From NCBI RefSeq assembly GCF_006717095.1, contig NZ_VFQE01000001.1:2542001-2606000 (forward strand): a stretch of 64,000 bases of DNA, read 5' to 3'. The position numbers and the translations under genes are program-made. Below the pieces are notes generated by a model. It searched no databases. It worked only from the letters and a program-made list of their open reading frames with translations, and had not been told where the DNA came from. Below are positions 1-64,000 of the stretch, one piece after another (position 1 is the first letter of the stretch; each line of letters begins with the position of its first letter). Source of the DNA: Blastococcus colisei. Its GTDB lineage: Bacteria > Actinomycetota > Actinomycetes > Mycobacteriales > Geodermatophilaceae.

Positions 1-847
1 CAACGCCCAGCGGCGCGCGGTCCTCGACAACCACGTGCAGCGGACCCTCGAGCTCGCCGAGGCGGTGGCAGCGGGGGAGGAGCCGCAGCCCGACGTCGTC
101 ATCTGGCCGGAGAACAGCTCCGACATCGACCCCTACACCAACGCCGACGCCGCGCGGCAGATCGACCGGGCGGCGACGGCCATCGACGCGCCGATCCTGG
201 TCGGCGCGGTCGTCCAGGGCCCGGGGGAGTACCTCAGCAACACCGCGATCGTGTGGGACCCCGAGGACGGGCCGGGGGACACCTACGTCAAGCGGCATCC
301 GGTCCCGCTGGCCGAGTACGTGCCGGCGCGGAACTTCTTCCGGTTCTTCAGCGACAAGGTCGACCTCGTGCGCCGCGACTTCATCGCCGGCGACGAGGTC
401 GGCGTGCTGGATGTCGGGGGCATGCGGCTGGGCGACCTCATCTGCTTCGAGGTCGTCTACGACGGGCTGGTGCACGACGTCGTCGACGCCGGGGCCGGGA
501 TAATCGTCGTCCAGACCAACAACGCCACCTTCGGTCACACCGACGAGAGCGCGCAGCAGCTGGCCATGAGCCGGCTCCGGGCCGTCGAGTTCGGCCGCAC
601 CGTCGTGGTGGCGGCCACCAGCGGGATCTCCGCGATCGTCGCCCCCGACGGCTCGATCGTGCGCTCCTCCGAGCTGTTCACGCCCGACGTCTTCGTCGAG
701 GACATCGCTCAGCGGAGCTCCGCCACCGTCGCCCTGCGGCTGGGTGCGGCCCCCGAGTGGGTGCTGACCGCCGTCGGCGTCGGCGCCCTGCTGGCCGCCG
801 CCTGGCCGGGGCTGCGCCGGCGCCGGCAGCGGAGGACCGCACGGTGA
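1..847 (+). CDS. lnt: Apolipoprotein N-acyltransferase, C-terminal part (5' end outside window)
   Basis: This is the carbon-nitrogen hydrolase (nitrilase-fold) half of Lnt, the membrane enzyme that N-acylates the lipidated cysteine of lipoproteins at the outer face of the membrane. The frame is open from the first base, so the N-terminal membrane segments lie upstream. Visible landmarks are VVIWPENS, with the Glu of the catalytic triad, KRHPVPLAEYVP with the Lys, and LGDLICFEVVYD. The last of these has Cys followed by Phe-Glu, as in the family. A final hydrophobic stretch (TAVGVGALLAAAWPGL) precedes a basic tail. The stop overlaps the ppm start by 4 bases, so the two are translationally coupled. 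In mycobacteria the two activities are fused in one protein; here they are separate. Confidence 0.93.
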   Translation, partial: NAQRRAVLDNHVQRTLELAEAVAAGEEPQPDVVIWPENSSDIDPYTNADAARQIDRAATAIDAPILVGAVVQGPGEYLSNTAIVWDPEDGPGDTYVKRHPVPLAEYVPARNFFRFFSDKVDLVRRDFIAGDEVGVLDVGGMRLGDLICFEVVYDGLVHDVVDAGAGIIVVQTNNATFGHTDESAQQLAMSRLRAVEFGRTVVVAATSGISAIVAPDGSIVRSSELFTPDVFVEDIAQRSSATVALRLGAAPEWVLTAVGVGALLAAAWPGLRRRRQRRTAR

Positions 848-1629
848 GCGACCGGGTCCTGGTCATCGTCCCCACGTACGACGAGGTCGAGAACCTCGAG
901 CCCGTCCTGGACCGGCTGCGCGCCAGCGTGCCCGGGGCGCACGCCCTCGTGGTCGACGACGGATCGCCCGACGGCACCGGCGAGCTCGCCGAGAAGCTGG
1001 CCGCGCTCGACGACCGCGTCCACGTGCTGCACCGCACCGCCAAGCAGGGGCTGGGCCAGGCCTACATGGCCGGGTTCCGGTGGGCACTGGAGCGCGGCTA
1101 CGACGTGCTCGTGGAGATGGACGCCGACGGCTCGCACGCCCCCGAGCAGCTGCCCGACCTGCTCGCCGCCCTCCGGACGGCGGACCTCGTGCTGGGCTCG
1201 CGGTACGTGCCCGGCGGAGCGGTGACCGACTGGCCGGTGCACCGCCTGCTGCTCTCCCGGGCGGGCAACCGCTACACCCGCTGGGCCCTGCGACTGCCGC
1301 TCAACGACGCGACGGGTGGCTACCGCGCGGTCCGGGCGGAGCTGATCGACCGGTTGCCTTTCGACGACGTGTCCAGCCACGGCTACTGCTTCCAGGTCGA
1401 CTGGGCCTGGCGCGCGGTGCGGGCCGGGGCCCGCGTCGCGGAGGTGCCGATCACCTTCACCGAACGGACCTCCGGCAGGAGCAAGATGAGCGGCTCGATC
1501 GTTAGGGAGGCATTGGTACGCGTCACCCTGTGGGGCCTGCAGGACCGGCTGGCCGACTGGCTGCCGGGTCGCGTGCGCCGTCCGGTGCCGGCGCGAGCCG
1601 GAGGCAGAGAGGCAGGACAGCATGAGTGA
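844..1629 (+). CDS. ppm1: Polyprenol monophosphomannose synthase (DPM1-like GT2)
   Basis: A 261-aa family-2 glycosyltransferase that moves mannose from GDP-mannose to polyprenyl phosphate, giving the membrane mannose donor for lipoglycans and protein O-mannosylation. The N-terminus reads VLVIVPTYDEVENL, followed by VVDDGSPDGTG and the DXD-type EMDADGSH motif near residue 95. LGSRYVPGGAV and NDATGGYRAVR are also typical of Dpm1. There are no C-terminal membrane helices, as in the short bacterial and yeast forms. GTG at 844 was chosen because it overlaps the lnt stop (GTGA) and begins exactly where the family homology begins. The open frame extends much further upstream but only as an antisense-type shadow of lnt. 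Confidence 0.93.
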   Translation: MSDRVLVIVPTYDEVENLEPVLDRLRASVPGAHALVVDDGSPDGTGELAEKLAALDDRVHVLHRTAKQGLGQAYMAGFRWALERGYDVLVEMDADGSHAPEQLPDLLAALRTADLVLGSRYVPGGAVTDWPVHRLLLSRAGNRYTRWALRLPLNDATGGYRAVRAELIDRLPFDDVSSHGYCFQVDWAWRAVRAGARVAEVPITFTERTSGRSKMSGSIVREALVRVTLWGLQDRLADWLPGRVRRPVPARAGGREAGQHE

Positions 1630-2140
1630 CGCCGTCGGACGACGGGTCCGGATGGTCGCCGGCCTGCTGGTGCTGGCCGAGCTGGTCGTCTACGTCCTCG
1701 TGGCGCAGTGGATCGGGCTCGGCTGGACGATCCTGGCCACGCTCGCCACGACCGTGCTCGGCTGGATGCTGCTGGCCCGCCAGGGCACCCGTGCGCTGGC
1801 CGACCTGCGCGAACGCGCCCGCACCCGTCGGTCGCCCGGGGCCGAGCTGGGCAACGCCGGGCTGGTGGCCGCGGGTGGGCTGCTCATGGTCCTGCCGGGC
1901 TTCATCGGGGACGTCGTCGGCCTGCTCTGCCTCCTGCCCGGGACACGCTCCCTGGTCCGCGGCATCCTGACGCGGCTGGTGCTGGCACGGCTGCCGGCCG
2001 GCCTGCGCCCGCCGGTGCGGGTGGAGAGCGTCCGGACCGTCGAGGTGCCCCGCGCCGACGACGTCCGCACCGACCGTCCCTCGCCGCCGGTGATCGAGGG
2101 CGAGGTCGTGCGCGGCCCGGACGGTCGACCGCTCGCCTAG
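1622..2140 (+). CDS. fxsA: FxsA family membrane protein
   Basis: A 172-aa FxsA-type cytoplasmic-membrane protein. E. coli FxsA relieves phage F exclusion of T7 when overexpressed; the role in actinobacteria is unknown. Three or four hydrophobic segments are visible: residues about 10-28, 32-50, and 76-100. The last contains the family hallmark GGLLMVLPGFIGDVVGLLCL followed by PGTRSLVRG. The C-terminal 50 residues are polar and charged. The start overlaps the ppm1 stop by 8 bases, so it belongs to the lnt-ppm1-fxsA transcript. Its stop codon overlaps the stop of the converging gene on the other strand. Confidence 0.9.
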   Translation: MSDAVGRRVRMVAGLLVLAELVVYVLVAQWIGLGWTILATLATTVLGWMLLARQGTRALADLRERARTRRSPGAELGNAGLVAAGGLLMVLPGFIGDVVGLLCLLPGTRSLVRGILTRLVLARLPAGLRPPVRVESVRTVEVPRADDVRTDRPSPPVIEGEVVRGPDGRPLA

Positions 2141-2694
2141 CGGAACACCCGGAACCGCAGGGTGGTCCGGGCGCCCTCCTCGTCGACGCCGAGCTTCTCC
2201 AGGCACACCGCCCCGGGCGGGACGCCGTCGAACAGCCGCCGCCCGCCGCCCAGGAGCACCGGCATCACGTCGATGCGCAGCTCATCGATGAGCCCTGCAA
2301 TCAGCAGCTGCCGGGTCACGTCCGCCCCGCCGAGGACGGTCACCGCCCTGTCACCGGCCAGCTCGGTCGCCCGACGGACGGCGGCTTCGAGCCCCTCGGT
2401 CACGAAGGTGAAGAACAGTTGGTCGTTGCGCTTCGGCTGCCGCTCCGGGAGTCGATGGGTTACGACCACGATCGGCACCTGGAACTCGTAGCCCTCGGCG
2501 TACCCGTCGGGGTCAGGAGCCATGTCGAAGAAGCGCCGCCCCATGATGGCGGCGCCCGTCTCGGCCTGGGCCGCCTTCATGTACGCCGAGTCCTGGAGGT
2601 GGTCGAAGTCGGCGTAGAGGGGCGCGATGCTCCCGTCGGCGTCCTCGAAGAACCCGTCCAGGGAGACGGTCATCCCGCCGATCACGTGTGTCAT
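2137..2694 (-). CDS. Dihydrofolate reductase family protein (RibD C-terminal-like)
   Basis: A 185-aa protein of the RibD C-terminal/DHFR-like superfamily, which uses NADPH to reduce small heterocycles; the substrate is not evident. Landmarks are MTVSLDGFFEDADGS at the N-terminus, AAIMGRRFFDM, VVVTHRLPE and VTVLGGADVTRQLL, followed by DELRIDVMPVLLGGGRRLFDG. This is the order seen in 'YwjB/YyaP-like' deaminase-reductases. The ATG at 2694 begins right at the conserved region. An upstream in-frame ATG at 2727 would add 11 residues. The gene is separated from rbpA by a strong terminator hairpin, so it probably has its own promoter or depends on read-through. Codon use resembles that of its neighbours. 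Confidence 0.85.
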   Translation of the reverse strand: MTHVIGGMTVSLDGFFEDADGSIAPLYADFDHLQDSAYMKAAQAETGAAIMGRRFFDMAPDPDGYAEGYEFQVPIVVVTHRLPERQPKRNDQLFFTFVTEGLEAAVRRATELAGDRAVTVLGGADVTRQLLIAGLIDELRIDVMPVLLGGGRRLFDGVPPGAVCLEKLGVDEEGARTTLRFRVFR

Positions 2695-2738
2695 GCCGGT
2701 AGGACCGCCGGCGGCACGGGAACTCATCGCGGACGCAG

Positions 2739-2769
2739 AACGGCCCCGGTGGAATCCACCGGGGCCGTT
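2739..2769 (-). terminator. Intrinsic terminator hairpin downstream of rbpA
   Basis: Perfect inverted repeat with 14-bp arms (AACGGCCCCGGTGG and its complement) around a 3-base AAT loop. It begins 18 bases after the rbpA stop. There is no long U-tract, as is usual in high-GC actinobacteria. It should stop rbpA transcripts before the DHFR-like gene. Confidence 0.85.
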
Positions 2770-2786
2770 CCGTGTCGTGCTGGGGG

Positions 2787-3131
2787 TCAGCTGGCGCGGG
2801 TGCGCCGGCCGCGGAGCACGTCGAGACGCTCGGCCAGCACCTCTTCGAGGTCCTCCACGGAACGCCGCTCGAGCAGCATGTCCCAGTGGGTGCGCGGGGG
2901 CTTGACCTTCTTGGGCGCGGGCTCGGCGCCACCGACCAGCTTGGCGGCGGAACCGTCGAACTTGCACTCCCAGGTGTCGGGGAGCTCGGCGTCGTCGGCG
3001 AAGGGCACCGTGAACAGGTGACCCGACGGGCACCGGTACTCGGCGTACTGCCGGTCGATCGGCGCGGTGTTCCGCTCGGTCTCGTAGCTGACGCTGCCCA
3101 ATCGGCTGCCGCGCAGGGAACGCTCGCCCAT
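2787..3131 (-). CDS. rbpA: RNA polymerase-binding protein RbpA
   Basis: A 114-aa actinobacterial transcription factor that binds the beta/beta' clamp region and group-1/2 sigma factors, stabilises open complexes and affects rifampicin tolerance. The N-terminal tail reads MGERSLRGSRLGSVSYETE. It is followed by the zinc-ribbon-derived core (YRCPSGHLF...DTWECKFDG) and the basic linker KKVKPPRTHWDMLLERRS, which leads into the sigma-interacting helix (EDLEEVLAERLDVLRG). ATG 3131 is preceded by GAGAGGA. In-frame codons further upstream (to 3197) lie in the leader and are not needed. It is transcribed alone between a terminator and a SigR-type promoter. In M. tuberculosis rbpA also lies next to ppm1. 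Confidence 0.95.
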   Translation of the reverse strand: MGERSLRGSRLGSVSYETERNTAPIDRQYAEYRCPSGHLFTVPFADDAELPDTWECKFDGSAAKLVGGAEPAPKKVKPPRTHWDMLLERRSVEDLEEVLAERLDVLRGRRTRAS

Positions 3132-3220
3132 GGCACACCGTCCTCTCGTTCGTGGTGTCGGTCGCGACTCGATGTCCGGCGACGGGGGCATACCCACGAA
3201 CCCGGGGAGTCACTGAGATG

Positions 3221-3246
3221 AACGACAGAAATCACGCGAGGATTCC
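3221..3246 (-). promoter_or_regulatory. SigR/SigH-type promoter of rbpA
   Basis: Reading the minus strand, GGAAT (3246-3242) is followed by exactly 18 bases and then GTT (3223-3221). This matches the GGAAT-N18-GTT consensus of the disulfide-stress sigma factors SigR (Streptomyces) and SigH (Mycobacterium). It lies 90 bases upstream of the rbpA start codon. S. coelicolor rbpA is known to be SigR-controlled, so the position and the target agree. Confidence 0.75.
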
Positions 3247-3322
3247 GCCGAATCAGTTGTTCATCATCGCATGGGGTCAGAAAGCCGGACGCAGTGCCCC
3301 TCGGAGGGGTGACCCGCACGAT

Positions 3323-4084
3323 TCAGGGCAGCGCCAGCTGACCCGGTCCGGCCGGTGTGGGGCCGAGTTCGCCGCGGACGTAGTGCCGCCGGCACAGCAC
3401 CTGGTACCGGACGGCGGGGGAGCCGACGACCTCCCCGGGAAGCTCGGCGGGCGCGGTGTCGGCGACCACGACCGTCTCGCCCGAGCGCACCATGGCGCCG
3501 TCCACGACTCGTGCGTTCAGCAGCCCGGGCAGCCCGCACCAGCAGAGCACCTCGACCTGGACGCGTTGCACGTCGTCGGCGAGCTCCAGCAGCCGGTGGG
3601 TGCCGGGGAAGAGGAGGGTGCGGAAGTCGGTGGTCAGGCCGAACGCGTAGACGTCGACGTGCCAGTCGTCGACGAGGTGGGCGAGCTGGTCGACCTGCGG
3701 GCCGGTGAGGAACTGCGCCTCGTCGACGATCAGGTAGTCGACCCGCTGACCGTCGGCCCACCGGTCCCGGACCAGCGTGTGCAGGTCGGTGGCGGCGTCG
3801 ATCTCGGTCGCCTCGCGGGCCATTCCCACCCGCGAGCTGATCCGTGGTGCGGTGGACCGGTCCCCCTGGGTGAGAAGGACGCCGTGCCGGCCCTGGCGGC
3901 GCTGGTTGTGGTCGACCTGCAGGGCCAGGGTCGACTTCCCGCAGTCCATCGGGCCGTGGAAGAACCGCAGGTGGGCCGGCGCCGGGTGCCGGCGGCGGTC
4001 GCCGGAGGCCGGCACGGACGACGGCTCGGGGAGGGCAGGGGAGAGGGCGGCCTCCGTGGCGAATCGGTCGCCATCGAGGCTCAC
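3323..4084 (-). CDS. tdk: Thymidine kinase (type II, TK1-like)
   Basis: A 253-aa thymidine kinase that phosphorylates thymidine to dTMP in the salvage pathway. The Walker A loop is FFHGPMDCGKST, the Walker B/lid region is VDYLIVDEAQFLT, and FGLTTDFRTLLFPG is the typical substrate-side segment. Cys residues near VEVLCWCGLPG and VLCRRHY correspond to the structural zinc site of type II enzymes. GTG 4084 overlaps the stop of the upstream MFS gene by 4 bases (GTGA). About 30 low-complexity residues precede the kinase core. The gene is last in the GDPD-acyltransferase-MFS-tdk coupled run. Confidence 0.9.
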   Translation of the reverse strand: MSLDGDRFATEAALSPALPEPSSVPASGDRRRHPAPAHLRFFHGPMDCGKSTLALQVDHNQRRQGRHGVLLTQGDRSTAPRISSRVGMAREATEIDAATDLHTLVRDRWADGQRVDYLIVDEAQFLTGPQVDQLAHLVDDWHVDVYAFGLTTDFRTLLFPGTHRLLELADDVQRVQVEVLCWCGLPGLLNARVVDGAMVRSGETVVVADTAPAELPGEVVGSPAVRYQVLCRRHYVRGELGPTPAGPGQLALP

Positions 4085-5454
4085 AGGCGTTCCGGTGGCG
4101 TGTTGCCGGCGGCGAGGACCGCACGCCGTATCGGAAGGGCGGCGAGGGCGATGAACCCGGCCACGAAGAAGATGACGAGGCTGACGATCGCCAGCCGGTA
4201 GGAGCCGGTCAGCTGGTACGTCAGCCCGAAGGCCAGAGGCCCGAGCCAGCTGGTCCCGCGGTCGCTGATCTCGTAGAAGCCGTAGTACTCGGCCTCCTTG
4301 CCGGCGGGGATGAGCTGGCTGAACAGCGACCGGGAGAGCGCCTGGGTACCGCCCTGCACGAGCCCGATGACGGCGGCGAGGGCGTAGAACTGCGCGACCG
4401 CCCCGGTCTGCAGGAAGAACGCGGCGAACAGCACACCGATCCAGGCCACCAGGGCGCCCAGGACGACCCGCTTGGCCCCGTAGCGCCCGGCCAGGCGGCC
4501 GAGCCCCAGCGCGCCGAAGATGGCAACCACCTGCACCATCAAGATCGCGCCGGTGAGCACGTCCTGGGCCAGGTCCAGCTCCTCGGTCGCGTAGGTGGCC
4601 GACAGCGAGATCACGGTCTGCACGCCGTCGTTGAACAGCAGGTAGGCGCCGAGGAACCACAGGGTCAGCGGGAAGGCCCGCATCTCCCGGAAGGTCGTCG
4701 CCAGCTGCCGGAAGCTGCTGCCCGACCGCGCCGCGGAGGCGGCGACCGGGCGGTTCCGCAGCCGGGACACCGAGAACAGGGTGAACGCGCCCCACCACAG
4801 GCCCGCGGTGGCCAGGCAGATCCGCACCGCCTCACCGGTGGTCAGGCCGAGGTCCTCGGCGGCGACCACCAGCCCGAGGTGGACGGCGAGCAGCAGCGCG
4901 CCGCCGACGTAGCCGAACGCCCAGCCGCGGCTGGAGACCTTGTCCCGGTCGTCCGGGCCGGCCAGGTCGGGCAGCCAGGAGTAGTAGACGACGGTGGCCG
5001 CGCCGAAGCTGATGTTGGCGAATACGAACAGGACGGCGGCGAGCAACCACCGGCCGTCCCCGGCGAAGAACAGCGCGGTCGTGGCGATCGCACCCAGGAT
5101 GGCGAAGCCGGCGAGCATCTCCCGCTTGCGGCCCGTGCGGTCGGCGACGGCGCCGGTCAGCGGGAGCACCAGCACCTGCAGGACGACCGACGCCGAGAGC
5201 ACGTAGGAGAACCAGCTGCCGGCCGCGATCGACAGGCCGAGGAACGACAGCCGCTCGTCGGGACCGGCGGCGTCCCGCGCGATGGCGGTCAGGTACGGGC
5301 CGAGGAAGACGGTCGTCACCGAGGTGTTGAAGACCGACATGGCCCAGTCGTAGGAGTACCAGCCGAAGCGTTCGCGCTTCAGGGCCTTGTCGACGGACGG
5401 GCCCTCGGGCGGATCGGCGGGCCCGGCTCCGGTGGAGGGCGGCGCGGTGGTCAC
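4081..5454 (-). CDS. MFS transporter, UMF1/Atg22-like
   Basis: A membrane transporter of about 457 aa with some 12 hydrophobic segments, of the UMF1/Atg22-like branch of the major facilitator superfamily. Characteristic features are WYSYDWAMSVFNTSVTTVFLGPYL in the first helix region (residue about 30 onward), the loop motif GAVADRTGRKREML between helices 2 and 3, and GGTQALSRSLFSQLIP. The last is a hallmark of this branch and precedes EAEYYGFYEISDRGTSWLGPL. The substrate is unknown; relatives include the yeast vacuolar amino-acid exporter Atg22. I prefer GTG 5454 because it falls after the upstream stop. A GTG at 5535 would overlap the acyltransferase by 29 bases and add 27 residues. Confidence 0.87.
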   Translation of the reverse strand: MTTAPPSTGAGPADPPEGPSVDKALKRERFGWYSYDWAMSVFNTSVTTVFLGPYLTAIARDAAGPDERLSFLGLSIAAGSWFSYVLSASVVLQVLVLPLTGAVADRTGRKREMLAGFAILGAIATTALFFAGDGRWLLAAVLFVFANISFGAATVVYYSWLPDLAGPDDRDKVSSRGWAFGYVGGALLLAVHLGLVVAAEDLGLTTGEAVRICLATAGLWWGAFTLFSVSRLRNRPVAASAARSGSSFRQLATTFREMRAFPLTLWFLGAYLLFNDGVQTVISLSATYATEELDLAQDVLTGAILMVQVVAIFGALGLGRLAGRYGAKRVVLGALVAWIGVLFAAFFLQTGAVAQFYALAAVIGLVQGGTQALSRSLFSQLIPAGKEAEYYGFYEISDRGTSWLGPLAFGLTYQLTGSYRLAIVSLVIFFVAGFIALAALPIRRAVLAAGNTPPERL

Positions 5455-5506
5455 GGGCGCAGGTTCCCAGCCGCCGGACGGCCGGTCCAGCACCGGACCG
5501 TCGTCC

Positions 5507-6409
5507 TCACGGAATGTCCCAGGGAACCACACCACCGGGGTACGCGGCGACGGCGGTCGTCGGCCGGGTGGGGTCGACGAACGCCGGGCGGTCCGTCTCG
5601 TCGGCCCGCAGCGGCACCAGCCCTCGGGTGATCGCGGCCGCGATCCGGTAGCGGGCCCGGTTGGCGTCGCCGACGCGGCCCATCTGAAGGTCGTCGAGCT
5701 GCACGGGCGGGCCGATGTGCACCTTCAGCGCGGGCCGGCGCACGACCGCTCGGACGGCGGTGCGCAGCTTCCCCCAGTCGTTGCCGTACTGGAGCACCTC
5801 GTGCGCGCCCCACTGGCTGACCGGGATGACAGGCACGCCCAGGCCGAGCGCCAGCCGGGCCATGCCGGTGCGCCCGCGCTCGGGCCAGCCGTCGGCGGCC
5901 AGGCCCACCCGGCCCTCGGGGTAGGCGACGACGTGTCCCCCGGAGACGAGGGCGACCTCGGTGACCCGCACCGCGTGTCGGGCCAGCTCCGTCCCTCGCT
6001 CGACGCGGATGGCCCCGGTCCGCTCCAGGAGCGGGCCGGCGACCGGCGCGGACATGATCCCGCCGGTCGCCATGATGCGCGGGACCACGCCGACCTCGTG
6101 CAGGGCCACGGCCACGACGAACGGGTCGAAGTCGCCGATGTGGTTGGCGGCCAGCAGCAGCGGCCCGTTCCGCAGTTCCTCGGGGACACCGCCGGTGACC
6201 TCGACTCGGCCGAAGATGCTCACCAGCCAGGAGAAGCTGCCGAGCACGAAGCGCCAGACCCACCACGGGGGAGCCGCCGCGATCGCCATCTCGCGGGCGA
6301 ACCATTCCGGGTCGTCGGGCTGGACCAGGCGGGCGAGGTCGTCGGGGAGCTCCGGCGGGCGGGGCTGCCAGGTGAGCAGCCGGGTGCGCAGCCGTGTCCC
6401 GAGGCTCAC
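5507..6409 (-). CDS. Lysophospholipid acyltransferase family protein (PlsC-like)
   Basis: A 300-aa glycerolipid acyltransferase-fold protein, probably acting at the membrane surface on a lysophospholipid or related acceptor. The catalytic HX4D motif is seen as AANHIGDFDPFVV, preceded by GPLLLA. The acceptor-binding motif is seen as VVAYPEGRVG, followed by RLALGLGVPVIPVSQWG. An N-terminal amphipathic region (WVWRFVLGSFSWLVSIFG) may anchor it. GTG 6409 overlaps the GDPD stop (GTGA), so the two lipid-active genes are translationally coupled. Compared with core PlsC enzymes it is longer at both ends, so its exact acceptor is uncertain. Confidence 0.85.
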   Translation of the reverse strand: MSLGTRLRTRLLTWQPRPPELPDDLARLVQPDDPEWFAREMAIAAAPPWWVWRFVLGSFSWLVSIFGRVEVTGGVPEELRNGPLLLAANHIGDFDPFVVAVALHEVGVVPRIMATGGIMSAPVAGPLLERTGAIRVERGTELARHAVRVTEVALVSGGHVVAYPEGRVGLAADGWPERGRTGMARLALGLGVPVIPVSQWGAHEVLQYGNDWGKLRTAVRAVVRRPALKVHIGPPVQLDDLQMGRVGDANRARYRIAAAITRGLVPLRADETDRPAFVDPTRPTTAVAAYPGGVVPWDIP

Positions 6410-7182
6410 CGGTGGTACCACTGGCCGCGCTTCTCCAGCAGCTCGCGCATCATGGCCGGGCGGTCGGTCATGATGCCGTCGACGCCCAGGTCGAGCATCC
6501 GGGTGGCCTCGGCCTGCGTGTCCACGGTCCAGACGTGGACCTGCAATCCCCGGGCGTGGGCGGCGGCGATGAAGCGCTCGTCGACCAGGGCCCGCCCGCC
6601 GAGCTGCAGCGGCACCTGGGCGCAGCCGGCCTGGATGCGGACGAGCCCGGCCGCCTTGGGCGAGTACGAGGACAGCCGCAGCGCGGCCACGCCGCGGGGG
6701 CCCAGGGACGTGCAGACCGACGGGCCGAACAGCCGCCGGGCCGCCGCGATGCGGGCGTCGGAGAAGGAGCCGAGGCAGATGCGGTCGGCGACGTCCATCC
6801 GCCGGACCGTGCGGACCAGGGGGGCCAGCACGCCGGCGGCCTTGATGTCGAGGTTGAAGCGGATGTCGGGCCAGGCACCGAGCAGGTCCTCCAGGCGCAG
6901 AATTGCCTCCCGGCCGCCGATGCGGGCCTGCGAGACCTCCGACCACGGCAGGTTCTCGACCCGGCCGGTGCGGTCGGTGACCCGCTCCAGCGTGGCGTCG
7001 TGGAAGACGACCAGGACGCCGTCGGCGGTCACCCGGACGTCGGTCTCCAGGTAGCGGTAGCCGAGGTCCACGCAGGCCTGGAAGGCCGGCATCGTGTTCT
7101 CGAGGTGTTCGATCGCACCGCCGCGGTGCGCCATGGCCAACGGGGTGGGCCCCTCCAGGAAGGCGTGATGCACGGCGGGCAC
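6406..7182 (-). CDS. Glycerophosphodiester phosphodiesterase family protein
   Basis: A GDPD-type TIM-barrel phosphodiesterase of about 258 aa that would hydrolyse glycerophosphodiesters to sn-glycerol-3-phosphate plus an alcohol. Diagnostic motifs are AMAHRGGAIEHLENTMPAF (catalytic His-Arg and metal-binding Glu), YLETDVRVTADGVLVVFHDATLERVTDR (second catalytic His) and FNLDIKA (metal ligand). VHVWTVDT and GVDGIMTDRPAMM close the barrel. No signal peptide is obvious, so it is probably cytoplasmic. The start is GTG at 7182 or 7173, and both precede the conserved HRG. It heads a four-gene coupled run with the PlsC-like, MFS and tdk genes. Confidence 0.9.
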   Translation of the reverse strand: MPAVHHAFLEGPTPLAMAHRGGAIEHLENTMPAFQACVDLGYRYLETDVRVTADGVLVVFHDATLERVTDRTGRVENLPWSEVSQARIGGREAILRLEDLLGAWPDIRFNLDIKAAGVLAPLVRTVRRMDVADRICLGSFSDARIAAARRLFGPSVCTSLGPRGVAALRLSSYSPKAAGLVRIQAGCAQVPLQLGGRALVDERFIAAAHARGLQVHVWTVDTQAEATRMLDLGVDGIMTDRPAMMRELLEKRGQWYHR

Positions 7183-7250
7183 GGCGACAACGCTAGTGCC
7201 AGGCCGGAGCGCTCCCGCGGGGCCCCGGTGGGCCGCGCAGAGGTCCGGGA

Positions 7251-8447
7251 TCAACCCCGCCGGACGGCGTCGGCCATGCGCTCGACGATCGCCGTCAGGA
7301 CGGGCCGCGGGGTGGCGAAGTTCAGCCGGACGTGGCCCGCTCCCGGGGCTCCGCACTCCGGTCCGTCGACCAGTGCGACCCCGGCCCGCTCGAGGAAGAA
7401 CTCGCCGGCCGACGTCGGCAGATCGAGCTCGCGGCAGTCCAGCCAGGCGAGGTAGGTGCCCTCGGGTGGGGTCCAGTGGACGCCGGGAAGGTGCTCGGCC
7501 AGCAGCCCGCCGAGGTGGCGCCGGTTCCCGTCCAGGTACGCCAGGACGCCGTCCAGCCAGACACCGCCGGCGTCGTAGGCCTCCGTGCTCGCCAGGACGC
7601 CGGGGGTGGAGGCGCCGTGGGCGTAGAGGAAGCCGACCCGCTCCCAGAGGGCGGCGTCCTCGGCGTTGCCGAGGATGAGCTGGGCGGCCTTGAGGCCGGG
7701 CAGGTTCCACGCCTTGGAGGCCGACGTCGCGGTGACCGTGTGCCCCGCGGTGACCGGGGAGAGGGACGCGTACGGGCGGTGCACCGCGCCGGCATGCACC
7801 AGGGGTGCGTGGATCTCGTCGGAGAACACCCGGGCGCCGGCGTCCTCCACCACCTCGGCCAGGGCCAGTTGCTCCTCGGCGGTGAACACCCGGCCGAGCG
7901 GGTTGTGCGGGTTCACGTGGACGAGCAGTCGGGAACCGCCCGCGAACGCCCGGGCGATGCCTTCGAGGTCGTAGGACGCCCGCCCGCCACGCTCGACCAT
8001 CGGTACCTCGATCAGCTCGCGGCCGAGGAGCCCCGGGACCGAGAGGAAGGGCATGTAGGCCGGGGTGGGCAGGACGACGGCACTCCCCGGGGGCGTGAAC
8101 CGCTCGATGGCCACCTGCAGGCCGGCGACGACGTCGGCGAGCGGCGTGATCCGGTCCGGCGGCACCTCCCACCCGTAGCGGCGCAGCTGCCAGTCCGCGC
8201 AGGCGCGGGCCATGTCGGCGGCGGCCTCGGGAGTGAGGTAGCCCAGACGGCCGCGGTCCACCGCGTCGTGCAGCGCTGCGGTGACCTCCGGGGCGGTGCC
8301 GAAGTCCATCTCGGCGACGAACGCCCCGATCGCCGGCCCGTACCGGGTCCACTTCAGGCTGCCCGCGGCCCGGAGGAACTCCTCGGTGCGGGTGTGCCAA
8401 GCCGCGGAGGAGTCCAGCGGTCCGCCGTCGCTGCCCTCATCTGTCAT
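7251..8447 (-). CDS. MalY/PatB family PLP-dependent aminotransferase (cystathionine beta-lyase-like)
   Basis: A 398-aa fold-type I PLP enzyme of the MalY/PatB group, whose members commonly have C-S beta-lyase activity on cystathionine or cysteine conjugates. Motifs are FVAEMDFGTAPEV, LGYLTPEAAADM, VLPTPAYMPFL, VHVNPHNPLGRVF (Asn-Pro turn), RVFSDEIHAPLV (PLP-binding Asp), and TATSASKAWNLPGLKAAQ with the Schiff-base lysine at about residue 245. HVRLNFATPRPVL carries the substrate-carboxylate Arg. Transcription is monocistronic or leads into the GDPD run 69 bases downstream. Confidence 0.9.
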   Translation of the reverse strand: MTDEGSDGGPLDSSAAWHTRTEEFLRAAGSLKWTRYGPAIGAFVAEMDFGTAPEVTAALHDAVDRGRLGYLTPEAAADMARACADWQLRRYGWEVPPDRITPLADVVAGLQVAIERFTPPGSAVVLPTPAYMPFLSVPGLLGRELIEVPMVERGGRASYDLEGIARAFAGGSRLLVHVNPHNPLGRVFTAEEQLALAEVVEDAGARVFSDEIHAPLVHAGAVHRPYASLSPVTAGHTVTATSASKAWNLPGLKAAQLILGNAEDAALWERVGFLYAHGASTPGVLASTEAYDAGGVWLDGVLAYLDGNRRHLGGLLAEHLPGVHWTPPEGTYLAWLDCRELDLPTSAGEFFLERAGVALVDGPECGAPGAGHVRLNFATPRPVLTAIVERMADAVRRG

Positions 8448-8550
8448 GGCCGCACCCTCTCCCGCCCGCCGCCCAGGTGGCGCGTTCCTCGCTGGTCATC
8501 TCTGGCGTGTCCCCGAAAGCTGTCGCCCCGGACGTCTACCGTGCGCAGAC

Positions 8551-8958
8551 GTGGCAGAACGACACGCAGCCGGCACCACGGCGGAGCTTCCCGTGACGGC
8601 GATCCCGAACCGGGGGAGCGACGAGCAGCGGCGCTGCGGCTGGTGCCGGCGGGTCCTGCCGTCCCAGGGGTCGGTCGGGCGGCCCCGGCTGTACTGCGGC
8701 CAGGCATGCCGGCAGCGGGCGTACGAGCAGCGCTCCGCGACCGCGAAGGCGGGGTTGCCCGGCGACGTCGTCCTGGTCTCGCGCAACGAGCTCGACGGGC
8801 TGCAGGACCGGCTGTACCAGCTGCGCTGCGCCCTCGAGGACGCCCAGACGCTGCTGACCGAGAAGCCGACCAAGGCCGAGCTGGAACGGCAGCTGGCCGA
8901 GCTGATCCGCTCGACCGGGCGGCTGGACCGGCTCTGGGTGAGCGAGCGCGCCGGCTGA
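8551..8958 (+). CDS. Small hypothetical protein with a four-cysteine zinc-ribbon-like head
   Basis: About 135 aa with no assigned function. The head carries CGWC and YCGQACRQRAYEQR, a C-x2-C...C-x3-C arrangement. It resembles the short treble-clef or zinc-ribbon segment seen at the head of many small actinobacterial proteins and suggests one bound zinc. The second half (ELDGLQDRLYQLRCALEDAQ...KAELERQLAELIRSTGRLDRLW) is strongly helical with heptad-like leucines and probably forms a coiled coil. GTG 8551 is my choice; a later GTG at 8593 would shorten the disordered N-terminus. It is divergent from the aminotransferase. A DNA- or RNA-binding role is only a guess. Confidence 0.7.
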   Translation: MAERHAAGTTAELPVTAIPNRGSDEQRRCGWCRRVLPSQGSVGRPRLYCGQACRQRAYEQRSATAKAGLPGDVVLVSRNELDGLQDRLYQLRCALEDAQTLLTEKPTKAELERQLAELIRSTGRLDRLWVSERAG

Positions 8959-8963
8959 GCTAC

Positions 8964-9194
8964 TCAGTCCGGGTCCATCGTGTCGTCGTCCAGGTCGTCC
9001 TGCTCCTGGTCCGGGTCCGAGGTGTCCGGCAGGTTCTCCCTGTCGGCCTCCTCCGGCTCCAGCTCGTCGACCTCTTCGTCCGTGGTCCCGTCGTTCTGGC
9101 CCTCACCGGCCGCTTCGCAGCCGGTCATCGTGGCGCCACCCCCGAACAGCGCCAGCGCGGTGAACAGGGCGGCGATCGGACGTCGGATGCGCAT
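8964..9194 (-). CDS. Small acidic lipoprotein
   Basis: 76 aa. A basic start (MRIRRP) and hydrophobic segment lead to a lipobox-like MTGC with Cys at residue 26. It should therefore be exported, lipidated and anchored on the outer face of the membrane. The remaining 50 residues are almost entirely Asp, Glu, Gln, Thr and Pro, so the mature part is a disordered polyanionic tail. No enzyme domain is possible at this size. It converges with the zinc-ribbon gene, with 5 bases between the stops. A 29-base palindrome lies about 55 bases upstream of the start. Confidence 0.72.
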   Translation of the reverse strand: MRIRRPIAALFTALALFGGGATMTGCEAAGEGQNDGTTDEEVDELEPEEADRENLPDTSDPDQEQDDLDDDTMDPD

Positions 9195-9248
9195 GTACCG
9201 ACCCTACGAAGACGCGGCGGACGGCGCCCGTCGAACCACCGACATCGC

Positions 9249-9277
9249 CCTCATTACGTCACCGTGACGTAATGAGG
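9249..9277. promoter_or_regulatory. 29-bp perfect palindrome with 14-bp arms
   Basis: The arms CCTCATTACGTCAC and its complement are separated by a single C. It is much richer in A/T at the arms than surrounding DNA and lies upstream of the small lipoprotein gene (minus strand). It could be an operator for a dimeric regulator, or a recombination or termination hairpin. Sequence alone does not decide between these. Confidence 0.55.
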
Positions 9278-9730
9278 CAGGGGTGCGTGGACCGGGGAAG
9301 TGGGCTCTCGGGGGTCTCCGGGACGTCGCGGCGGACGACGAGAGTCCAACAGGCCGGCGGCGAGGTCGGCTCAAGCACCAAGATCATCGGGAGCCGATCG
9401 GCGCGTGGGGGAGTCGGACGGGAAGGTCGGCGGGCGTGGTGCCCAGCATGGCACGGGGCGACGCATGAGGGCCTTCGGTCACGGCGCGGGCTCCATCGAC
9501 ACGCGTGCCGTTCATCCTGACGCGAGAACGCGTCGGCCGGCACGACCGGGCGCCGTCGCGGCCGTACGACGTGTCGAGATCGCGACGGAGTCGATCATGG
9601 CCCCGCCGGCCCCTTCCGGAGCACCTCAGGGCTGCGCCGATAATGCACATTATGTCAACTCACGGAGCGCGGACCGGCTCCCCACCATCCTCGGTACGTC
9701 CTGCACGGGAGTCGCCGTGCGACCGCCGTC
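9278..9730. other. Gene-poor stretch without a credible coding region
   Basis: About 450 bases in which the open frames on either strand give low-complexity, Arg-rich translations with no recognisable family. They have no ribosome-binding site of note. The only structured items are the palindromes at 9249-9277 and 9640-9653. It looks like an eroded accessory insertion point. Confidence 0.6.
9640..9657. repeat. AT-rich palindrome ATAATGCACATTAT extended by GTCA
   Basis: A 14-base palindrome with 6-bp arms and a CA centre (9640-9653) sits inside otherwise GC-rich DNA. On the minus strand it follows TTGACA directly. The right half, CATTATGTCA, nearly repeats CATTACGTCA of the palindrome at 9253-9262, so the two sites share a half-site. 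It could be a regulator- or recombinase-binding site; no such gene is adjacent. Confidence 0.4.
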
Positions 9731-9916
9731 ACGCCCGGCGATCCAGGTCGCCTGCTGCTCAGCGTCGACGTCCCCGACGTCGATGCGCTGCTGCCGCAGG
9801 TCGAGGGGCTCGGCGGGACGGCGACCGGCGGGACGAACGACATGCCCTGGGGCCAGCGGGTGGTCCACATCAAGGACCCGGACGGCAACGTGATCAACCT
9901 GGGCCAGACGCCGTAG
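9731..9916 (+). pseudogene. VOC/glyoxalase-family remnant (C-terminal half only)
   Basis: In this frame the DNA encodes the second half of a vicinal-oxygen-chelate protein: LLLSVDVPDVDALLPQVEGL, GGTNDMPWGQRVVHIKDPDG and NVINLGQTP, then a stop. The pattern WGQR-x4-KDPDGN is the end of the glyoxalase/bleomycin-resistance fold, with the C-terminal metal-ligand region changed. The expected N-terminal beta-alpha-beta-beta-beta module is missing: upstream codons in the same frame are unrelated, and no start codon with a ribosome-binding site is present. It is a truncated relic. Confidence 0.65.
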
Positions 9917-9919
9917 AGG

Positions 9920-9988
9920 TGCTTCGACGGCCTCGAGGAGTCGCGAGAGGTGAGTCTTGGCCTCATGCACATCGACCGTCGTAGACAT
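9920..9988 (-). pseudogene. Truncated Phd/YefM-type antitoxin (first 23 codons)
   Basis: From ATG 9988 on the minus strand the frame reads MSTTVDVHEAKTHLSRLLEA then VEA. This is the standard N-terminus of Phd/YefM-type antitoxins that pair with VapC or Doc toxins. After residue 23 the homology stops abruptly and the frame runs antisense through the glyoxalase relic. The DNA-binding N-terminus is present but the toxin-neutralising tail and the toxin gene are absent. A palindromic operator-like site lies 12 bases upstream. It could still be transcribed, but a functional antitoxin is unlikely. Confidence 0.65.
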
Positions 9989-10000
9989 GCAGACAAGCGC

Positions 10001-10023
10001 ATGACTAAGTCGGACTGAGTCAT
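10001..10023 (-). promoter_or_regulatory. Operator-like double palindrome upstream of the antitoxin relic
   Basis: The site consists of two GACTNAGTC palindromes in tandem separated by one G. The whole 23 bases form an imperfect palindrome (10 of 11 arm positions match) beginning ATGACT and ending AGTCAT. The position, just before the antitoxin start, is where Phd-type proteins bind to autoregulate. Confidence 0.55.
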
Positions 10024-10140
10024 AGGCGCCTGGTCTGGCGTCCTCCGTGGGGCGATGCCCGCCGAGTGCGCTCTCGCCGCCGCGCACATCCGCGGGCCCA
10101 GGAGCGCGTTTATGGTCGGGGTCCGGGTAGCTGCACGGAC

Positions 10141-10335
10141 ATGAGCGAGCAGCGCCCCGACACCGACGAGCGCGACGAGCCGGCAGGCACATCGTCGCCC
10201 GGCCCGGACAACCTGACCGCCAGGCCCGCGACCCCCGGCACGGACGACGCCAGGCAGGCCGCCGCGGTCCCCGGCGCCTACGAGGCCGACGACGCCGAGC
10301 GGAAACACGGCAAAGCGGTCAAGCCGGGCAACTGA
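10141..10335 (+). CDS. Small hydrophilic hypothetical protein
   Basis: 64 aa, beginning MSEQRPDTDERDEPAG and ending HGKAVKPGN. It is rich in Asp, Glu, Pro, Ala and Arg and very poor in hydrophobic residues, so it is probably intrinsically disordered. No family is recognised. Small proteins of this style are common in Geodermatophilaceae-type genomes, but I cannot assign a role. No strong ribosome-binding site precedes the ATG. It converges with the LysE-type exporter, with stops 4 bases apart. Confidence 0.45.
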   Translation: MSEQRPDTDERDEPAGTSSPGPDNLTARPATPGTDDARQAAAVPGAYEADDAERKHGKAVKPGN

Positions 10336-10338
10336 GGA

Positions 10339-10980
10339 TCAGCGGCTCGACAGCGCCACCCGGAGCCCCAACCCCACGAGCACCGTGCCGCTGACCGCCT
10401 CGAGCCGGGCGCGGATCCGCGGCCGTCGAAACCAGGTCCCGGCGCGCGCCACGCCGGCGGCCAGGGCCAGGTAGAGGCCGGTCTCCAGGGTGATCTGGAC
10501 CAGCCCGAGCGCCGCCGTCGTGGCGAACACCGGGCCGTCTGCCGGGACGAACTGCGGGTAGAAGGCGATCATGAAGACCGCGGCCTTCGGGTTGGCCAGC
10601 TGCACCAGGAAGCCTTCGCCGAACGCACCCCACCAGCGCCGGCGGCCCACCGGCGGTTCCGGCTCCACCGGGAAGGTGCCACCTCTCCCCCGCCACGCCG
10701 CCCGCAGCGCCCGGAAGCCGAGGACCAGGAGCACGGCGGCACCGACGACCCGCAGCAGGAGATAAGCCACCTCGGACGCCGCCACCAGCGCCGCGAAACC
10801 GGCGCCGGCGAACAGCGCCCACACGTACAACCCGGCCTCGAGCCCGAGCACCGTGGGGACCGCGCCGCGCAGCCCACGAAGGGCGGCCCTCCGGAGGATC
10901 AGCGCCATCGCCGGCCCGGGCGAGGCGGAGATCAGCAGCACCGCGAGCACGAAGGCACCGAGAGAGGGGAGCACGTCCAC
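10339..10980 (-). CDS. LysE/RhtB family amino-acid exporter
   Basis: A 213-aa inner-membrane exporter of the LysE/RhtB superfamily. The hallmark SASPGPAMALILRRAALRG follows the first helix (residue about 20), and six hydrophobic segments can be counted. GFLVQLANPKAAVFMIAFYPQFV is the conserved central motif that includes the NPK turn. The substrate (basic amino acid, homoserine, threonine or other) cannot be told from sequence. GTG 10980 gives the standard length. The divergent neighbour is the M50B protease gene, with 91 bases between the two starts for both promoters. Confidence 0.9.
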   Translation of the reverse strand: MDVLPSLGAFVLAVLLISASPGPAMALILRRAALRGLRGAVPTVLGLEAGLYVWALFAGAGFAALVAASEVAYLLLRVVGAAVLLVLGFRALRAAWRGRGGTFPVEPEPPVGRRRWWGAFGEGFLVQLANPKAAVFMIAFYPQFVPADGPVFATTAALGLVQITLETGLYLALAAGVARAGTWFRRPRIRARLEAVSGTVLVGLGLRVALSSR

Positions 10981-11071
10981 ACCCGGGATGCTGGCACTCC
11001 CCTCCCCCGACGTCGAACGACTACGGGCGCCGCTTCCCGGCGCACCCAGGTCCGTGCGGTTGACTCGGGGC

Positions 11072-11779
11072 GTGGAGGTCCTCGGTCGGTTCTGGACGCA
11101 GGTCACCGCCACCGTCCCCGACCTGTCCACGACCGTCCTGCTGGCGGCGGCGGCCGCCGCCGCGTTGCTGGTCCTCTCCCCCGCGCTCTGGCGGCCCGCC
11201 CGGCACGCCGTGACCATCGCCCACGAAGGCGCCCACGGACTGGTCGCCCTGGCCGCGGGACGCCGCCTGTCGGGCATCCGGCTGCACTCGGACACGTCCG
11301 GGCTCACCGTCTCGGCCGGCAAGCCCACCGGCCTCGGCATGGTCCTCACCTGCGCCGCGGGGTACACCGGCCCGGCGCTGTTCGGGCTCGGCGCCGCGGC
11401 CCTGCTCGCCGCGGGGCACGCGATCGGCCTGCTGTGGGTCCTGCTCGGGCTGCTGGCCCTCCTGCTGGTGCAGATCCGCAACTGGTACGGGCTGTGGTCG
11501 GTTCTGGTCACCGGCGCCGTCGTCTTCGCCGTGACCTGGTGGCTGCCGCCGGAGGGTCAGGCGGTCTTCGCCGCCGTCGCCACCTGGTTCCTGCTGCTGG
11601 CCGCCCCGAAGACCGTCCTGGAGCTGCAGGCCAAGCGCCGCCGCCGCGGTGGCGCGCCCGATTCCGACGCCGACCAGCTCGCCCGCCTCACCCGGTTCCC
11701 GGCGCTGTTCTGGGTGGGCGTCTTCCTGCTGGTCGACGTCGGCGCCCTGGTCCTCGGCGCCCGGTGGCTGCTCACCTGA
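11072..11779 (+). CDS. M50B family membrane metalloprotease-like protein
   Basis: 235 aa with about six hydrophobic segments. The motif VTIAHEGAHGLVALAAGRRL supplies HExxH inside a membrane segment, and a G-rich region (TGLGMVLTCAAGYTGPALFGL) follows, as in M50B peptidases. These are site-2-protease relatives of which few are characterised. The LVQIRNWYGLW segment may supply further active-site polar residues. GTG 11072 is the first start that keeps the N-terminal helix without running into the divergent gene. The stop overlaps the end of the converging GH65 gene by 8 bases. Confidence 0.8.
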   Translation: MEVLGRFWTQVTATVPDLSTTVLLAAAAAAALLVLSPALWRPARHAVTIAHEGAHGLVALAAGRRLSGIRLHSDTSGLTVSAGKPTGLGMVLTCAAGYTGPALFGLGAAALLAAGHAIGLLWVLLGLLALLLVQIRNWYGLWSVLVTGAVVFAVTWWLPPEGQAVFAAVATWFLLLAAPKTVLELQAKRRRRGGAPDSDADQLARLTRFPALFWVGVFLLVDVGALVLGARWLLT

Positions 11780-14186
11780 GCGCGTCGGAGTCGTCCGCCG
11801 TCACGTGCTCCTTCGGCGTGGTGCCGGCGCGCGCGCGCCGCCGTGGCTCGCAGCCGACCGGCTGACGCACCGGATCCACCTGGGGCGCGGGCGGGATGTC
11901 GAGCACCAGGTCGGAGTGGTCGACGGTCACCTGCCGGCCGTGGTGGCGGATGTCGAGCGGCTCGCCGTCCTCCAGCCGGTACGTGGCGGAGTCGTGGGTC
12001 ACCGTCACCGTCAGGCGCCGGCCGCGGTAGACGACCCGGAACCGCATCCGCGTGATCCGCTCGGGCAGTCGCGGGCCGAAGGTGAGCTCCCCGTTGTGGT
12101 CCCGCAGGCCGCCGAACCCGGCAACGGCGACCGTCCAGCCGCCGGCCAGCGAGGCGATGTGCAGCCCGTGCCCGGAGTTGTGGTGCAGGTTCTGCAGGTC
12201 GGTGAGCGCCGCCTCGGCCCAGTAGTCGTAGGCCAGCTGGAGGTGCCCGGTCTCGGCGGCGACCACCCCCTGCTGGCTGGCCGACAGCGACGAGTCCCGC
12301 GTCGTCCGCGCCTCGTAGTAGGCGAAGTTCGCGATCTTCTCCTCGAGGGTGAACGCGTCCCCGCGCAGGTGCAGCGCCATCACCAGGTCCGCCTGCTTCA
12401 CCACCTGCTTCCGGTAGATGTCGAAGTAGGGGTAGTGCAGCAGGAGCGGGTAATCCTCCGTCGGCGTGTTCGCGAAGTCCCACTCCTCGTGGTGGGTGAA
12501 GCCGTCTGACTGCATGTGCACGCCGCGCTGGGTGTCGTAGGGGACGGCCATCAGAGCGGCGGCGCGCAGCCATTCGTCGACCTCGTCCCGGGTGACGTCC
12601 AACCGGCCGGCCACGTCGGGCTGGCGCGTCACCGCCTCGGCCGCCTCGCGCAGGTTCCGCTGCGCCATGAGGTTGGTGAAGACGTTGTTGTCCACGACCG
12701 CGGTGTACTCGTCGGGGCCGGTCACGCCGTCGATGCGGAACCCGTGCTCGGGGTCGAAGTGGCCCAGCGACGCCCACAGCCGCGCGGTCTCGATGAGCAG
12801 TTCGGCACCGAAGTCGCGGTCGAAGTCCTCGTCGAGCGTGGCGTTGTAGTAGCGGACGACGGCGTCGGCGATGTCGGCGTTGATGTGGAAGGCCGCCGTC
12901 CCCGCCGGCCAGTAGCCCGAGGTCTCCTCACCGCGGATCGTGCGCCACGGGAAGGCCGCCCCGCGCATGCCCAGCACCCGGGCGCGCTCGCGGGCCTTGT
13001 CCAGGATCGAATGCCGCCAGCGCAGCGCGTCGCGGACGGCGTGCGGCGCGGTGTAGGTGAGCACCGGGAGGACGTAGGTCTCCGTGTCCCAGAACGTGTG
13101 CCCGTCATACCCGGGACCGGTGAGCCCCTTGGCCGGGATCGCTTGGCGCTCCCCGCGCAGGCCGGCCTGCAGGACGTGGAACATGCCCACCCGGACGGCC
13201 TGCTGCAGCTCGTCGTCGCCGTCGATCTCGACGTCGGCCTCGTCCCAGTGCTGGTCGAGCAGATCCCGTTGCTCCCTGAGCAACCGCTCGAACCCGCCGA
13301 GCTTCGCAGTGGCCAGCGCCCCCTCGACCTGGTCACGCACCGCCGGTGCGGAGCGACGGGAGGACCAGCCGTAGGCCAGGAACTTGGTCAGCGTCAGGGA
13401 CCCGCGCGGCGGGATGCGCGCGGCGAGGGTGTACCGGGCCAGGTCGCCGTTGGCCTCGATGTCCTCGGTGCTGCTGTCGGGGATCTCGACGACGTGGTCC
13501 ATGCCGGCGGCGACCCGCAGGCGGCTGCGCAGCGTCCGGTGCACCAGGACGGCCCGCCGGCCCCGCCCGACAGCCAGCTCGCAGTCCAGGGGGCGGGCCA
13601 GGGCAGCCGCGCTCCGCGGGTCGCCGCCGGCGGTGGTCTCGCCCGCGGTCTCGTTGGCCAACAGGTCCGACTGCAGGGCGACGTAGAGGTCGCCGAGGTC
13701 GTCGATGAGCTCGACCCGGTACTCGATGGCCGCGATCGACCGGCGGACCAGCGAGACCAGCCGGGTGCTCGTGACCCGCACGGTGCGCCCGCCGGGTGAG
13801 CGCCACTCGGTCATCCGGCGCAGCACCCCGGCCCGCAGGTCCAGGGTGCGCCGGTGGTCGATGATCTCCCCGTAGTTGAGATCGAGGGGCGAGTCCTTCA
13901 CCAGCAGCCGGATCAGCTTGCCGTCGGTGACGTTGACGACCGTCTGCCCCTGCTCGGGGAACCCGTAGCCGGCCTCGGCGTAGGGCAGCGGTCGCTCCTC
14001 GAAGAAGCCGTTGAGGTAGGTACCGGGGACGACGACCGGCTCGCCCTCGTCGAAGGAGCCGCGCATCCCGATGTGGCCGTTCGCGAGCGCGAACACCGAT
14101 TCGTGGACCCCGAGCGAGTCGCGGTCCAGCCCCACCTCGGTGAGGCACCAGGGCTCGATCGGGAAAGTGGCCCGCCCCTCCGTCAC
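11772..14186 (-). CDS. Glycoside hydrolase family 65 disaccharide phosphorylase
   Basis: 804 aa, the usual GH65 length. It phosphorolyses an alpha-linked glucose disaccharide (maltose, trehalose, kojibiose or nigerose) to beta-glucose-1-phosphate plus glucose. Domains in order are an N-terminal beta-sandwich (residues about 10-270), a linker, an (alpha/alpha)6 barrel, and a C-terminal beta-sheet domain. Landmarks include GYDGHTFWDTETYVLPVL, the general-acid glutamate in DGVTGPDEYTAVVDNN at about residue 493, and the LKQADLVMALHL-like segment. GTG 14186 has a strong GAGGAGG ribosome-binding site. The pgmB-like gene lies 73 bases upstream on the same strand, giving a complete route to glucose-6-phosphate. 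No sugar transporter is adjacent, which suggests an intracellular substrate. Confidence 0.92.
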   Translation of the reverse strand: MTEGRATFPIEPWCLTEVGLDRDSLGVHESVFALANGHIGMRGSFDEGEPVVVPGTYLNGFFEERPLPYAEAGYGFPEQGQTVVNVTDGKLIRLLVKDSPLDLNYGEIIDHRRTLDLRAGVLRRMTEWRSPGGRTVRVTSTRLVSLVRRSIAAIEYRVELIDDLGDLYVALQSDLLANETAGETTAGGDPRSAAALARPLDCELAVGRGRRAVLVHRTLRSRLRVAAGMDHVVEIPDSSTEDIEANGDLARYTLAARIPPRGSLTLTKFLAYGWSSRRSAPAVRDQVEGALATAKLGGFERLLREQRDLLDQHWDEADVEIDGDDELQQAVRVGMFHVLQAGLRGERQAIPAKGLTGPGYDGHTFWDTETYVLPVLTYTAPHAVRDALRWRHSILDKARERARVLGMRGAAFPWRTIRGEETSGYWPAGTAAFHINADIADAVVRYYNATLDEDFDRDFGAELLIETARLWASLGHFDPEHGFRIDGVTGPDEYTAVVDNNVFTNLMAQRNLREAAEAVTRQPDVAGRLDVTRDEVDEWLRAAALMAVPYDTQRGVHMQSDGFTHHEEWDFANTPTEDYPLLLHYPYFDIYRKQVVKQADLVMALHLRGDAFTLEEKIANFAYYEARTTRDSSLSASQQGVVAAETGHLQLAYDYWAEAALTDLQNLHHNSGHGLHIASLAGGWTVAVAGFGGLRDHNGELTFGPRLPERITRMRFRVVYRGRRLTVTVTHDSATYRLEDGEPLDIRHHGRQVTVDHSDLVLDIPPAPQVDPVRQPVGCEPRRRARAGTTPKEHVTADDSDALR

Positions 14187-14259
14187 CTGTCCTCCTCGCT
14201 GGCGCTCGTCGGCCACGTGACCGTGGTCGCTCTACCCATTGGTGACCTCGCAAGCTCGG

Positions 14260-15006
14260 TCACGCACCCTCCCCCAGCAGCTCGGCGAGGTCCTCGACGA
14301 CGACGTCCGCGCCTTCGGCCCGCAACGCCTCGGCCTGCCCGACGCGGTCGACCCCGACCACGTAGCCGAAGCCGCCGGCTCGCCCGGCGGCGACGCCCGA
14401 CAGCGCGTCCTCGAAAACCACCGCAGCCGCCGGTTCGACGCCGAGCAGTCGCGCGCCCGCCAGGAAGGTGTCGGGCTCCGGCTTGCCCCGCAAGCCGTCG
14501 CGCGCGGCGACCAGCCCGTCGACGCGGACGTCGATCAGGTCGGCGAACCCACCGGCGGCGATGACCTTCTCGCCGTTGGCGGACGCAGTGACCACGGCGG
14601 TGGGCATACCCGCCTCCTTCACCGCACGCAGGTAGCGGACCGACCCGGGATAGATCTCCACGCCGTGCTCGTCGAGTTCGCGCAGCACCATGTCGTTCTT
14701 GCGCGTCGCGATCGCCTGGACCGTCGCCACGTCGGGGGGATCCCCCGGAGTCCCCTCGGGAAGGGTGATACCGCGGCTGGCGAGGAAGCCGCGGACGCCG
14801 TCCGCCCGGTGCTTTCCGTCCACGTGGTTGTTGTAGTCGAGCTGGCTGAACTCGGGCTGCCCCGGCTCGAAGCGCTGGAGGAACTCGTCGAACGTGCGCT
14901 TCCAGGCGGCGAAGTGGACCGTCGCCGTCCGGGTGAGCACGCCGTCGAGGTCGAAGAGACACACGCGGACGGAGTCCGGGAGGCCCAGGGGCCCGGGAGC
15001 TGGCAC
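14260..15006 (-). CDS. pgmB: Beta-phosphoglucomutase family HAD hydrolase
   Basis: A 248-aa HAD-superfamily protein that should convert beta-glucose-1-phosphate to glucose-6-phosphate. The nucleophile motif is VCLFDLDGVLTRTATVHFAAW, with the second Asp as acid/base. The cap region contains NHVDGKHRADGVRGFL with the substrate-binding HxxDGxxRxxG pattern. Motif II is AVVTASANG, the Lys motif is GKPEPDTFL, and motif IV is VVFEDALSGVAAGRAGGFG. GTG 15006 fits the family start. It is cotranscribed with the GH65 phosphorylase, whose product is its substrate. Some relatives are trehalose-6-phosphate phosphatases, but the cap signature favours the mutase. Confidence 0.9.
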   Translation of the reverse strand: MPAPGPLGLPDSVRVCLFDLDGVLTRTATVHFAAWKRTFDEFLQRFEPGQPEFSQLDYNNHVDGKHRADGVRGFLASRGITLPEGTPGDPPDVATVQAIATRKNDMVLRELDEHGVEIYPGSVRYLRAVKEAGMPTAVVTASANGEKVIAAGGFADLIDVRVDGLVAARDGLRGKPEPDTFLAGARLLGVEPAAAVVFEDALSGVAAGRAGGFGYVVGVDRVGQAEALRAEGADVVVEDLAELLGEGA

Positions 15007-15192
15007 GCCGGGAACGCTACCGGCGCACGCGCTCCTCGACGTGCCAGGACGGCTGCCGTCGCGTATCGGGTCGGCGCAGGCAGGTGACCGCCGCCGCCGA
15101 CGGGCGGGCCGGGCGGGCCGTGCCTAGGGTCGGCCCAGCGCGTCTTGCGCACCTCCCGTCCCCGAGCCCGTCCGAGAAGAGGAGAGCCCGCG

Positions 15193-15747
15193 ATGGCCGA
15201 CCGGCCGCTGTCCTACGACCCCTACGCGCACCTGCCGCAGGTGCCGCAGGTGCCGAGCTTCACGGTGACCAGCACCGACTGCGCGGACGGCGACGTCCTG
15301 CCCACGCCGCACGTCAGCGGCGTGATGGGTGCCGGCGGCGAGGACCGGTCCCCGCAACTGACGTGGTCGGGGTTCCCCGAGGGCACCAGCAGCTTCGCGG
15401 TCACCGTCTACGACCCCGACGCGCCCACGGCCAGCGGCTTCTGGCACTGGGCGGTGGCGAACATTCCCGCCTCGGTGACCGAACTGCCCAGCGGGGCCGG
15501 CGACAAGGACGCGCCGCGACTCCCCGCGGGTGCCCACCAGCTCCGCAACGACGCCGGGTTCGCCGGTTACGTCGGTGCGGCCCCGCCGTCGGGACACGGC
15601 CCGCACCGCTACTTCGTCGTCGTGCACGCCGTGGACACCGAGACCCTCGACGTCACGGCGGACACCACGCCCGCCGTCCTGGGGTTCAACCTGTTCTTCC
15701 ACACGCTGGCCCGCGCCACGATGGTTCTCACGTACGAGGAGAGCTGA
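15193..15747 (+). CDS. YbhB/YbcL family PEBP-like protein
   Basis: A 184-aa phosphatidylethanolamine-binding-protein family member of the bacterial YbhB/YbcL (Raf-kinase-inhibitor-like) group. Motifs are [39 protein letters not shown], and [14 protein letters not shown] with the ligand-pocket HxPHxY pattern. No signal peptide is visible, so it is probably cytoplasmic. The biological ligand is unknown. ATG 15193 follows a purine-rich AGAAGAGGAGAG ribosome-binding site. It appears monocistronic. Confidence 0.9.
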
Positions 15748-15836
15748 GCGCCACCGGGTGGTCACGCCCGATCAGCGGCACACCGGGAGTGCATGATTCG
15801 TGAAGCACAGCGGTGCTGCAGGGGGACCATGGCGTT

Positions 15837-16739
15837 ATGTCGCGCGCAACCGACCGCCCGGCCTGCCGGATCCCGTCGTTGCTGCGGCGGGTGCTGCTCC
15901 CCCTCGCCCTCCTCTCCCTGGTCGTCGGCGAGGTGCTGCTGCCCCCGGACCGGCGTGCCGTGGCCGGCGGCCCACCGGCGACCCAGGTGGTGCCGGCGGT
16001 CGTGGCGGCCTATCCCCCGGTCGGAACGCTCGCCGTCGTGGTGGCCCGGCAGCACGTGCCGGTCGCCGGGCTCTCGATCCGTGCGGCGGAGGCGCGCAGT
16101 GCGCGGCTGGCGGCCGCGACCGCCGGGAACGCCGCGGCCGACCGCCCCTTCCCGACCGCGTCCATGGTCAAGCTCTTCGTGGCCGCGGACGTCCTGCACC
16201 GCGCCCGCACGGGTCGCCTGTCGCTGCGCCCCGACGACCCGGTGCTCCTCCAGGAGATGATCCGCAGCTCCGACGACCCGGCCGCCTCGACGCTGTGGGT
16301 CCGCTACGGCGGCGGTCAGATGGTCACCGACGTCGCCCGCCGGTACCGGCTCACCGGAACCGCTCCCCCGGCGGTCCCCGGCCAGTGGGGCCAGGCGATG
16401 ACGACGGCCCGCGACCTGGCGCGCTTCCTGGCGCTGCTCCCGACGGTGGCCCACCCCGACGACGCGACCGCGATCCTGTCGTGGATGCGCGGGGCCACCC
16501 CGCTGGCCGCGGACGGCTTCGACCAGCGGTTCGGCGTGTTCGGGACCGCACCCCCGCAGACCGCGGTGAAACAGGGCTGGATGTGCTGCGTGGACGGCAA
16601 CCGGCACCTCCACTCCGTCGGTGTGGTCGGCTCGCGGGTGGTGGTCCTGCTCAGCGAGGTACCGCGCGCGACCGGCTACGACGCCGCACGGGCAGCGCTC
16701 ACCGCGGCGGCCGAGCCGATCCCGGCGCCGGCTTCCTGA
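15837..16739 (+). CDS. Exported serine hydrolase, class A beta-lactamase-like fold
   Basis: A 300-aa secreted or membrane-anchored serine hydrolase. After a basic head comes a hydrophobic segment (LLRRVLLPLALLSLVVGEVLL) that acts as a signal peptide or anchor. The catalytic SxxK is FPTASMVKLFVAADVL at about residue 112. The second motif is IRSSDDPAAST, like the SDN loop. The third box reads TAVKQGWMCC, so the usual K-T/S-G is KQG here. It is more likely a penicillin-binding-protein-like or unassigned hydrolase than a true beta-lactamase. ATG 15837 has a GGGGGA-type ribosome-binding site; an ATG at 15829 is out of frame. Confidence 0.8.
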   Translation: MSRATDRPACRIPSLLRRVLLPLALLSLVVGEVLLPPDRRAVAGGPPATQVVPAVVAAYPPVGTLAVVVARQHVPVAGLSIRAAEARSARLAAATAGNAAADRPFPTASMVKLFVAADVLHRARTGRLSLRPDDPVLLQEMIRSSDDPAASTLWVRYGGGQMVTDVARRYRLTGTAPPAVPGQWGQAMTTARDLARFLALLPTVAHPDDATAILSWMRGATPLAADGFDQRFGVFGTAPPQTAVKQGWMCCVDGNRHLHSVGVVGSRVVVLLSEVPRATGYDAARAALTAAAEPIPAPAS

Positions 16740-16768
16740 GCAGCGGGCGGGCGTTCCGGTGAGCGGGC

Positions 16769-17581
16769 TCAGGCGGGCGGGCGCAGGTCGGCAACGGCGG
16801 ACGTCGCCAGGCGGGCGAAGCCCACGCGCTCGTAGACGCGGGCCACGTCGTCGTCCCCCGCGGCGAGGAAGACCATGCCCGCCGTCTCGGTGGCGTGCGC
16901 GACGAGCGCAGACGCCATGCCTGCGCCGACGCCCCGGCCGCGCAGCCGTGGGAGCGTCGCCACTCCCATGACCTCGCTGACCTCGGTGCCGTCGATGTCG
17001 ACCGGCTGGTGCGAGCCGACCGCGACCGGCTCCCCCTTCTCCACCGCCACCATCATCACGGTGCGACCGGAGGCGATCCGCTCCCGCAGCACCTCCGTCC
17101 GCGCCCGCGCGTCGTCGGAGGTGTCCAGCGGGATGTCGGTCACGTCAGCGGGCCCACCGGGGTGCGCGAACGCCGTGGCCGCCACCCGCTGGTAGTGCGG
17201 CAGCTCCGGATCGTCGGCACCGACGACGTAGAGGCGGAGGCCCACGGGCAGCAGCAGCTCCACCGGGTCGACGGCGACCAGCAGGGGCAGCTCCTCGACG
17301 GTCAGGCCGGCGGTCCTCGCGGCGACCGTCGTCTCCGGCGAGCACTCCAGCACCCACTCCAGGGCGGCGGGCAGCCCGGCCTCCTGCTGCAGCGCGACGG
17401 CGGCGCGCACGTCCTCCGCGGTCACCGGGTCACCACCGGCGCGGGGACGGGCGGGGTAGGGCCAGGCAGGGTCGCCGATCGGCACGTCGAGCCCGCCCAC
17501 GGGGAGGATCCGCGCGTCCGGGAGCGGAGCGGCGGCGAAGTAGCGCTCGATGCACTCGAGCAGTCCCGGACGGGTCGGCAC
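16769..17581 (-). CDS. GNAT family N-acetyltransferase
   Basis: 270 aa. The C-terminal half is a complete GCN5-related acetyltransferase fold: VTDIPLDTSDDARARTEVL, VAVGSHQPVDIDGTEVSEVMGVATLPRLRGRGVGAGMASALV and VFLAAGDDDVARVYERVGFARL. The pyrophosphate-binding loop is RLRGRGVGAGMA, matching Q/RxxGxG/A. The N-terminal 120 residues are a separate, weakly conserved domain, as in two-domain actinobacterial GNATs. Acceptor unknown. GTG 17581 starts the longest sensible frame. It is divergent from coaA, with 121 bases between the starts. Confidence 0.85.
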   Translation of the reverse strand: MPTRPGLLECIERYFAAAPLPDARILPVGGLDVPIGDPAWPYPARPRAGGDPVTAEDVRAAVALQQEAGLPAALEWVLECSPETTVAARTAGLTVEELPLLVAVDPVELLLPVGLRLYVVGADDPELPHYQRVAATAFAHPGGPADVTDIPLDTSDDARARTEVLRERIASGRTVMMVAVEKGEPVAVGSHQPVDIDGTEVSEVMGVATLPRLRGRGVGAGMASALVAHATETAGMVFLAAGDDDVARVYERVGFARLATSAVADLRPPA

Positions 17582-17702
17582 ACGCGAACCCTAGACGCGC
17601 GGCGCGTCTGCGTCCGCCTCCCGCCCTTCCCGGCGCCGCTCCCCCACCCGCGCGGGTGACCCGAACGAACGGGGCGGGAGGCACGGACGGCACGATGGGC
17701 CC

Positions 17703-18656
17703 GTGACGGTCGGTGCACGCGGCTCCATCTCGCCCTACGCGGTCTTCGACCGCGCGTCGTGGCGTGCCCTGGCCGCGGGGTCGCGCCTCCCGCTCGACGA
17801 GGCCGAACTGCGCGAGCTGGCCACCCTCGGCGACCGGATCGACCTCGACGAGGTGGCGACGGTCTACCTGCCCCTGGCGGAGCTGCTCGACCTGCACGTG
17901 GCCGCCAGTCAGCGGCTGTGGGCCGCGCAGAGCGAGTTCCTCGGCAACACCACGGCCAAGGTGCCCTTCGTCATCGCGGTCGCCGGCAGCGTCGCCGTCG
18001 GCAAGAGCACGACGTCCCGCCTGCTGCAGCGGCTGCTGGCCGCCGCGCCCGGCTCCCCGCGCGTCGACCTGGTCACCACCGACGGCTTCCTGCTGCCCAA
18101 CGCGGTGCTCGAGAGCCGAGGGCTGCTGGGCCGCAAGGGCTTTCCGGAGAGCTACGACCGCCGGGCGCTGGTCCGGTTCCTCGCCGACGTGAAGTCCGGC
18201 CGCGAGGAGGTCTCCGCCCCGGTCTACGACCACCAGTCCTACGACATCGTCCCCGACGCCCGGCAGGTCGTGGACCGGCCGGACGTCCTGGTGCTCGAGG
18301 GACTCAACGTGCTGCAGGCCGGAGGTCGCTCCGACGGGACGGCGCCCCCGGTGTTCCTCTCCGACTTCTTCGACTTCTCCGTCTACGTCGACGCCGCCGA
18401 GGCCGACATCCAGCGGTGGTACGTCGAGCGTTTCCTGGCGCTGCGGCGCACCGCCTTCCGCGACACCACCGCGTACTTCCACCGCTTCGCCGACTTCACC
18501 GACGAGCAGGCCCGGGACACGGCACTGGGCATCTGGACCGCGGTCAACGGGCCCAACCTGCGCAGCAACATCGCGCCGACCCGCTCGAGGGCCCGGCTCG
18601 TGCTGCAGAAGGCCGCCGATCACTCCGTGCGGCGGGTGCTCCTCCGCAAGCTGTGA
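17703..18656 (+). CDS. coaA: Pantothenate kinase (type I)
   Basis: A 317-aa ATP-dependent pantothenate kinase catalysing the first, usually feedback-regulated, step of coenzyme A synthesis. The N-terminus [15 protein letters not shown] is typical. The P-loop is [18 protein letters not shown], followed by [32 protein letters not shown] and [33 protein letters not shown] and [22 protein letters not shown] complete the family. The length matches CoaA of other actinobacteria. The GTG at 17703 begins the family homology. No coupled neighbour; the next gene is 215 bases away. Confidence 0.96.
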
Positions 18657-18871
18657 GGCCCGATCCGGCGGACACGCCGCCGTTCACCTGCGCACATCTC
18701 CCGGTGCCGGGGCGGCCCTGGCAGGACCTGCCGACTCCATCGGATGATCTGGTGATCCAGCTCACTTCCAGATGCTTCAGTCCGGGCGCACACTTGCCGA
18801 ATCCAGTAATCAGACGAGCACGATACGTGACACCGGATCGTGTCGTGGATACCGAACGAAGAGGAACCGCC

Positions 18872-19075
18872 ATGTGCCACCACGTAACGCCCTGCCCCGA
18901 CGCGGCCAGCGAGGCGCGCGACCTCGCCGCCGTCCTCAGCAGCCACCCCGAGCAGGGATGGCGCCTGCTGTGCAACGGCGTCGTGCTCTTCGACGACGAC
19001 GGCGAGCTGCTCCCCGACGGCCGGGCCGTGGGCGACCACCACGTCTGGCTCTCGCCCGAGCTGGTCGAAGCCTGA
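18872..19075 (+). CDS. DUF5999 family small protein
   Basis: 67 aa, starting MCHHVTPCPDAASEARDLAA with a cysteine/histidine head. The conserved core is HPEQGWRLLCNGVVLFDDDGELLPDG, which is the signature of DUF5999, common in Streptomyces and relatives. The N-terminal MC-x-H-x3-PC pattern could bind a metal. Function unknown. ATG 18872 follows GAAGAGGAACC, a good ribosome-binding site. The gene stands alone. The 215 bases upstream are AT-richer than average and probably hold its promoter. Confidence 0.85.
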   Translation: MCHHVTPCPDAASEARDLAAVLSSHPEQGWRLLCNGVVLFDDDGELLPDGRAVGDHHVWLSPELVEA

Positions 19076-19103
19076 CCCGGGGCCTGATCACCGGGCTCGG
19101 AGG

Positions 19104-19551
19104 TCAGCCTTCGCCGGCCTCCCGGGCGACCCGCTCCAACCGATCGCGATAGCTCCCCCACCAACCCGGGTCGGCCCGTCGGCAGGTTGTCGTTTCCCGC
19201 GCGCAGACCGGCCGCCCCGTCGATCAGCTCCCGCACGATGTCCGCATGACCGGCGTGCCGGTGGGTCTCCGCGATGACGTGCACGAGGACTCGCCGGCGG
19301 TGGCCCACAGGTCCCGGTTCGGCTCGCTGCCGTCGTCGATCCAGGCCTGCACGTCGGGAACGGGCCGGCCGAAGACACCACCGAAGTAGCCCGACCCCAC
19401 GAACGCCAGGTGCTTGACCAGCCCGAGCAGGTTTCTGCCCGTCGGCGTCATCGGCCGCCGGACGTCGTACTCCGACAGTCCGTCGAGCGTCCAGAGCAGC
19501 GCGTCGCGTCCCGCCTGGAGATCGCGCCGCAGTTCGACCTCGCCGACCCAT
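19104..19551 (-). pseudogene. DinB/DUF664-like gene broken by three single-base shifts
   Basis: The translated pieces spell one DUF664 (DinB-like metal-dependent) protein. Frame 1 gives ELRRDLQAGRDALLWTLDGL and YDVRRPMTPTGRNLLGLVKH through NRDLWATAGE. Frame 2 gives LVHVIAETHRHAGHADIVRE through NDNLPTG. Frame 3 gives PGWWGSYRDRLERVAREAGE and a stop. Joining them needs a one-base gain near 19285-19292, a one-base loss near 19176, and a one-base loss just after the ATG at 19551. The metal-ligand His residues (LVKH, HVIAETHRHAGH) are all still present, so decay is recent or these are sequencing errors. Confidence 0.75.
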
Positions 19552-19593
19552 GGTCGCCGAACCTGCCACGCGGCGCCGACAGTCCCGTGACCG

Positions 19594-22590
<2,997 letters not shown>

Positions 22591-22696
22591 TGGCCGAACG
22601 CTACCAGCGCCTGCGGAGCGCCCGGCGCCCGACGATGGGCGCTGACGGGTGATTCTGCGGCTCAGAACTACGCGTCAGCGCACACTGTCCGACCGA

Positions 22697-23269
22697 TCAC
22701 ACTGCGGCGCGGCGGCGACGACGCAGGGACAGCTCGTCCTCCGCGGAGTGCACCGGGCCACCGTCGAGGCGCTCGGCAGGCAGCTCAGCCAGCTCACCGG
22801 AGAGCTCGCGCAGGGCGCCGGAGACCGCGATCCCGAAGACACCCTGACCGCCGGCGAGCAGGTCGACGACCTCCTCCGCCGAGGTGCACTCGTAGACCGT
22901 GGCGCCGTCGGAGAACAGGGTGATGTTCGCGAGATCCTTGATCCCACGCGTGCGCAGGTGGTCGACGGCCTTGCGGATGTTCTGCAGCGAGACGCCGGTG
23001 TCCAGCAGCCGCTTCACGACCTTGAGCACCAGGATGTCGCGGAAGGAGTACAGGCGCTGGGTGCCCGACCCGGTGGCGCTGCGCACCGACGGCGCGACCA
23101 GGCCGGTGCGGGCCCAGTAATCGAGCTGGCGGTAGGTGATCCCTGCAGCGGCACACGCCGTCGGGCCGCGGTATCCGACGAGATCGGTGTCGACCTCGTC
23201 GTACGGCGGGGCCCCGACAGCGGCATCGCTGAACAGCTGACCTTGAGAGCCGTCCCTCTGGTCGCTCAC
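22697..23269 (-). CDS. MerR family transcriptional regulator (Rv1830-like)
   Basis: A 190-aa MerR-type regulator. The winged-helix head reads GYRGPTACAAAGITYRQLDYWARTGLVAPS, then QRLYSFRDILVLKVVKRLLDTGVSLQNIRKAVDHL, the usual second wing and start of the dimerisation helix. It has no cysteine-rich effector pocket, so it is not a metal sensor. Its place between gcvP and the bifunctional nuclease matches Rv1830 between Rv1832 (gcvB) and Rv1829. GTG 23269 trims a non-conserved open extension. The C-terminus is basic (RRRRRAAV). Confidence 0.9.
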   Translation of the reverse strand: MSDQRDGSQGQLFSDAAVGAPPYDEVDTDLVGYRGPTACAAAGITYRQLDYWARTGLVAPSVRSATGSGTQRLYSFRDILVLKVVKRLLDTGVSLQNIRKAVDHLRTRGIKDLANITLFSDGATVYECTSAEEVVDLLAGGQGVFGIAVSGALRELSGELAELPAERLDGGPVHSAEDELSLRRRRRAAV

Positions 23270-23423
23270 GTCCAGCGTCCTCCTCTGGTCCCGTGCCACT
23301 CGTGCGGTCCGGGTCGACGGTTTCGCACCTGTGATCCGATCTCGTGGGCGTTGCACCCACTGACCTCAGATGTCACACCGTTGTTGTTCGCAGACCGTAA
23401 GCCGGGCCGCGGACTCGGTCAAC

Positions 23424-23451
23424 TGAGCGAGGCGGCGTGTCGCCTCGCTCA
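23424..23451 (-). terminator. Terminator hairpin downstream of the bifunctional nuclease gene
   Basis: Perfect 11-bp arms (TGAGCGAGGCG and its complement) around a 6-base loop. It lies 83 bases past the nuclease-family stop and before the MerR promoter region. No U-run follows. Confidence 0.7.
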
Positions 23452-23533
23452 TCATTTCGAGTGGAGCTCGGGTCCTCGTTGCCGATAACGACCGGTTGGC
23501 CGCGGCCGGCGCCCGGCAGGGTCCCGGCTGTCG

Positions 23534-24022
23534 TCAGGCGGTGCCGCCGGACCCGGAGCCGGCGCCGAAGTCCTCGGGCGAGATCTGGTCCAGGAACTCC
23601 CGGAACTTCTCGACCTCGTCCTCCTGCTCGTCGGGGATCTCGATCCCCACCTCGTCGAGCAGGTCGTCGGCGCCGTAGATCGGCGCACCGGTGCGGACGG
23701 CGAGGGCCACGGCGTCCGAGGGGCGGGCGCTGACCACCCGCTCGTCGCCGAACACGAGTTCGGCGATGTAGATGCCGTCCCGCATCTCGGTGATGTTCAC
23801 CGCCTCCAGAGTGGCGCCCAGCGCACTCACGACCTCGCGCAGCAGGTCGTGGGTCATCGGCCGGGCGGGTCGCACCCCCTGCTGCTCGAACGCGATCGCG
23901 GCCGCCTCGACGGCACCGATCCAGATGGGCAGGTAGCGCTCGCCCTGCGTCTCCTTGAGCAGCAGGATCGGCTGGTTCCCGGGCAGTTCGACGCGGACAC
24001 CGACGACTCGAAGCTCCTGCAC
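23534..24022 (-). CDS. Bifunctional nuclease family protein (DUF151)
   Basis: A 162-aa member of the DUF151 family, named for Arabidopsis bifunctional nucleases; the bacterial role is not established. Landmarks are LRVVGVRVELPGNQPILLLKE, YLPIWIGAVEAAAIAFEQQG, RPMTHDLLREVVSALGA, DGIYIAELVFG and SARPSDAVALAVRTGAPIY. An acidic C-terminal helix (DEQEDEVEKFREFLDQ) and a Gly/Ser tail follow. GTG 24022 has a GAGGAG ribosome-binding site and begins at the conserved region. Synteny with Rv1829 supports the call. Confidence 0.92.
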   Translation of the reverse strand: MQELRVVGVRVELPGNQPILLLKETQGERYLPIWIGAVEAAAIAFEQQGVRPARPMTHDLLREVVSALGATLEAVNITEMRDGIYIAELVFGDERVVSARPSDAVALAVRTGAPIYGADDLLDEVGIEIPDEQEDEVEKFREFLDQISPEDFGAGSGSGGTA

Positions 24023-24163
24023 GGTGCGACTCCTCGGCTGCGGCCCGGGGGGAGCGGGCGGCTCGGTCTGGTCAGGCGGCGGTCGGACGCCGGGAACGGG
24101 TCGGGGGCGTCGGGCCGTCCCGTCCCGAGGCAGGCGATCTGCCACGTCCACGGTACGCCGCAG

Positions 24164-24910
24164 TCATGGGCGCAGGAGTTCCCGGAGGCGCGCCTCCAGC
24201 AGTGCGGTGTGCAACTGCGCCGAGAGCGTCGCGAGCTCGCGCAGCTTCTCGGCGGCCCGGGTCCGCGCCTCCTCGGAACGGGCGCGCAGCACGGGCGCGA
24301 CGAGCTGCTCGACGAGCCCCGCCTCGCGCTCGACCCCACTGCGGTAGACGCGAAGGTGCCGCGGTTCGATGCCGTGCCGGGCCAGGCCCGCGGCGGCCCG
24401 CGCGACCGGCAGGTCGGAGGCGGGATGCCGGCCATCGGCGTCGGTGGCCAGCAGGCCGAACTGCACGCAGTCGGCCAACTGCTCCGGCTCCAGGCCTGCG
24501 GCGCGGGCGAACTGCTCGGAGGTCAGTGGTGGCACCCCCGCCTCGGCGTCGACCTCGGCGGCCGGCGGTGGGGGGACCGAGCCGGGCCCGCCGGGGGCCG
24601 TCGGCAGCGGCTCACCGCGGTCGAGGGCCTCGAGGTGCTCCTTGATGACCCGCAGCGGCAGGTACTGGTCGCGCTGGGCGGCCAGGACGTAGCGCAGTCG
24701 GCTCACGTCGGCTCGCGAGAACTTCCGGTACCCCGACGGCGTTCGCTGCGGGTGGACCAGGTCCTCGGATTCGAGGTAGCGGATCTTGCTGATCGTCACG
24801 TCGGGGAAGTCGTCGCGAAGAACGGCCAGCACCTCGCCGATGGTCAGCCGTGGCGTGTGCTGATCGGCGGCGTCCCCGAGCGCGCTGTCGCGCTCGGGCA
24901 CCGCCGTCAC
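24164..24910 (-). CDS. ftsR: FtsR-like MerR family transcriptional regulator (Rv1828-like)
   Basis: A 248-aa MerR-type regulator orthologous in position and sequence style to Rv1828 of M. tuberculosis and FtsR of Corynebacterium, an activator of ftsZ. The DNA-binding head is TIGEVLAVLRDDFPDVTISKIRYLESEDLVHPQRTPSGYRKFSRADVSRLRYVL. A proline-rich linker follows (residues about 95-120). The C-terminal helical domain (TSEQFARAAGLEPEQLADCVQFGLL...) is the non-canonical effector domain seen in the Rv1828 structure. GTG 24910 precedes the conserved domain by about 24 residues. It is flanked by the garA-like and nuclease genes as in mycobacteria. Confidence 0.88.
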   Translation of the reverse strand: MTAVPERDSALGDAADQHTPRLTIGEVLAVLRDDFPDVTISKIRYLESEDLVHPQRTPSGYRKFSRADVSRLRYVLAAQRDQYLPLRVIKEHLEALDRGEPLPTAPGGPGSVPPPPAAEVDAEAGVPPLTSEQFARAAGLEPEQLADCVQFGLLATDADGRHPASDLPVARAAAGLARHGIEPRHLRVYRSGVEREAGLVEQLVAPVLRARSEEARTRAAEKLRELATLSAQLHTALLEARLRELLRP

Positions 24911-24986
24911 GTCCCTGTCTCGCCGACGCCCTGGACCGGGGCGTCGGATCGTGCCCCGCAGGCGCGGGAGCCCGCCGGTACGCCCA

Positions 24987-25505
24987 CTAGCGAGCGGCCG
25001 GCTCGCCCGTGCGGGGACCGGTGAGGTAGACGAGGCGGAACTTGCCGATCTGGACCTCGTCACCTCCGGCGAGGTTCGCGACGTCGACCGGCTCGCGGTT
25101 GACGTAGGTGCCGTTGAGGCTGCCGACGTCGTGCACCGAGAACCCGCCGCCCTCGCGGTGGAACTCCACGTGCCGGCGGCTGACGGTGACGTCGTCGAGG
25201 AAGATGTCGCTGTCGGGGTGCCGCCCGGCGGTGGTCACGTCCTGGTCGAGCAGGAAGCGGCTACCGGCGTTGGGCCCCCGCTTGACGACCAGCAGGGCCG
25301 AACCGGCCGGGAGCGACTCGACCGCGCCGGCGTGCGCGTCGGCGGCCGACTCGGTGATCTCCGGCTGCTCCGTGGAGTCCTCGCCGCCGACCTTGGGGAT
25401 GACGCTCGTCGACTCGCCGATCCGCTCCTGGGAGAGCGCCGAGCCGCACTGCGCGCAGAAGCGACTGCCCTCGGGGTTCTCGTGGCCACATCGAGTGCAG
25501 TGCAC
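24987..25505 (-). CDS. garA: FHA-domain regulator GarA/OdhI-like, with N-terminal zinc ribbon
   Basis: 172 aa. The C-terminal FHA domain (residues about 80-150) contains GSALLVVKRGPNAGSRFLLDQ, AGRHPDSDIFLDDVTVSRRHVEF and DVGSLNGTYVNREPVD, nearly identical in pattern to mycobacterial GarA. The N-terminal tail has ERIGESTSVIP. Thr33 sits where PknB phosphorylates GarA, and Ser32 replaces the PknG-site Thr. In mycobacteria and corynebacteria the unphosphorylated form inhibits 2-oxoglutarate dehydrogenase and modulates glutamate metabolism. Unlike those proteins, the first 24 residues form a zinc ribbon (CTRCGHENPEGSRFCAQCG). GTG 25505 has a strong GGAGGAG site. Confidence 0.92.
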   Translation of the reverse strand: MHCTRCGHENPEGSRFCAQCGSALSQERIGESTSVIPKVGGEDSTEQPEITESAADAHAGAVESLPAGSALLVVKRGPNAGSRFLLDQDVTTAGRHPDSDIFLDDVTVSRRHVEFHREGGGFSVHDVGSLNGTYVNREPVDVANLAGGDEVQIGKFRLVYLTGPRTGEPAAR

Positions 25506-25768
25506 GTCTGTCTCCTCCTGTGCGAGGGGCCCCGCCGCGGGCCTCGGAACGGGCCGCGAGCGGCCGGCGGACGACGGACCGGACGGCCCGTCGTGGGTCG
25601 GCCGCCGCTGGAGCGGCGGACCGTGGGTCATGGAACCAGCCGGTCGGCCCGAGGGTCAACCGGACGGTCAGGGTCGTGGAACCGAGGTCCCCGTGCCGGT
25701 CACCGGCAACCGGTGGCCACACGCGATCATAGTGATCGCCGGGCCGCCGGGGCCCGGCGGCGGGGCCG

Positions 25769-26173
25769 TCACGACGCGTCGACCAATGCCTGGTAGGCAT
25801 CGGCGTCCAGCAGCCCGCCGATGGGGTCCCCACCCTCACCGGGAACGCTGATCTCGACCAGCCACCCGGCCCCGTAGGGGTCGGCGTTGACCGTGTCCGG
25901 CGCGTCCTCGAGGGCCTCGTTGACGGCGGCGACGACACCGGCGACCGGCGCGTAGATGTCGGACACCGACTTGGTGGACTCCACCTCGCCGATCGGCGTC
26001 CCCGGGGCGACCTCGTCACCGACGGCCGGCAACTGGACGAACACGATGTCGCCGAGAGCGTCCTGGGCGTGATCGGTGATGCCGACCCGGACGACGGTCG
26101 ACGTGCCGTCGGTGCCATGCACCAGCGCCCACTCGTGCTGATCGGTGTAGCGGCGGTCGTCCGGGGTGCTCAT
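25769..26173 (-). CDS. gcvH: Glycine cleavage system H protein
   Basis: A 134-aa lipoyl carrier of the glycine cleavage system; the aminomethyl group made by GcvP rides on its lipoate. HEWALVHG begins the fold. VRVGITDHAQDALGDIVFVQLPAVGDEV is the family core. The lipoylation site is GEVESTKSVSDIYAPVAG with Lys at about residue 68. PYGAGWLVEI and LLDADAYQALV end the protein. ATG 26173 is preferred to an ATG 15 bases upstream. It follows a DUF881 gene after a probable hairpin terminator and precedes the garA-like gene, the Rv1826-Rv1827 order. Confidence 0.95.
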   Translation of the reverse strand: MSTPDDRRYTDQHEWALVHGTDGTSTVVRVGITDHAQDALGDIVFVQLPAVGDEVAPGTPIGEVESTKSVSDIYAPVAGVVAAVNEALEDAPDTVNADPYGAGWLVEISVPGEGGDPIGGLLDADAYQALVDAS

Positions 26174-26200
26174 GCGGTGGGTCTCCAAGGGTTGCCATGG

Positions 26201-26242
26201 CCTCCCTGCAGGGGCCGGCCGCGAGCGGTCGTGGCAGGGAGG
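26201..26242 (-). terminator. Possible hairpin between the DUF881 gene and gcvH
   Basis: CCTCCCTGC at 26201-26209 pairs perfectly with GCAGGGAGG at 26234-26242 across a 24-base loop that is itself GC-rich. It sits in the 76-base gap between the two genes. It could be a weak terminator or a leader structure of gcvH. Confidence 0.4.
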
Positions 26243-26249
26243 TCCTCGA

Positions 26250-27143
26250 TCAGTCGTCGGTGTCGGGCGAAGCGTATTGAGGCGTGTCGAGCGGCCGCAA
26301 CGCGTCCACCACGACCTGGTCGGACTGCTCGATCGTGACCGAGGCGCCCTGCCGGTTCAGGTCCTGCACCACTCCCCCGGGGATGTTCAGCGCGGTGTCC
26401 ATGTTCTGCGGCGAGCCGATGACGACGAACTCGTAGGGTGAGGTGATGGGCCGGCCGTCGACCATCAGGTTTCCGGGCGTCCCGGTGACGGCGGTGGAGA
26501 CGCCGACGCGCACCCCGTCGATCTGCATGGTCTCGGCACCCGCGCCCCGGAGTTCCTGGATCGCGTCGACGATGTCGCTGACGCGCACCTCCTCGTCGGC
26601 ATCGCGGACGGTGATCACCAGCCCCGGACCCTGGGCCGAGACCGTGCCGTTGAGGATGCCGATCGCCTCGGCCCGGGCGCGCGCCGCCTCCAGCGCCGCC
26701 GCGGACTGGCTGTCGGAGCTGGTCAGCTGCTCCAGGGCGTTGCGCTGCTCGGCGATCTGGTCGCGCAGGCGCTCCTCGCGGGCGTTGAGGTCGTCGAGGA
26801 TCCGGACCAGGTCCTCCTCGCGGGCGCCGGCATAGTCCTGCTCGTCCCCGACGGCCCGCACCTGGACGGCGAAGGCGAAGCCGAGGAGCAACGTGAGGAC
26901 GCCGATCAGTGCGGCGGCCAGCGGGTCGCGGGTCCGGCGGGCGGGCGCCGCCGCCGGCTCCTTCGCCGACTCTTCCCCGGACGCCGTCTCCCCCGCGGCC
27001 TCCGGCGTCCCGTCGGCGCCCGTGGCGGCCGGCTCCGCGGCGCGCTGCCCCAGAGGGCCCGGACCGAACGGGTGTGGCACCACGACGTCGTCGTCGGCCG
27101 GACCGGGGCCCTGGTCCGGGCCGGGCCGCTGGTCGCCGCTCAT
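26250..27143 (-). CDS. DUF881 family membrane-anchored protein (Rv1825-like)
   Basis: 297 aa. A proline/acidic disordered head (about 70 residues) leads to one membrane helix (LAAALIGVLTLLLGFAFAVQV). A coiled coil follows (LVRILDDLNAREERLRDQIAEQRNALEQL), then the DUF881 domain with GPGLVITVRDAD, DIVDAIQELRGAGAETMQIDGVRV and SPYEFVVIGSPQNM. DUF881 proteins sit outside the membrane and are structurally related to septal or divisome coiled-coil proteins; the exact role is unknown. ATG 27143 overlaps the small basic protein stop by 4 bases. It corresponds to Rv1825. Confidence 0.9.
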   Translation of the reverse strand: MSGDQRPGPDQGPGPADDDVVVPHPFGPGPLGQRAAEPAATGADGTPEAAGETASGEESAKEPAAAPARRTRDPLAAALIGVLTLLLGFAFAVQVRAVGDEQDYAGAREEDLVRILDDLNAREERLRDQIAEQRNALEQLTSSDSQSAAALEAARARAEAIGILNGTVSAQGPGLVITVRDADEEVRVSDIVDAIQELRGAGAETMQIDGVRVGVSTAVTGTPGNLMVDGRPITSPYEFVVIGSPQNMDTALNIPGGVVQDLNRQGASVTIEQSDQVVVDALRPLDTPQYASPDTDD

Positions 27144-27472
27144 GCGCGAAACACGTGTCGGCGGATGGCGGCGGCGTTGCCGAAGATGCGGATGCCGAGG
27201 ACCACCACGACCGCGGTCGACAGCTGCGCGCCGACGCCGAGCTGGTCGCCGAGGAAGACGATCAGCGCGGCGACGACGACGTTGGACACGAACGAGATGA
27301 CGAACACCTTCGCGTCGAAGATGCCGTCCAGCCGGGCACGGAATCCGCCGAAGACGGCGTCCAGGGCGGCGACGACGGCGATCGGCAGGTACGGCTGCAG
27401 CCACAGCGGCACGGTGGGGTCGAAGAAGAGGCCGAGGAGGACGCCGGCCGCGAGTCCGAGGATCGGGATCAC
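27140..27472 (-). CDS. Small basic family protein (DUF1290, Rv1824-like)
   Basis: 110 aa with about four hydrophobic segments covering most of its length: IPILGLAAGVLLGLFF, YLPIAVVAALDAVFGGF, VFVISFVSNVVVAALIVFLG and STAVVVVLGIRIFGNAAAIRRHVF. It belongs to the Sbp/DUF1290 small basic membrane proteins, nearly always found between two DUF881 genes in Gram-positives, as here. Function unknown; the constant partnership suggests a membrane complex with them. GTG 27472. Confidence 0.92.
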   Translation of the reverse strand: MIPILGLAAGVLLGLFFDPTVPLWLQPYLPIAVVAALDAVFGGFRARLDGIFDAKVFVISFVSNVVVAALIVFLGDQLGVGAQLSTAVVVVLGIRIFGNAAAIRRHVFRA

Positions 27473-27478
27473 GGGGGG

Positions 27479-28390
27479 TCAGCCTCCAGGCAGGGGGTCG
27501 GGGGCGGGGGCCGGTCCGTCGCGGCCTTCCGGTCGGGCGGAGTCGAGATCGAGGACGGTGCCCGCGGGAAGGGTCAGCTCCTCCTCCGCGGCGTACTCGA
27601 AGCGCAGTCCGAACGTCTGCGAGATGGCCGCCAGCGCGCCCACCTCGGGGCTGGCGAGGAACTTTCCGGCCAGCTCATCGGGATCACCGATGGCTCTGAT
27701 CTCGTAGGGGCTGGTGACCGGGCGGAAGTCGACGAGCACCGCCTCGCCGGCGAACCGGATGGCCGTCGTGGGCCCGAGGCGCTGACCGTTGATGCTGATG
27801 GCCTCCGCGCCGGCCGCCCACAGGGCGTTGACGACCAGTTGCAGGTCGCCGTCCTGGACCTGTTCGCGGGGGTCCTCCTCGGTGGTTCCACCGCCCACGG
27901 GGTCCTCGTCGGCCGTCGGGTCGGCGTTGGCGAGGGTGACGAGCAGGCCCGGCCCGGTGACCGCCACCGCGGCGGCGGCCCGTTCGGTCCGTGCCAGCGC
28001 ATCGCGGGCCCGCTGCCCCACGGCACTGGCGGCCAGCAGCTCGTCCCGAGCGCTGGTGACCTCGGCACGCAGGAGCTCGAGCTGGTCGGCCAGCTCGTCG
28101 GTGACGTCGGAGTCGCGCTGGATGTCGTCGACCAGGGCGGCCCGCACCTGCTCGCGGCCCTGGACACTCGCGGCGGCCTGCTGGTAGGTGATCGCCACCA
28201 GCACGCCGGCGAGGGCCATCGTCAGGGCGACGGCCACGCGGCCCCGGGTGCGGGACGGCCGCCGGCCGTCGTCGGCGGCCCGGGCCGCCGCCGCCTGGGC
28301 GTAGGCGGGGTCGAGCGTCTCGGCCAGGACGGCGTCGAGGAGGGACGCGCCCATCGAGCGCGGCCCGCCGCCCCGCGGAGGTGTGGTCAC
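27479..28390 (-). CDS. DUF881 family membrane-anchored protein (Rv1823-like)
   Basis: 303 aa, the first of the DUF881 pair. A basic head precedes one membrane helix (VAVALTMALAGVLVAITYQQAA). A coiled coil follows (VTDELADQLELLRAEVTSARDELL), then the DUF881 core: VTGPGLLVTLANADPTAD, LQLVVNALWAAGAEAISINGQRL and RPVTSPYEIRAIGDPDEL. The tail after about residue 280 is Pro/Gly/Asp-rich and variable. GTG 28390 overlaps the end of the phosphatidyltransferase gene by 4 bases, so pgsA-like, DUF881, small basic and DUF881 form one transcript. Confidence 0.9.
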   Translation of the reverse strand: MTTPPRGGGPRSMGASLLDAVLAETLDPAYAQAAAARAADDGRRPSRTRGRVAVALTMALAGVLVAITYQQAAASVQGREQVRAALVDDIQRDSDVTDELADQLELLRAEVTSARDELLAASAVGQRARDALARTERAAAAVAVTGPGLLVTLANADPTADEDPVGGGTTEEDPREQVQDGDLQLVVNALWAAGAEAISINGQRLGPTTAIRFAGEAVLVDFRPVTSPYEIRAIGDPDELAGKFLASPEVGALAAISQTFGLRFEYAAEEELTLPAGTVLDLDSARPEGRDGPAPAPDPLPGG

Positions 28391-29070
28391 CGCGCCGTCC
28401 GCGACGCATCGGCGGCGCGCTCGGCGCGCACGATGCCGGTCACCTGGATCACGTAGAACAGCCCGGCCAGCACGTAGAGAGCGGTCCCCCAGATCGTGAA
28501 CGCCCAGGCGAACGGCTCGATGGCCGTGGCCAGCCAGCCGCTGCCGTCGGCGAGCAGCAGACCGGGGAACGCGTAGAGCAGCAGCAGGGTGGCGGCCTTG
28601 CCCAGGTAGTGCACCTGCAGCGGCGGATAGCCGTAGCGGCGCAGCACGAGGAGTGCGACGCCGAGGACGAGTTCCCGCCCGACGAGCAGCGCGACCACCC
28701 AGACCGGGACGATTTCCCGCAGCGCGAGCGCGATCAGCGTGCTGACGATGTAGAGCCGGTCGGCCGCCGGGTCCAGCAGAGCTCCGAGCCTGCTGCTCTG
28801 ATTCAGCCAGCGCGCGAGCTTCCCGTCGAGCCAGTCGGTGAAGCCGGAGACCATCAGGATGGCCACGGCCCAGCCGTCGGCCTCGGGGCCCAGCAGCAGC
28901 CAGAGGAAGACCGGGACACCGAGCAGCCGGAGCAGCGAGAGGGCGTTCGGCACGGTCCAGACGCGGTCGGGCAGGTCCTCGCGGTCGGTCACCGGCGGCG
29001 AGCCGGCGGTCCGGGGGCGCCCGGCCGGCGGAACCGGGGCAGCCGCCGACGGACCGTTCGACGACGTCAC
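28387..29070 (-). CDS. pgsA2: CDP-alcohol phosphatidyltransferase family protein (PgsA2-like)
   Basis: A 227-aa integral membrane enzyme transferring a phosphatidyl group from CDP-diacylglycerol to an alcohol. The catalytic signature DG-x2-AR-x8-G-x3-D-x3-D is complete: TDWLDGKLARWLNQSSRLG then ALLDPAADRLY. About five hydrophobic helices follow. The N-terminal 40 residues are disordered. Position matches Rv1822 (pgsA2); whether the acceptor is glycerol-3-phosphate, inositol phosphate or a cardiolipin-type alcohol is not decided by sequence. GTG 29070 has a GGTGGAGGAG ribosome-binding site. It is the first gene of the DUF881 operon. Confidence 0.88.
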   Translation of the reverse strand: MTSSNGPSAAAPVPPAGRPRTAGSPPVTDREDLPDRVWTVPNALSLLRLLGVPVFLWLLLGPEADGWAVAILMVSGFTDWLDGKLARWLNQSSRLGALLDPAADRLYIVSTLIALALREIVPVWVVALLVGRELVLGVALLVLRRYGYPPLQVHYLGKAATLLLLYAFPGLLLADGSGWLATAIEPFAWAFTIWGTALYVLAGLFYVIQVTGIVRAERAADASRTAR

Positions 29071-29282
29071 TGCTCCTCCACCTCGCCCGACAGCCCGCTG
29101 CGCACCGAACACGAGGCTAGTGTCCCGCGCCGCCGGCGCGGGATGCGGCGCACCGGAGCAAGGAGGGCCTGCGTCACGCCTGTTGTCGCCGACATGCGTA
29201 TCACTGCGGTCATCCGGGTCGCACAACCGCAGTCATGCGTAACAGCGCGACTCGGCCGGGGCGGCGGCGCGACCGGCCGCGC

Positions 29283-31352
29283 TCAGGCCGGGACGGCGGC
29301 CGCGGAGGCCGGCGCCGGTTCGTAGCCGAGGGGGCGGCGGGAGAAGGAACCGGTGCCGTGGGTGACCGACCGCAGCACTCCCGGATAGGTCAGCAGCTCG
29401 ACCTCGGGCACCTCCGCGCGCACCGTGGTCCGGTCACGGAGCGGGTCCGCCTCGCTGCCGGTCACCCGGGCCCGGCGCCCGGACAGGTCGCTCATGACGG
29501 CGCCGACGTACTCCCCCGGAACCACCACGTCCACCTCGCACCACGGCTCGAGCACCCGGGTGCCGGCGGCGGCCGCGAGCTCGCGCAGGGCCAGCGCGCC
29601 GGCGGCCTGGAAGGCGGCGTCGGAGGAGTCCACCGAGTGGGCCTTGCCGTCCACGAGGGTCAGGTGGACGTCGACGAGCGGGCGGTCACCGCTGATCCCC
29701 CGTTCGGCCTGCATCCGGATGCCCTTCTCCACGCTGCCGTGGAACTGGCTGGGCACGGTGCCGCCGACGATGCGCTGCTCGAAGACGATCCTCGAGCCCG
29801 GCGGTCCCGGCTCGGCCTCGATGACGACGACGGCGTACTGACCGTGGCCACCGGACTGCTTGACGTGGCGGCCGGTGACCCGGGCGCTACCGGCGAGCGT
29901 CTCCACCATGGGGACGCGGACGGGCACCGTGGTGACGGAGACGCCGTGGCGGGCGCGCAGTCGTTCCAGCAGGACCTCGGCGTGCGCCTCGCCGACGCAC
30001 CAGAGCAGGAGCTGGCCGGTGTCGGGACGGCGGTCGAGGCGCACGGTGGGGTCCTCGGCCACCAGCCGGGCCAGCGCCGTGGCGAGACGGTCCTCGTCGG
30101 ACCGCGAGGCCGCCTCGAGCGCGACCGGGAGCTGCGGAGTAGGCAGGTCCCACGGCGGGACCAGCCGGGGGTCCTCCGGCGAGGACAGCGTGTCCCCCGT
30201 CTCCGCGCTGGTGAGCCGGGCGACGGCGCAGATGTCTCCCGCCGGGCAGGAGGGCACCGGGCGCAGGGTTGCACCGAGGGGTGAGGACAGCGCCCCGATG
30301 CGCTCGTCGACGTCGTGGTCGGGATGACCGCGGTCGGCCATCCCGTGCCCGGACACGTGGACGGGGATGTCGGGCCGGAGCGTCCCGCTGAAGACACGGA
30401 CCAGGCTGACGCGGCCCACGTACGGGTCGGTGGTGGTCTTGACGACCTCGGCGACGAGCGGTCCCTCGGGGTCGCAGGCCACCGACGAGACCGCTGAACC
30501 GTCGGTCCGGGAGACCGGCGGGCAGCCGTGTTCCAGGGGGCTGGGGAAGCCGGCGACGATCAGTTCGAGCAGGTCCGCGACGCCCACCCCGATCAGCGGG
30601 GCGGCGCACAGCACCGGGTGGAAGTGCGCGCGGGCCACCGCCGTCTCCAGGTCGGCGATGAGGTCGGCCTGGACCAGCTGGTCGCCGGCCAGGTACCGCT
30701 CCATCAGCGCCTCGTCCTCGCTCTCGCCGATGATCCCCTCGATGAGCTCGGAGCGGAGACGGTCGGCCTCCGGGGCGTCGGCGTCGGGCTCCAGGAGCGA
30801 GACCAGGCCCCGCACGGCCCCGTCCGGTCCGCGGTCGACCAGGTGCACGGGGTAGACGCCTTCCCCGAGGAGCAGCTGGCAGAGCCGGACGGCGTCGTCG
30901 ACGTCGGCCCGCGCCCGGTCCAGCTGGGTGATGACGACGGCGCGCGGCATCCCGACCGCGGCGCACTCCTCCCACAGCTGCACGGTGGCGGCGTCGACAC
31001 CGTTGACCGCCGAGACGACGAACAGCGCGGCGTCCGCGGCGCGCAGCCCCGCCCGGAGCTCCCCGACGAAGTCCGGCGACCCCGGGGTGTCCAGCAGCGT
31101 GATCCGGCAACCGGCGTGCTCGATCGTCGCCACGCCCAGGGACACCGAGCGCTGCTGACGGACCTCCACCTCCTCGGTGTCCAGACACGTCGTGCCGTCC
31201 TCCACCCGACCGGCCCGCGGCACGGCGCCGGTGGCCGCGAGGAGCGCCTCGGCGAGCGTGGTCTTCCCTGCCCCGGCGTGGCCCACGAGTGCCACGTTCC
31301 GCACGTCCGCGGCCGGTCGTGGTGCCGGCGCCGTCCCGGTGTCCTTCGCCAT
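29283..31352 (-). CDS. fusA2: Elongation factor G-like protein (EF-G2/FusA2 type)
   Basis: 689 aa with the five-domain EF-G layout. The P-loop is VALVGHAGAGKTTLAEALL. G3 reads LLDTPGSPDF instead of DTPGH. G4 reads VVITQLDRARAD instead of NKxD, so nucleotide specificity is altered. Domain IV is present (KQSGGHGQYAVVVIE, IVGGTVPSQFHGSVEKGI) and domain V ends VEVPGEYVGAVMSDLSGRRARV-like. Mycobacterial EF-G2 (Rv0120c type) is the likely group; it binds nucleotide but lacks ribosome-dependent GTPase activity. A translocation role should not be assumed. Confidence 0.88.
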   Translation of the reverse strand: MAKDTGTAPAPRPAADVRNVALVGHAGAGKTTLAEALLAATGAVPRAGRVEDGTTCLDTEEVEVRQQRSVSLGVATIEHAGCRITLLDTPGSPDFVGELRAGLRAADAALFVVSAVNGVDAATVQLWEECAAVGMPRAVVITQLDRARADVDDAVRLCQLLLGEGVYPVHLVDRGPDGAVRGLVSLLEPDADAPEADRLRSELIEGIIGESEDEALMERYLAGDQLVQADLIADLETAVARAHFHPVLCAAPLIGVGVADLLELIVAGFPSPLEHGCPPVSRTDGSAVSSVACDPEGPLVAEVVKTTTDPYVGRVSLVRVFSGTLRPDIPVHVSGHGMADRGHPDHDVDERIGALSSPLGATLRPVPSCPAGDICAVARLTSAETGDTLSSPEDPRLVPPWDLPTPQLPVALEAASRSDEDRLATALARLVAEDPTVRLDRRPDTGQLLLWCVGEAHAEVLLERLRARHGVSVTTVPVRVPMVETLAGSARVTGRHVKQSGGHGQYAVVVIEAEPGPPGSRIVFEQRIVGGTVPSQFHGSVEKGIRMQAERGISGDRPLVDVHLTLVDGKAHSVDSSDAAFQAAGALALRELAAAAGTRVLEPWCEVDVVVPGEYVGAVMSDLSGRRARVTGSEADPLRDRTTVRAEVPEVELLTYPGVLRSVTHGTGSFSRRPLGYEPAPASAAAVPA

Positions 31353-31364
31353 CAGGCCGGGCGC

Positions 31365-31565
31365 TCAGCCGTGCGCCGATTCGGCACGGACCACCGAGGC
31401 GGTACCGGCCGGGAAGAAGAGCGCCGTGTGCCCGTCGGGCTCCCAGCGCACGCGGTAGGGCGGCCCTCCCCCGGGCTCGGCGCACTCGATGACCTCGCCG
31501 ACCCGATCGGGCTCTCCCTGATGGGTGGAGCGCACGACGATCCGGTCTCCGACATGAGCTTCCAC
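31365..31565 (-). CDS. DUF1918 domain protein
   Basis: 66 aa, a small beta-barrel (SH3-like) DUF1918 protein: VGDRIVVRSTHQGEPDRVGEVIE then PYRVRWEPDGHTALFFPAGTASVV. Function unknown, very common in actinobacteria. GTG 31565 follows GGGAGGACGCC. It ends 12 bases before the EF-G-like gene and is probably cotranscribed with it. Confidence 0.92.
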   Translation of the reverse strand: MEAHVGDRIVVRSTHQGEPDRVGEVIECAEPGGGPPYRVRWEPDGHTALFFPAGTASVVRAESAHG

Positions 31566-31728
31566 GGCGTCCTCCCGGAGGTGCGACTGTGGCGTGGTTC
31601 ACAGCCTGCCCGCGATCCCGGGGCCCGACAAGACCTGCACGGCCAGTTCTGGGCGACGAACCGGCCGGTCGAGCGACGGGCATCGGGGCGCGCCATGGCG
31701 CGGAGGCCGGGGACGATCCGGTCGGCGG

Positions 31729-32907
31729 TCAGTACGCGCGTTCGAGCAGCTCCAGGACATCTGCCTCTCGGACGTCGAGTGGAGCGAATGCCACGACCAT
31801 GTCCTCCATGGCTGCTCGCGCCAGCGCCGGGAACTGCTCCCTCCTCACTCCGACCGCCGAGAGCGTGGTCGGCAGGCCCAGCCCCGAGATGAAGCTGCGG
31901 ACGGCCTCCACGCCGACGGTCGCAGCCTCCTCCGGCGTACGTCCCGACACGTCCGCGCCCATCGCGGCAGCGATGTCGGCGAGACGCTGAGGAGCCACCT
32001 CCTTCACTCGCTCGAGAACGGCCGGCAGCATGACGCACGACGTCTCGCCATGCGGCACGTCGCACAAACCGCCGATCTGGTGCCCGATGCCGTGACTCAG
32101 ACCGAGCGTGACGTTGGCGACGCCCAGCATCGAGAGCCAGCCCGCCACCAGGCAGTTGACGCGGGCCTCGTGATCACGCGGATCGCGGGACGCGGGCAGA
32201 TTGTGTGCCAGCAGCTTGATCGCATGGAGAGCGGTGGCGTCTGTCACGGGAGTGGGCGAGCGGGACACGTAGGTCTCGATGGCGTGGTCGAGCGCGCGGA
32301 TCCCCGTGCCCAGCCACAGGCGCTCCGGCGTGAGCACGGTCACTGCGGCATCCAGGACGACCACACGAGGAGTGAGACGCGTGTCCGAGTAGAGGTCCTT
32401 GACCCCGGCGGATGACGTCATGCCGAAGATGCCGTCGTACTCGGCCGCTGACAGCGTCGTCGGAACAGCCACGATGGGCAGGGGCGGGCCGGTGAAGGGG
32501 CGGAGGTCGACCGTGTCCGGGTAGGTGAAAACGATCCTGTGCCGGTACAGCGACTGGCCGTCCTCGTAACCCTCGCCGATACTGGCGCTCACCGCCTTCG
32601 CGGCGTCGGTGACCGACCCGCCGCCGAGAGTGACGATGAGATCGGGGGAATACCCGCGAGCCTTCTGGACGAGGACATCGACGGACGAGGTCGGGACGTG
32701 CTGGACGACATCGCTCAGTACCCCGACGCAGCGCTCCCCCAGCACCTCCCGTACGCGCGCCTCGAGAGCAGTGCCGAGCAAGGACCTCGTGGTGAGCAGC
32801 AGTACGCGCTCGCCCCCCAGCGTGTCCACTGCCTCGGCGAGGCCGGAGACGGCGTCCGGCCCGTATATGACCCTCTCCGTCGTCGGGTACTCGTAGACGA
32901 AAGCCAT
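31729..32907 (-). CDS. Iron-containing alcohol dehydrogenase / maleylacetate reductase family
   Basis: A 392-aa group III alcohol dehydrogenase-fold enzyme. NAD-binding features are VLLLTTRSLLG and PDLIVTLGGGSVTDAAKAVSAS. PLPIVAVPTTLSAAEYD is the family middle motif. At the metal site the sequence is GIRALDHAIETY, where iron ADHs have G-M/x-D-x-x-x-H; the Asp is replaced by Arg, while His residues persist in GLSHGIGHQIGG and CDVPHGETS. This pattern resembles maleylacetate reductases. ATG 32907 has an AAGGAG site. It is divergent from the tetR gene across a shared palindromic operator, so it belongs to the TetR regulon. Confidence 0.85.
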   Translation of the reverse strand: MAFVYEYPTTERVIYGPDAVSGLAEAVDTLGGERVLLLTTRSLLGTALEARVREVLGERCVGVLSDVVQHVPTSSVDVLVQKARGYSPDLIVTLGGGSVTDAAKAVSASIGEGYEDGQSLYRHRIVFTYPDTVDLRPFTGPPLPIVAVPTTLSAAEYDGIFGMTSSAGVKDLYSDTRLTPRVVVLDAAVTVLTPERLWLGTGIRALDHAIETYVSRSPTPVTDATALHAIKLLAHNLPASRDPRDHEARVNCLVAGWLSMLGVANVTLGLSHGIGHQIGGLCDVPHGETSCVMLPAVLERVKEVAPQRLADIAAAMGADVSGRTPEEAATVGVEAVRSFISGLGLPTTLSAVGVRREQFPALARAAMEDMVVAFAPLDVREADVLELLERAY

Positions 32908-32953
32908 CGTTCCGCTCCTTCTAGCGCCGGATCTGCCCACCGTGGAACAATCC

Positions 32954-32972
32954 CGACCGACCGGTCGGTTGG
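32954..32972. promoter_or_regulatory. TetR-type operator, copy 1
   Basis: The 19 bases CGACCGACCGGTCGGTTGG contain a perfect 14-base palindrome (32956-32969). They lie between the divergent iron-ADH and tetR genes, 85 bases upstream of the tetR start. The identical 19-mer recurs at 51201-51219. Confidence 0.8.
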
Positions 32973-33056
32973 GTGCCTCACGCGGCATGCTTCCCCTTGC
33001 ACACCCTCTGGTCAACAGAAACAGGCCGGACCAGCTGAAAGACCGAGGAGACACAC

Positions 33057-33698
33057 ATGACGGCGGAGGCGCGGGTCAGTCGGAAGGAGCAGCTCATCGA
33101 GGCCGCAGCGGTCCTGTTCGACCGCCAGGGCTACTACACGACAGGCGTCGAGGACATCGCGCGCGCGATAGGGCTGAGCAAGCCGACGTTGTACCACTAC
33201 GTCCGGACCAAAGGTGAGATCGTCGCGTGGATCCACGATGAGATCATGGACATCCTGCTCCGGCGGCTCGAGGAACGTGTCTCCTCCGGCCTGAGCCCCA
33301 TCGAGGTCCTGCGACTCAACGTCATCGACATCATCGACGTGATGGACACCAAGCCCGGGCACCTGAGGGTGTTCTTCGAACATCACCGCGAGATCCCCGA
33401 GGCGCTGCGTCGAGAGGCGAAGGTGAAGCGGGACCGGTATCAGGCACTCATCGAGCTGACGATCGCGGACGGCATCGAGAAGGGCATGTTCCGCAAGACC
33501 GACGTCCGGCTCGCCACGCTGGCGCTGTTCGGTATCACGAACTGGTCCTACCAGTGGTATCGCCCAGCCGGCCCGGCGAAGTCCCAGGAGGTCGCCCAGC
33601 ACCTGTTCGACGTCTTCCTGGGAGGCATATCCGCGACTGGGCCGGACGGCTCGGAGCCCGTGCCGGCGGTCCTCCACGGAGCTGACGGCTCGCCGTGA
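33057..33698 (+). CDS. TetR family transcriptional regulator of the catabolic island
   Basis: A 213-aa TetR repressor. The N-terminal helix-turn-helix domain is SRKEQLIEAAAVLFDRQGYYTTGVEDIARAIGLSKPTLYHYVRTKGEIVAWI. The C-terminal helices (VIDIIDVMDTKPGHLRVFFEHHREIP...LFGITNWSYQWYRPAGPAKSQEVAQHLFDVFLGGI) resemble the TetR C-terminal domain of regulators of fatty or aromatic acid CoA-ester catabolism (KstR2-like architecture), which often sense an acyl-CoA. ATG 33057 has a GAGGAGA site. It overlaps the amidohydrolase start by 4 bases and lies next to operator copy 1, so autoregulation is likely. Confidence 0.92.
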   Translation: MTAEARVSRKEQLIEAAAVLFDRQGYYTTGVEDIARAIGLSKPTLYHYVRTKGEIVAWIHDEIMDILLRRLEERVSSGLSPIEVLRLNVIDIIDVMDTKPGHLRVFFEHHREIPEALRREAKVKRDRYQALIELTIADGIEKGMFRKTDVRLATLALFGITNWSYQWYRPAGPAKSQEVAQHLFDVFLGGISATGPDGSEPVPAVLHGADGSP

Positions 33699-34549
33699 TC
33701 GCGGACGTGTGGGCACAGCCGCTCTGGCACCGGCCAGGTCGTCTGGACGTCCCCGAAGTGCGGAACGTCTTCGTACGGTCCGGGCGGGCCGACGCGCTGG
33801 ACAGGCCTGTCGAGCCGGAGGCTCTAGTCGAGGCCATGGACGAAGCCGGCGTGGACGTCGCCCTGCTCTCCGCCTGGCACCGTCCGGGCGGATGGGTCGT
33901 CAGCAACGACGACGTCGCCTCGTTCACCACGCGGCATCCGGAGCGCTTCGCCGGCGTTGCCAGCGTCGACCTGTCCGACCCGGTCGGTGCCGTCCGGGAG
34001 TTGCGGCGAGCCGTGGAGGACGACGGATTCGTCGGCCTGCGCCTGCTGCCGTGGCTGTGGGAGAGGCCGCCCGACCACGCCCTCTACTACCCGCTGTACG
34101 CCGCGTGCGTCGATCTCGGAGTCCCCTTCTGCACCCAGGTGGGGCACACAGGGCCGCTCCGCACATCCGAGACGGGTAGGCCCATCCCCTACATCGATCA
34201 GATCGCTCTGGACTTCCCGGAGCTGGTCATCGTCGGCGGGCACATCGGCTATCCGTGGACCGACGAGATGATCTCGCTGGCGTGGAAGCATCCGAATGTC
34301 TACATCGACACCTCTGCCTACCTGCCGAAGTACTACCCGCCACAGCTGGTCCACTACATCGAGACCTATGGACGCGACAAGGTCATGTTCGCCACGAACT
34401 GGCCGCAGCTGGACCATGTCCCCTGCCTTCAGCAGGTGGCAGGACTGGGCCTGAGCGACGCCGCGCAGGAGGCCTTCCTGGGTGGCAACGCCGCACGGGT
34501 CTTCCGGCTACCCGCGGGACCGGCGACCCAGCAGGGTGCCCATCCCTGA
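33695..34549 (+). CDS. Amidohydrolase family protein (amidohydrolase-2, ACMSD-like)
   Basis: A 284-aa TIM-barrel enzyme of the amidohydrolase-2 group, which contains decarboxylases (ACMSD, gamma-resorcylate decarboxylase) and hydrolases of cyclic acids. Landmarks are EALVEAMDEAGVDVALLSAW, RHPERFAGVASVDLSDPVGAVRELRRAVEDDGFVGLRLLPWLW, PFCTQVGHTGP, VGGHIGYPWTDEMISLAWKHPNVYIDTSAYLPKYYPPQLV and DKVMFATNWPQL. The usual metal-binding D-x-H at the start is DVWAQPLWH here, so the first metal site is atypical. The final Asp of DDP-type motifs is replaced by N (ATNWP). GTG 33695 is coupled to tetR (GTGA). Reaction not assignable. Confidence 0.82.
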   Translation: MIADVWAQPLWHRPGRLDVPEVRNVFVRSGRADALDRPVEPEALVEAMDEAGVDVALLSAWHRPGGWVVSNDDVASFTTRHPERFAGVASVDLSDPVGAVRELRRAVEDDGFVGLRLLPWLWERPPDHALYYPLYAACVDLGVPFCTQVGHTGPLRTSETGRPIPYIDQIALDFPELVIVGGHIGYPWTDEMISLAWKHPNVYIDTSAYLPKYYPPQLVHYIETYGRDKVMFATNWPQLDHVPCLQQVAGLGLSDAAQEAFLGGNAARVFRLPAGPATQQGAHP

Positions 34550-34713
34550 GCTCCGCACCAATGCCGCGGACAGCATCGGGAACGTCGTGCCGCGCCAGAA
34601 CCGCGGATCACCGCGATCGGGCGGGGGCAGCGGACGGACTCCGCAGGCTGGATACCGACAGCTCGCCCCACCGATCGGACGGGCTCCGACGCGACCAGGC
34701 CGAGGACGGACGA

Positions 34714-34748
34714 GGGGGTGGCAGCGCCACCAGAGCGCTGCCACCCCC
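34714..34748. terminator. Bidirectional terminator between amidohydrolase and ABC substrate-binding gene
   Basis: Perfect 14-bp arms (GGGGGTGGCAGCGC and its complement) with a 7-base loop. It lies between two converging genes, 16 bases past the binding-protein stop on the minus strand. Confidence 0.8.
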
Positions 34749-34764
34749 GACCGCAGGTCGTCGA

Positions 34765-36021
34765 TCAGCCCTCCGCTCGTTCATAGGTGATCGCGCCGTC
34801 CGCACCCACGCGGTAGACCATGGGCACGAGGAAGTCCGTGGTCACAGCGGTGTGCTCGGTGTCCGAGAAGGTGTACTCGCCGCGGGCAGCCTCGAAAGCG
34901 TCTCCCGACTCGATCTGCTCGATGACCGCCTCGGTCTCCGTGCTGCAGCCGGCACGCTCGAACGCATCCAGCAGCACCTTCGCGCCGTCGTACGAGCTGG
35001 CGGGGGTGCCGCCGAACGCCGGCACCGGCCACTCGCCCTCGCCGTAGTACCGGTCGTTGCCGTACGCCTCGAGATACATCTGCGCGAAGTTGCGCGCCGA
35101 CTCCGTCTCCGGCTCGCCGCCCGAGAAGGCCTCGTACTGCACGACGATGGTTCCGTCCACGAGCTCGGCGGCCCGCTCCTGGTAGGGAATCGTGCCGGCC
35201 CCGTTGCTGATGACGAACGGCGTCTCCAGCATGTTCAGCCGCGCCATGCCCTGCCGGATGGTCGCCGTGTCGGCGCCCAGGCCCACCATCGCGATCGCGC
35301 CCGGGTTCGCCTGCTGGATCCGTGCCAGCTGAGCGGTGACGTCCGTGGCCCCCTGGTCGTAGCTCTCCCGGGCGACCACCTCGACGCCTGCTTCTTCGAG
35401 GACCATCTCGATCTCGTTGAGCCCGGTCTCGCCGTAGGGAGTGCTCTCCGCGATCAGCCCCACGGTGTCGAAGTTCTCGCTGAGGTACTGGCCCATGAAC
35501 TCCGCCTCGACGACGTTGCCCAGCGAGAAGCTGAACACGTTGTTGTACGGCTCGTCCTGGCCCTCCGGGGTGACGATCGTGGACGTCTGGGCGATCGTGT
35601 TCATCATGATCTTGTTCTCGGAGTTCACGAGCGGAAGGACCGCGAGGGTGGGGCCGCTGCCCGCCGGCGACATGATGAAGTCGACGTCGTCCTCGCCGAG
35701 CAGACGCCGCATGTTGGCCTGCGCCGTCTCTGCGACGAGCTGGTCGTCGTAGGCGATCAGCTCCACCTCCTGATCACAGGCTCCCGATTCGTTGAACTCG
35801 TCGATCGCCAGCCGAATGCTGTTCTCCATCGGCTCGCCGAACTCCGAGTACGCCCCGGTGAGCGCGGTGGTCAGACCGATCCGCACCGGGCCGTCTCCCC
35901 CGTCGCCGCCGCCGCCGTCTCCGCCGCCGCCTACGGCACTGCCACTGCATCCTGCAGTGAATCCGAGCACTGCCGTGGCAGCGGTCGCCGTCCAGATCCT
36001 GCGGGCCAAAGTGGTGCGCAT
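34765..36021 (-). CDS. ABC transporter substrate-binding lipoprotein, branched-chain amino acid (LivJ/K) type
   Basis: 418 aa. A signal sequence ends in a lipobox-like TAGC with Cys25, followed by a Gly/Asp-rich linker. The periplasmic-binding fold type I then starts with VRIGLTTALTGAYSEFGEPMENSIRLAIDEFNESGA. MSPAGSGPTLAVLPLVNSENKIMMNT and VGLIAESTPYGETGLNEIEMVLEEAG are typical of LivJ-like receptors. In island settings these systems often carry aromatic or alicyclic acids rather than amino acids. ATG 36021 has GGAG six bases upstream; an ATG at 36036 lacks such a site. It is the last gene of the minus-strand import operon. Confidence 0.9.
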   Translation of the reverse strand: MRTTLARRIWTATAATAVLGFTAGCSGSAVGGGGDGGGGDGGDGPVRIGLTTALTGAYSEFGEPMENSIRLAIDEFNESGACDQEVELIAYDDQLVAETAQANMRRLLGEDDVDFIMSPAGSGPTLAVLPLVNSENKIMMNTIAQTSTIVTPEGQDEPYNNVFSFSLGNVVEAEFMGQYLSENFDTVGLIAESTPYGETGLNEIEMVLEEAGVEVVARESYDQGATDVTAQLARIQQANPGAIAMVGLGADTATIRQGMARLNMLETPFVISNGAGTIPYQERAAELVDGTIVVQYEAFSGGEPETESARNFAQMYLEAYGNDRYYGEGEWPVPAFGGTPASSYDGAKVLLDAFERAGCSTETEAVIEQIESGDAFEAARGEYTFSDTEHTAVTTDFLVPMVYRVGADGAITYERAEG

Positions 36022-36105
36022 GTCGTCTCCATTCATCGATCGTCTTCAGGGGGAAGTGCTCGCGCCTCTGTCCATCCGTGGGCGGTGGTCACCGCGTCGG
36101 CGCCG

Positions 36106-36888
36106 TCAGGAGAGAAGGTCCTCTCGTGGGCCCGGTCCGTCCTTCGTGAGCGACGGGTCGCTCGTCGCCGCACCGCCGAGGTAGGCCTCCTGAACGCTCA
36201 TCTCTCCCAGCAGTTCGTGAGCGGGCCCCGAGGCGACGACCGATCCGCGCTGCAGGACCCACGCCTCGTCCGCCACCTGCAGAGCCAGTGCGGCGAGCTG
36301 CTCGACCAGCAGGATCGTCAACCCTTCCTGCCGCAGGGTGGCGATGAGCTGGAAGGTCTCGTCCACGAGCTTGGGGGCAAGGCCCAGGGATGGTTCGTCG
36401 AGCAGCAGCACCGACGGCTTCGACATCAGGGCCACCGCGGTCGCCAGCATCTGCTGTTCGCCCCCGCTCAACGTCGCGGCAGCCTGCCGACGCCGCTGCC
36501 CGAGGATGGGGAACCGCTCGTACTGCGCGTCGACGTCGGTGAGGACGTCCGCCCGCTTGGCTCTCGACCGGTACCGATCAAGGGCGCCCAGCAGGAGGTT
36601 GGCGTGGACGGACTGGTCGCCGAAAACGCGGTGCCCTTCGAGCACGTGCGCGACCCCGAGACGGACCCGCTTGTGCGCCGGGACCTGCGTGACGACGCCG
36701 TGCCCCTCGAACTCGACCTTGCCGGTCGACGGGGCGACGAGGCCGCTCAGCACTTTCAGCAGAGTCGACTTGCCGGCACCGTTGGCGCCGATGACCGTGC
36801 CGACGTGGCCCTGCTGCAGGTGCAGCGAGACGTTCCGCAGCGCGCTCACCGGACCGTAGTTGACGCTGACATCCGTGACAGTGAGCAC
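36106..36888 (-). CDS. livF: ABC transporter ATP-binding protein, LivF type
   Basis: A 260-aa ABC ATPase. The Walker A motif is GTVIGANGAGKSTLLKVLSGL, the signature is ATLSGGEQQMLATAVALM, Walker B is PSVLLLDEPSLGLAP, and the H-loop region is LTILLVEQ. The LivF hallmarks LGVAHVLEGHRVFGDQSVHANLL and MSVQEAYLGG place it in the HAAT family. Three bases separate it from the end of the fused LivM-LivG. It energises uptake with that protein and LivH. Confidence 0.93.
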   Translation of the reverse strand: MLTVTDVSVNYGPVSALRNVSLHLQQGHVGTVIGANGAGKSTLLKVLSGLVAPSTGKVEFEGHGVVTQVPAHKRVRLGVAHVLEGHRVFGDQSVHANLLLGALDRYRSRAKRADVLTDVDAQYERFPILGQRRRQAAATLSGGEQQMLATAVALMSKPSVLLLDEPSLGLAPKLVDETFQLIATLRQEGLTILLVEQLAALALQVADEAWVLQRGSVVASGPAHELLGEMSVQEAYLGGAATSDPSLTKDGPGPREDLLS

Positions 36889-36891
36889 CGA

Positions 36892-38748
36892 TCACACCCC
36901 CGTAGCCGCGGCCGAGGCACCGAGATACGCCTCGAGCACCCGTTCGTCGCTTCGCGCCGCAGCCGGCGTCCCGTCGAAGATCACCTCGCCCTGGTCCAGT
37001 ACCGTCACGGTCTCCACGAGCCGGAGCAGGAAGTCCATGTGGTGCTCGATGAGCAGGACCGTCATGCCGCCGTCACGCAGCGTCTGGAGCAGCGACGCCA
37101 GCTCGACCAGGTCGTCCTCGGCGAGGCCGGCGGCGGGCTCGTCGAGCATGAGCAGCAGGGGCTCGCCCGCCAGCGAGCGAGCCAGCTCGAGCAATCGTTG
37201 CCGGCCGAACGGCAGGCCTCCCGCCAGTGCCTCGCGGAGTTCCTCCAGCCCGACGCGCTCGATGGCCGCCTCCGCGGAGCGGACCATGCGACGTTCCTCC
37301 CGCACGGCGGCGCGGGTGCCGAACAGCAGCTGGACCAGGCGCGAGCGGAACAACCGCTCGGCTCCGACGACGACGTTCTCCCGGACAGTGAGCTCGTCGA
37401 AGACGAGGGGATGCTGGAAGGTCCGGCCGATGCCGAGCGTGGCGACCTGGTGCGGCTTGCGTCCGTCGGCACGCACTCCGCCGAAGGACACCTGCCCGCT
37501 GGTCGGCTTGTAGACGCCCGAGACCACGTTCAGCAGCGTGGTCTTGCCGGAGCCGTTCGGGCCGATCAGGCCGTGGATGCTGCCCTTACGGACCGAGATG
37601 CTGACGCCGTCCAGAGCGCGCACGCCGCTGAAGTTCATCACGACGTCCCGCACCTCGAGCAGGACGTCGCCCTCGGCGACCCCGGCTGCCGCGGCACCGT
37701 CACGACTCTGCTCGGCCGGCTGCACCTCGGCCGGCTCGGCCTTCTCGTCCCTCCGCCGGTCGACGCGGTGGTGGATGAGACTGGTCCGGTAAGGGAACAG
37801 CCCTGCGAGACCACGTGGCAGCACGATGAAGGAGAACAGCAGGATCAGGCCGTAGATGAGGTGCTGCCACTCGCTGAACGCCTGCAGTTGATCAGGAAGG
37901 TAGGTCAGCAGCGCGGCGCCGAGGAAGGGCCCTGCCAGCGTCCGCATTCCGCCCAGGACGGCGAACACGAGGATCGCGATGGACGCATTCACCGAGAAGG
38001 CGTCGGGACTGACGAAGCCGACGACGTGGGCGTACGTCACGCCGGCGATGCCGGCCAGCGCAGCGCTGAGGACGTAGGCGAGCCGCTTCCGGCGGGCCGG
38101 GTTCACGCCGAGCGTGGACGCCGCCAACTCGCTCTCCTGGAGCGCGACGAACGAGCGGCCGACGTGCGACTTGAGGATGTTGGCGAGCAACCAGGTCACG
38201 ACGACGACCAGGACCACCGTGACGTAGAAGTACGACACCAGCCCCAGGGTGTAGCCGAAGACCGTGAGCGAGCCCAGCGGCGGTGAGGGGATGTTCCCCA
38301 GGCCGGAGAACCCGCCCGTGACCTCTCCCCACTGGCGGAAAATCGTGAAGGCCAGGATGCCCAGCCCGAGGGTCACCATGGCGAGGTAGAACTCGTGGAC
38401 CCGGCCGGCCGGGATCGACACGAGCGCCCCGACGATGATCGCCATGACGATCCCGGCTGGTACCGAAGCCCAGAGTGGCCAGTCGTACTGCACGGACATC
38501 ACCGCCGTGCCGTAGGCCCCGGTGCCGTAGATGGCTGCCTGACCCAGCGAGATCTGGCCGGCGTAACCGGTGAGGACGTTGATGCTCTGGGCCAGCAACG
38601 CGTTGATGCCGAAGATGATCGTCAGTTGCACCAGACGTGGTGGCGACGTGAACGGGATGACGAGCACCACCACAACCGCCGCGGCCGCGAAGGCCCACGG
38701 TGGCAGGGCGCCAGTGATCCGCCGGACACCGTCTCGAAGGGAGTTCAT
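36892..38748 (-). CDS. Fused LivM permease - LivG ATPase
   Basis: 618 aa. Residues about 1-330 are the LivM-type permease: eight or more helices, GYAGQISLGQAAIYGTGAYGTA, LTVFGYTLGLVSYFYVTV and AILVFAVLGGMRTLAGPFLGAALL. After a charged linker of about 40 residues (rich in Glu, Ala and Arg), residues about 365-618 are the LivG-type ATPase. This part has LIGPNGSGKTTLLNVVSGV, GIGRTFQHPLVFDELTVRENV, PFGRQRLLELARSLAGEPLLLMLDEPAAGL and the H-loop MTVLLIEHHMD. The signature LSGGQ is LPFGRQ here, as in many LivG proteins. Permease and ATPase are usually separate genes. The start overlaps the livH stop by 4 bases. Confidence 0.92.
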   Translation of the reverse strand: MNSLRDGVRRITGALPPWAFAAAAVVVVLVIPFTSPPRLVQLTIIFGINALLAQSINVLTGYAGQISLGQAAIYGTGAYGTAVMSVQYDWPLWASVPAGIVMAIIVGALVSIPAGRVHEFYLAMVTLGLGILAFTIFRQWGEVTGGFSGLGNIPSPPLGSLTVFGYTLGLVSYFYVTVVLVVVVTWLLANILKSHVGRSFVALQESELAASTLGVNPARRKRLAYVLSAALAGIAGVTYAHVVGFVSPDAFSVNASIAILVFAVLGGMRTLAGPFLGAALLTYLPDQLQAFSEWQHLIYGLILLFSFIVLPRGLAGLFPYRTSLIHHRVDRRRDEKAEPAEVQPAEQSRDGAAAAGVAEGDVLLEVRDVVMNFSGVRALDGVSISVRKGSIHGLIGPNGSGKTTLLNVVSGVYKPTSGQVSFGGVRADGRKPHQVATLGIGRTFQHPLVFDELTVRENVVVGAERLFRSRLVQLLFGTRAAVREERRMVRSAEAAIERVGLEELREALAGGLPFGRQRLLELARSLAGEPLLLMLDEPAAGLAEDDLVELASLLQTLRDGGMTVLLIEHHMDFLLRLVETVTVLDQGEVIFDGTPAAARSDERVLEAYLGASAAATGV

Positions 38749-39626
38749 ACCTTGAGCGCCTCTCGCTTCCCGAACAGGCCCGACGGCCGCACCATGAGGA
38801 TGAGAATGAGAACCGTGAATGCCACGGCGCTCTGCGCGGCCGTCGAGATGTAGCCGCCGACCATCAGTTCCGCGACACCCACGGTGAGCCCGCCGACGAG
38901 GGTGCCGACCGAACTGCCCACGCCGCCGACCACGACGGCGGCGAATCCGTTGAGCAGCAAGGTGAACCCGAACGCCGGACTGATGCCGGTGACCGGGGCG
39001 ATGAGGACGCCGGCCAGGGCGGCCAACGCGGCGCTGACGAGGAACGACGTCGTCACGACCGCCTCGACGCGAATACCCCGCAACCGCGCCGACTCCGAGT
39101 CATGGCTCGTGGCCTGCAGGACCATGCCCCAGGACGTACGCCGGACGACGAGCTCGAAGAGTGCCAGGACGACGAGGGCCACACCTGCGACGAGCAGCAG
39201 TTGCAGCGACATCCGCACGCCGAAGATGTCGACGTAGTCGCTGGCGCTGAAGATGATCCCAGGGAAGGACCGCACCTGCGGCCCGTAGATGTGGTCCGCG
39301 ATCGCTTCGATGACGATCGCAGCCCCCAGGGTCGCGACGATCCAGCCCAGACCGCTGGCGTGCTTGATGACCGGACGTACCGCCACACGTTCGAGTACGA
39401 CGCCCATCACCGCCACGGCCACGACCGCGATCAGGATCGCGAAACCGAGCGGGATACCGGCGGTCCACGCCGACAGCGCGAGGAACACGGCGATCATCAG
39501 GAAGGCGCCGTGTGCGAAGTTCACGACGCGAAGCGTCCAGAAGGTCACGTTCAGGCCCTGCCCGACAAGGGCGTACACGGCGCCGAGCGCGAGGCCCTGG
39601 AGAAGCAGTTGCAGGAAGAAGCTCAC
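38745..39626 (-). CDS. livH: ABC transporter permease, LivH type
   Basis: A 293-aa membrane permease with about eight hydrophobic segments. The family motifs are LLLQGLALGAVYALVGQGLNVTFWTLRVVNFAHGAFLMIAVFLAL at the N-terminus, RGIRVEAVVTTSFLVSAALAALAGVLIAP, and GFAAVVVGGVGSSVGTLVGGL near the end, the conserved cytoplasmic loop that meets the ATPase. It is the first transporter gene of the run livH-livMG-livF-binding protein. 58 bases separate it from the MmgE/PrpD gene, so it is probably part of the same long transcript. Confidence 0.92.
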   Translation of the reverse strand: MSFFLQLLLQGLALGAVYALVGQGLNVTFWTLRVVNFAHGAFLMIAVFLALSAWTAGIPLGFAILIAVVAVAVMGVVLERVAVRPVIKHASGLGWIVATLGAAIVIEAIADHIYGPQVRSFPGIIFSASDYVDIFGVRMSLQLLLVAGVALVVLALFELVVRRTSWGMVLQATSHDSESARLRGIRVEAVVTTSFLVSAALAALAGVLIAPVTGISPAFGFTLLLNGFAAVVVGGVGSSVGTLVGGLTVGVAELMVGGYISTAAQSAVAFTVLILILMVRPSGLFGKREALKV

Positions 39627-39684
39627 GGTCGCTCTCGTCTCCCGTCGCGGTCGGTACTGCGGGCTGAGCCGGACCCCACGGCGC

Positions 39685-41022
39685 TCATGCGATCGTCGCG
39701 GTGACGAGATCGCGGAGCGGCCGGTTCTCGATGTCGAGGACGACGTCGACGAACTCGTCCAGTCGGTCCTTGCCGAAGGGCATGTCGTCGACGATCGCGC
39801 TGAGCCGATCGGCCGTCTCCACGCGATCCCAGTTGAACGTCTCGGGCGTCGCGATGTACTCGGCCGTGAAGTCGCCCCGACCGGTGCGCACGCTCAGCCG
39901 GCACGAGTTCGCCGGCAGCTCCGGATCCGGCACGATCTCCACGCGACGCACCAGGGACATCAGCGTCTCGTCATCGAAGTCGCGCAGGTCTCCCAGGCGG
40001 ACGGTCCGCTTGCGGATGGCCACTGCGAGGCAGTAGGGCGCGCTCATGAGGGAGCCCCCCACATCCGTGAAGGGGCCGTGCTCATCCGTGCCCGGATACG
40101 CCGCCTCGGCCGGGGAGAGTCGCAGCGTCACCGCCTCGACCTCGTGCTCGCCGACGTCGTGGCGGGACACCAGGTCGGTCAACACCGTGACCGGCACCTG
40201 GTTGATGGCGCAGATGGGGAACGGCTTGTAGGTCACGTCGAGGATCTGCCACCGGGAGCCGAGTTCGCGGCCGATCTCGTCCGCGCCGTCACTCGACCCG
40301 GCGAACGCGGCGAAGTGACCCATCACGCCCTCCAGCGCGTCGGGCGCCCCTGAGACCCCCTTCTGCGCGAGCAGCGCGGCGATCATCCCGTTCCTGCTGG
40401 CGGATCCGACCTGGTACTGCCACTCCTGCGTGCCGGCCACCCAGGTCTGGTTCGTGCCGCCTCCGAACGCCGCGGCCAGGCCGAGAGCGTTTGCGGTCTG
40501 CTCGTCAGTCAGCCCGAGCAGCCGGGCACAGGCCGCGGCCGAGCCGAACGGGCCGTAGATGCTCGTGGCCCGCAGCCCGCGCTTCGTCGACGTGGCGGCA
40601 TGCTGCGCCGCGATGGCCGACGTCGCCTCGTAGCCGGCCACCATCGCGGTGAGGAAGGACCGGCCACTGGTGTCGGCACGGTCTCCCAGCGCGAGCAGGG
40701 ACGGCAGCACCGTGCAGCCGAGGTGGGTCAGCACGCTGAGCTGGGTGTCGTCCTGGGTGCGAGCGTGCATGAGTGCGCCGGTCGCGAGAGCGGCCTGCTC
40801 GACGGTCACGCGCGTACCTGCGACAGGAAGCCGGGCGCCGTCCTCGCACCGCCCGATGTCGGCAGCGAGCTCGAAGGCGGGTCCCGCGCTCTGGTGGCCG
40901 GCCAGCGCGACACCGAGGTCGTGGAGGAGGGTGACCTTGGCCTTCTCGAACACTGCCTCGGGAGCGCTCGACAACTCGAACCCCGACACGAACTGCGCGA
41001 CCCGCTGCGTTGCTGTCGTCAT
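39685..41022 (-). CDS. MmgE/PrpD family protein
   Basis: A 445-aa member of the MmgE/PrpD superfamily, whose members include 2-methylcitrate dehydratase, cis-aconitate decarboxylase and iminodisuccinate epimerase. The fold is an alpha-helical half with HARTQDDTQLSVLTHLGCTVLPSLLALGDR and SIYGPFGSAAACARLLGLTDEQTANALGLAAAFGGGTNQTWVAGTQEWQYQVG, then a lid with TYKPFPICAINQVPV. The KPFP and HARTQDDTQ segments correspond to the active-site region. A hydration/dehydration or isomerisation of a tricarboxylate-like or cyclic acid is likely, but the substrate is open. The start overlaps the zinc dehydrogenase stop by 4 bases. Confidence 0.88.
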   Translation of the reverse strand: MTTATQRVAQFVSGFELSSAPEAVFEKAKVTLLHDLGVALAGHQSAGPAFELAADIGRCEDGARLPVAGTRVTVEQAALATGALMHARTQDDTQLSVLTHLGCTVLPSLLALGDRADTSGRSFLTAMVAGYEATSAIAAQHAATSTKRGLRATSIYGPFGSAAACARLLGLTDEQTANALGLAAAFGGGTNQTWVAGTQEWQYQVGSASRNGMIAALLAQKGVSGAPDALEGVMGHFAAFAGSSDGADEIGRELGSRWQILDVTYKPFPICAINQVPVTVLTDLVSRHDVGEHEVEAVTLRLSPAEAAYPGTDEHGPFTDVGGSLMSAPYCLAVAIRKRTVRLGDLRDFDDETLMSLVRRVEIVPDPELPANSCRLSVRTGRGDFTAEYIATPETFNWDRVETADRLSAIVDDMPFGKDRLDEFVDVVLDIENRPLRDLVTATIA

Positions 41023-42101
41023 TCTCCTTGGTCCTTTCCGTGTGGGGCTGCTGCTATGGATTCGCTGTGCGTGTGCTCAGGCAGGAGCAGGACCTTTCCG
41101 AATACGGCGCTGTCCTCCAGCAGCTGCTGAGCGCGGGCGGCCTCCGCCAGGGGGATGCGGTCGTGCACCACCGGGCGCAATCTGCGCTGGCCGACGAGCT
41201 CGAGGACGTGGAGCAGATCCGACGTGGTACCGGCGAAGGAGCCGACGATCTTGTGTTCCTTCACGAAGAGCGACCAGAGGTCGATCTCGACGGTGAATCC
41301 GGAATGCCCCCCGCAGGTGACGAGAGTTCCGCCGCGGGTCAGCGCCGTCAGGCTGCCCGCCCACGTGGCCTGCCCGACGTGCTCGAACACGACGTCCACG
41401 CCCCGGCCGCCGGTCAGGCGCCGAACCGTCCGCGGCCAGTCCGGGTCGTAGTGGTCGACCACCTCGTCCGCCCCGAGTGCGAGTGCTCGTTCCCGCTTCT
41501 CGCCGCTCCCGGCCGTCGTGATGACCCGGGCGCCGGCGAGCTTGGCGATCTGGATCCCCAGCGCGCCGATGCCGGAGCCGCCCGCGATGACCAGGACGTC
41601 GTGGCCCACACGGACACCGGCCCGGGTGACCAGCATGTGCCAGGCGGTCGCTCCCGTCACCGCTACGGCGGCGCCGTCCTCGAAGCTGACGTCGTCGGGC
41701 AGCGGCAGCAGCCACTGGGCCTCGACGACGACGTGCGAGGCGTATCCCCCATCGGTCTGCACGCCGAAGATCCGGCCGCGCAGGCAGGCGTTGTCCCGCC
41801 CCGCCCGGCAGAACTCGCAGCGTCCGCAGGAGATGGTCGGGTTGACCAGGACGCGCATTCCCATCGGGAGATCGACGCCCGCGCCGACCGCGGCCACCTC
41901 TCCGGTCACCTCGGTCCCGGAGACGTGCGGCATCACGATCGGGGCCGGCGTCTGACCCTCGCGGGAGAGGATGTCGACCCGGTTCACGCCGCAGGCGGCG
42001 ACCTTCACCAGCACCTGACCGGCCGCCGGTTCGGGGACCGGCAGCTCCTCCACCTGGAGGACCTCCGGACCGCCGTGCCGGTGGAACCGCACCGCCCGCA
42101 T
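41019..42101 (-). CDS. Zinc-binding MDR family alcohol dehydrogenase
   Basis: A 360-aa medium-chain dehydrogenase. HVSGTEVTGEVAAVGAGV is the catalytic-domain hinge. The four-Cys structural zinc site is visible as CGRCEFCRAGRDNAC. The nucleotide loop is VLVIAGGSGIGALGIQIAKLAGARVITTAGS. The quinone-oxidoreductase-like tail is HDRIPLAEAARAQQLLEDSAVFGKVLL. The cysteine/His catalytic zinc triad seems incomplete (GVNRVDILSREG), so it may not oxidise simple alcohols. ATG 42101 overlaps the enoyl-CoA hydratase stop by one base (TGATG). Confidence 0.85.
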   Translation of the reverse strand: MRAVRFHRHGGPEVLQVEELPVPEPAAGQVLVKVAACGVNRVDILSREGQTPAPIVMPHVSGTEVTGEVAAVGAGVDLPMGMRVLVNPTISCGRCEFCRAGRDNACLRGRIFGVQTDGGYASHVVVEAQWLLPLPDDVSFEDGAAVAVTGATAWHMLVTRAGVRVGHDVLVIAGGSGIGALGIQIAKLAGARVITTAGSGEKRERALALGADEVVDHYDPDWPRTVRRLTGGRGVDVVFEHVGQATWAGSLTALTRGGTLVTCGGHSGFTVEIDLWSLFVKEHKIVGSFAGTTSDLLHVLELVGQRRLRPVVHDRIPLAEAARAQQLLEDSAVFGKVLLLPEHTHSESIAAAPHGKDQGE

Positions 42102-42922
42102 CACCCGCGCACCGTCCGCAGGGCGTCCAGGAAGCGCGCCTTCGCGGTCTGGAACTCCGTGGAGCCGAAGCACAGCGAGTTGGTGATCGCCTCGAGCTTG
42201 AGGCTGTCCTCGAGCGAACTGTCGGCGCCGTGTCTGACGACGTGCTTGAGCAAACGGGACGCGTCCGCACCGCGGACGCCGATCCCGGCCGCCAGGGAGT
42301 CGACGTGCGTGCGCAGGTCGTCCGCCGAGTCGAAGACCTGGTTGACGAAGCCCCATCGCTCTGCCGTGTCGGCGTCCACGCGCTGCCCGGTGAAGGCCAT
42401 TTCCATGGTCCGCGAGGGCCCGATGACCCGCTGCATCAGCCACGTCAGGCCGAAGTCCTGCACGACGTCGACGCTCCCCGGGATCATCCAGAACCTGGAG
42501 CCGCGACGCGCGTAACGGAGGTCGCAGGCCATCGCGAGCCCGAGCCCGGCGCCCCCGACCGCGTTCCCCTGCAGGCACGCGATGGTGAGTTGGGGCAGCC
42601 GATGCACGGCCGAGATCAGTCGGTGCTGTTCGTCGAGCAGCCGCATCCCGGCGAAGACCGACGGGTCGTCGACGTGCTCCATGAAGAACGGCGTCCCGAG
42701 GTCCACCCCGGCGCAGAATGCCGGCCCCTCGGCGTCGATGACCAGGACGCGTACGTCGCCGTCCCGCTCCACGAGCGTGAGGGCGTCGAGCAGTTCCTGC
42801 AGCATCTGGGGGTCCAGCGCGTTGTGCTTCTCTCCCCGGGTCAGCGTGATCCTGGCCGCGCCGCCGGAGACGGCCAGCCGGATCCGGCCGGCGTCGAGAG
42901 CAGGGAACGCTCCGGCGCTCAC
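42101..42922 (-). CDS. Enoyl-CoA hydratase/isomerase family protein
   Basis: A 273-aa crotonase-fold enzyme acting on an acyl-CoA. The N-terminal CoA-binding segment is ARITLTRGEKHNALDPQMLQELLDAL. The first oxyanion region is FCAGVDLG and the second is LQGNAVGGAGLGLAMACDLRYARRG. The position of the first catalytic Glu of classical hydratases is occupied by Asn-Ala (GNAVGGAG), and the second falls at the SVDVVQDFG region, so a non-hydratase reaction (isomerase, hydrolase or C-C lyase) is possible. It lies between SDR and dehydrogenase genes with coupled starts. Confidence 0.87.
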   Translation of the reverse strand: MSAGAFPALDAGRIRLAVSGGAARITLTRGEKHNALDPQMLQELLDALTLVERDGDVRVLVIDAEGPAFCAGVDLGTPFFMEHVDDPSVFAGMRLLDEQHRLISAVHRLPQLTIACLQGNAVGGAGLGLAMACDLRYARRGSRFWMIPGSVDVVQDFGLTWLMQRVIGPSRTMEMAFTGQRVDADTAERWGFVNQVFDSADDLRTHVDSLAAGIGVRGADASRLLKHVVRHGADSSLEDSLKLEAITNSLCFGSTEFQTAKARFLDALRTVRG

Positions 42923-43680
42923 GCGGCACCCCCGTTGACGTGCCAGACCTGGCCCGTGACGAAGCTGCCGCCGTCCGAGGCCAGGAAGGCGATCACCGAC
43001 GCGATCTCCTCCGCCGTCCCGGCGCGGTTCAGGAGGCCGTAGTTGCTGGAGAGCCGCTCGAACCGCTCGCGGAAGTCGTCGTGGATCGCGGAGTCGACCA
43101 GGCCCGGCGCCACGGCGTTGACGAGCACGCCGTGCCGTCCGAACTCACGGGCCAGGCCGAGGGTCAACGTGTCGATCCCGCCCTTGGACACGGCGTAGTG
43201 CATGCTCTCGCCCGCTCCCCCGGTCCGGGACACCACCGAGGAGAGATTCACGATCCGGCCGCCGCCCGCAGCCACCATGCCGTCCAGCACGGCGCGGCAG
43301 CAGTTGACGGTCCCGACGATGTTCAGCTCCAGGGTCCGCCGCCAGAGGGCGTCGTCGATCTCCAGGAACGGATGGAGCTCCAGGAACCCGCCGGCGCTGT
43401 TGACCAGCACGGTCGGCGCGCCCAGTTCGGCGACCACCGTGCGGTACGCCCGTTCGACGGATTCGGTGGAAACGACGTCGAGCTGGACGGGCAGGGCGCC
43501 GCCCCCGGCGGAGCGGACCTCCTTCGCGACCTGCTCGGCCCGGTCGGCGCCCGACCGGTACCCGACCGCGACATCGAACCCGTCCGTCGCGAGCCGGACA
43601 GCGGTCGCGGCTCCGATGCCGCTGCTGCCACCCGTCACGAGCGCGACGGGCCGGCCGTGCCGTCCAGCCTGGGACATCAT
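42919..43680 (-). CDS. SDR family oxidoreductase (FabG-like)
   Basis: A 253-aa short-chain dehydrogenase. The cofactor loop is ALVTGGSSGIGAATAVRLA. The NNAG position reads VLVNSAGGFLE, and the catalytic Ser-Tyr-Lys triad is NLSSVVSRTGGAGESMHYAVSKGG. The Arg in VAVGYRSGADRAEQ suggests NADP(H). The end SDGGSFVTGQVWHVNGGAA is typical of 3-oxoacyl reductases. The likely role is oxidation of a 3-hydroxyacyl-CoA or cyclic alcohol intermediate in the island pathway. It overlaps both neighbours by 4 bases. Confidence 0.9.
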   Translation of the reverse strand: MMSQAGRHGRPVALVTGGSSGIGAATAVRLATDGFDVAVGYRSGADRAEQVAKEVRSAGGGALPVQLDVVSTESVERAYRTVVAELGAPTVLVNSAGGFLELHPFLEIDDALWRRTLELNIVGTVNCCRAVLDGMVAAGGGRIVNLSSVVSRTGGAGESMHYAVSKGGIDTLTLGLAREFGRHGVLVNAVAPGLVDSAIHDDFRERFERLSSNYGLLNRAGTAEEIASVIAFLASDGGSFVTGQVWHVNGGAA

Positions 43681-44390
43681 GAGCCCCCCGCCGCGGGGCG
43701 GTCGGGGCCGCCGGCCTCCACCTTGGCGACGAGCAGCTCCAGGAACCGCGCGGCCTGGACACCGTCCATCGCCGCGTGGTCGAAACTGAGGCTCAGGTAC
43801 AGCACGGGGACGGCCACGGGCGAGCCGTTCTGGAGACGGATCTCGTCGCGGACGGCTCCGACGCCCAGGATCGCCAATTGCGGCGGATTGATGATCGGGG
43901 TGAAGAACTCCACCCCGTGGGCACCCAGTGTGCTCAGCGTGAAGGTCGCGTCGGCGAGGTCCGCGAGCTTGATGCGGCCCGAGCGGGCGCGGTCGCTGAC
44001 GTCCACGATCGCCGCCCCCACGGCGTCGACGTCCATCTCCTGCGCGTCACGGAGGACGGGGACGGTCAATCCGTCCTCGAGTGCCACCGCCACGCCGAGG
44101 TTCACCCGTTTGTAGAGCCGGATCTCGCCTTCTTCGGTCCTGCCGTTCACCCGGGGGTACTCACGAAGGGCTTCCACCACCACGCGGGCGAGGACGGCGG
44201 TCAGGCTGAGCCGCGGCACGTCGGCGCGGGCGTTGAGGCCGGCCCGAGCTGCCACCAGTGCCGACGCGTCAGCACGCGCATGCAGCGTCACGTGGGGCAT
44301 CTCGGCGACCGCCGCGCGCATCGAGCGTCCTACGGCGCGACGGTTCCGGTCGCTGGGCAGGACGTCGTAGAGCTCCTCCGCGCTCGTCAA
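43677..44390 (-). CDS. Stand-alone 2-oxoacid dehydrogenase E2 catalytic domain
   Basis: 237 aa, only the acyltransferase (catalytic) domain of E2: RRAVGRSMRAAVAEMPHVTLHARADASALVAAR, then RLYKRVNLGVAVALEDGLTVPVLRDAQEMDVDAV, STLGAHGVEFFTPIINPPQLAILGVGAVR and LSLSFDHAAMDGVQAARFLELL. The catalytic His205 and Asp209 (HxxxD) are intact. There is no lipoyl domain and no peripheral-subunit-binding domain, which are normally on the same chain. The lipoyl domain is the next gene upstream, overlapping by 4 bases. It should transfer an acyl group from the lipoyl arm to CoA. Confidence 0.9.
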   Translation of the reverse strand: MTSAEELYDVLPSDRNRRAVGRSMRAAVAEMPHVTLHARADASALVAARAGLNARADVPRLSLTAVLARVVVEALREYPRVNGRTEEGEIRLYKRVNLGVAVALEDGLTVPVLRDAQEMDVDAVGAAIVDVSDRARSGRIKLADLADATFTLSTLGAHGVEFFTPIINPPQLAILGVGAVRDEIRLQNGSPVAVPVLYLSLSFDHAAMDGVQAARFLELLVAKVEAGGPDRPAAGGS

Positions 44391-44635
44391 GTCGGATCAC
44401 CACTGGTCGCCTCGACCCGGGCGATGACCTGTCCTGCCTCGACCTGCGCGCCTTCCTCGACGAGCAGCTCGGTGATCCGGCCGGAGACCTGGCTGACGAT
44501 CTCGGCATCGGCCTTGTCGGTCTCCATCTCGGCGACCGGCTCGTCCTCCGTGACGAGGTCGCCCACCTTCTTCAGCCACACCACGAGGTGCGCCTCGTCC
44601 ATCGTGACGCCCCACTTCGGGACCACAATCTCCAT
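44387..44635 (-). CDS. Free-standing lipoyl-domain protein (E2 lipoyl subunit)
   Basis: 82 aa, a single biotinyl/lipoyl domain: MEIVVPKWGVTMDEAHLVVWLKKVGD, then VAEMETDKADAEIVSQVSG with the modified lysine at residue 41, then GRITELLVEEGAQVEAGQVIARVE. The DKA sequence is the lipoylation type, not the MKM of biotin carriers. ATG 44635 overlaps the E1-beta stop by one base (TGATG), and the stop overlaps the E2 catalytic gene. It is the swinging arm for the neighbouring E1 and E2 catalytic proteins. Lipoylation must come from a ligase or from LipA; a lipA gene lies at the end of this island. Confidence 0.93.
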   Translation of the reverse strand: MEIVVPKWGVTMDEAHLVVWLKKVGDLVTEDEPVAEMETDKADAEIVSQVSGRITELLVEEGAQVEAGQVIARVEATSGDPT

Positions 44636-45624
44636 CAGGCCGTCTCCCTGTCGAGCATCTGGCGCACGGTGGCGACCAGCTGGTTGGCGTCGTTGTAGTA
44701 GTCCGCCTCGAGGCCGGGCGGGAAAGGGGCCGGCGCGAACGGCGGGCTCAGGAGTGCCGCCCCGGCCCGCAACGAGCCGAACCCCTCGGTCGCGGCGACC
44801 CGGATGACCTCCGAGCCGACGCTGCAGGGCCCGTGCGCGTCCTGGATGACCGCCAGGTGCCCCGTCTTGGCCAGCGAGGCGAGCAGCCGCGGCTTGTCCA
44901 GAGGACTGAGCGTCCGCAGGTCCAGGACCTCGGCGTCGATGCCGTCGGCCTCCAGTAGCTCCGCGGCAGCCATGGCCCTCGCCACGGTTCCGCCCCAGCA
45001 CACCAGGGTGACGTCGCTGCCTTCACGACGGACCAGTGCTTCGCCGATCGGCACCAGATGGTCCGGGTCGTCCGGCACCTCGCCCCGGACACCCCACTGG
45101 CTCATGCTCTCGATCACCACGACGGGGTCGTCGTCACGGATCGCCGACTTCAGCAGGCCACGGGCATCCGCCGGCGTGGCCCCCCAGACGACCTTCAACC
45201 CCGGGACCGACACCAGCCAGCTCTCGAGGCTCTGCGAGTGCTGCGGCCCGTTGCCCCGCTGTGCCCCGCACAGCGTCCGGAGAGTCATCGGGACGCTGTA
45301 GCTGCCCGAGGACATGTACGACATCTTCGCGGCCTGGTTGACCAGGGCATCCATGGCGAGCGTGATGAAGTCGAAGTACATGATCTCGGCAACCGGACGC
45401 AGGCCGGACATCGCCGACCCCACCGCCATGCCGCCGATGATCGCCTCGCTGATGGGCGTGTCCCGGACGCGCCATTCGCCGAACTTGTCCTGCAGTCCCC
45501 GTGTCGCCCCGTAGGGCCCCCCGGCAGCGCCGACGTCCTCGCCGAAGATGTGCACGAGCTCGTCGCGTTCCAGCTCCTCGCGCAGCGCGTTGTTCACTGC
45601 CTGCCAGTACTTCAGCTCGCTCAT
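44635..45624 (-). CDS. 2-oxoacid dehydrogenase-type E1 beta subunit
   Basis: A 329-aa E1-beta of the acetoin/pyruvate/branched-chain type. Landmarks are NNALREELERDELVHIFGEDVGAAGGPYGATRGL, RVRDTPISEAIIGGMAVGSAMSGLRPVAEIMYFDFI, RTLCGAQRGNGPQHSQSLESWLVSVPGLKVVWGATPADARGLL and DAEVLDLRTLSPLD. The Glu in SEAIIGG activates the thiamine ring. The substrate is likely a 2-oxo acid or alpha-diketone-type intermediate. ATG 45624 overlaps the E1-alpha stop by 4 bases. Confidence 0.93.
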   Translation of the reverse strand: MSELKYWQAVNNALREELERDELVHIFGEDVGAAGGPYGATRGLQDKFGEWRVRDTPISEAIIGGMAVGSAMSGLRPVAEIMYFDFITLAMDALVNQAAKMSYMSSGSYSVPMTLRTLCGAQRGNGPQHSQSLESWLVSVPGLKVVWGATPADARGLLKSAIRDDDPVVVIESMSQWGVRGEVPDDPDHLVPIGEALVRREGSDVTLVCWGGTVARAMAAAELLEADGIDAEVLDLRTLSPLDKPRLLASLAKTGHLAVIQDAHGPCSVGSEVIRVAATEGFGSLRAGAALLSPPFAPAPFPPGLEADYYNDANQLVATVRQMLDRETA

Positions 45625-46652
45625 CGCGCTCGCTCCGTCGCGACGTCGGCTGCCTCGAAACCGGTCGGGTCGCGGTAGACGTCGGCGAGGATCGCCGACG
45701 TCTCGGGGTGCGCGTCGGCCTCGGCCCAGCGCACCGCGGCGTCGACGAGTTCCCGCGCCTCCGCTGTCGCCGCCTCCAGATCGGCGGCCAGCGCGCTGTC
45801 GTCGGACACCTCGGCCATCAGCCGCACCAGGGGGTCCTTCTCCCGCCACGCGGCCACCTCGGACTTCTCCCGGTACCGCTGCGGGTCCCCCTCGAAATGT
45901 CCGTGCCAGCGATAGGTCCTGCACTCGATCAGGGTGGGACCCTCACCGGCGCGGGCCCGGGCGACGGCCTCCTCGGCCGTGGCACGGACGGCCAGGACGT
46001 CGTTGCCGTCCACCTGCACCCCGGCCATCCGGTACGGCGCCGCGAAGTCGACGACGTCCTGCGCCGACAGATGGACCGACACCGGGCTGAGCTCCGCGTA
46101 ACCGTTGTTCTCGCAGACGAAGATCACCGGCAGCTTCCACAGCGCCGCGATGTTCATCGATTCGTGGAAGGCGCCCTCGGCCACTGCGCCCTCCCCGAAG
46201 AAGGCGACCGCGACCTGGGTCGTGCCCCGGGCCCGAGCGGAGAAGGCCCCCCCGACAGCGATGGGGATGCCTGCTCCCACGATCGCGTTGGCCCCGAGGA
46301 TGCCGAGCTTGGGATCAGCGATGTGCATGGAACCGGAGCGGCCGCCGCAGTACCCGCCGCTGCGGCCGAAGAGCTCGGCCATCATCGGCTCCATGCCGCC
46401 GCCCTTGGCGATGCAGTGCCCGTGCCCCCGGTGCGTGGAGGTGATGAAGTCGTCGGGCTCCAAGGCGTCACAGATGCCGGCGGCCACGCCCTCCTGGCCG
46501 ATCGACAGGTGAACCGATCCAGGGAGCTTTCCCGAGGCCATCAGTCGCGACGCCGTGGTCTCGAACTGCCGGATCAGTGCCATGGTGCGGTAGAGCCGCC
46601 GGACGGTCTCGCCGTCGTGGCGTACGGCAGATGCGGTCGCAGGTGTGCTCAC
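45621..46652 (-). CDS. Thiamine-dependent E1 alpha subunit
   Basis: A 343-aa E1-alpha. LYRTMALIRQFETTASRLMASGKLPGSVHLSIGQEGVAAGICDAL begins the fold, TSTHRGHGHCIAKGGGMEPMMAELFG is the phosphorylation-loop/TPP-contact region, and HIADPKLGILGANAIVGAGIPIAVGGAF follows. The TPP/Mg motif appears as FFGEGAVAEGAFHESMN...FVCENNGYAE: the usual GDG is GEG but the terminal Asn is kept. GTG 46652 overlaps the MaoC gene stop by 4 bases. It pairs with the E1-beta gene downstream; no E3 (dihydrolipoamide dehydrogenase) is in the window, so a housekeeping one must serve. Confidence 0.93.
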   Translation of the reverse strand: MSTPATASAVRHDGETVRRLYRTMALIRQFETTASRLMASGKLPGSVHLSIGQEGVAAGICDALEPDDFITSTHRGHGHCIAKGGGMEPMMAELFGRSGGYCGGRSGSMHIADPKLGILGANAIVGAGIPIAVGGAFSARARGTTQVAVAFFGEGAVAEGAFHESMNIAALWKLPVIFVCENNGYAELSPVSVHLSAQDVVDFAAPYRMAGVQVDGNDVLAVRATAEEAVARARAGEGPTLIECRTYRWHGHFEGDPQRYREKSEVAAWREKDPLVRLMAEVSDDSALAADLEAATAEARELVDAAVRWAEADAHPETSAILADVYRDPTGFEAADVATERAR

Positions 46653-47101
46653 GCGGACTCTCCCTGCGTCAGGGGAAACCCGATGACGGCCCATCCGGGC
46701 GCGCAGAGTTTCCCGTCCTGGTTGTGCTCGAACAGCTCGCACTCGACGACGCCGAACCCGTCCTCGGTACGCGTGGCGGTGACCCGCCCGTCGCACGTCA
46801 GCACGTCGCCCGGGACGGCGAGATGCCGGTTCTCCCACCGGAAGCGGCGCAGCCGCGCCCCGGGGCCGGCCCAGTCGAGGGCCGCCTGGATCAGGAAGGC
46901 CCCGTGCAGATGGGACTGGACGAGGACGGCCGGATAGCCCTCGCTCCGGGCATAGGCGTCGTCGTAGTGGATGAGGTGGGCGTTCCAGGTGACGGCGCTG
47001 TAGCGGAAGAGTTGGAGGCCGGTCGGCCGCTTCACCAGCGCGGGGATGGCCTGGCCGACGGTGATGTCGGCGAATCGGGGGGGCGTGGTCTGGGTCGCCA
47101 T
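46649..47101 (-). CDS. MaoC-like dehydratase / hotdog protein (catalytic half)
   Basis: A 150-aa hotdog-fold protein. RFADITVGQAIPALVKRPTGLQLFRYSAVTWNAHLIHYDDAYARSEGYPAVLVQSHLHGAF resembles MaoC-type (R)-specific enoyl-CoA hydratases. In this family the catalytic residues are Asp and His separated by a short stretch (D-x4-H); here they appear as TWNAHLIHYDD, with Asn in the Asp position. ATG 47101 has GAGGAG upstream. It probably forms a heterodimer with the MaoC-like protein encoded just before it, like HadAB-type pairs. It would hydrate an enoyl-CoA of the island pathway. Confidence 0.85.
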   Translation of the reverse strand: MATQTTPPRFADITVGQAIPALVKRPTGLQLFRYSAVTWNAHLIHYDDAYARSEGYPAVLVQSHLHGAFLIQAALDWAGPGARLRRFRWENRHLAVPGDVLTCDGRVTATRTEDGFGVVECELFEHNQDGKLCAPGWAVIGFPLTQGESA

Positions 47102-47109
47102 GGAACTCC

Positions 47110-47616
47110 TCATCGGGCGATGAACGACTCGCGGCAGGTGAGGACCTCTCGGCCCTCACCGTCGACGTAGCGCCGGAGGACCCGCACCAGGAGCAACGTC
47201 CCGCTGCGGCCCTGCTTCAGGTCGACGCCGTCCAGGCTGATGTGGGCGACGATGTCCATGCCGTCGACCACGTCGTGATGCAGCTCGATGTCCTGGCCGG
47301 CGCCCATCAGCCGCAGCCCCTCGAGCGGCAACCCGACGGTCTCGCTCTTGCCGGTCCCGTCCGGCCGAAGGTCCTCCTCGGCCGGCCCGGGCTCCCATCC
47401 CATGACCCCGGACAGGAACAGCGGGGGTGCCACGGCCTCGGGGAAACCCTCGGCGCGCGCAGCGTCGTCGTCCACGTAGCGCGGGCTGACGTCCCCGCAG
47501 GCGTACGCGAACCGCTGGAACTCCTTCTTCGACATCCGCCCCAGCGGCAGCTGGTGCACCTGACCGACGACCGCCTTGGCGCGCTCGTACGTCTGCTCGA
47601 AGAGGTCGCCGCTCAT
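47110..47616 (-). CDS. MaoC-like (FAS1-type) dehydratase N-terminal protein
   Basis: A 168-aa hotdog protein of the FAS1-type MaoC N-terminal group: GRMSKKEFQRFAYACGDVSPRYVDDDAARAEGFPEAVAPPLFL, and GQDIELHHDVVDGMDIVAHISLDGVDLKQGRSG. It lacks the catalytic D-x4-H motif and is normally the structural partner of a catalytic MaoC chain, which is the next gene. ATG 47616 overlaps the acyl-CoA synthetase stop by 4 bases. Confidence 0.85.
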   Translation of the reverse strand: MSGDLFEQTYERAKAVVGQVHQLPLGRMSKKEFQRFAYACGDVSPRYVDDDAARAEGFPEAVAPPLFLSGVMGWEPGPAEEDLRPDGTGKSETVGLPLEGLRLMGAGQDIELHHDVVDGMDIVAHISLDGVDLKQGRSGTLLLVRVLRRYVDGEGREVLTCRESFIAR

Positions 47617-49202
47617 GATCCGGCCCCGCTCTCCGCGCTCCACTGACGCAGGACCTTCTTCTCGATCTTGCCGATCGAGGTCTTCGGCAGACCGTCGATG
47701 ATCTCCACGACGGTCGGCACCTTGAAGCCGGCCAGGTGCTCACGGCAGTGCCGGAGCACCTCGTCCACCGTCAGATCGACACCCTCGCGTGCGACGACGA
47801 ACGCCTTCACGGCCTCGTCGCGAATGGGATCCGGCACCCCGATGACCGCGGCCTCGGCGACGCCCTCGTGGGTCAGCAGCGCCACCTCCACCTCGCTGGC
47901 CGAGATGTTCTCCCCGGACCGCTTGATGACGTCCTTCTTGCGATCGAAGAAGTAGACGTAGCCGCGCTCGTCGAAGTAGCCGTTGTCGCCGGTGTAGAGC
48001 CACCCGTCGCGGAGGGCGGCAGCGGTGGCGTCCGGGTCCTTGAAGTACCCCTTCATCAGGGTGCGGCCGGGGATGCCCCAGACGATGATCTCGCCGGGGC
48101 TGCCGAGCGGGACGTCCTCGCCCCGCTCGTCGACGATCCGCACGATGCGGTCGTAGGCAGGGAGGCCGATGGAGGGCCACCGCTTCTCACCGAACACCGG
48201 GGCGACGGTGACGATCGTCATCGCCTCGGACAGTCCGTAGCCGTTGACGAGCTCGACACCGTACCGGCGCTCGAACTCTTCCTTCTCCGAGTCGAGCACG
48301 TTGATGGCGTAGAAGTTCCGGCGCAGGTGGTGCTGCCGGTCCTCGTCACGAGGCGGCTGCGCCAGCAGCGTGCGCACCTGCATCGCCACCAGGCTCACCG
48401 ACGTCGCACGGTGGCGGATCAGCTGCGACCAGAAGATCGAGGCGCGGTACTCCTCGAGCAGGATGCAGGTGCCACCGACCGTGAGCGACGCCATGATCGT
48501 CATCGACTGGGCGTTGACGTGGAAGGCCGGGAGCGCGGTCAGGAACCGGTCCTGGTCGTCCGCCGCCGCTGAACGCGATGCGCGCTCACCGGAGCGGAGA
48601 CAGTTCGCATGCGTGAGCATGACGGCCTTCGGCCGGGACGTGGTCCCCGACGTGAAGATCATCTGGGCGACGTCCTCGCTGTCCACCTCCACCACCGGCG
48701 GTTCGGCGTCGGCAGCCAGGAAGTCGGTGAACAGCACCGCTTCGCCCATGGCGGTGGTGGTACGAGCCAGGACGCGATGCTTCACCGTCGGCGCCCCCTG
48801 GACCGCCCGGTCGATGACCTCCCAGTGGTCTGCGGAGACGACGACGGCCACGGCCTCCGAGTGACCGAGCACGTGCTCCATCTCGGTCGCGGTGTTCGCC
48901 GCGTTGGCAGGCACGGCGACCGCACCGATCCAGGTCAGCCCGAACCAGCTGAAGAGGAACTCCGGGCAGTTCGGCAGATGGATGACGACCGCGTCGCCCT
49001 TGCCGATGCCCAGGCCGGCGAAGCCGGCCGCAGCCCGCTGCACGTTGCGCAGGAACTCGCTGTAGGTGAACTCCTGAACATCGCCGTTCCTGCCCTCGAA
49101 CACGAGGTACGGCTTGTCGGGCTGCCTGTCCACACGCTCGGTGAGCAGGTTCCGCAGATTTCGCCGACCGACGACGTCGACGCTGAGAGCAGTCATGTCC
49201 AT
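47613..49202 (-). CDS. AMP-dependent acyl-CoA synthetase
   Basis: A 529-aa ANL-superfamily ligase that activates a carboxylic acid to its CoA thioester via an acyl adenylate. The P-loop motif is MIFTSGTTSRPKAVMLTHAN. LPAFHVNAQSMTIM is the A4-like region, and A5 is ELVNGYGLSEAMTIVTVAP. The hinge/A7-A8 is GWLYTGDNGYFDERGYVYFFDRKKDVIKRSGENISASEVE, and the catalytic A10 lysine is PKTSIGKIEKKVLR. It is the probable entry step of the pathway. ATG 49202 has GAGGAGG upstream. Confidence 0.93.
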   Translation of the reverse strand: MDMTALSVDVVGRRNLRNLLTERVDRQPDKPYLVFEGRNGDVQEFTYSEFLRNVQRAAAGFAGLGIGKGDAVVIHLPNCPEFLFSWFGLTWIGAVAVPANAANTATEMEHVLGHSEAVAVVVSADHWEVIDRAVQGAPTVKHRVLARTTTAMGEAVLFTDFLAADAEPPVVEVDSEDVAQMIFTSGTTSRPKAVMLTHANCLRSGERASRSAAADDQDRFLTALPAFHVNAQSMTIMASLTVGGTCILLEEYRASIFWSQLIRHRATSVSLVAMQVRTLLAQPPRDEDRQHHLRRNFYAINVLDSEKEEFERRYGVELVNGYGLSEAMTIVTVAPVFGEKRWPSIGLPAYDRIVRIVDERGEDVPLGSPGEIIVWGIPGRTLMKGYFKDPDATAAALRDGWLYTGDNGYFDERGYVYFFDRKKDVIKRSGENISASEVEVALLTHEGVAEAAVIGVPDPIRDEAVKAFVVAREGVDLTVDEVLRHCREHLAGFKVPTVVEIIDGLPKTSIGKIEKKVLRQWSAESGAGS

Positions 49203-49213
49203 GCGTCTCCTCC

Positions 49214-50359
49214 TCAGTCGCGCGAGGACAGACCGAGCATGTTGCGCGCGATCATCCAGCGGTGGATCTCGCCGGTCCCATGGCCGATGCGCCAGACGCG
49301 GACCTGGCGGTAGAAGCTCTGGATCGGGACCTCCTTGCTGTAGCCGAGCCCGCCGAAGATCTGGAGGCAGCGGTCGGTGACCCGCTGGGCCATCTCGGTC
49401 GCGTAGAGCTTGGCCATGAAGGCCTCGTTGCGGATGTGCTGCCCCTCGTCGGCCATCCAGGCAGCCCGGTACACGAGCATTCGGGCCGCATCGAGCTCGA
49501 CGGCCGAGTCGGCCAGCATCCACTGGATGGCCTGGCGGGTGGCGATCGGCTTGCCCCACGTCACGCGCTGCTTGGCCCACTCCACGGCCAGGTCGATCGA
49601 CCGCTGTGCGATGCCCAGCTGGTACGCGGCGATCTTGAGACGGCCGTGGGTGAGCTGCTCGGACGCGAGCTCCCAGGCCCCGTTCACCTCGCCCAGCCGG
49701 TTGGCGTCCGGGACGACGCAGTCCTCGAAGGTCAGTTCGTAGGGCTCCCACGCGTCGCCCATCGTGGGGATCGGGCGGGACAGCTCGAAGCCCGGTGTGC
49801 CGATGTCGACCAGGAAGCAGGTGATGCCGCGGCCGCCGAGGGCCGGGTCGGTGGTGGCGAACAGGATGCAGAAGTCAGCACGGTCGGCCTCGGAGATGAA
49901 GGTCTTGCGGCCGTTGATGATCCAGTTGTCGCCGTCCCGCTTCGCCTGCGTGGTGATGCGGGCGAAGTCGGAGCCACCTCCCGGCTCCGTGAAGGCGTAG
50001 CAGCTGCGCTTGCCGTCATCGATGACGCCACGCAGGTACCGCTTCTTCTGATCCTCGTTGCCCTCGTAGAGGGCGGGCTCGGGGCTCCCGCCGAAGTCGA
50101 ACATGGCCGGGTGCTTGTAGAGCTCCTCCGCCACGAGGCACGTCGCCAGGGTCCCCATGCCCTGGCCGCCGTACTCCTCGGGCACGTCCAGCGCCCAGAA
50201 CCCCAGCTGGCGGGCGCGCTGCTCGAGCTCCGTGCGCTGTTCGTTGGTGAAGTTGCCCTTGAGCAGGAATTCCTGCTCCAACGGCATGAGTTCGCGCTCG
50301 CGGAACTGCCGGACCGAGTCGACGAACTGCTTGAGCTCGTCGGGGATGCTGAAGTCCAT
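49214..50359 (-). CDS. Acyl-CoA dehydrogenase family protein
   Basis: A 381-aa FAD-dependent acyl-CoA dehydrogenase. CYAFTEPGGGSDFARITTQAKRDGDNWIINGRKTFISEADRADF is the FAD/acyl motif. LTHGRLKIAAYQLGIAQRSIDLAVEWAKQR and QIFGGLGYSKEVPIQSFYRQVRVWRIGHGTGEIHRWMIAR complete the C-terminal helical domain. Where medium-chain enzymes have YEGT with the catalytic base Glu, this protein has GHGT, so the base must lie elsewhere or differ, as in some branched, cyclic or aryl acyl-CoA dehydrogenases. 42 bases separate its stop from the upstream SDR start side. It introduces the double bond that the MaoC or crotonase proteins would hydrate. Confidence 0.92.
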   Translation of the reverse strand: MDFSIPDELKQFVDSVRQFRERELMPLEQEFLLKGNFTNEQRTELEQRARQLGFWALDVPEEYGGQGMGTLATCLVAEELYKHPAMFDFGGSPEPALYEGNEDQKKRYLRGVIDDGKRSCYAFTEPGGGSDFARITTQAKRDGDNWIINGRKTFISEADRADFCILFATTDPALGGRGITCFLVDIGTPGFELSRPIPTMGDAWEPYELTFEDCVVPDANRLGEVNGAWELASEQLTHGRLKIAAYQLGIAQRSIDLAVEWAKQRVTWGKPIATRQAIQWMLADSAVELDAARMLVYRAAWMADEGQHIRNEAFMAKLYATEMAQRVTDRCLQIFGGLGYSKEVPIQSFYRQVRVWRIGHGTGEIHRWMIARNMLGLSSRD

Positions 50360-50401
50360 AGGGACGCTTGCCTTTCGCTGCGATGAGGAGGGATCGAGCC
50401 T

Positions 50402-51181
50402 TCAGATGCGGTAGGCCCAGGTGTTGCTGAAGCCGCCGTCGACCACGACCGTCGTCCCGGTCACGTAGCGAGCGGCAGGGGATGCCAGGAAGACAGCCGG
50501 CCCCGCCAGGTCGTCGGGCTGACCCCAACGTGCCTGTGCGATCCGGCCTCTGACGGCCTCGTAGAAGGCCTTGTCCTTGCGACCGTTGGCGTTCATCTCG
50601 GTCTCGATGAACCCCGGCGCCAGGGCATTCACCGTGATGCCGTGCGGCGCCCAATCTGCGGCTAGGCACTGCGTCAGGGAGCGGATCGCGGCCTTGCTGG
50701 GTGAGTACGGGATCGAGCGCGAGATCCCCTGCTCGGACAGCACCGAGGTCACGTTGATGATCCGCCCGTAACCGCGGCTGATCATGTGCGTGCCGACCGC
50801 CTTGATGAGGGCGAATGTGCCTCGCACGTTCACGTCCATGACCCGGTCCCAGTCCTCGACGGACAGCTCCTGGGCCAGCCGGGCGAAGGGGCTCGTGGCC
50901 GCGTTGTTCACCAGCACATGCAGCTGCGAGAACTGCTCGCGGGCCAGCTCGGCGACGTGCACGGCCTGGTCGGTCTGGTTGATGTCGGCCACGAGCGGCA
51001 GAGCTGCCCCGCCCTGGGCCTCGATCTCGCGGGCGACGTCGTCGAGGGTCTTCTGCTCACGCCCCAGGAGGACGACGTCCGCGCCGGCGCCCGCCAGCGC
51101 CAAGGCGATCGACCGACCGATTCCGCGGCTGGCGCCCGACACCACGGCGGCCTGCCCGTCGAGGCGGAAATCTGGCCCCAT
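50402..51181 (-). CDS. SDR family oxidoreductase
   Basis: A 259-aa short-chain dehydrogenase. The cofactor loop is AAVVSGASRGIGRSIALALAGAGADVVLLGRE. The NNA motif is VLVNNAATSPFARL. The active-site Ser, Tyr and Lys are in NVTSVLSEQGISRSIPYSPSKAAIR. The ending GTTVVVDGGFSNTWAY is typical. It should oxidise a hydroxyl or reduce a ketone on an intermediate. ATG 51181 is 20 bases downstream of operator copy 2 and a well-formed sigma-70-type promoter, so it is the first gene of the long minus-strand operon. Confidence 0.92.
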   Translation of the reverse strand: MGPDFRLDGQAAVVSGASRGIGRSIALALAGAGADVVLLGREQKTLDDVAREIEAQGGAALPLVADINQTDQAVHVAELAREQFSQLHVLVNNAATSPFARLAQELSVEDWDRVMDVNVRGTFALIKAVGTHMISRGYGRIINVTSVLSEQGISRSIPYSPSKAAIRSLTQCLAADWAPHGITVNALAPGFIETEMNANGRKDKAFYEAVRGRIAQARWGQPDDLAGPAVFLASPAARYVTGTTVVVDGGFSNTWAYRI

Positions 51182-51200
51182 GTGCGCCTCCGGAGATGTT

Positions 51201-51219
51201 CGACCGACCGGTCGGTTGG
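51201..51219. promoter_or_regulatory. TetR-type operator, copy 2
   Basis: Identical to the 19-mer at 32954-32972, with the same perfect 14-base palindrome (51203-51216). It lies between the divergent SDR genes starting at 51181 and 51341, in the position to block both promoters. Confidence 0.82.
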
Positions 51220-51233
51220 CTGATACGGTGAGG

Positions 51234-51263
51234 ACTATCACAGCGGCTGCCGCGAGCTGTCAA
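51234..51263 (-). promoter_or_regulatory. Sigma-70-type promoter of the minus-strand catabolic operon
   Basis: On the minus strand TTGACA (51263-51258) is followed by 18 bases and GATAGT (51239-51234), a good housekeeping -35/-10 pair. The predicted start point is about 7 bases further on. The TetR operator copy 2 is immediately downstream, as expected for a roadblock or initiation-blocking repressor. Confidence 0.65.
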
Positions 51264-51340
51264 GAAGTCATCTCGATCTCGCCCGTGGTTCGGTCGACGA
51301 CTCGGCACGTGGCCAGAAGGCGTGTTCCAGGAGGGGTCCA

Positions 51341-52090
51341 GTGACGCCGAGACTGATGGGAAAGACGGCTCTCGTCGCCGGTGCGGGCGGCGCCTTGGGA
51401 GCGGCGATCGCGACCGCTTTCGCCGCCGAGGGCGTGCGCGGGCTGTTGCTGGCCGATCTGGCACCGGACGGCCTACGGCCGCTGCGCGACCGGCTGGCCG
51501 GCGCAGGCCACACGGTCGTCACCGCGGCCCTGGACGTCACCGACGGAGAGGCCTTCGACGAGGTAGTCGCCGACGCGGTACAGCGCTGGGGCCGGCTGGA
51601 CGTGCTGGTGAACAATGCCGGGGTCGTGCCGCCGAACGCCCGGCTGCACAACCTCTCGACAGAGGCCTGGTCCTCCTGCCTCGCGGTGAACCTGACGGGC
51701 ACCTTCCACGGCATCCGGGCGGCCGCCCGCGTCATGCGCGAACACGGGGGTGCCGTCGTGAACACCGCATCGGTGAGCGCGGTGACGGCCTGGCCCCATG
51801 CGGGGCCCTACGGCGCGGCGAAGGCCGGCGTGGTCCACCTCACGAAGGTCGCCGCACTCGAGTACGCGAAAGAGAGGATCCGGGTGAACTGTGTCTGTCC
51901 CGGCGCCTTCCCGTCGGCCATCCACGACGGACTGCCGGCCGGCGCTCTCGAGTCCATCGCGTCCCGGCATCCGCTGGGCCTGGGCCGCCCCGAGGACGTC
52001 GCAGCGGCAATCGTGCATCTGGCCAGCGAGGAGTCACGGTGGACGACGGGTCACGCACTGATCGTGGACGGCGGGTACTCACTGCCATGA
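51341..52090 (+). CDS. SDR family oxidoreductase
   Basis: A 249-aa short-chain dehydrogenase. Cofactor loop [37 protein letters not shown]; the active site is [27 protein letters not shown], with Tyr and Lys in [22 protein letters not shown] and [13 protein letters not shown] follow. GTG 51341 has AGGAGGGG upstream. It is the first gene of the plus-strand arm of the island, divergent from the SDR at 50402. Its stop overlaps lipA (ATGA), an unusual partner for an SDR. Confidence 0.92.
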
Positions 52091-53046
52091 CCGACGTCCA
52101 CCCCGAAGGTCGGAGGCTGCTGCGCGTCGAGGTCCGCAACGCGCGCGTGCCCGTCGAGAAGAAGCCACCCTGGATCAAGGTGCGGGCGGTGACCGGGCCG
52201 GAGTACGTCGATCTCAGGTCGCTGGTGCGCCGCGAGGGCCTGCACACCGTCTGCGAAGAGGCCGGCTGCCCCAACATCTACGAGTGCTGGGAAGACCGCG
52301 AGGCCACCTTCCTCATCGGGGGCGACCAGTGCACCCGACGCTGCGACTTCTGCCAGATCGACACCGGCAAGCCCGCTGACTTCGATGCCGACGAGCCGCG
52401 CCGCGTCGCCGAGAGCGTGACCACGATGGGCCTGCGGTACGCCACGGTCACCGGCGTCGCCCGCGACGACCTGCCCGACGGCGGGGCCTGGCTCTACGCC
52501 GAGACCGTGCGGCAGATCCACGCCCAGCTCCCCGGCTGCGGCGTGGAGCTGCTGATCCCGGACTTCAACGCCGACCCCGACCAGCTCGCCGAGGTGTTCT
52601 CCTCCCGTCCCGAGGTGCTCGCGCACAACGTCGAGACCGTGCCGCGCATCTTCAAGCGCATCCGGCCCGGCTTCCGCTTCGACCGCTCGCTGGCGGTGAT
52701 CACCGCGGCCCGCGAGGCCGGCCTGGTCACCAAGTCCAACCTGATCCTCGGCATGGGCGAGGAGCCGCACGAGGTCGCGCAGACCATGCAGGCCCTGCAC
52801 GACGCCGGGTGCGACCTGCTGACCATCACCCAGTACCTGCGCCCCTCGCCCCGGCACCACCCGGTGGTCCGCTGGGTGAAGCCCGACGAATTCGTCGGCT
52901 TCCAGGCCGAGGCCGAGCGCATCGGCTTCCCGGGCGTGCTCGCCGGTCCCCTCGTGCGCAGCTCGTACCGGGCCGGGCGGCTCTACCAGCAGGCCGTCGA
53001 GGCCCGCGGCCTCACCCGCCCCGAGTTGGACCCAGCAGGTCGTTGA
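52087..53046 (+). CDS. lipA: Lipoyl synthase
   Basis: A 319-aa radical-SAM enzyme that inserts two sulfurs into octanoyl-lysine to make the lipoyl cofactor. The auxiliary-cluster cysteines are in [16 protein letters not shown], and the radical-SAM cluster is [52 protein letters not shown] and [10 protein letters not shown] are all standard. ATG 52087 is coupled to the SDR. lipA usually sits beside lipB; here it lies in the island that encodes a lipoyl-dependent complex, suggesting a dedicated copy. The codon pattern does not differ from the neighbours. Confidence 0.95.
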
Positions 53047-53186
53047 CGGCCCGTCAGACTCCGACCGACAGCGCGCGTCGACCTGCACGTCCGGCTCCAG
53101 GTGCGACCCCAGGAGCCGTGAGGGCCCGCCGAACTCCCCTGACCGTGCTCTGGCCGAGACGCCCGTTCGAGAAGAGGTAGCGCCCC

Positions 53187-53978
53187 GTGAACTCCCTGCC
53201 CGAGCTGCAGACCCTCCACCTGGAAATCGAGGAGGACACACTCACCGCGATGATCAACAGGCCGCGACGCGCCAATGCGGTCAACCGGCAGCTGCTGCGG
53301 GACCTGATCAGCATGGCGGACTGGCTGCGGGACCGTAGCGACGTCGGCTACCTGGTGCTCGCCCACCAGGGCGATGTCTTTTCCGCCGGTGCCGATCTGC
53401 AGGAACTTCACGACGAGCTCTCCGACGAGGAGAACCGGCGTTCGAAGATGCGGTCCCTGCAACACCTGGCACAAGAGATGATGGTCAAGCTCGAAGGACT
53501 CGAGCAGATCTCGTTCGCGGCCATGAGCGGATCGGCGTACGGCGCCGGATTGGCCATCGCCATGACCTCCGACTTCAGGGTCATGGCCGAGAACGCGGTA
53601 GCGAACCTTCCCGAGAGCAGGCTCGGGATGTTCCTCACGTACGGAGCCACCCCGCGGCTGGTGGGCACCGTCGGGCTGAGTCGCGCCAAAGAGATGATCA
53701 TGTTCGCCGAGGACGTGTCCGCCCAGGACTGCCTCGAGTGGGGCATTGCGCAGCGGGTCGTGCCCCGAGACGAGGTACTGCCCGCAGTTCGAGACATGAT
53801 CGCCCGCCTGCGCATCAACGACCGCACCGCCATCAGGATCGCCAAGCAGATGGCCAATGCTTCCGCCGCTGTCGCCTTCGGTGACATGGTTCGCGCCGAG
53901 CCGCAGCTGGTCGGTAGCACCCTCGGCGACGGCAGCGTACTCACGCACCTCTCGGCCTTTCTGAACCGCACGCCGTGA
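53187..53978 (+). CDS. Enoyl-CoA hydratase/isomerase family protein
   Basis: A 263-aa crotonase-fold protein: TAMINRPRRANAVNRQLLRDLI, then VFSAGADLQELHDEL, then FAAMSGSAYGAGLAIAMTSDFRVMAENAVANLPESRLGMFLTYGATPRLVGTVGLSRAKEMIM. The oxyanion glycines are present, but the two catalytic Glu positions of hydratases look like Ala/Gly and Arg (SAYGAGLA; PESRLGM), so isomerase, hydrolase or decyclase chemistry is plausible. GTG 53187 has an AAGAGGT-type site. It lies 140 bases after lipA, perhaps in the same transcript. Confidence 0.87.
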   Translation: MNSLPELQTLHLEIEEDTLTAMINRPRRANAVNRQLLRDLISMADWLRDRSDVGYLVLAHQGDVFSAGADLQELHDELSDEENRRSKMRSLQHLAQEMMVKLEGLEQISFAAMSGSAYGAGLAIAMTSDFRVMAENAVANLPESRLGMFLTYGATPRLVGTVGLSRAKEMIMFAEDVSAQDCLEWGIAQRVVPRDEVLPAVRDMIARLRINDRTAIRIAKQMANASAAVAFGDMVRAEPQLVGSTLGDGSVLTHLSAFLNRTP

Positions 53979-54055
53979 CGCGGGGGCGTCGCCGGCCCGC
54001 TGGGCCGTACGGGTGCTGCGGCCCCACCTCGACGGCAGCGCACATGGGCGTGCGA

Positions 54056-54586
54056 TCACGAAGGTCCTGAGTGGACACGGGACGGTATCTGCCGTCGGGC
54101 CCGTCGCTCCAGTACGCGCGCGCCGCGGCGGTGCAGCAGCCGGCCGCCGGCGATCAGGAGCACGCCGGACGCCAGGAATCCGAGGTCCCAGCCGAGCCGG
54201 CCGCCGAGGTCGTCCCGGACGTGGTGGACGCCGAGGATCTGGTGGTCGATCAGGCCCTCGACGAGGTTGAAGATGCCTCAGCCGGTGAGCACCAGGCCGA
54301 GGTGGAAGGAGAAGTTCGGCGCCAGTCGTCCCTGCTGCCAGGCCCGGATGGAGGTGATCGACGCGGCGACGACGAACAGCCAGGTGGCCAGGTGGAAGAA
54401 GCCGTCGGCGAGCGTGTTCACCTCCAGACCGGCGAGCGTGGTCGGCGGCCGTTCCGCACTGATCATGTGGTGCCACTGCAGGATCTGGTGGAGCACGATG
54501 CCGTCGACGAAGCCGCCGAGGCCCAGCCCGAGCAGCAACCCGGACGTCCGGGGAGGCGGCCGGCCGGCCGAGGGGTCGCGCGCCAT
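54056..54586 (-). pseudogene. DUF2243 membrane protein interrupted by one in-frame TGA
   Basis: From ATG 54586 the first 102 codons give SGLLLGLGLGGFVDGIVLHQILQWHHMIS and SFHLGLVLTG, then TGA at 54280-54278. Without a frame change the next codons continue the family: GIFNLVEGLIDHQILGVHHV, GWDLGFLASGVLLIAGGRLL, with the true stop at 54058-54056. DUF2243 proteins have Trp at this position, so TGG to TGA is the simplest explanation. All four or five helices are otherwise intact and full length is 176 codons. It is either a new pseudogene, a read-through case or a sequencing error. Confidence 0.75.
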
Positions 54587-54670
54587 GCGGCTGACCTACC
54601 CGGCCCCGACATCGCCATTCCCGTCAGCCGGCCACTGCGTCGGTCGCAGTGCGGCGGCATCGCGGAGGAT

Positions 54671-54844
54671 TCAGCGCTGACCGGTGAGTCGCGCAGCTAC
54701 CCGGTCCACCTGCCGCCACTGCTTCAGTGTGAGCCGGACCCTGGGGCGGTGAGCCGGGTTGAGCTCCAGCAGTTCGATGACGTCGGCCTGGGCAGGGGTG
54801 GGCTCGCGCGCGTCGGTGACGTCGAGGGCACTGTCGTGGATCAC
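54671..54844 (-). CDS. Small hypothetical protein
   Basis: 57 aa from GTG 54844, which is preceded by a near-perfect GGAGGT ribosome-binding site: VIHDSALDVTDAREPTPAQA, then ELLELNPAHRPRVRLTLKQW and a basic end. A central helix rich in Leu and basic residues is likely. No family is recognised. The frame stays open much further upstream, but those residues are low-complexity. Confidence rests on the ribosome-binding site and on amino-acid composition. Confidence 0.45.
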   Translation of the reverse strand: MIHDSALDVTDAREPTPAQADVIELLELNPAHRPRVRLTLKQWRQVDRVAARLTGQR

Positions 54845-55214
54845 GGGGACCTCCGGGGACTGCGACTGCCGATCGACCGTTGCCCGCCGCCGATGGCCGG
54901 AAAACCGCGGGCTCCGGCGTCGTAACCGGACTGCAAGCAAGCGGTCCGCCGGCCCGATGACGGGATGTCCTCGCGCGGTAGCCGCTGCGCAGGCCGCCAT
55001 GACGGTTGCGTGACAGACCGTCCGCGCACCGGGCTCCGGCCGGCAACCCCGCTCCATGCTGGACCGGGAGGGGAGCACGCCGCGGCGCGTGCCCCACGGC
55101 GAGGGGAGACGACGGACATGTCCGCCCACCAGGCCGACCAGTGCTGGCCGTCGTGCTCAAGCCCGCGCCGTGACCGGACCTGCGCACCCGGCCACAGCGA
55201 GACGGAGACCCGAC
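54845..55214. other. Intergenic stretch without a recognised feature
   Basis: About 370 bases between a small minus-strand gene and the STAS gene. Open frames here give no recognisable protein, and no clear terminator or operator was found. It presumably holds the two divergent promoters. Confidence 0.5.
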
Positions 55215-55586
55215 ATGACCGAGAACCGCCCGTTCAGAAACGCACCTCTGCGCGATCGCATGTGGCACGGCGCGCCCCGTCGTCCTGACGCCGGTGCGCG
55301 AGATCGCGGCCGCACCGCAGCGGCGAGCGGCCCGTTCACCCAGACCGTCGACGGGCGACTGGGCATCGTCCGACCCGGTGGGCGCCTCACGGCGCAGGCC
55401 GGCGAACTCCTCAGGGAGACCGTCGAGGCGCTGCACGGCAGCGGCCACACGCGGGTCCGCCTGGACCTCGGCGGCCTGGACGGCGCTGACGACGGCGGAC
55501 TGGACGCGCTCTGCGCCCTGCAGAGCTCGACGGCGGCCCCGGGGCGCTCGCTCGTCGTCGTCCGCCGGGTCGAGCCGGTGGACTGA
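55215..55586 (+). CDS. STAS-domain protein (anti-sigma-factor-antagonist-like)
   Basis: 123 aa. After about 45 basic, disordered residues comes one STAS domain: VDGRLGIVRPGGRLTAQAGELLRETVEALHG, HTRVRLDLGGLDGADDGGLDALCAL and GRSLVVVRRVEP. The phosphorylatable Ser of SpoIIAA-type antagonists (D-S-x-G) is replaced by Asp (GADDGG), as in STAS proteins that are permanently on or not phospho-regulated. ATG 55215 has a GGAGACC site. No anti-sigma kinase is adjacent. Confidence 0.72.
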   Translation: MTENRPFRNAPLRDRMWHGAPRRPDAGARDRGRTAAASGPFTQTVDGRLGIVRPGGRLTAQAGELLRETVEALHGSGHTRVRLDLGGLDGADDGGLDALCALQSSTAAPGRSLVVVRRVEPVD

Positions 55587-55667
55587 CGACGGCGACGTCT
55601 CATTACGGTTCCCCGACAGAACGCCCGCCCATGCCTCACCGGCGTGGCCGGTGGCAACCACGTGATC

Positions 55668-57728
55668 ATGCACGTCGCCTCGACCGATGACGGATCCCAG
55701 CCCTCCCCCGTGCCGGCCGGGCCGTCCGTGGTCTCCCTGGACGACGAGACGGCCGTCCGGCCGGAGCTGACCGGCGCGAAGGCGGCGGCACTCGCCACCG
55801 CCCGCCGTCACGGCCTGCCGATCGTCCCCGGTTTCGTGATCACCACCGCAGCCGTCGAGCGGGTCGCGGCCGGCACACCCCTGGACGACGTCCTGGCGGC
55901 CTGGCGGGAGCTCTCCCAGGAGGGTCGCCACACGCTCGTCGTCCGCAGCAGTTCGACGGTCGAGGACCTCGGCGACTCGTCGATGGCCGGCCGGTTCGAA
56001 TCGGTGGTGGGGGTGACCGGACCGGAGGAGTTCCGTCGCGCCGTCGAGGTCGTCGTGGCCTCGCGTCAGCAGGCCGCCACCGGCTCGGACACGCTGACCG
56101 GCCGGGAGCCCCTGGCCGTCCTCGTGCAGCCGCTGCTCGACGCCCGCGGCGGCGGTGTCCTGTTCGGGATCGACCCGGTCTCCGGCCGTGAGGACCGGCT
56201 GGTCGTCGCCGCCGTCGAAGGCGGACCCGACCGGCTCGTGAGCGGTGCGGTCGACGGCGACCGGTACGAGCTGGACCGGTCCGGCCGGCGGACCGAGGTC
56301 ACCCGCGGCGACGGTGGTGTCCGCCTGCGCCGGTCGCAGCTGCGCGCCCTCGCCGAGCTCGCGGCGCGGACGGCGGAGGTCTTCGGCGGACCGCAGGACG
56401 TCGAGTGGGCCATCGACGGTGCGGGGCGGTTGCGGCTGCTGCAGAGCCGGCCGGTCACCGCCGAGCCGCGAGGCCGGCCGGTCGGACCGGTCCTCGGTCC
56501 CGGCCCGGTCGCCGAGACCTTCCCCGAGGCGCTCCAGCCGCTGGAGTCCGATCTGTGGGTCGTCCCGCTGCGCGAGGCGCTCCGGCAGGCCCTCCTCCTC
56601 GCCGGCACGGCCGACGAGACCGCCGTGGACGCGTCCCCGCTGGTCACCGTGCTCGGCGGACGGGCCGCCGTCGATCTCGACCTGCTGGAACCGCGGCAGG
56701 AGACCCCGCGCGTGCGGGAGCGACTCGATCCCCGCCCACGGCTCCGTCGGCTGCGGGCGTCGTGGCGGGTGGGCCGACTGCGCTCGGCGCTCCCCGCGCT
56801 GGCCCGGGACGTGATCGAGTCCGCGGATCAGGTGCTGGCCGGCGTCCCGGTGCTCTCCGAGCTCACCGACCGGCAGCTCGCGGCCGTGCTGCACCGTGCC
56901 CACCCGGCCCTGGTCTCGGTGCACGCGCACGAGGTCCTCATGGGCATGCTCGTGGACCCCGCTGCGCCCCGTCTCACCGGGGTGAGCGCGGCGATGCGCG
57001 TCCTGGCGCGGTCGCGGCAGGCCGGATTCCCGGACGCCGAGATCGTCGCCGCCAATCCGGTCGTGCTGGCCCTCGCGGCGCCCCGGATCTGCCGCTTCCC
57101 CCAGCTGCCACCCGATGTCGAGGCGCCGGAGGGTGCGCCGCCGGGCGACGCGGGCGATGCCGGGCTGCTGCGGGAGGCACTCCGGCTGCGGGTCCGCTGG
57201 CTGCAGGAGGTCACCGCCCGCGTGGCCTGGATGCTCGGCGAGCGGCTCGCCGCGGGAGGCCGGCTGCCCCGTCCCGACGACGTCCGTGGGCTCCGGCTGG
57301 CGGACCTCTCGGCCGCGGTCCGAGACGGCGACCGGACGCTGCGCCCGGAGTTCGTCGACGAGGGGGAACCGCTGCCCGCCCGCTTCCGCATGGGCGACAC
57401 CGGGCGGCCCGTTCCCGTGGTGGGCACGTCCGGTGGGACGGGAGCCGGCGGCGGGACCGGCGCGGGCCCCGTGCACCACGGGGCCGACCCGCCCGCCGGG
57501 GCGGTACTGGTGGTCCGCACCCTGGACCCCCCGCTCGCGCCCGTGCTGCCGCGGCTGGCCGGCCTCGTCGCCGAGACGGGCAGCGTCCTGGCACACCTCG
57601 CGATCCTGGCTCGGGAGTCCGGCGTGCCGACCGTCGTCGGCTTCTCCGGGGCGGTTGACCGGTTCGCTCCGGGAACCACCGTCCGGGTCGACGGAGCCAG
57701 CGGGGCCGTCGAGGAGGAGACCTCGTGA
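55668..57728 (+). CDS. PEP-synthase / rifampin-phosphotransferase-like dikinase
   Basis: About 686 aa. The N-terminal ATP-grasp domain (PPDK_N; residues about 15-270) shows LTGAKAAALATARRHGLPIVPGFVIT, LVVRSSSTVEDLGDSSMAGRFESVVGV and FGGPQDVEWAIDGAGRLRLLQSRPVT. A middle alpha-helical region (about 290-560) is unassigned. The C-terminal swivelling domain has VAETGSVLAHLAILARESGVPTVVGF with the phospho-carrier His, and ends VDRFAPGTTVRVDGASG. This order is that of PEP synthase relatives and of rifampin phosphotransferases, which phosphorylate a small molecule using ATP. There is no PEP/pyruvate TIM barrel, so it is not a true PEP synthase. ATG 55668 is my choice over GTG 55644; neither has a clear ribosome-binding site. 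Confidence 0.82.
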   Translation: MHVASTDDGSQPSPVPAGPSVVSLDDETAVRPELTGAKAAALATARRHGLPIVPGFVITTAAVERVAAGTPLDDVLAAWRELSQEGRHTLVVRSSSTVEDLGDSSMAGRFESVVGVTGPEEFRRAVEVVVASRQQAATGSDTLTGREPLAVLVQPLLDARGGGVLFGIDPVSGREDRLVVAAVEGGPDRLVSGAVDGDRYELDRSGRRTEVTRGDGGVRLRRSQLRALAELAARTAEVFGGPQDVEWAIDGAGRLRLLQSRPVTAEPRGRPVGPVLGPGPVAETFPEALQPLESDLWVVPLREALRQALLLAGTADETAVDASPLVTVLGGRAAVDLDLLEPRQETPRVRERLDPRPRLRRLRASWRVGRLRSALPALARDVIESADQVLAGVPVLSELTDRQLAAVLHRAHPALVSVHAHEVLMGMLVDPAAPRLTGVSAAMRVLARSRQAGFPDAEIVAANPVVLALAAPRICRFPQLPPDVEAPEGAPPGDAGDAGLLREALRLRVRWLQEVTARVAWMLGERLAAGGRLPRPDDVRGLRLADLSAAVRDGDRTLRPEFVDEGEPLPARFRMGDTGRPVPVVGTSGGTGAGGGTGAGPVHHGADPPAGAVLVVRTLDPPLAPVLPRLAGLVAETGSVLAHLAILARESGVPTVVGFSGAVDRFAPGTTVRVDGASGAVEEETS

Positions 57729-58270
57729 AGAAGCTGAGCTGGATCGTCGCCACGGCCGGGCTGATCGCCTCCGGCGCCTACCTCTTCGTCTACATCTACC
57801 GCTGGGAGTGGCACCGGGCCCTGCTGGTCGGCATCCTCTTCGTGGCCACCCTGGTGGGGCTGTGCACCGCCCTGGTCCTGCGCCGGGTCACCGCGCTGGC
57901 GGACCGCTCGCCGGCGGGCGACGACGGTCCGTCCGGCGCGCTGGCGCGGCTGCGCGCGGCGCCGGTGGAGACCAAGCCGTTTCCCTGGCTGCGGCCCGAC
58001 GCCCTGGACCGCACCCACATCTTCATCCCGGTCCTGCTGGGCGGCGGCTTCGTCGTGTCCGGCATCGCCTGGGCGATCGAGCGGGTGGCCGGGAGCTCCG
58101 CCCGCTCCGGGGTCGAGCAGCAACTGGCCACCGACCTCGAGGGCATCGCCTTCCCCACCACCCCGCTCGTGCCCACCGATGCGGAGCTGCTGGCGTCCGG
58201 CGACGACTTCGCCCACGACTCGGCCCTGCGCATGCTGCTCGGTCCGGCCGCGAGCGGGGCGCAACGGTGA
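57725..58270 (+). CDS. Membrane protein of unknown function
   Basis: 181 aa with two N-terminal helices (WIVATAGLIASGAYLFVYIY and ALLVGILFVATLVGLCTALVL). A cytosolic loop follows, then a third helix (IFIPVLLGGGFVVSGIAWAIE) and an exposed tail. No family is recognised. It overlaps the dikinase-like gene by 4 bases (GTGA) and the next gene by 4 bases, so it is the middle member of a tightly coupled trio. Confidence 0.75.
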   Translation: MKKLSWIVATAGLIASGAYLFVYIYRWEWHRALLVGILFVATLVGLCTALVLRRVTALADRSPAGDDGPSGALARLRAAPVETKPFPWLRPDALDRTHIFIPVLLGGGFVVSGIAWAIERVAGSSARSGVEQQLATDLEGIAFPTTPLVPTDAELLASGDDFAHDSALRMLLGPAASGAQR

Positions 58271-58671
58271 AGCGCGCCGCCGTCGGAATCCTCGTCGTGG
58301 CCCTCGCGGCCTTCGGCATCATGCTGCTCCGAGCGGAGCTGATGACCGTCGACGTGGACCAGCCCGAGGGCTCCTACACCGACGCCGTCGTGGCCGCGTC
58401 GACGGTGCGCGAGGACCCTGCCGTCCAGGAGGAGATGACCAGGGGGCTGGTCAGCACGTGCCGGTTGCTGGTCAACGCCGACGTGGCGGAGGACTCCTTC
58501 GTCCAGGTCGACGACGGGGTCTTCGCCTTCCGGCTGAGACCCGGGCTCGACGAGTTCGACCGACGGGAGCTCCGGGGCTGCCTGAGCGACCTGCGGGTGC
58601 AGCACCTGCTGCTCGACGTCCGCCGGCTGACGACCGTCGTCCCTGACCAGGAGGCCGGGGACCGGCCCTGA
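58267..58671 (+). CDS. Single-helix exported or anchored hypothetical protein
   Basis: 134 aa from GTG 58267. VKRAAVGILVVALAAFGIMLL is a signal anchor. The exposed domain contains two Cys residues (STCRLLVNA; LRGCLSDL) that could form a disulfide, and ends QHLLLDVRRLTTVVPD. No family is recognised. Third gene of the dikinase-like trio. Confidence 0.7.
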   Translation: MKRAAVGILVVALAAFGIMLLRAELMTVDVDQPEGSYTDAVVAASTVREDPAVQEEMTRGLVSTCRLLVNADVAEDSFVQVDDGVFAFRLRPGLDEFDRRELRGCLSDLRVQHLLLDVRRLTTVVPDQEAGDRP

Positions 58672-58752
58672 CGGCCGGCGGAACGAGGCTCGCCCGGCCC
58701 GTGTTGGAACCGATGACAACGCACGCGCCTGCATCGGAGGTGGACGGAGATC

Positions 58753-59721
58753 GTGGCGGAACTGAACCGACGGCAACTGCTCGGGGCCGCGCTCGGCGCC
58801 GCCGGGACGCTGGCGGCCGGCTCCGGGGTCGCGGGGCAGATCTGGCCGCTGCTGGGCCGGGAGGACCTCGTCCCGGGCCGCGCACCGCAGCTCGCCCTCC
58901 AGGAGGCCGCCTGGACGCGGGCGGCCGACCGGATGAGCTTCGCCGCGGTCGGTGACACCGGCAGCGGGGGCCGGCAGGCCATGGCGGTGGCGCACCGGAT
59001 GGCGGAGGGCTATCGCCAGGCGCCGTACGGGCTGGTGACCCACCTGGGCGACCTCTGCTACTACGGGAGCGTCGAGGACCGCTTCGACGACGTCTTCACC
59101 CGGCCGATGCGCCCGCTCATCGACGCGGGCGTCCGCTTCGAGCTCGCCATCGGCAACCACGACGGGGCTTTGCACCACAGCGACGCCAGCCTCGCGGAGA
59201 TCGACGCGGAGCTCCGGCTGCTGGGCACCCCGGCCCGCCACTACACGACCAGCCACGGGCCGGTCGACTTCTTCTACCTCGACTCCAGCGCGCCCGGGCT
59301 CTTCGGGGAGGACTCCTCGGAACAGCTGGAGTGGCTCGACGACGCCCTGGCCAGCTCCACGAATCAGTGGAAGGTCGTCTGCATGCACCACCCGGTCTAT
59401 TCGTCCGGATCCCACGGGTCGACCCCGGGGGCCGACGAGGTGCTCGAACCGCTGCTGGCCCGCCGGAAGGTGGATCTCGTCCTCTCCGGGCACGACCACC
59501 ACTACGAGCGCACGCGGCCGCAGCACGGCGTGACCTACGTCGTCAGCGGTGGCGGGTGCAAGACCACGCCGGTGGGGCGCAGCCGCTTCACCGCGTCGTC
59601 GGCGTCGGCACTGCAGTACCTGCACGTCGACGTCGTCGACGACCGGCTGACGGGGCGGTCCGTCCGTGCCGACGGACGGGTCCTGGACCGGTTCGAGCTC
59701 CGCGCGCGGGAAGGCCGGTGA
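58753..59721 (+). CDS. Tat-type metallophosphoesterase (purple-acid-phosphatase-like)
   Basis: A 322-aa exported phosphoesterase. The N-terminus NRRQLLGAALGAAGTLAAGSGVAG is a twin-arginine-like signal. Metal-site motifs appear in order: AAVGDTGSGG, THLGDLCYYG, AIGNHDGALHH, VVCMHHPVYSSG, and LVLSGHDHHYERTRP. GGGCKTT follows. The pattern is that of dinuclear calcineurin-like phosphatases close to purple acid phosphatases. The substrate is unknown. GTG 58753 follows GGACGGAG. It overlaps the next membrane gene by 4 bases. Confidence 0.9.
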   Translation: MAELNRRQLLGAALGAAGTLAAGSGVAGQIWPLLGREDLVPGRAPQLALQEAAWTRAADRMSFAAVGDTGSGGRQAMAVAHRMAEGYRQAPYGLVTHLGDLCYYGSVEDRFDDVFTRPMRPLIDAGVRFELAIGNHDGALHHSDASLAEIDAELRLLGTPARHYTTSHGPVDFFYLDSSAPGLFGEDSSEQLEWLDDALASSTNQWKVVCMHHPVYSSGSHGSTPGADEVLEPLLARRKVDLVLSGHDHHYERTRPQHGVTYVVSGGGCKTTPVGRSRFTASSASALQYLHVDVVDDRLTGRSVRADGRVLDRFELRAREGR

Positions 59722-60149
59722 TCGTCTCCCGCGCTCTCGCCCTCGGCCACTCCGTGCTCGTGCTGGGTGCCGTCGTGACCCCCGCGCTGGTCGTCGAGCA
59801 CGCAGGTGACCGGGGCGGGCTGCGTGCCCCGGGCGATGCGGACCTCATCGTCGCCAGCGTGGCGGTGGGCGTCCCGGCGGCCGTGCTGGCCTGGCGCCGC
59901 CTGCACCCGCCGGCGTCGCGGTGGCAGTCCCGCACCGACGTCTGGATCGCCGCCCTCACGTCCTTCGGCGTGCTGGCGGGGGCCGCGTCCGCGCTGCCCG
60001 CCGTCGTCCTGCATGCCACGACCGGCCTCGCTGCGCTGGATGCCGACGCAGGCTGGCGGGTGCCCGCCGTCTGGGCGGGCTCCCAGCTGGCGGCCGTGGC
60101 GGCCGGCGAGGCGACCCACCGCGCGGTCCTGCGCTGGCTGGCGCGCTGA
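59718..60149 (+). CDS. Small membrane protein coupled to the metallophosphoesterase
   Basis: 143 aa from GTG 59718 (GTGA overlap). It has four hydrophobic segments: ALALGHSVLVLGAVVTPALVV, LIVASVAVGVPAAVLAW, VWIAALTSFGVLAGAASALPAVVLH and VWAGSQLAAVAAGEA. No family is recognised. Translational coupling suggests work with the preceding phosphatase. Confidence 0.68.
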   Translation: MIVSRALALGHSVLVLGAVVTPALVVEHAGDRGGLRAPGDADLIVASVAVGVPAAVLAWRRLHPPASRWQSRTDVWIAALTSFGVLAGAASALPAVVLHATTGLAALDADAGWRVPAVWAGSQLAAVAAGEATHRAVLRWLAR

Positions 60150-60240
60150 CCGGCCGGCCGGCGCCCCGATGTCCGACGGTGGCGCGTTCCGGACCGTGAG
60201 GCGGGACGTCGCTCTGCCCACGGCGCTCGATCCGGCCCGG

Positions 60241-61470
60241 TCATGGATGCGGCGGCTCGCGGTGCGACCCACTGCCCGGCACGATCGTCTCGCCTCCGGC
60301 GCGCTGCTGCCGTGCCTCGGCGCGCGCGAAGGCGTGGGCGATCGGCACGTCGGTCGACGAGTGCGCCAGGATCGAGGCGACGATGACCAGCGCCACGAGA
60401 TGGAACATCGCATCGGCCCCCGGCACACCGGCGTCGAGGATCAACAGGCCGTAGACCACCGAGGCGAACCCCTTCGGCCCGAACCATGCGGCGGCGGCGC
60501 GCTCCGGCCGGGGCAGCCCGCTGCCGAGCAGGGAGATCCCGATCGCGACCGGCCGCGCCAGCAGCAGGGCCAGCACGGCGAACACGTAGCCGGTCACGGG
60601 GATCTCCCCCAGGAACGCCGGCGAGATCAGCGCACCGAAGACGAGGATCGCGGCCAGTTTCAGCAGCTCGGTGACCAGCTCCCCGAACTCGGCGAAGGAC
60701 TCCTCGACGTCCCGGGCGAAGCTGGCGATGGTGATGCCTGCGGTGAACGCGGCGAGGAACAGGTTGGCGTGGGTCAGGTTCGCGGCGCCCAGCACCATGA
60801 GTCCGATGGAGAGGCCGCTCAGCGACGCGTACAGCGGCGTGGACGAGGTGAAGCGGCTGCGGAGCAGCAGCACCGCCACCGCCGGGACGGCGAATCCCAG
60901 GGCGATGCCCAGCGCCAGCTCGGTGGCCAGCGCGGAGTAGGAGACCCCGTCGCGGGAGAGCACCGAGATGAGGACCAGGACCACGGGCAGCGCCAGCCCG
61001 TCGTTGACCCCGCTCTCCACGTTGAGCAGTGACCGCAGCCGGCCCGGCACCTCCGGTCGCCCGACGATGGCCGAGGCGAAGACCGGGTCGGTGGGGGCGA
61101 GCACCGCCCCCACGAGCATCGCCTCCGTCCACGACAGCCCGGCGACGACGTAGGCGAGGACCGCGGTGACCGCGAAGGTCAGGGGCATGCCGAGGACGAG
61201 CGCCCGCCCCGGCAGCCGCCACGCGGACCGGAGATCGGAGAAGCCGACCCGCATCCCGTCCGTGTACAGCACCGAGAACAGGGCCAGTTCGGCGAGCCCC
61301 ACGACGATCTCGTCGTCGGGACCGAGCGCCAGCACGCCCGTCACGCCGTCCCCCAGCACGAAACCGGCCACCAGGAACAGCACGGCGGTGGACAGGATGG
61401 TGCGGTGGGCGAGGCCGGAGATCAGGACCGCGACGAAGAGCAGGACGGCGAAGACGAGCAGCAACTCCAC
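60241..61470 (-). CDS. Cation:proton antiporter (CPA1/NhaP type)
   Basis: A 409-aa membrane antiporter with about 12 hydrophobic segments. The conserved ion-site helices are VGAVLAPTDPVFASAIVG, and LNVESGVNDGLALPVVLVL with the essential ND pair. LGAANLTHANLFLAAFTAGI and ALLLARPVAIGISLLGSGL complete the family. It probably exchanges Na+ or K+ for H+. There is no C-terminal regulatory (TrkA or cNMP) domain; the tail after residue 385 is short and disordered. GTG 61470. The divergent neighbour is the PAP2 gene. Confidence 0.92.
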   Translation of the reverse strand: MELLLVFAVLLFVAVLISGLAHRTILSTAVLFLVAGFVLGDGVTGVLALGPDDEIVVGLAELALFSVLYTDGMRVGFSDLRSAWRLPGRALVLGMPLTFAVTAVLAYVVAGLSWTEAMLVGAVLAPTDPVFASAIVGRPEVPGRLRSLLNVESGVNDGLALPVVLVLISVLSRDGVSYSALATELALGIALGFAVPAVAVLLLRSRFTSSTPLYASLSGLSIGLMVLGAANLTHANLFLAAFTAGITIASFARDVEESFAEFGELVTELLKLAAILVFGALISPAFLGEIPVTGYVFAVLALLLARPVAIGISLLGSGLPRPERAAAAWFGPKGFASVVYGLLILDAGVPGADAMFHLVALVIVASILAHSSTDVPIAHAFARAEARQQRAGGETIVPGSGSHREPPHP

Positions 61471-61606
61471 CGGGGGCTCCTACCCCCACGTCGACCCACC
61501 GGCCTCATGACAGTTTGCCGACGGGACGAACGGCGCCGGCGTTGTCACACGATCGTCGGGGTCGCCCACCGTTGGCCACCGACGACGACGGGTACGCCAG
61601 CTACCC

Positions 61607-63190
61607 ATGAACCGGCTCCCACCCCACGCCTCAGCACCGCCCCCGGAGCAGGAACGCACCGCCGGGATGGGCCGCTTCGGCTCGCGGGCGGCCCTGGGGC
61701 TCGTGGCGCTCCTGGTGGGCGCCGTCCCCTTCCTCCTCCTGATGCTCCTCGTCCAGGCGAACTGGTCGCCGCTGGCCTCGCTGGACGGTGAGGTCGGCGC
61801 GGAGCTCAACGCGGTCGTGAGCGGGAACCCCACGCTGGTCGGGGTGCTGCGAGGCGTCACCGATCTCGGCGGCAACGGGGCCGCCATCCTCGTCTTCACG
61901 CTGACGACCGTCTTCCTGCTCATCCGGGGCCGGCGCCGGCTCGCCGCCTTCGCGGTGGCCACGGGCGTGGGACTGGCCGTCCTCGTCCCGGTGACCAAGG
62001 CGCTCATCGGGCGGGCGCGGCCGGTGGTCGAGTCCCCGGTCAGCGACATCCCCTCCAACGCCAGCTTCCCCAGCGGGCACGCCATGGTCTCGGTGGTCAC
62101 CTTCGGCATGCTCGCCCTGCTGGTGCTGCCCGCCGTCCGTCGCCGGGCGCGGCCGTGGGTCGTCGTCGCCGCCGTCCTCGTCGCCCTGGTGGTGGGCTTC
62201 ACCCGGCTGGCGCTCGGCGTGCACTTCGTCTCCGACGTCCTCGCCGGATGGTTCCTCGGGGCCGGCCTGCTGGCGGTGACCACGGCGGCGTTCCGCGTGT
62301 GGCAGCACCACCTCGGGCACCGGACGGCCGAGCCCCTGGACCCGCTGGAGGTCGAGGCACGGGACGCGCCCCACCTCGCCCTCCCCGGGCGGCGCGTCCT
62401 TCCGGACGGGCGGCGCACCGTGCTGGCCCTCCTCGGGTGGGCGACCGCCATCGCCGTCACCCTCATCGTCCTCGGCCTGCTGGTCACCGGCGCGCTCACC
62501 GACACCGTCGTGGGCAGGTTCGACCGGGCCGTCGTGCGCACCTTCCTGGAGTGGCGCGGTGAGACGCTGACCGACGTCGCCACGCTGGTCGGCACGCTGT
62601 CGGGGACGCGGATGGTGATCGCGGTGTCGCTGACCCTCGCGGTGGTGGCTCTCGCGGTCACGGCCAGCTGGCGGCCGGTCGTCTTCGTCCTCGTCAGCGT
62701 GCTCGGCGAGGTCGGGCTGTACGTCGTCGTCTCGCGGCTGGTCGACCGCGTTCGGCCGACGGTGCTCGACCTGACGTCCGGGCTGCCCACCGGGGCGAGC
62801 TGGCCGTCAGGGCACTCCGCGGCCGCGGTGGCGATCTACGGGGCGCTGGCCGCCCTGGTGATCGCCTGCGCCCGCGGCCGTCGGCGCCGGCTGGTGCTGG
62901 TCGTCCCGGTGCTGATCGCGCCGGCGGTGAGCCTGTCGCGGATCTACACGGCCGCCCACTACCCCACGGACGTGCTGGCCGGGATGCTGCTCGGCACTGC
63001 CTGGGTCCTCGTGTGCGCCCACTACCTCCTCCCGGGGTCGCCGAGCAGGTGCGCTACCCGGCGCGCGCCGGGGCCGGCCGGGAGGACGCCGTGCCCCGAT
63101 CGACCGGGCAGCCGGTCCCGCGGCGCACGGCAGCTCGGACACGGGTCCGGCAGAGTGCCGATTCGGGCCGCGGGTAGCCCTCCCGCATGA
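61607..63190 (+). CDS. Protein with two PAP2 phosphatase domains in tandem
   Basis: 527 aa, two complete membrane PAP2 units. Unit 1 (residues about 30-235) has VTKALIGRARPVV, NASFPSGHAMVSVV and GVHFVSDVLAGWFLGAG. Unit 2 (about 265-475) has SRLVDRVRPTVLDL, ASWPSGHSAAAVAIY and YTAAHYPTDVLAGMLLG. In unit 2 the Lys of the K-x6-RP motif is Ser, while RP, the SGH loop and the final His are intact. Each unit spans about six helices. Relatives dephosphorylate lipid or undecaprenyl pyrophosphates. The tail is basic and low complexity. It overlaps the hydrolase gene by 4 bases. Confidence 0.9.
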   Translation: MNRLPPHASAPPPEQERTAGMGRFGSRAALGLVALLVGAVPFLLLMLLVQANWSPLASLDGEVGAELNAVVSGNPTLVGVLRGVTDLGGNGAAILVFTLTTVFLLIRGRRRLAAFAVATGVGLAVLVPVTKALIGRARPVVESPVSDIPSNASFPSGHAMVSVVTFGMLALLVLPAVRRRARPWVVVAAVLVALVVGFTRLALGVHFVSDVLAGWFLGAGLLAVTTAAFRVWQHHLGHRTAEPLDPLEVEARDAPHLALPGRRVLPDGRRTVLALLGWATAIAVTLIVLGLLVTGALTDTVVGRFDRAVVRTFLEWRGETLTDVATLVGTLSGTRMVIAVSLTLAVVALAVTASWRPVVFVLVSVLGEVGLYVVVSRLVDRVRPTVLDLTSGLPTGASWPSGHSAAAVAIYGALAALVIACARGRRRRLVLVVPVLIAPAVSLSRIYTAAHYPTDVLAGMLLGTAWVLVCAHYLLPGSPSRCATRRAPGPAGRTPCPDRPGSRSRGARQLGHGSGRVPIRAAGSPPA

Positions 63191-64000
63191 CCGACGTGAC
63201 CTCCTTCGACGGCACCCGCCTGGCGCTCAGCTCCTGGGGACCGCCCGACGCTCCCCCGCTGCTGCTCGTGCACGGGCTCGGGCTGTCCACCGAGTCCTGG
63301 GGGGCGGTGCCGGAGCGGCTCGCCGACCGCTACCGGGTGACCGCCTACGACCTGCGCGGTCACGCCCAGAGCGGCGACGCGAGATCCGGTGGCTACACCA
63401 TGACGGCCCACGCCAGAGACCTCGGCGCGGTGCTCGACGAGGTGGTGCCGGACGGCGCTCGGGTCGTCGTGGTGGGGCACAGCCTCGGCGGCGGCATCCT
63501 CCTCACACATCTGGACGCCGAGGCCGACGACCGGATCGCAGGTGCGGTGCTCGTGGGTTCGGGCGCGTCGGGTGTCACCGCGCCGGGGTTGCCGGCCCGG
63601 AACCTGCCGCGCTGGGCCCGGCTGCGGCTCCGTTCGGGCTGGTGGACGCTCCTGCGCTCGGCCGTCCGGATCGGCCGGCGGATCAAGAGCGTCCAGCCGG
63701 TGTCCGACCGGCTGATCCGCCGGGCCGCGTTCGCCCCGGGGGAGCCTCAGGAACTGGTGGCCCGTGTGCGGGACAGCTTCTTCGGCAGCCGTCCCCTGGC
63801 ACTCGCCGGTACGACGATGGCCAGCCTCAGCCACGACGGCGTCCAGCTGGCACCGGCGATGCGCGTCCCCACGCTGGTGGTGCACGGCAGTCGCGACCCC
63901 GAGGTCCCCGGTGAGGAGGTCGAGGAACTCATGTCCGTGCTGCCGGACGGCGAGCTGTTCACCATCCCGGACGCCGGTCACATGCTGCCGCTGACCCATC
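63187..64000 (+). CDS. Alpha/beta hydrolase (3' end outside window)
   Basis: At least 271 aa of an alpha/beta-hydrolase-fold enzyme. LLLVHGLGLSTESWG is the oxyanion-hole region, DLRGHAQSGDARSGG follows, the nucleophile elbow is VVVGHSLGGGIL, the acid is in VVHGSRDPEVP, and the base His is IPDAGHMLPLTH at the window end. A cap of basic helices lies between residues about 140 and 210. ATG 63187 overlaps the PAP2 stop (ATGA). Substrate unknown. Only a few C-terminal residues are missing. Confidence 0.9.
   Translation, partial: MTDVTSFDGTRLALSSWGPPDAPPLLLVHGLGLSTESWGAVPERLADRYRVTAYDLRGHAQSGDARSGGYTMTAHARDLGAVLDEVVPDGARVVVVGHSLGGGILLTHLDAEADDRIAGAVLVGSGASGVTAPGLPARNLPRWARLRLRSGWWTLLRSAVRIGRRIKSVQPVSDRLIRRAAFAPGEPQELVARVRDSFFGSRPLALAGTTMASLSHDGVQLAPAMRVPTLVVHGSRDPEVPGEEVEELMSVLPDGELFTIPDAGHMLPLTH

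Follow-up and report, generated by a model that had tools for sequence, protein, structure and literature searches.

An acquired island of Blastococcus colisei with a putative TetR switch and a seven-gene core that may form and cleave an acyloin-CoA

In the stretch of Blastococcus colisei DNA that we analyzed (64,000 nucleotides, hereafter the window), a block of about 22.5 kb with 23 genes is a horizontally acquired insertion. We propose, at a probability of roughly 0.35, that this block is a TetR-regulated catabolic island built around a seven-gene core, in which an acyl-CoA would be hydrated to an acyloin-CoA and then cut by a thiamine-dependent enzyme that passes one half to a lipoyl protein.

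Extent and gene content of the island

31614..54098, no strand, inserted island with approximate ends, set by the breakpoints of DNA homology between the window and its congeners

We regard the block as acquired because the left and right flanks are close together in 10 of 15 congeners (no more than 110 bp apart in 8), because the island E1beta was detected in only one of 112 family genomes, the window's own (E<=1e-90), and because its GC is lower. Homology to the congeners breaks off on the left at 31612-31613 in 9/15 and at 31581-31635 in the rest, and it restarts on the right at 54099-54122 in 10/15. A tRNA that might mark the insertion site was found nowhere in the window, and E1alpha had no match in a plasmid collection at E<=1e-60. 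Together, the 23 genes take up 95% of 31,613-54,107, and the minus-strand run of 17 genes (51,181-34,765) has overlaps at 11 of its 16 junctions, with a largest gap of 69 bases. As the flanking genes are close neighbours in congeners and the core order recurs in other families, the island is not a chance grouping.

Gene classes were assigned with Pfam or NCBIfam, and all of the enzyme classes listed in the original prediction were recovered at or near their expected positions: a Liv-type ABC importer, a CoA ligase, an acyl-CoA dehydrogenase, a MaoC pair, two crotonases, three SDRs, a Zn-dehydrogenase, MmgE/PrpD, Amidohydro_2, Fe-ADH, TetR, E1alpha, E1beta, a lipoyl domain, and an E2 catalytic domain. 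The same models found no dihydrolipoyl dehydrogenase (E3) among the 23 genes and, in agreement with the original prediction, no thiolase, an enzyme that the gene set of ordinary beta-oxidation would include.

A shared operator-like palindrome

32954..32971, no strand, operator-like palindrome CGACCGACCGGTCGGTTG, site 1, in the Fe-ADH / TetR divergent promoter
33057..33698, plus strand, TetR-family regulator (TetR_C_24; PF17932, PF00440)
51201..51218, no strand, operator-like palindrome, site 2, in the SDR1 / SDR2 divergent promoter

With up to one mismatch, the palindrome occurs only in these two divergent promoters within the whole 5.16 Mb genome; three mismatches add two further places, and a reversed control pattern gave 1 and 2 matches at <=3. 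Sites with <=2 mismatches are present in 15 of the 22 relative loci described below, 40 in total compared to 0-2 per shuffle (ten shuffles), and of the 21 loci with a dehydrogenase match, 14 have such a site 17-52 bp upstream of it. Seven relative loci were without an operator match (G610, G582, G643, G440b, G440c, G429, and G414), and TetR homologs with 41-54% identity are encoded in 9/22. Control of the island by TetR through this shared putative operator is well supported by these patterns, as expected of a TetR-regulated catabolic regulon, and together with the insertion comparison they support the predicted single, co-regulated, TetR-controlled island.

A seven-gene core in relatives

44387..44635, minus strand, free-standing lipoyl protein, 82 aa (PF00364; lysine motif ETDKA by reading)
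44635..45624, minus strand, E1 beta (PF02779/PF02780)
45621..46652, minus strand, E1 alpha, GTG start (PF00676; core clade)
46649..47113, minus strand, MaoC2 hydratase with the conserved motif WN[AP]H[RL]IHYD (PF13452)
47110..47643, minus strand, MaoC1, motif degenerate (PF13452; weak ChsH1/ChsH2 match)
47613..49196, minus strand, acyl-CoA synthetase (PF00501; best NCBIfam CaiC, below cut-off)
49214..50359, minus strand, acyl-CoA dehydrogenase, Gly-His replacing Tyr-Glu (PF00441/PF02770/PF02771)

These seven genes are the conserved core. For comparison, we used 22 relative loci of 15-40 kb from 20 genomes, chosen by E1beta similarity and comprising every place on that list, with gene models from our own ORF picking and tblastn, so that an absence here is an absence from the locus. 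Genome searches covered 345-396 genomes, with the best few candidates per genome scored; 80 of 591 relatives were retained, and 60 of 127 loci were listed. E1alpha, E1beta, the lipoyl gene, MaoC1, and MaoC2 occur in 22/22 loci, which for E1 follows by construction, while the CoA ligase and the dehydrogenase each occur in 21/22. The complete core has one shared order in 17 loci, and this order is broken in five; the ligase is missing from G643 and the dehydrogenase from G751. Outside of the 22, the 7.5-kb contig L096 encodes E1alpha (61%) and E1beta (47%), with the other core genes absent. An apparent lipoyl-MmgE fusion in Actinomadura came from merged open frames and was rejected, as reading of the proteins placed the lipoyl gene in a different frame.

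In the acyl-CoA dehydrogenase, the Tyr-Glu of solved enzymes is replaced by Gly-His, both in the window and in 21/21 relatives, and His was found at this position in none of 13 other dehydrogenase motifs. For ordinary beta-oxidation, the catalytic Glu would be expected in either loop JK or helix G; here, the loop JK position is His and the helix G position, as we assume it to map, is Gly by alignment. His may serve as the base, a putative role. According to PMC11659651, enzymes with Gly just ahead of the catalytic position act on substrates with a tertiary beta-carbon, and isovaleryl-CoA dehydrogenase also has this Gly. The island enzyme resembles the isovaleryl-CoA dehydrogenase / ThnO type in having Gly for Tyr, but at the base position of loop JK it has His rather than Glu. 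This Gly favours a substrate that is bulky or beta-branched. Of the predicted substrate classes, heavy branching agrees with the Gly, but an alicyclic or terpenoid class is only a suggestion.

The intact and degenerate MaoC motifs, read as we presume they should be, mark MaoC2 as the hydratase and MaoC1 as its probable non-catalytic partner. This recalls the two-gene MaoC hydratase of sterol side-chain degradation, ChsH1-ChsH2, in which one partner is likewise probably inert, but MaoC1 matches both only weakly (E ~2e-4) and no retro-aldolase is among the 23 island genes.

The thiamine enzyme and its partners

43677..44390, minus strand, E2 catalytic domain, 237 aa, without a lipoyl domain (PF00198 only)
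52087..53046, plus strand, lipoyl synthase LipA (TIGR00510 above cut-off; identity profile)

E1alpha has 50-54% identity to acetoin-dehydrogenase-like E1s and 35-37% to six BKDH/PDH-like E1s of the host genus, a label that we gave to these six sequences for identity <40%. In the E1alpha tree, the core forms its own clade (support 100/99) with six uncharacterised sister sequences, and a grouping with BKDH E1, as for a branched-chain 2-oxo acid dehydrogenase, was not recovered. The six BKDH/PDH-like sequences fall outside the 58 that include the core and the acetoin-dehydrogenase-like ones, though the fork between them is weak (86/62). The island protein is 52% identical to E1alpha of the Clostridium magnum operon (L059), which we take to be a characterised acetoin dehydrogenase, but the core sits in a separate clade. 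The sequence does not mark E1 as an enzyme for acyloins in preference to 2-oxo acids.

The original prediction named the E1alpha, E1beta, lipoyl, and E2 genes correctly but missed LipA, most of which is near-identical to the host's own lipA; what it called a split E2 is in fact the free lipoyl protein and the separate catalytic domain. The E2 of acetoin dehydrogenase (aco) systems is usually a single chain with both a lipoyl and a catalytic domain; here it is split, with an ortholog in only 1/22 relative loci, though E2-like proteins occur elsewhere in the five genomes searched. Orthologs of LipA were found in 0/22. The island shares with aco systems such as acoABCSL of Pelobacter carbinolicus an E1alpha/E1beta of similar family and lipoyl dependence, but it adds a CoA ligase, a dehydrogenase, and a MaoC pair, its lipoyl protein is free-standing, it has TetR control, and it lacks E3. 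A lipoyl synthase gene within the cluster is a further likeness, acoS being described in the P. carbinolicus cluster (PMC3543383).

Importer and accessory genes

31729..32907, minus strand, iron-containing alcohol dehydrogenase, Fe-ADH (PF25137/PF00465; start by translation)
33695..34549, plus strand, amidohydrolase (Amidohydro_2, PF04909)
34765..36036, minus strand, ABC importer substrate-binding protein (PF13458; 58% in G743)
36106..36888, minus strand, LivF-type ATPase (PF00005; 67% in G743)
36892..38748, minus strand, LivM-LivG fusion, permease and ATPase (PF02653+PF00005; 64% in G743)
38745..39626, minus strand, LivH-type permease (PF02653; 74% in G743)
39685..41022, minus strand, MmgE/PrpD-family enzyme (PF03972/PF19305; in 13/22 relative loci)
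41019..42101, minus strand, zinc-type (MDR) dehydrogenase/reductase, ZnADH (PF00107/PF08240)
42101..42922, minus strand, crotonase ECH1 (PF00378)
42919..43680, minus strand, SDR3 (PF13561)
50402..51181, minus strand, SDR1 (PF13561)
51341..52090, plus strand, SDR2 (PF13561)
53187..53978, plus strand, crotonase ECH2 (PF00378)

E2, lipoyl synthase, the SDRs, Fe-ADH, and the amidohydrolase appear to be mostly local additions. Fe-ADH, which had been called maleylacetate-reductase-like, matches no such NCBIfam model at E<=1e-30; ErcA and lactaldehyde reductase come closest there, though both fall far short of the cut-off, and homologs (44-45%) are present in two of 22 relative loci. As E2, LipA, and Fe-ADH mostly lack orthologs in these loci, the listed classes are present, but the comparison does not support reading them all as one obligatory pathway. 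A propionyl-CoA/methylcitrate finish by ECH1, ZnADH, and MmgE is only weakly suggested because MmgE is closer to iminodisuccinate epimerase and cis-aconitate decarboxylase than to 2-methylcitrate dehydratase, though the best solved relative of ECH1 is 3-hydroxypropionyl-CoA dehydratase; among solved structures, general alcohol dehydrogenases and quinone reductases rank highest for ZnADH. We also weighed nicotine-type (3-succinoylpyridine), carnitine, and itaconate routes but set them aside because evidence for them was lacking, and a literature search on 3-succinoylpyridine/4-oxo terms returned nothing usable.

A possible acyloin-cleavage pathway and its alternatives

In the reading that we prefer, an organic acid would be imported by the Liv transporter, activated by the CoA ligase, desaturated by the modified dehydrogenase, which would accommodate an acyl group that is bulky or beta-branched, and then hydrated by the two-subunit MaoC enzyme. 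If C4 is a carbonyl, hydration at C3 would give a 3-hydroxy-4-oxo-acyl-CoA, an acyloin, which would be tertiary if C3 is branched, as is probably the case, and ordinary thiolysis would then be closed. The acetoin-dehydrogenase-like E1 would cut the C3-C4 bond, passing the acyl half to the free lipoyl protein, and the half that bears CoA would leave as a 3-oxoacyl-CoA. The island E2, or in relatives an E2 from elsewhere, would hand the acyl group to CoA, and host E3 would reoxidise the lipoyl arm; LipA may serve lipoylation of the extra carrier, and further conversion of the products may fall to SDR3, ECH1, the Zn-reductase, and MmgE/PrpD. In G414, a LigB-type ring-opening dioxygenase is encoded close to the core, as would fit if the product were an aroyl compound. 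It is a tentative step further, and somewhat doubtful, to take the core as a portable module that combines with varying enzymes before and after it. Acyloin-type cleavage in place of beta-ketothiolysis had been predicted, and the missing island thiolase and the closeness of E1 to acetoin-dehydrogenase-like E1s speak for it, though a working E1/E2 complex is only putative.

An alternative that we rate as no less probable is that E1, the lipoyl protein, and E2 are a branched-chain-type 2-oxo acid dehydrogenase. The acyl-CoA that it makes would undergo beta-oxidation by the dehydrogenase and MaoC pair, the ligase would salvage free acid, and a thiolase or lyase encoded on the chromosome would complete the route. 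The island has E1alpha/E1beta/lipoyl/E2 parts in common with such complexes, the ligase, dehydrogenase, and hydratase would fit this flow, isovaleryl-CoA dehydrogenase has the same Gly (PMC11659651), and PDH E1 models, though below cut-off, are all that NCBIfam returned for the E1 subunits at E<=1e-30. The higher identity of E1alpha to acetoin-dehydrogenase-like sequences argues against it, though the fork is weak, as do the single E2 ortholog among relative loci and the missing island thiolase. The split E2 is a further difference from such complexes.

It is unlikely that two unrelated pathways share one switch, with the core on the one side and the amidohydrolase, Fe-ADH, SDRs, E2, and ECH1-ZnADH on the other acting on different substrates. 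These additions are absent from most relatives, and the ECH1 and ZnADH orthologs occur together (62-63%) in G751 and G1143 only, but the overlapping minus-strand junctions and the operator common to both arms speak against such a division. Use of the core for synthesis, with E1 and the lipoyl protein making or loading an acyl building block of some natural product, is very improbable: partly biosynthetic-looking genes lie near the core in G610 (a DHQ-synthase-like cyclase and KAS III by Pfam), G582 (cyclase) and G643 (both), the latter two as similar-looking translated genes among the matches listed, and in G740, but the core is accompanied by the Liv importer in the window and G743, by MmgE in ten Actinomadura loci, and in G411 by transporter, luciferase-like, and amidase-like genes adjoining operator sites.

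Implications

Our literature searches found no description of this cluster or its catabolic logic, in keeping with the earlier remark that no named pathway is known to have exactly this set. That CoA-bound hydration to a (tertiary) acyloin and thiamine cleavage on a free lipoyl carrier replace thiolysis, together with a Gly-His dehydrogenase, is a speculative proposal. Plain beta-oxidation is impossible for acids whose beta-carbon is branched or fully substituted, and if our reading is true, a portable module that makes and cuts an acyloin would represent a novel strategy of degradation. With the island come two directly testable parts, a free lipoyl carrier and an acyl-CoA dehydrogenase with His for Glu, and a function would be given to a gene set that recurs in Actinomadura and relatives.

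Gene content and insertion of the island

The island comprises 23 genes, which cover 95% of positions 31,613-54,107. Seventeen of them form a minus-strand run from SDR1 (51,181) to the binding protein (34,765), within which 11 of the 16 junctions overlap and the biggest gap is 69 bases. Scans with Pfam and NCBIfam recovered every enzyme class named in the original prediction and bore out its statement that no thiolase is present among the 23 genes; no dihydrolipoyl dehydrogenase was found among them either. One gene had been overlooked, a lipoyl synthase (lipA, 52,087-53,046) with a TIGR00510 score above the cut-off. Two genes share the parts of the E2: one encodes a free lipoyl protein of 82 aa, the other a catalytic domain of 237 aa.

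The island is an insertion. Its GC content per 2-kb bin is 0.67-0.71, compared with 0.71-0.77 in the flanks, and we compared the site upstream of the EF-G-like gene (29,283-31,352) with 15 congeners. The left-flank match stops at 31,612-31,613 in nine of these; in the other six its end falls in the range 31,581-31,635. In 10 of the 15, both flanks match near one another, with the right-flank match restarting at 54,099-54,122 and a spacing of 48-108 bp in eight genomes and of 468 and 935 bp in the remaining two. Two congener loci (L223 and L225) have the right-hand sequence only more distantly, several kb off, while three (L226, L228, and L231, the last on a short contig of 4.2 kb) gave no right-hand match. 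At E<=1e-90, the island E1beta was found in one of 112 genomes of the host family, which is the window's own. No tRNA was found within the window, nor any integrase or transposase among the 23 island genes.

The island lipA shares 70-73% identity with the host's own lipA (L009) over its first ~120 aligned bases. After this foreign 5' end and a short 90% step, identity rises to 97-100% over a tract of ~750 bp or more, in which the average identity to the congeners' lipA is 88-94%. The host's own lipA is close to the congeners' copies over its whole length. Judging from these alignments, the island lipA has probably been converted by the host copy. There is one lipA per genome in 14 of the 15 congeners, and none was found in the other, an 80% complete genome.

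A conserved core in relatives

With E1beta as query, relatives were found in 11 of 65 Actinomadura genomes (the genus of genome G411) and, with the best few candidates per genome scored, in 12 of 345 genomes of the same order (11 already known) and 8 of 390 of the Pseudonocardiaceae (the family of G414). Among the best few candidates per genome in 396 host-phylum genomes, the closest E1alpha apart from the window's own had 55% identity. Our comparison set took in every locus that E1beta had retrieved, 22 in total from 20 genomes. The original prediction had proposed a search for clusters with the same gene order, and part of its set recurred: E1alpha, E1beta, the lipoyl gene, MaoC1, and MaoC2 occur in 22/22 loci (which were picked by E1beta) and MmgE in 13/22, but an E2 ortholog only in G440b. 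The CoA ligase is absent only from G643 and the core dehydrogenase only from G751 (21/22 each). The order dehydrogenase-ligase-MaoC1-MaoC2-E1alpha-E1beta-lipoyl, inside 6.1 kb, is found in 17 loci and differs in G643, G751, G440c, G429, and G1143. The MmgE of G743 is followed by a Liv importer whose gene order matches that of the window (LivH 74, LivMG 64, LivF 67, and binding protein 58% identity), and ECH1-ZnADH was found again in G751 and G1143. No LipA ortholog was found in the 22 loci. Because presence in relatives is uneven, we regard the predicted gene list as a core with local additions.

The core also occurs in other settings. In G610, G582, G643, and G740 (L181-L184 and L187-L190), the whole core or the greater part of it is close to a gene encoding an ~800-aa protein, for which Pfam gave no match at E<=1e-5 in G610, and some of these loci also have a DHQ-synthase-like cyclase and a KAS III near the core; the module is possibly used for biosynthesis there. 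In G440b (L163), the core and E2 (53%) lie beside molybdenum-hydroxylase-like and amidohydrolase-like genes, as read from translations. The open frames that contain the E1alpha matches of G440c and G429 (L164 and L165) are 655 and 664 aa long, which leaves room for E1beta, and the two subunits may be fused; cupin- and dioxygenase-type genes are near the core in G440c.

A palindrome shared by the divergent promoters

A repeat search of the window showed that each of the two divergent promoters contains the near-palindrome CGACCGACCGGTCGGTTG:

Palindrome sites in the island
32,954, site 1, between Fe-ADH and TetR (divergent)
51,201, site 2, between SDR1 and SDR2 (divergent)

At <=3 mismatches, the window has four matches (the two sites on both strands), against a shuffle mean of 0.59, and 1 of 100 shuffles reached four. 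In the whole genome, the 20-base form at <=1 mismatch occurs only at the two island places; three mismatches add two more, and a control search with the pattern reversed returned 1 and 2 matches at <=3. Allowing <=2 mismatches to the symmetric form, 15 of the 22 relative loci carry sites (40 in total); when their 539 kb of sequence was shuffled ten times with a first-order Markov model, each shuffle contained 0-2. Of the 21 loci having the dehydrogenase, 14 carry a site 17-52 bp ahead of the start of its match. Extra sites in G743 and Actinomadura adjoin transporter, luciferase-like, and amidase-like genes (Pfam: amidase and luciferase-like protein in G743, transporter in G411). At this threshold, no site was found in loci G610, G582, G643, G440b, G440c, G429, and G414. 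The shared sites suggest that the island is probably co-regulated.

In G806 (L185-L186), a site lies between the core dehydrogenase and a divergent hydantoinase/oxoprolinase-A gene (Pfam), and the next gene resembles its B partner by reading.

E1 relationships and proposed chemistry

In an E1alpha tree of 65 rows, with group labels assigned in this analysis and long branches flagged, the window and the other 22 core rows group together (100/99). This group is sister (100/94) to six uncharacterised rows, one being a second E1 of the host genome. Together with other acetoin-dehydrogenase-like rows these make up 58 rows, outside which the BKDH/PDH-like rows fall, although this fork is weak (86/62). 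Identity to the window is 50-54% for the acetoin-dehydrogenase-like rows listed versus 35-37% for BKDH/PDH-like ones. The host also has a second acetoin-dehydrogenase-like E1alpha/E1beta pair, adjoining Liv-type transporter matches (L220 / L046, G000:C1:2293237-2294733).

The core dehydrogenase has Gly-His in the window and 21/21 relatives where solved short-chain enzymes have Tyr-Glu, and among the 13 different motifs seen in less similar dehydrogenases of the retrieved loci none has His at that place (four have Glu, four Gly, and five others). According to a paper on ThnO (PMC11659651), most such dehydrogenases keep this Glu, the exceptions being the long-chain, isovaleryl-CoA, and benzylmalonyl-CoA enzymes, and a Gly one place earlier accompanies tertiary beta-carbon substrates. 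A WN[AP]H[RL]IHYD motif is conserved in MaoC2 of the window and of 22/22 relatives, while its counterpart in MaoC1 is degenerate or absent. The lipoyl Lys is kept in the expected motif in all 21 relative loci listed, mostly as ETDK (ESDK in G582, EAAK in G440c and G429).

We infer a mechanism in which a beta-branched acyl-CoA would be desaturated and then hydrated to a tertiary alcohol, whose conversion to a 3-oxo thioester would be impossible. If a carbonyl were present at C4, the hydration product would be an acyloin, the bond type cut by acetoin dehydrogenases, and could be cleaved by the thiamine enzyme. The main rival, which we consider about equally probable, is that a 2-oxo acid dehydrogenase supplies the same beta-oxidation enzymes. 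We found no published description of the module by title and abstract start, which is weak evidence as subscription journals are thinly covered. The acyloin route would account jointly for the absent thiolase, the MaoC pair, the Gly, and the E1-lipoyl set.
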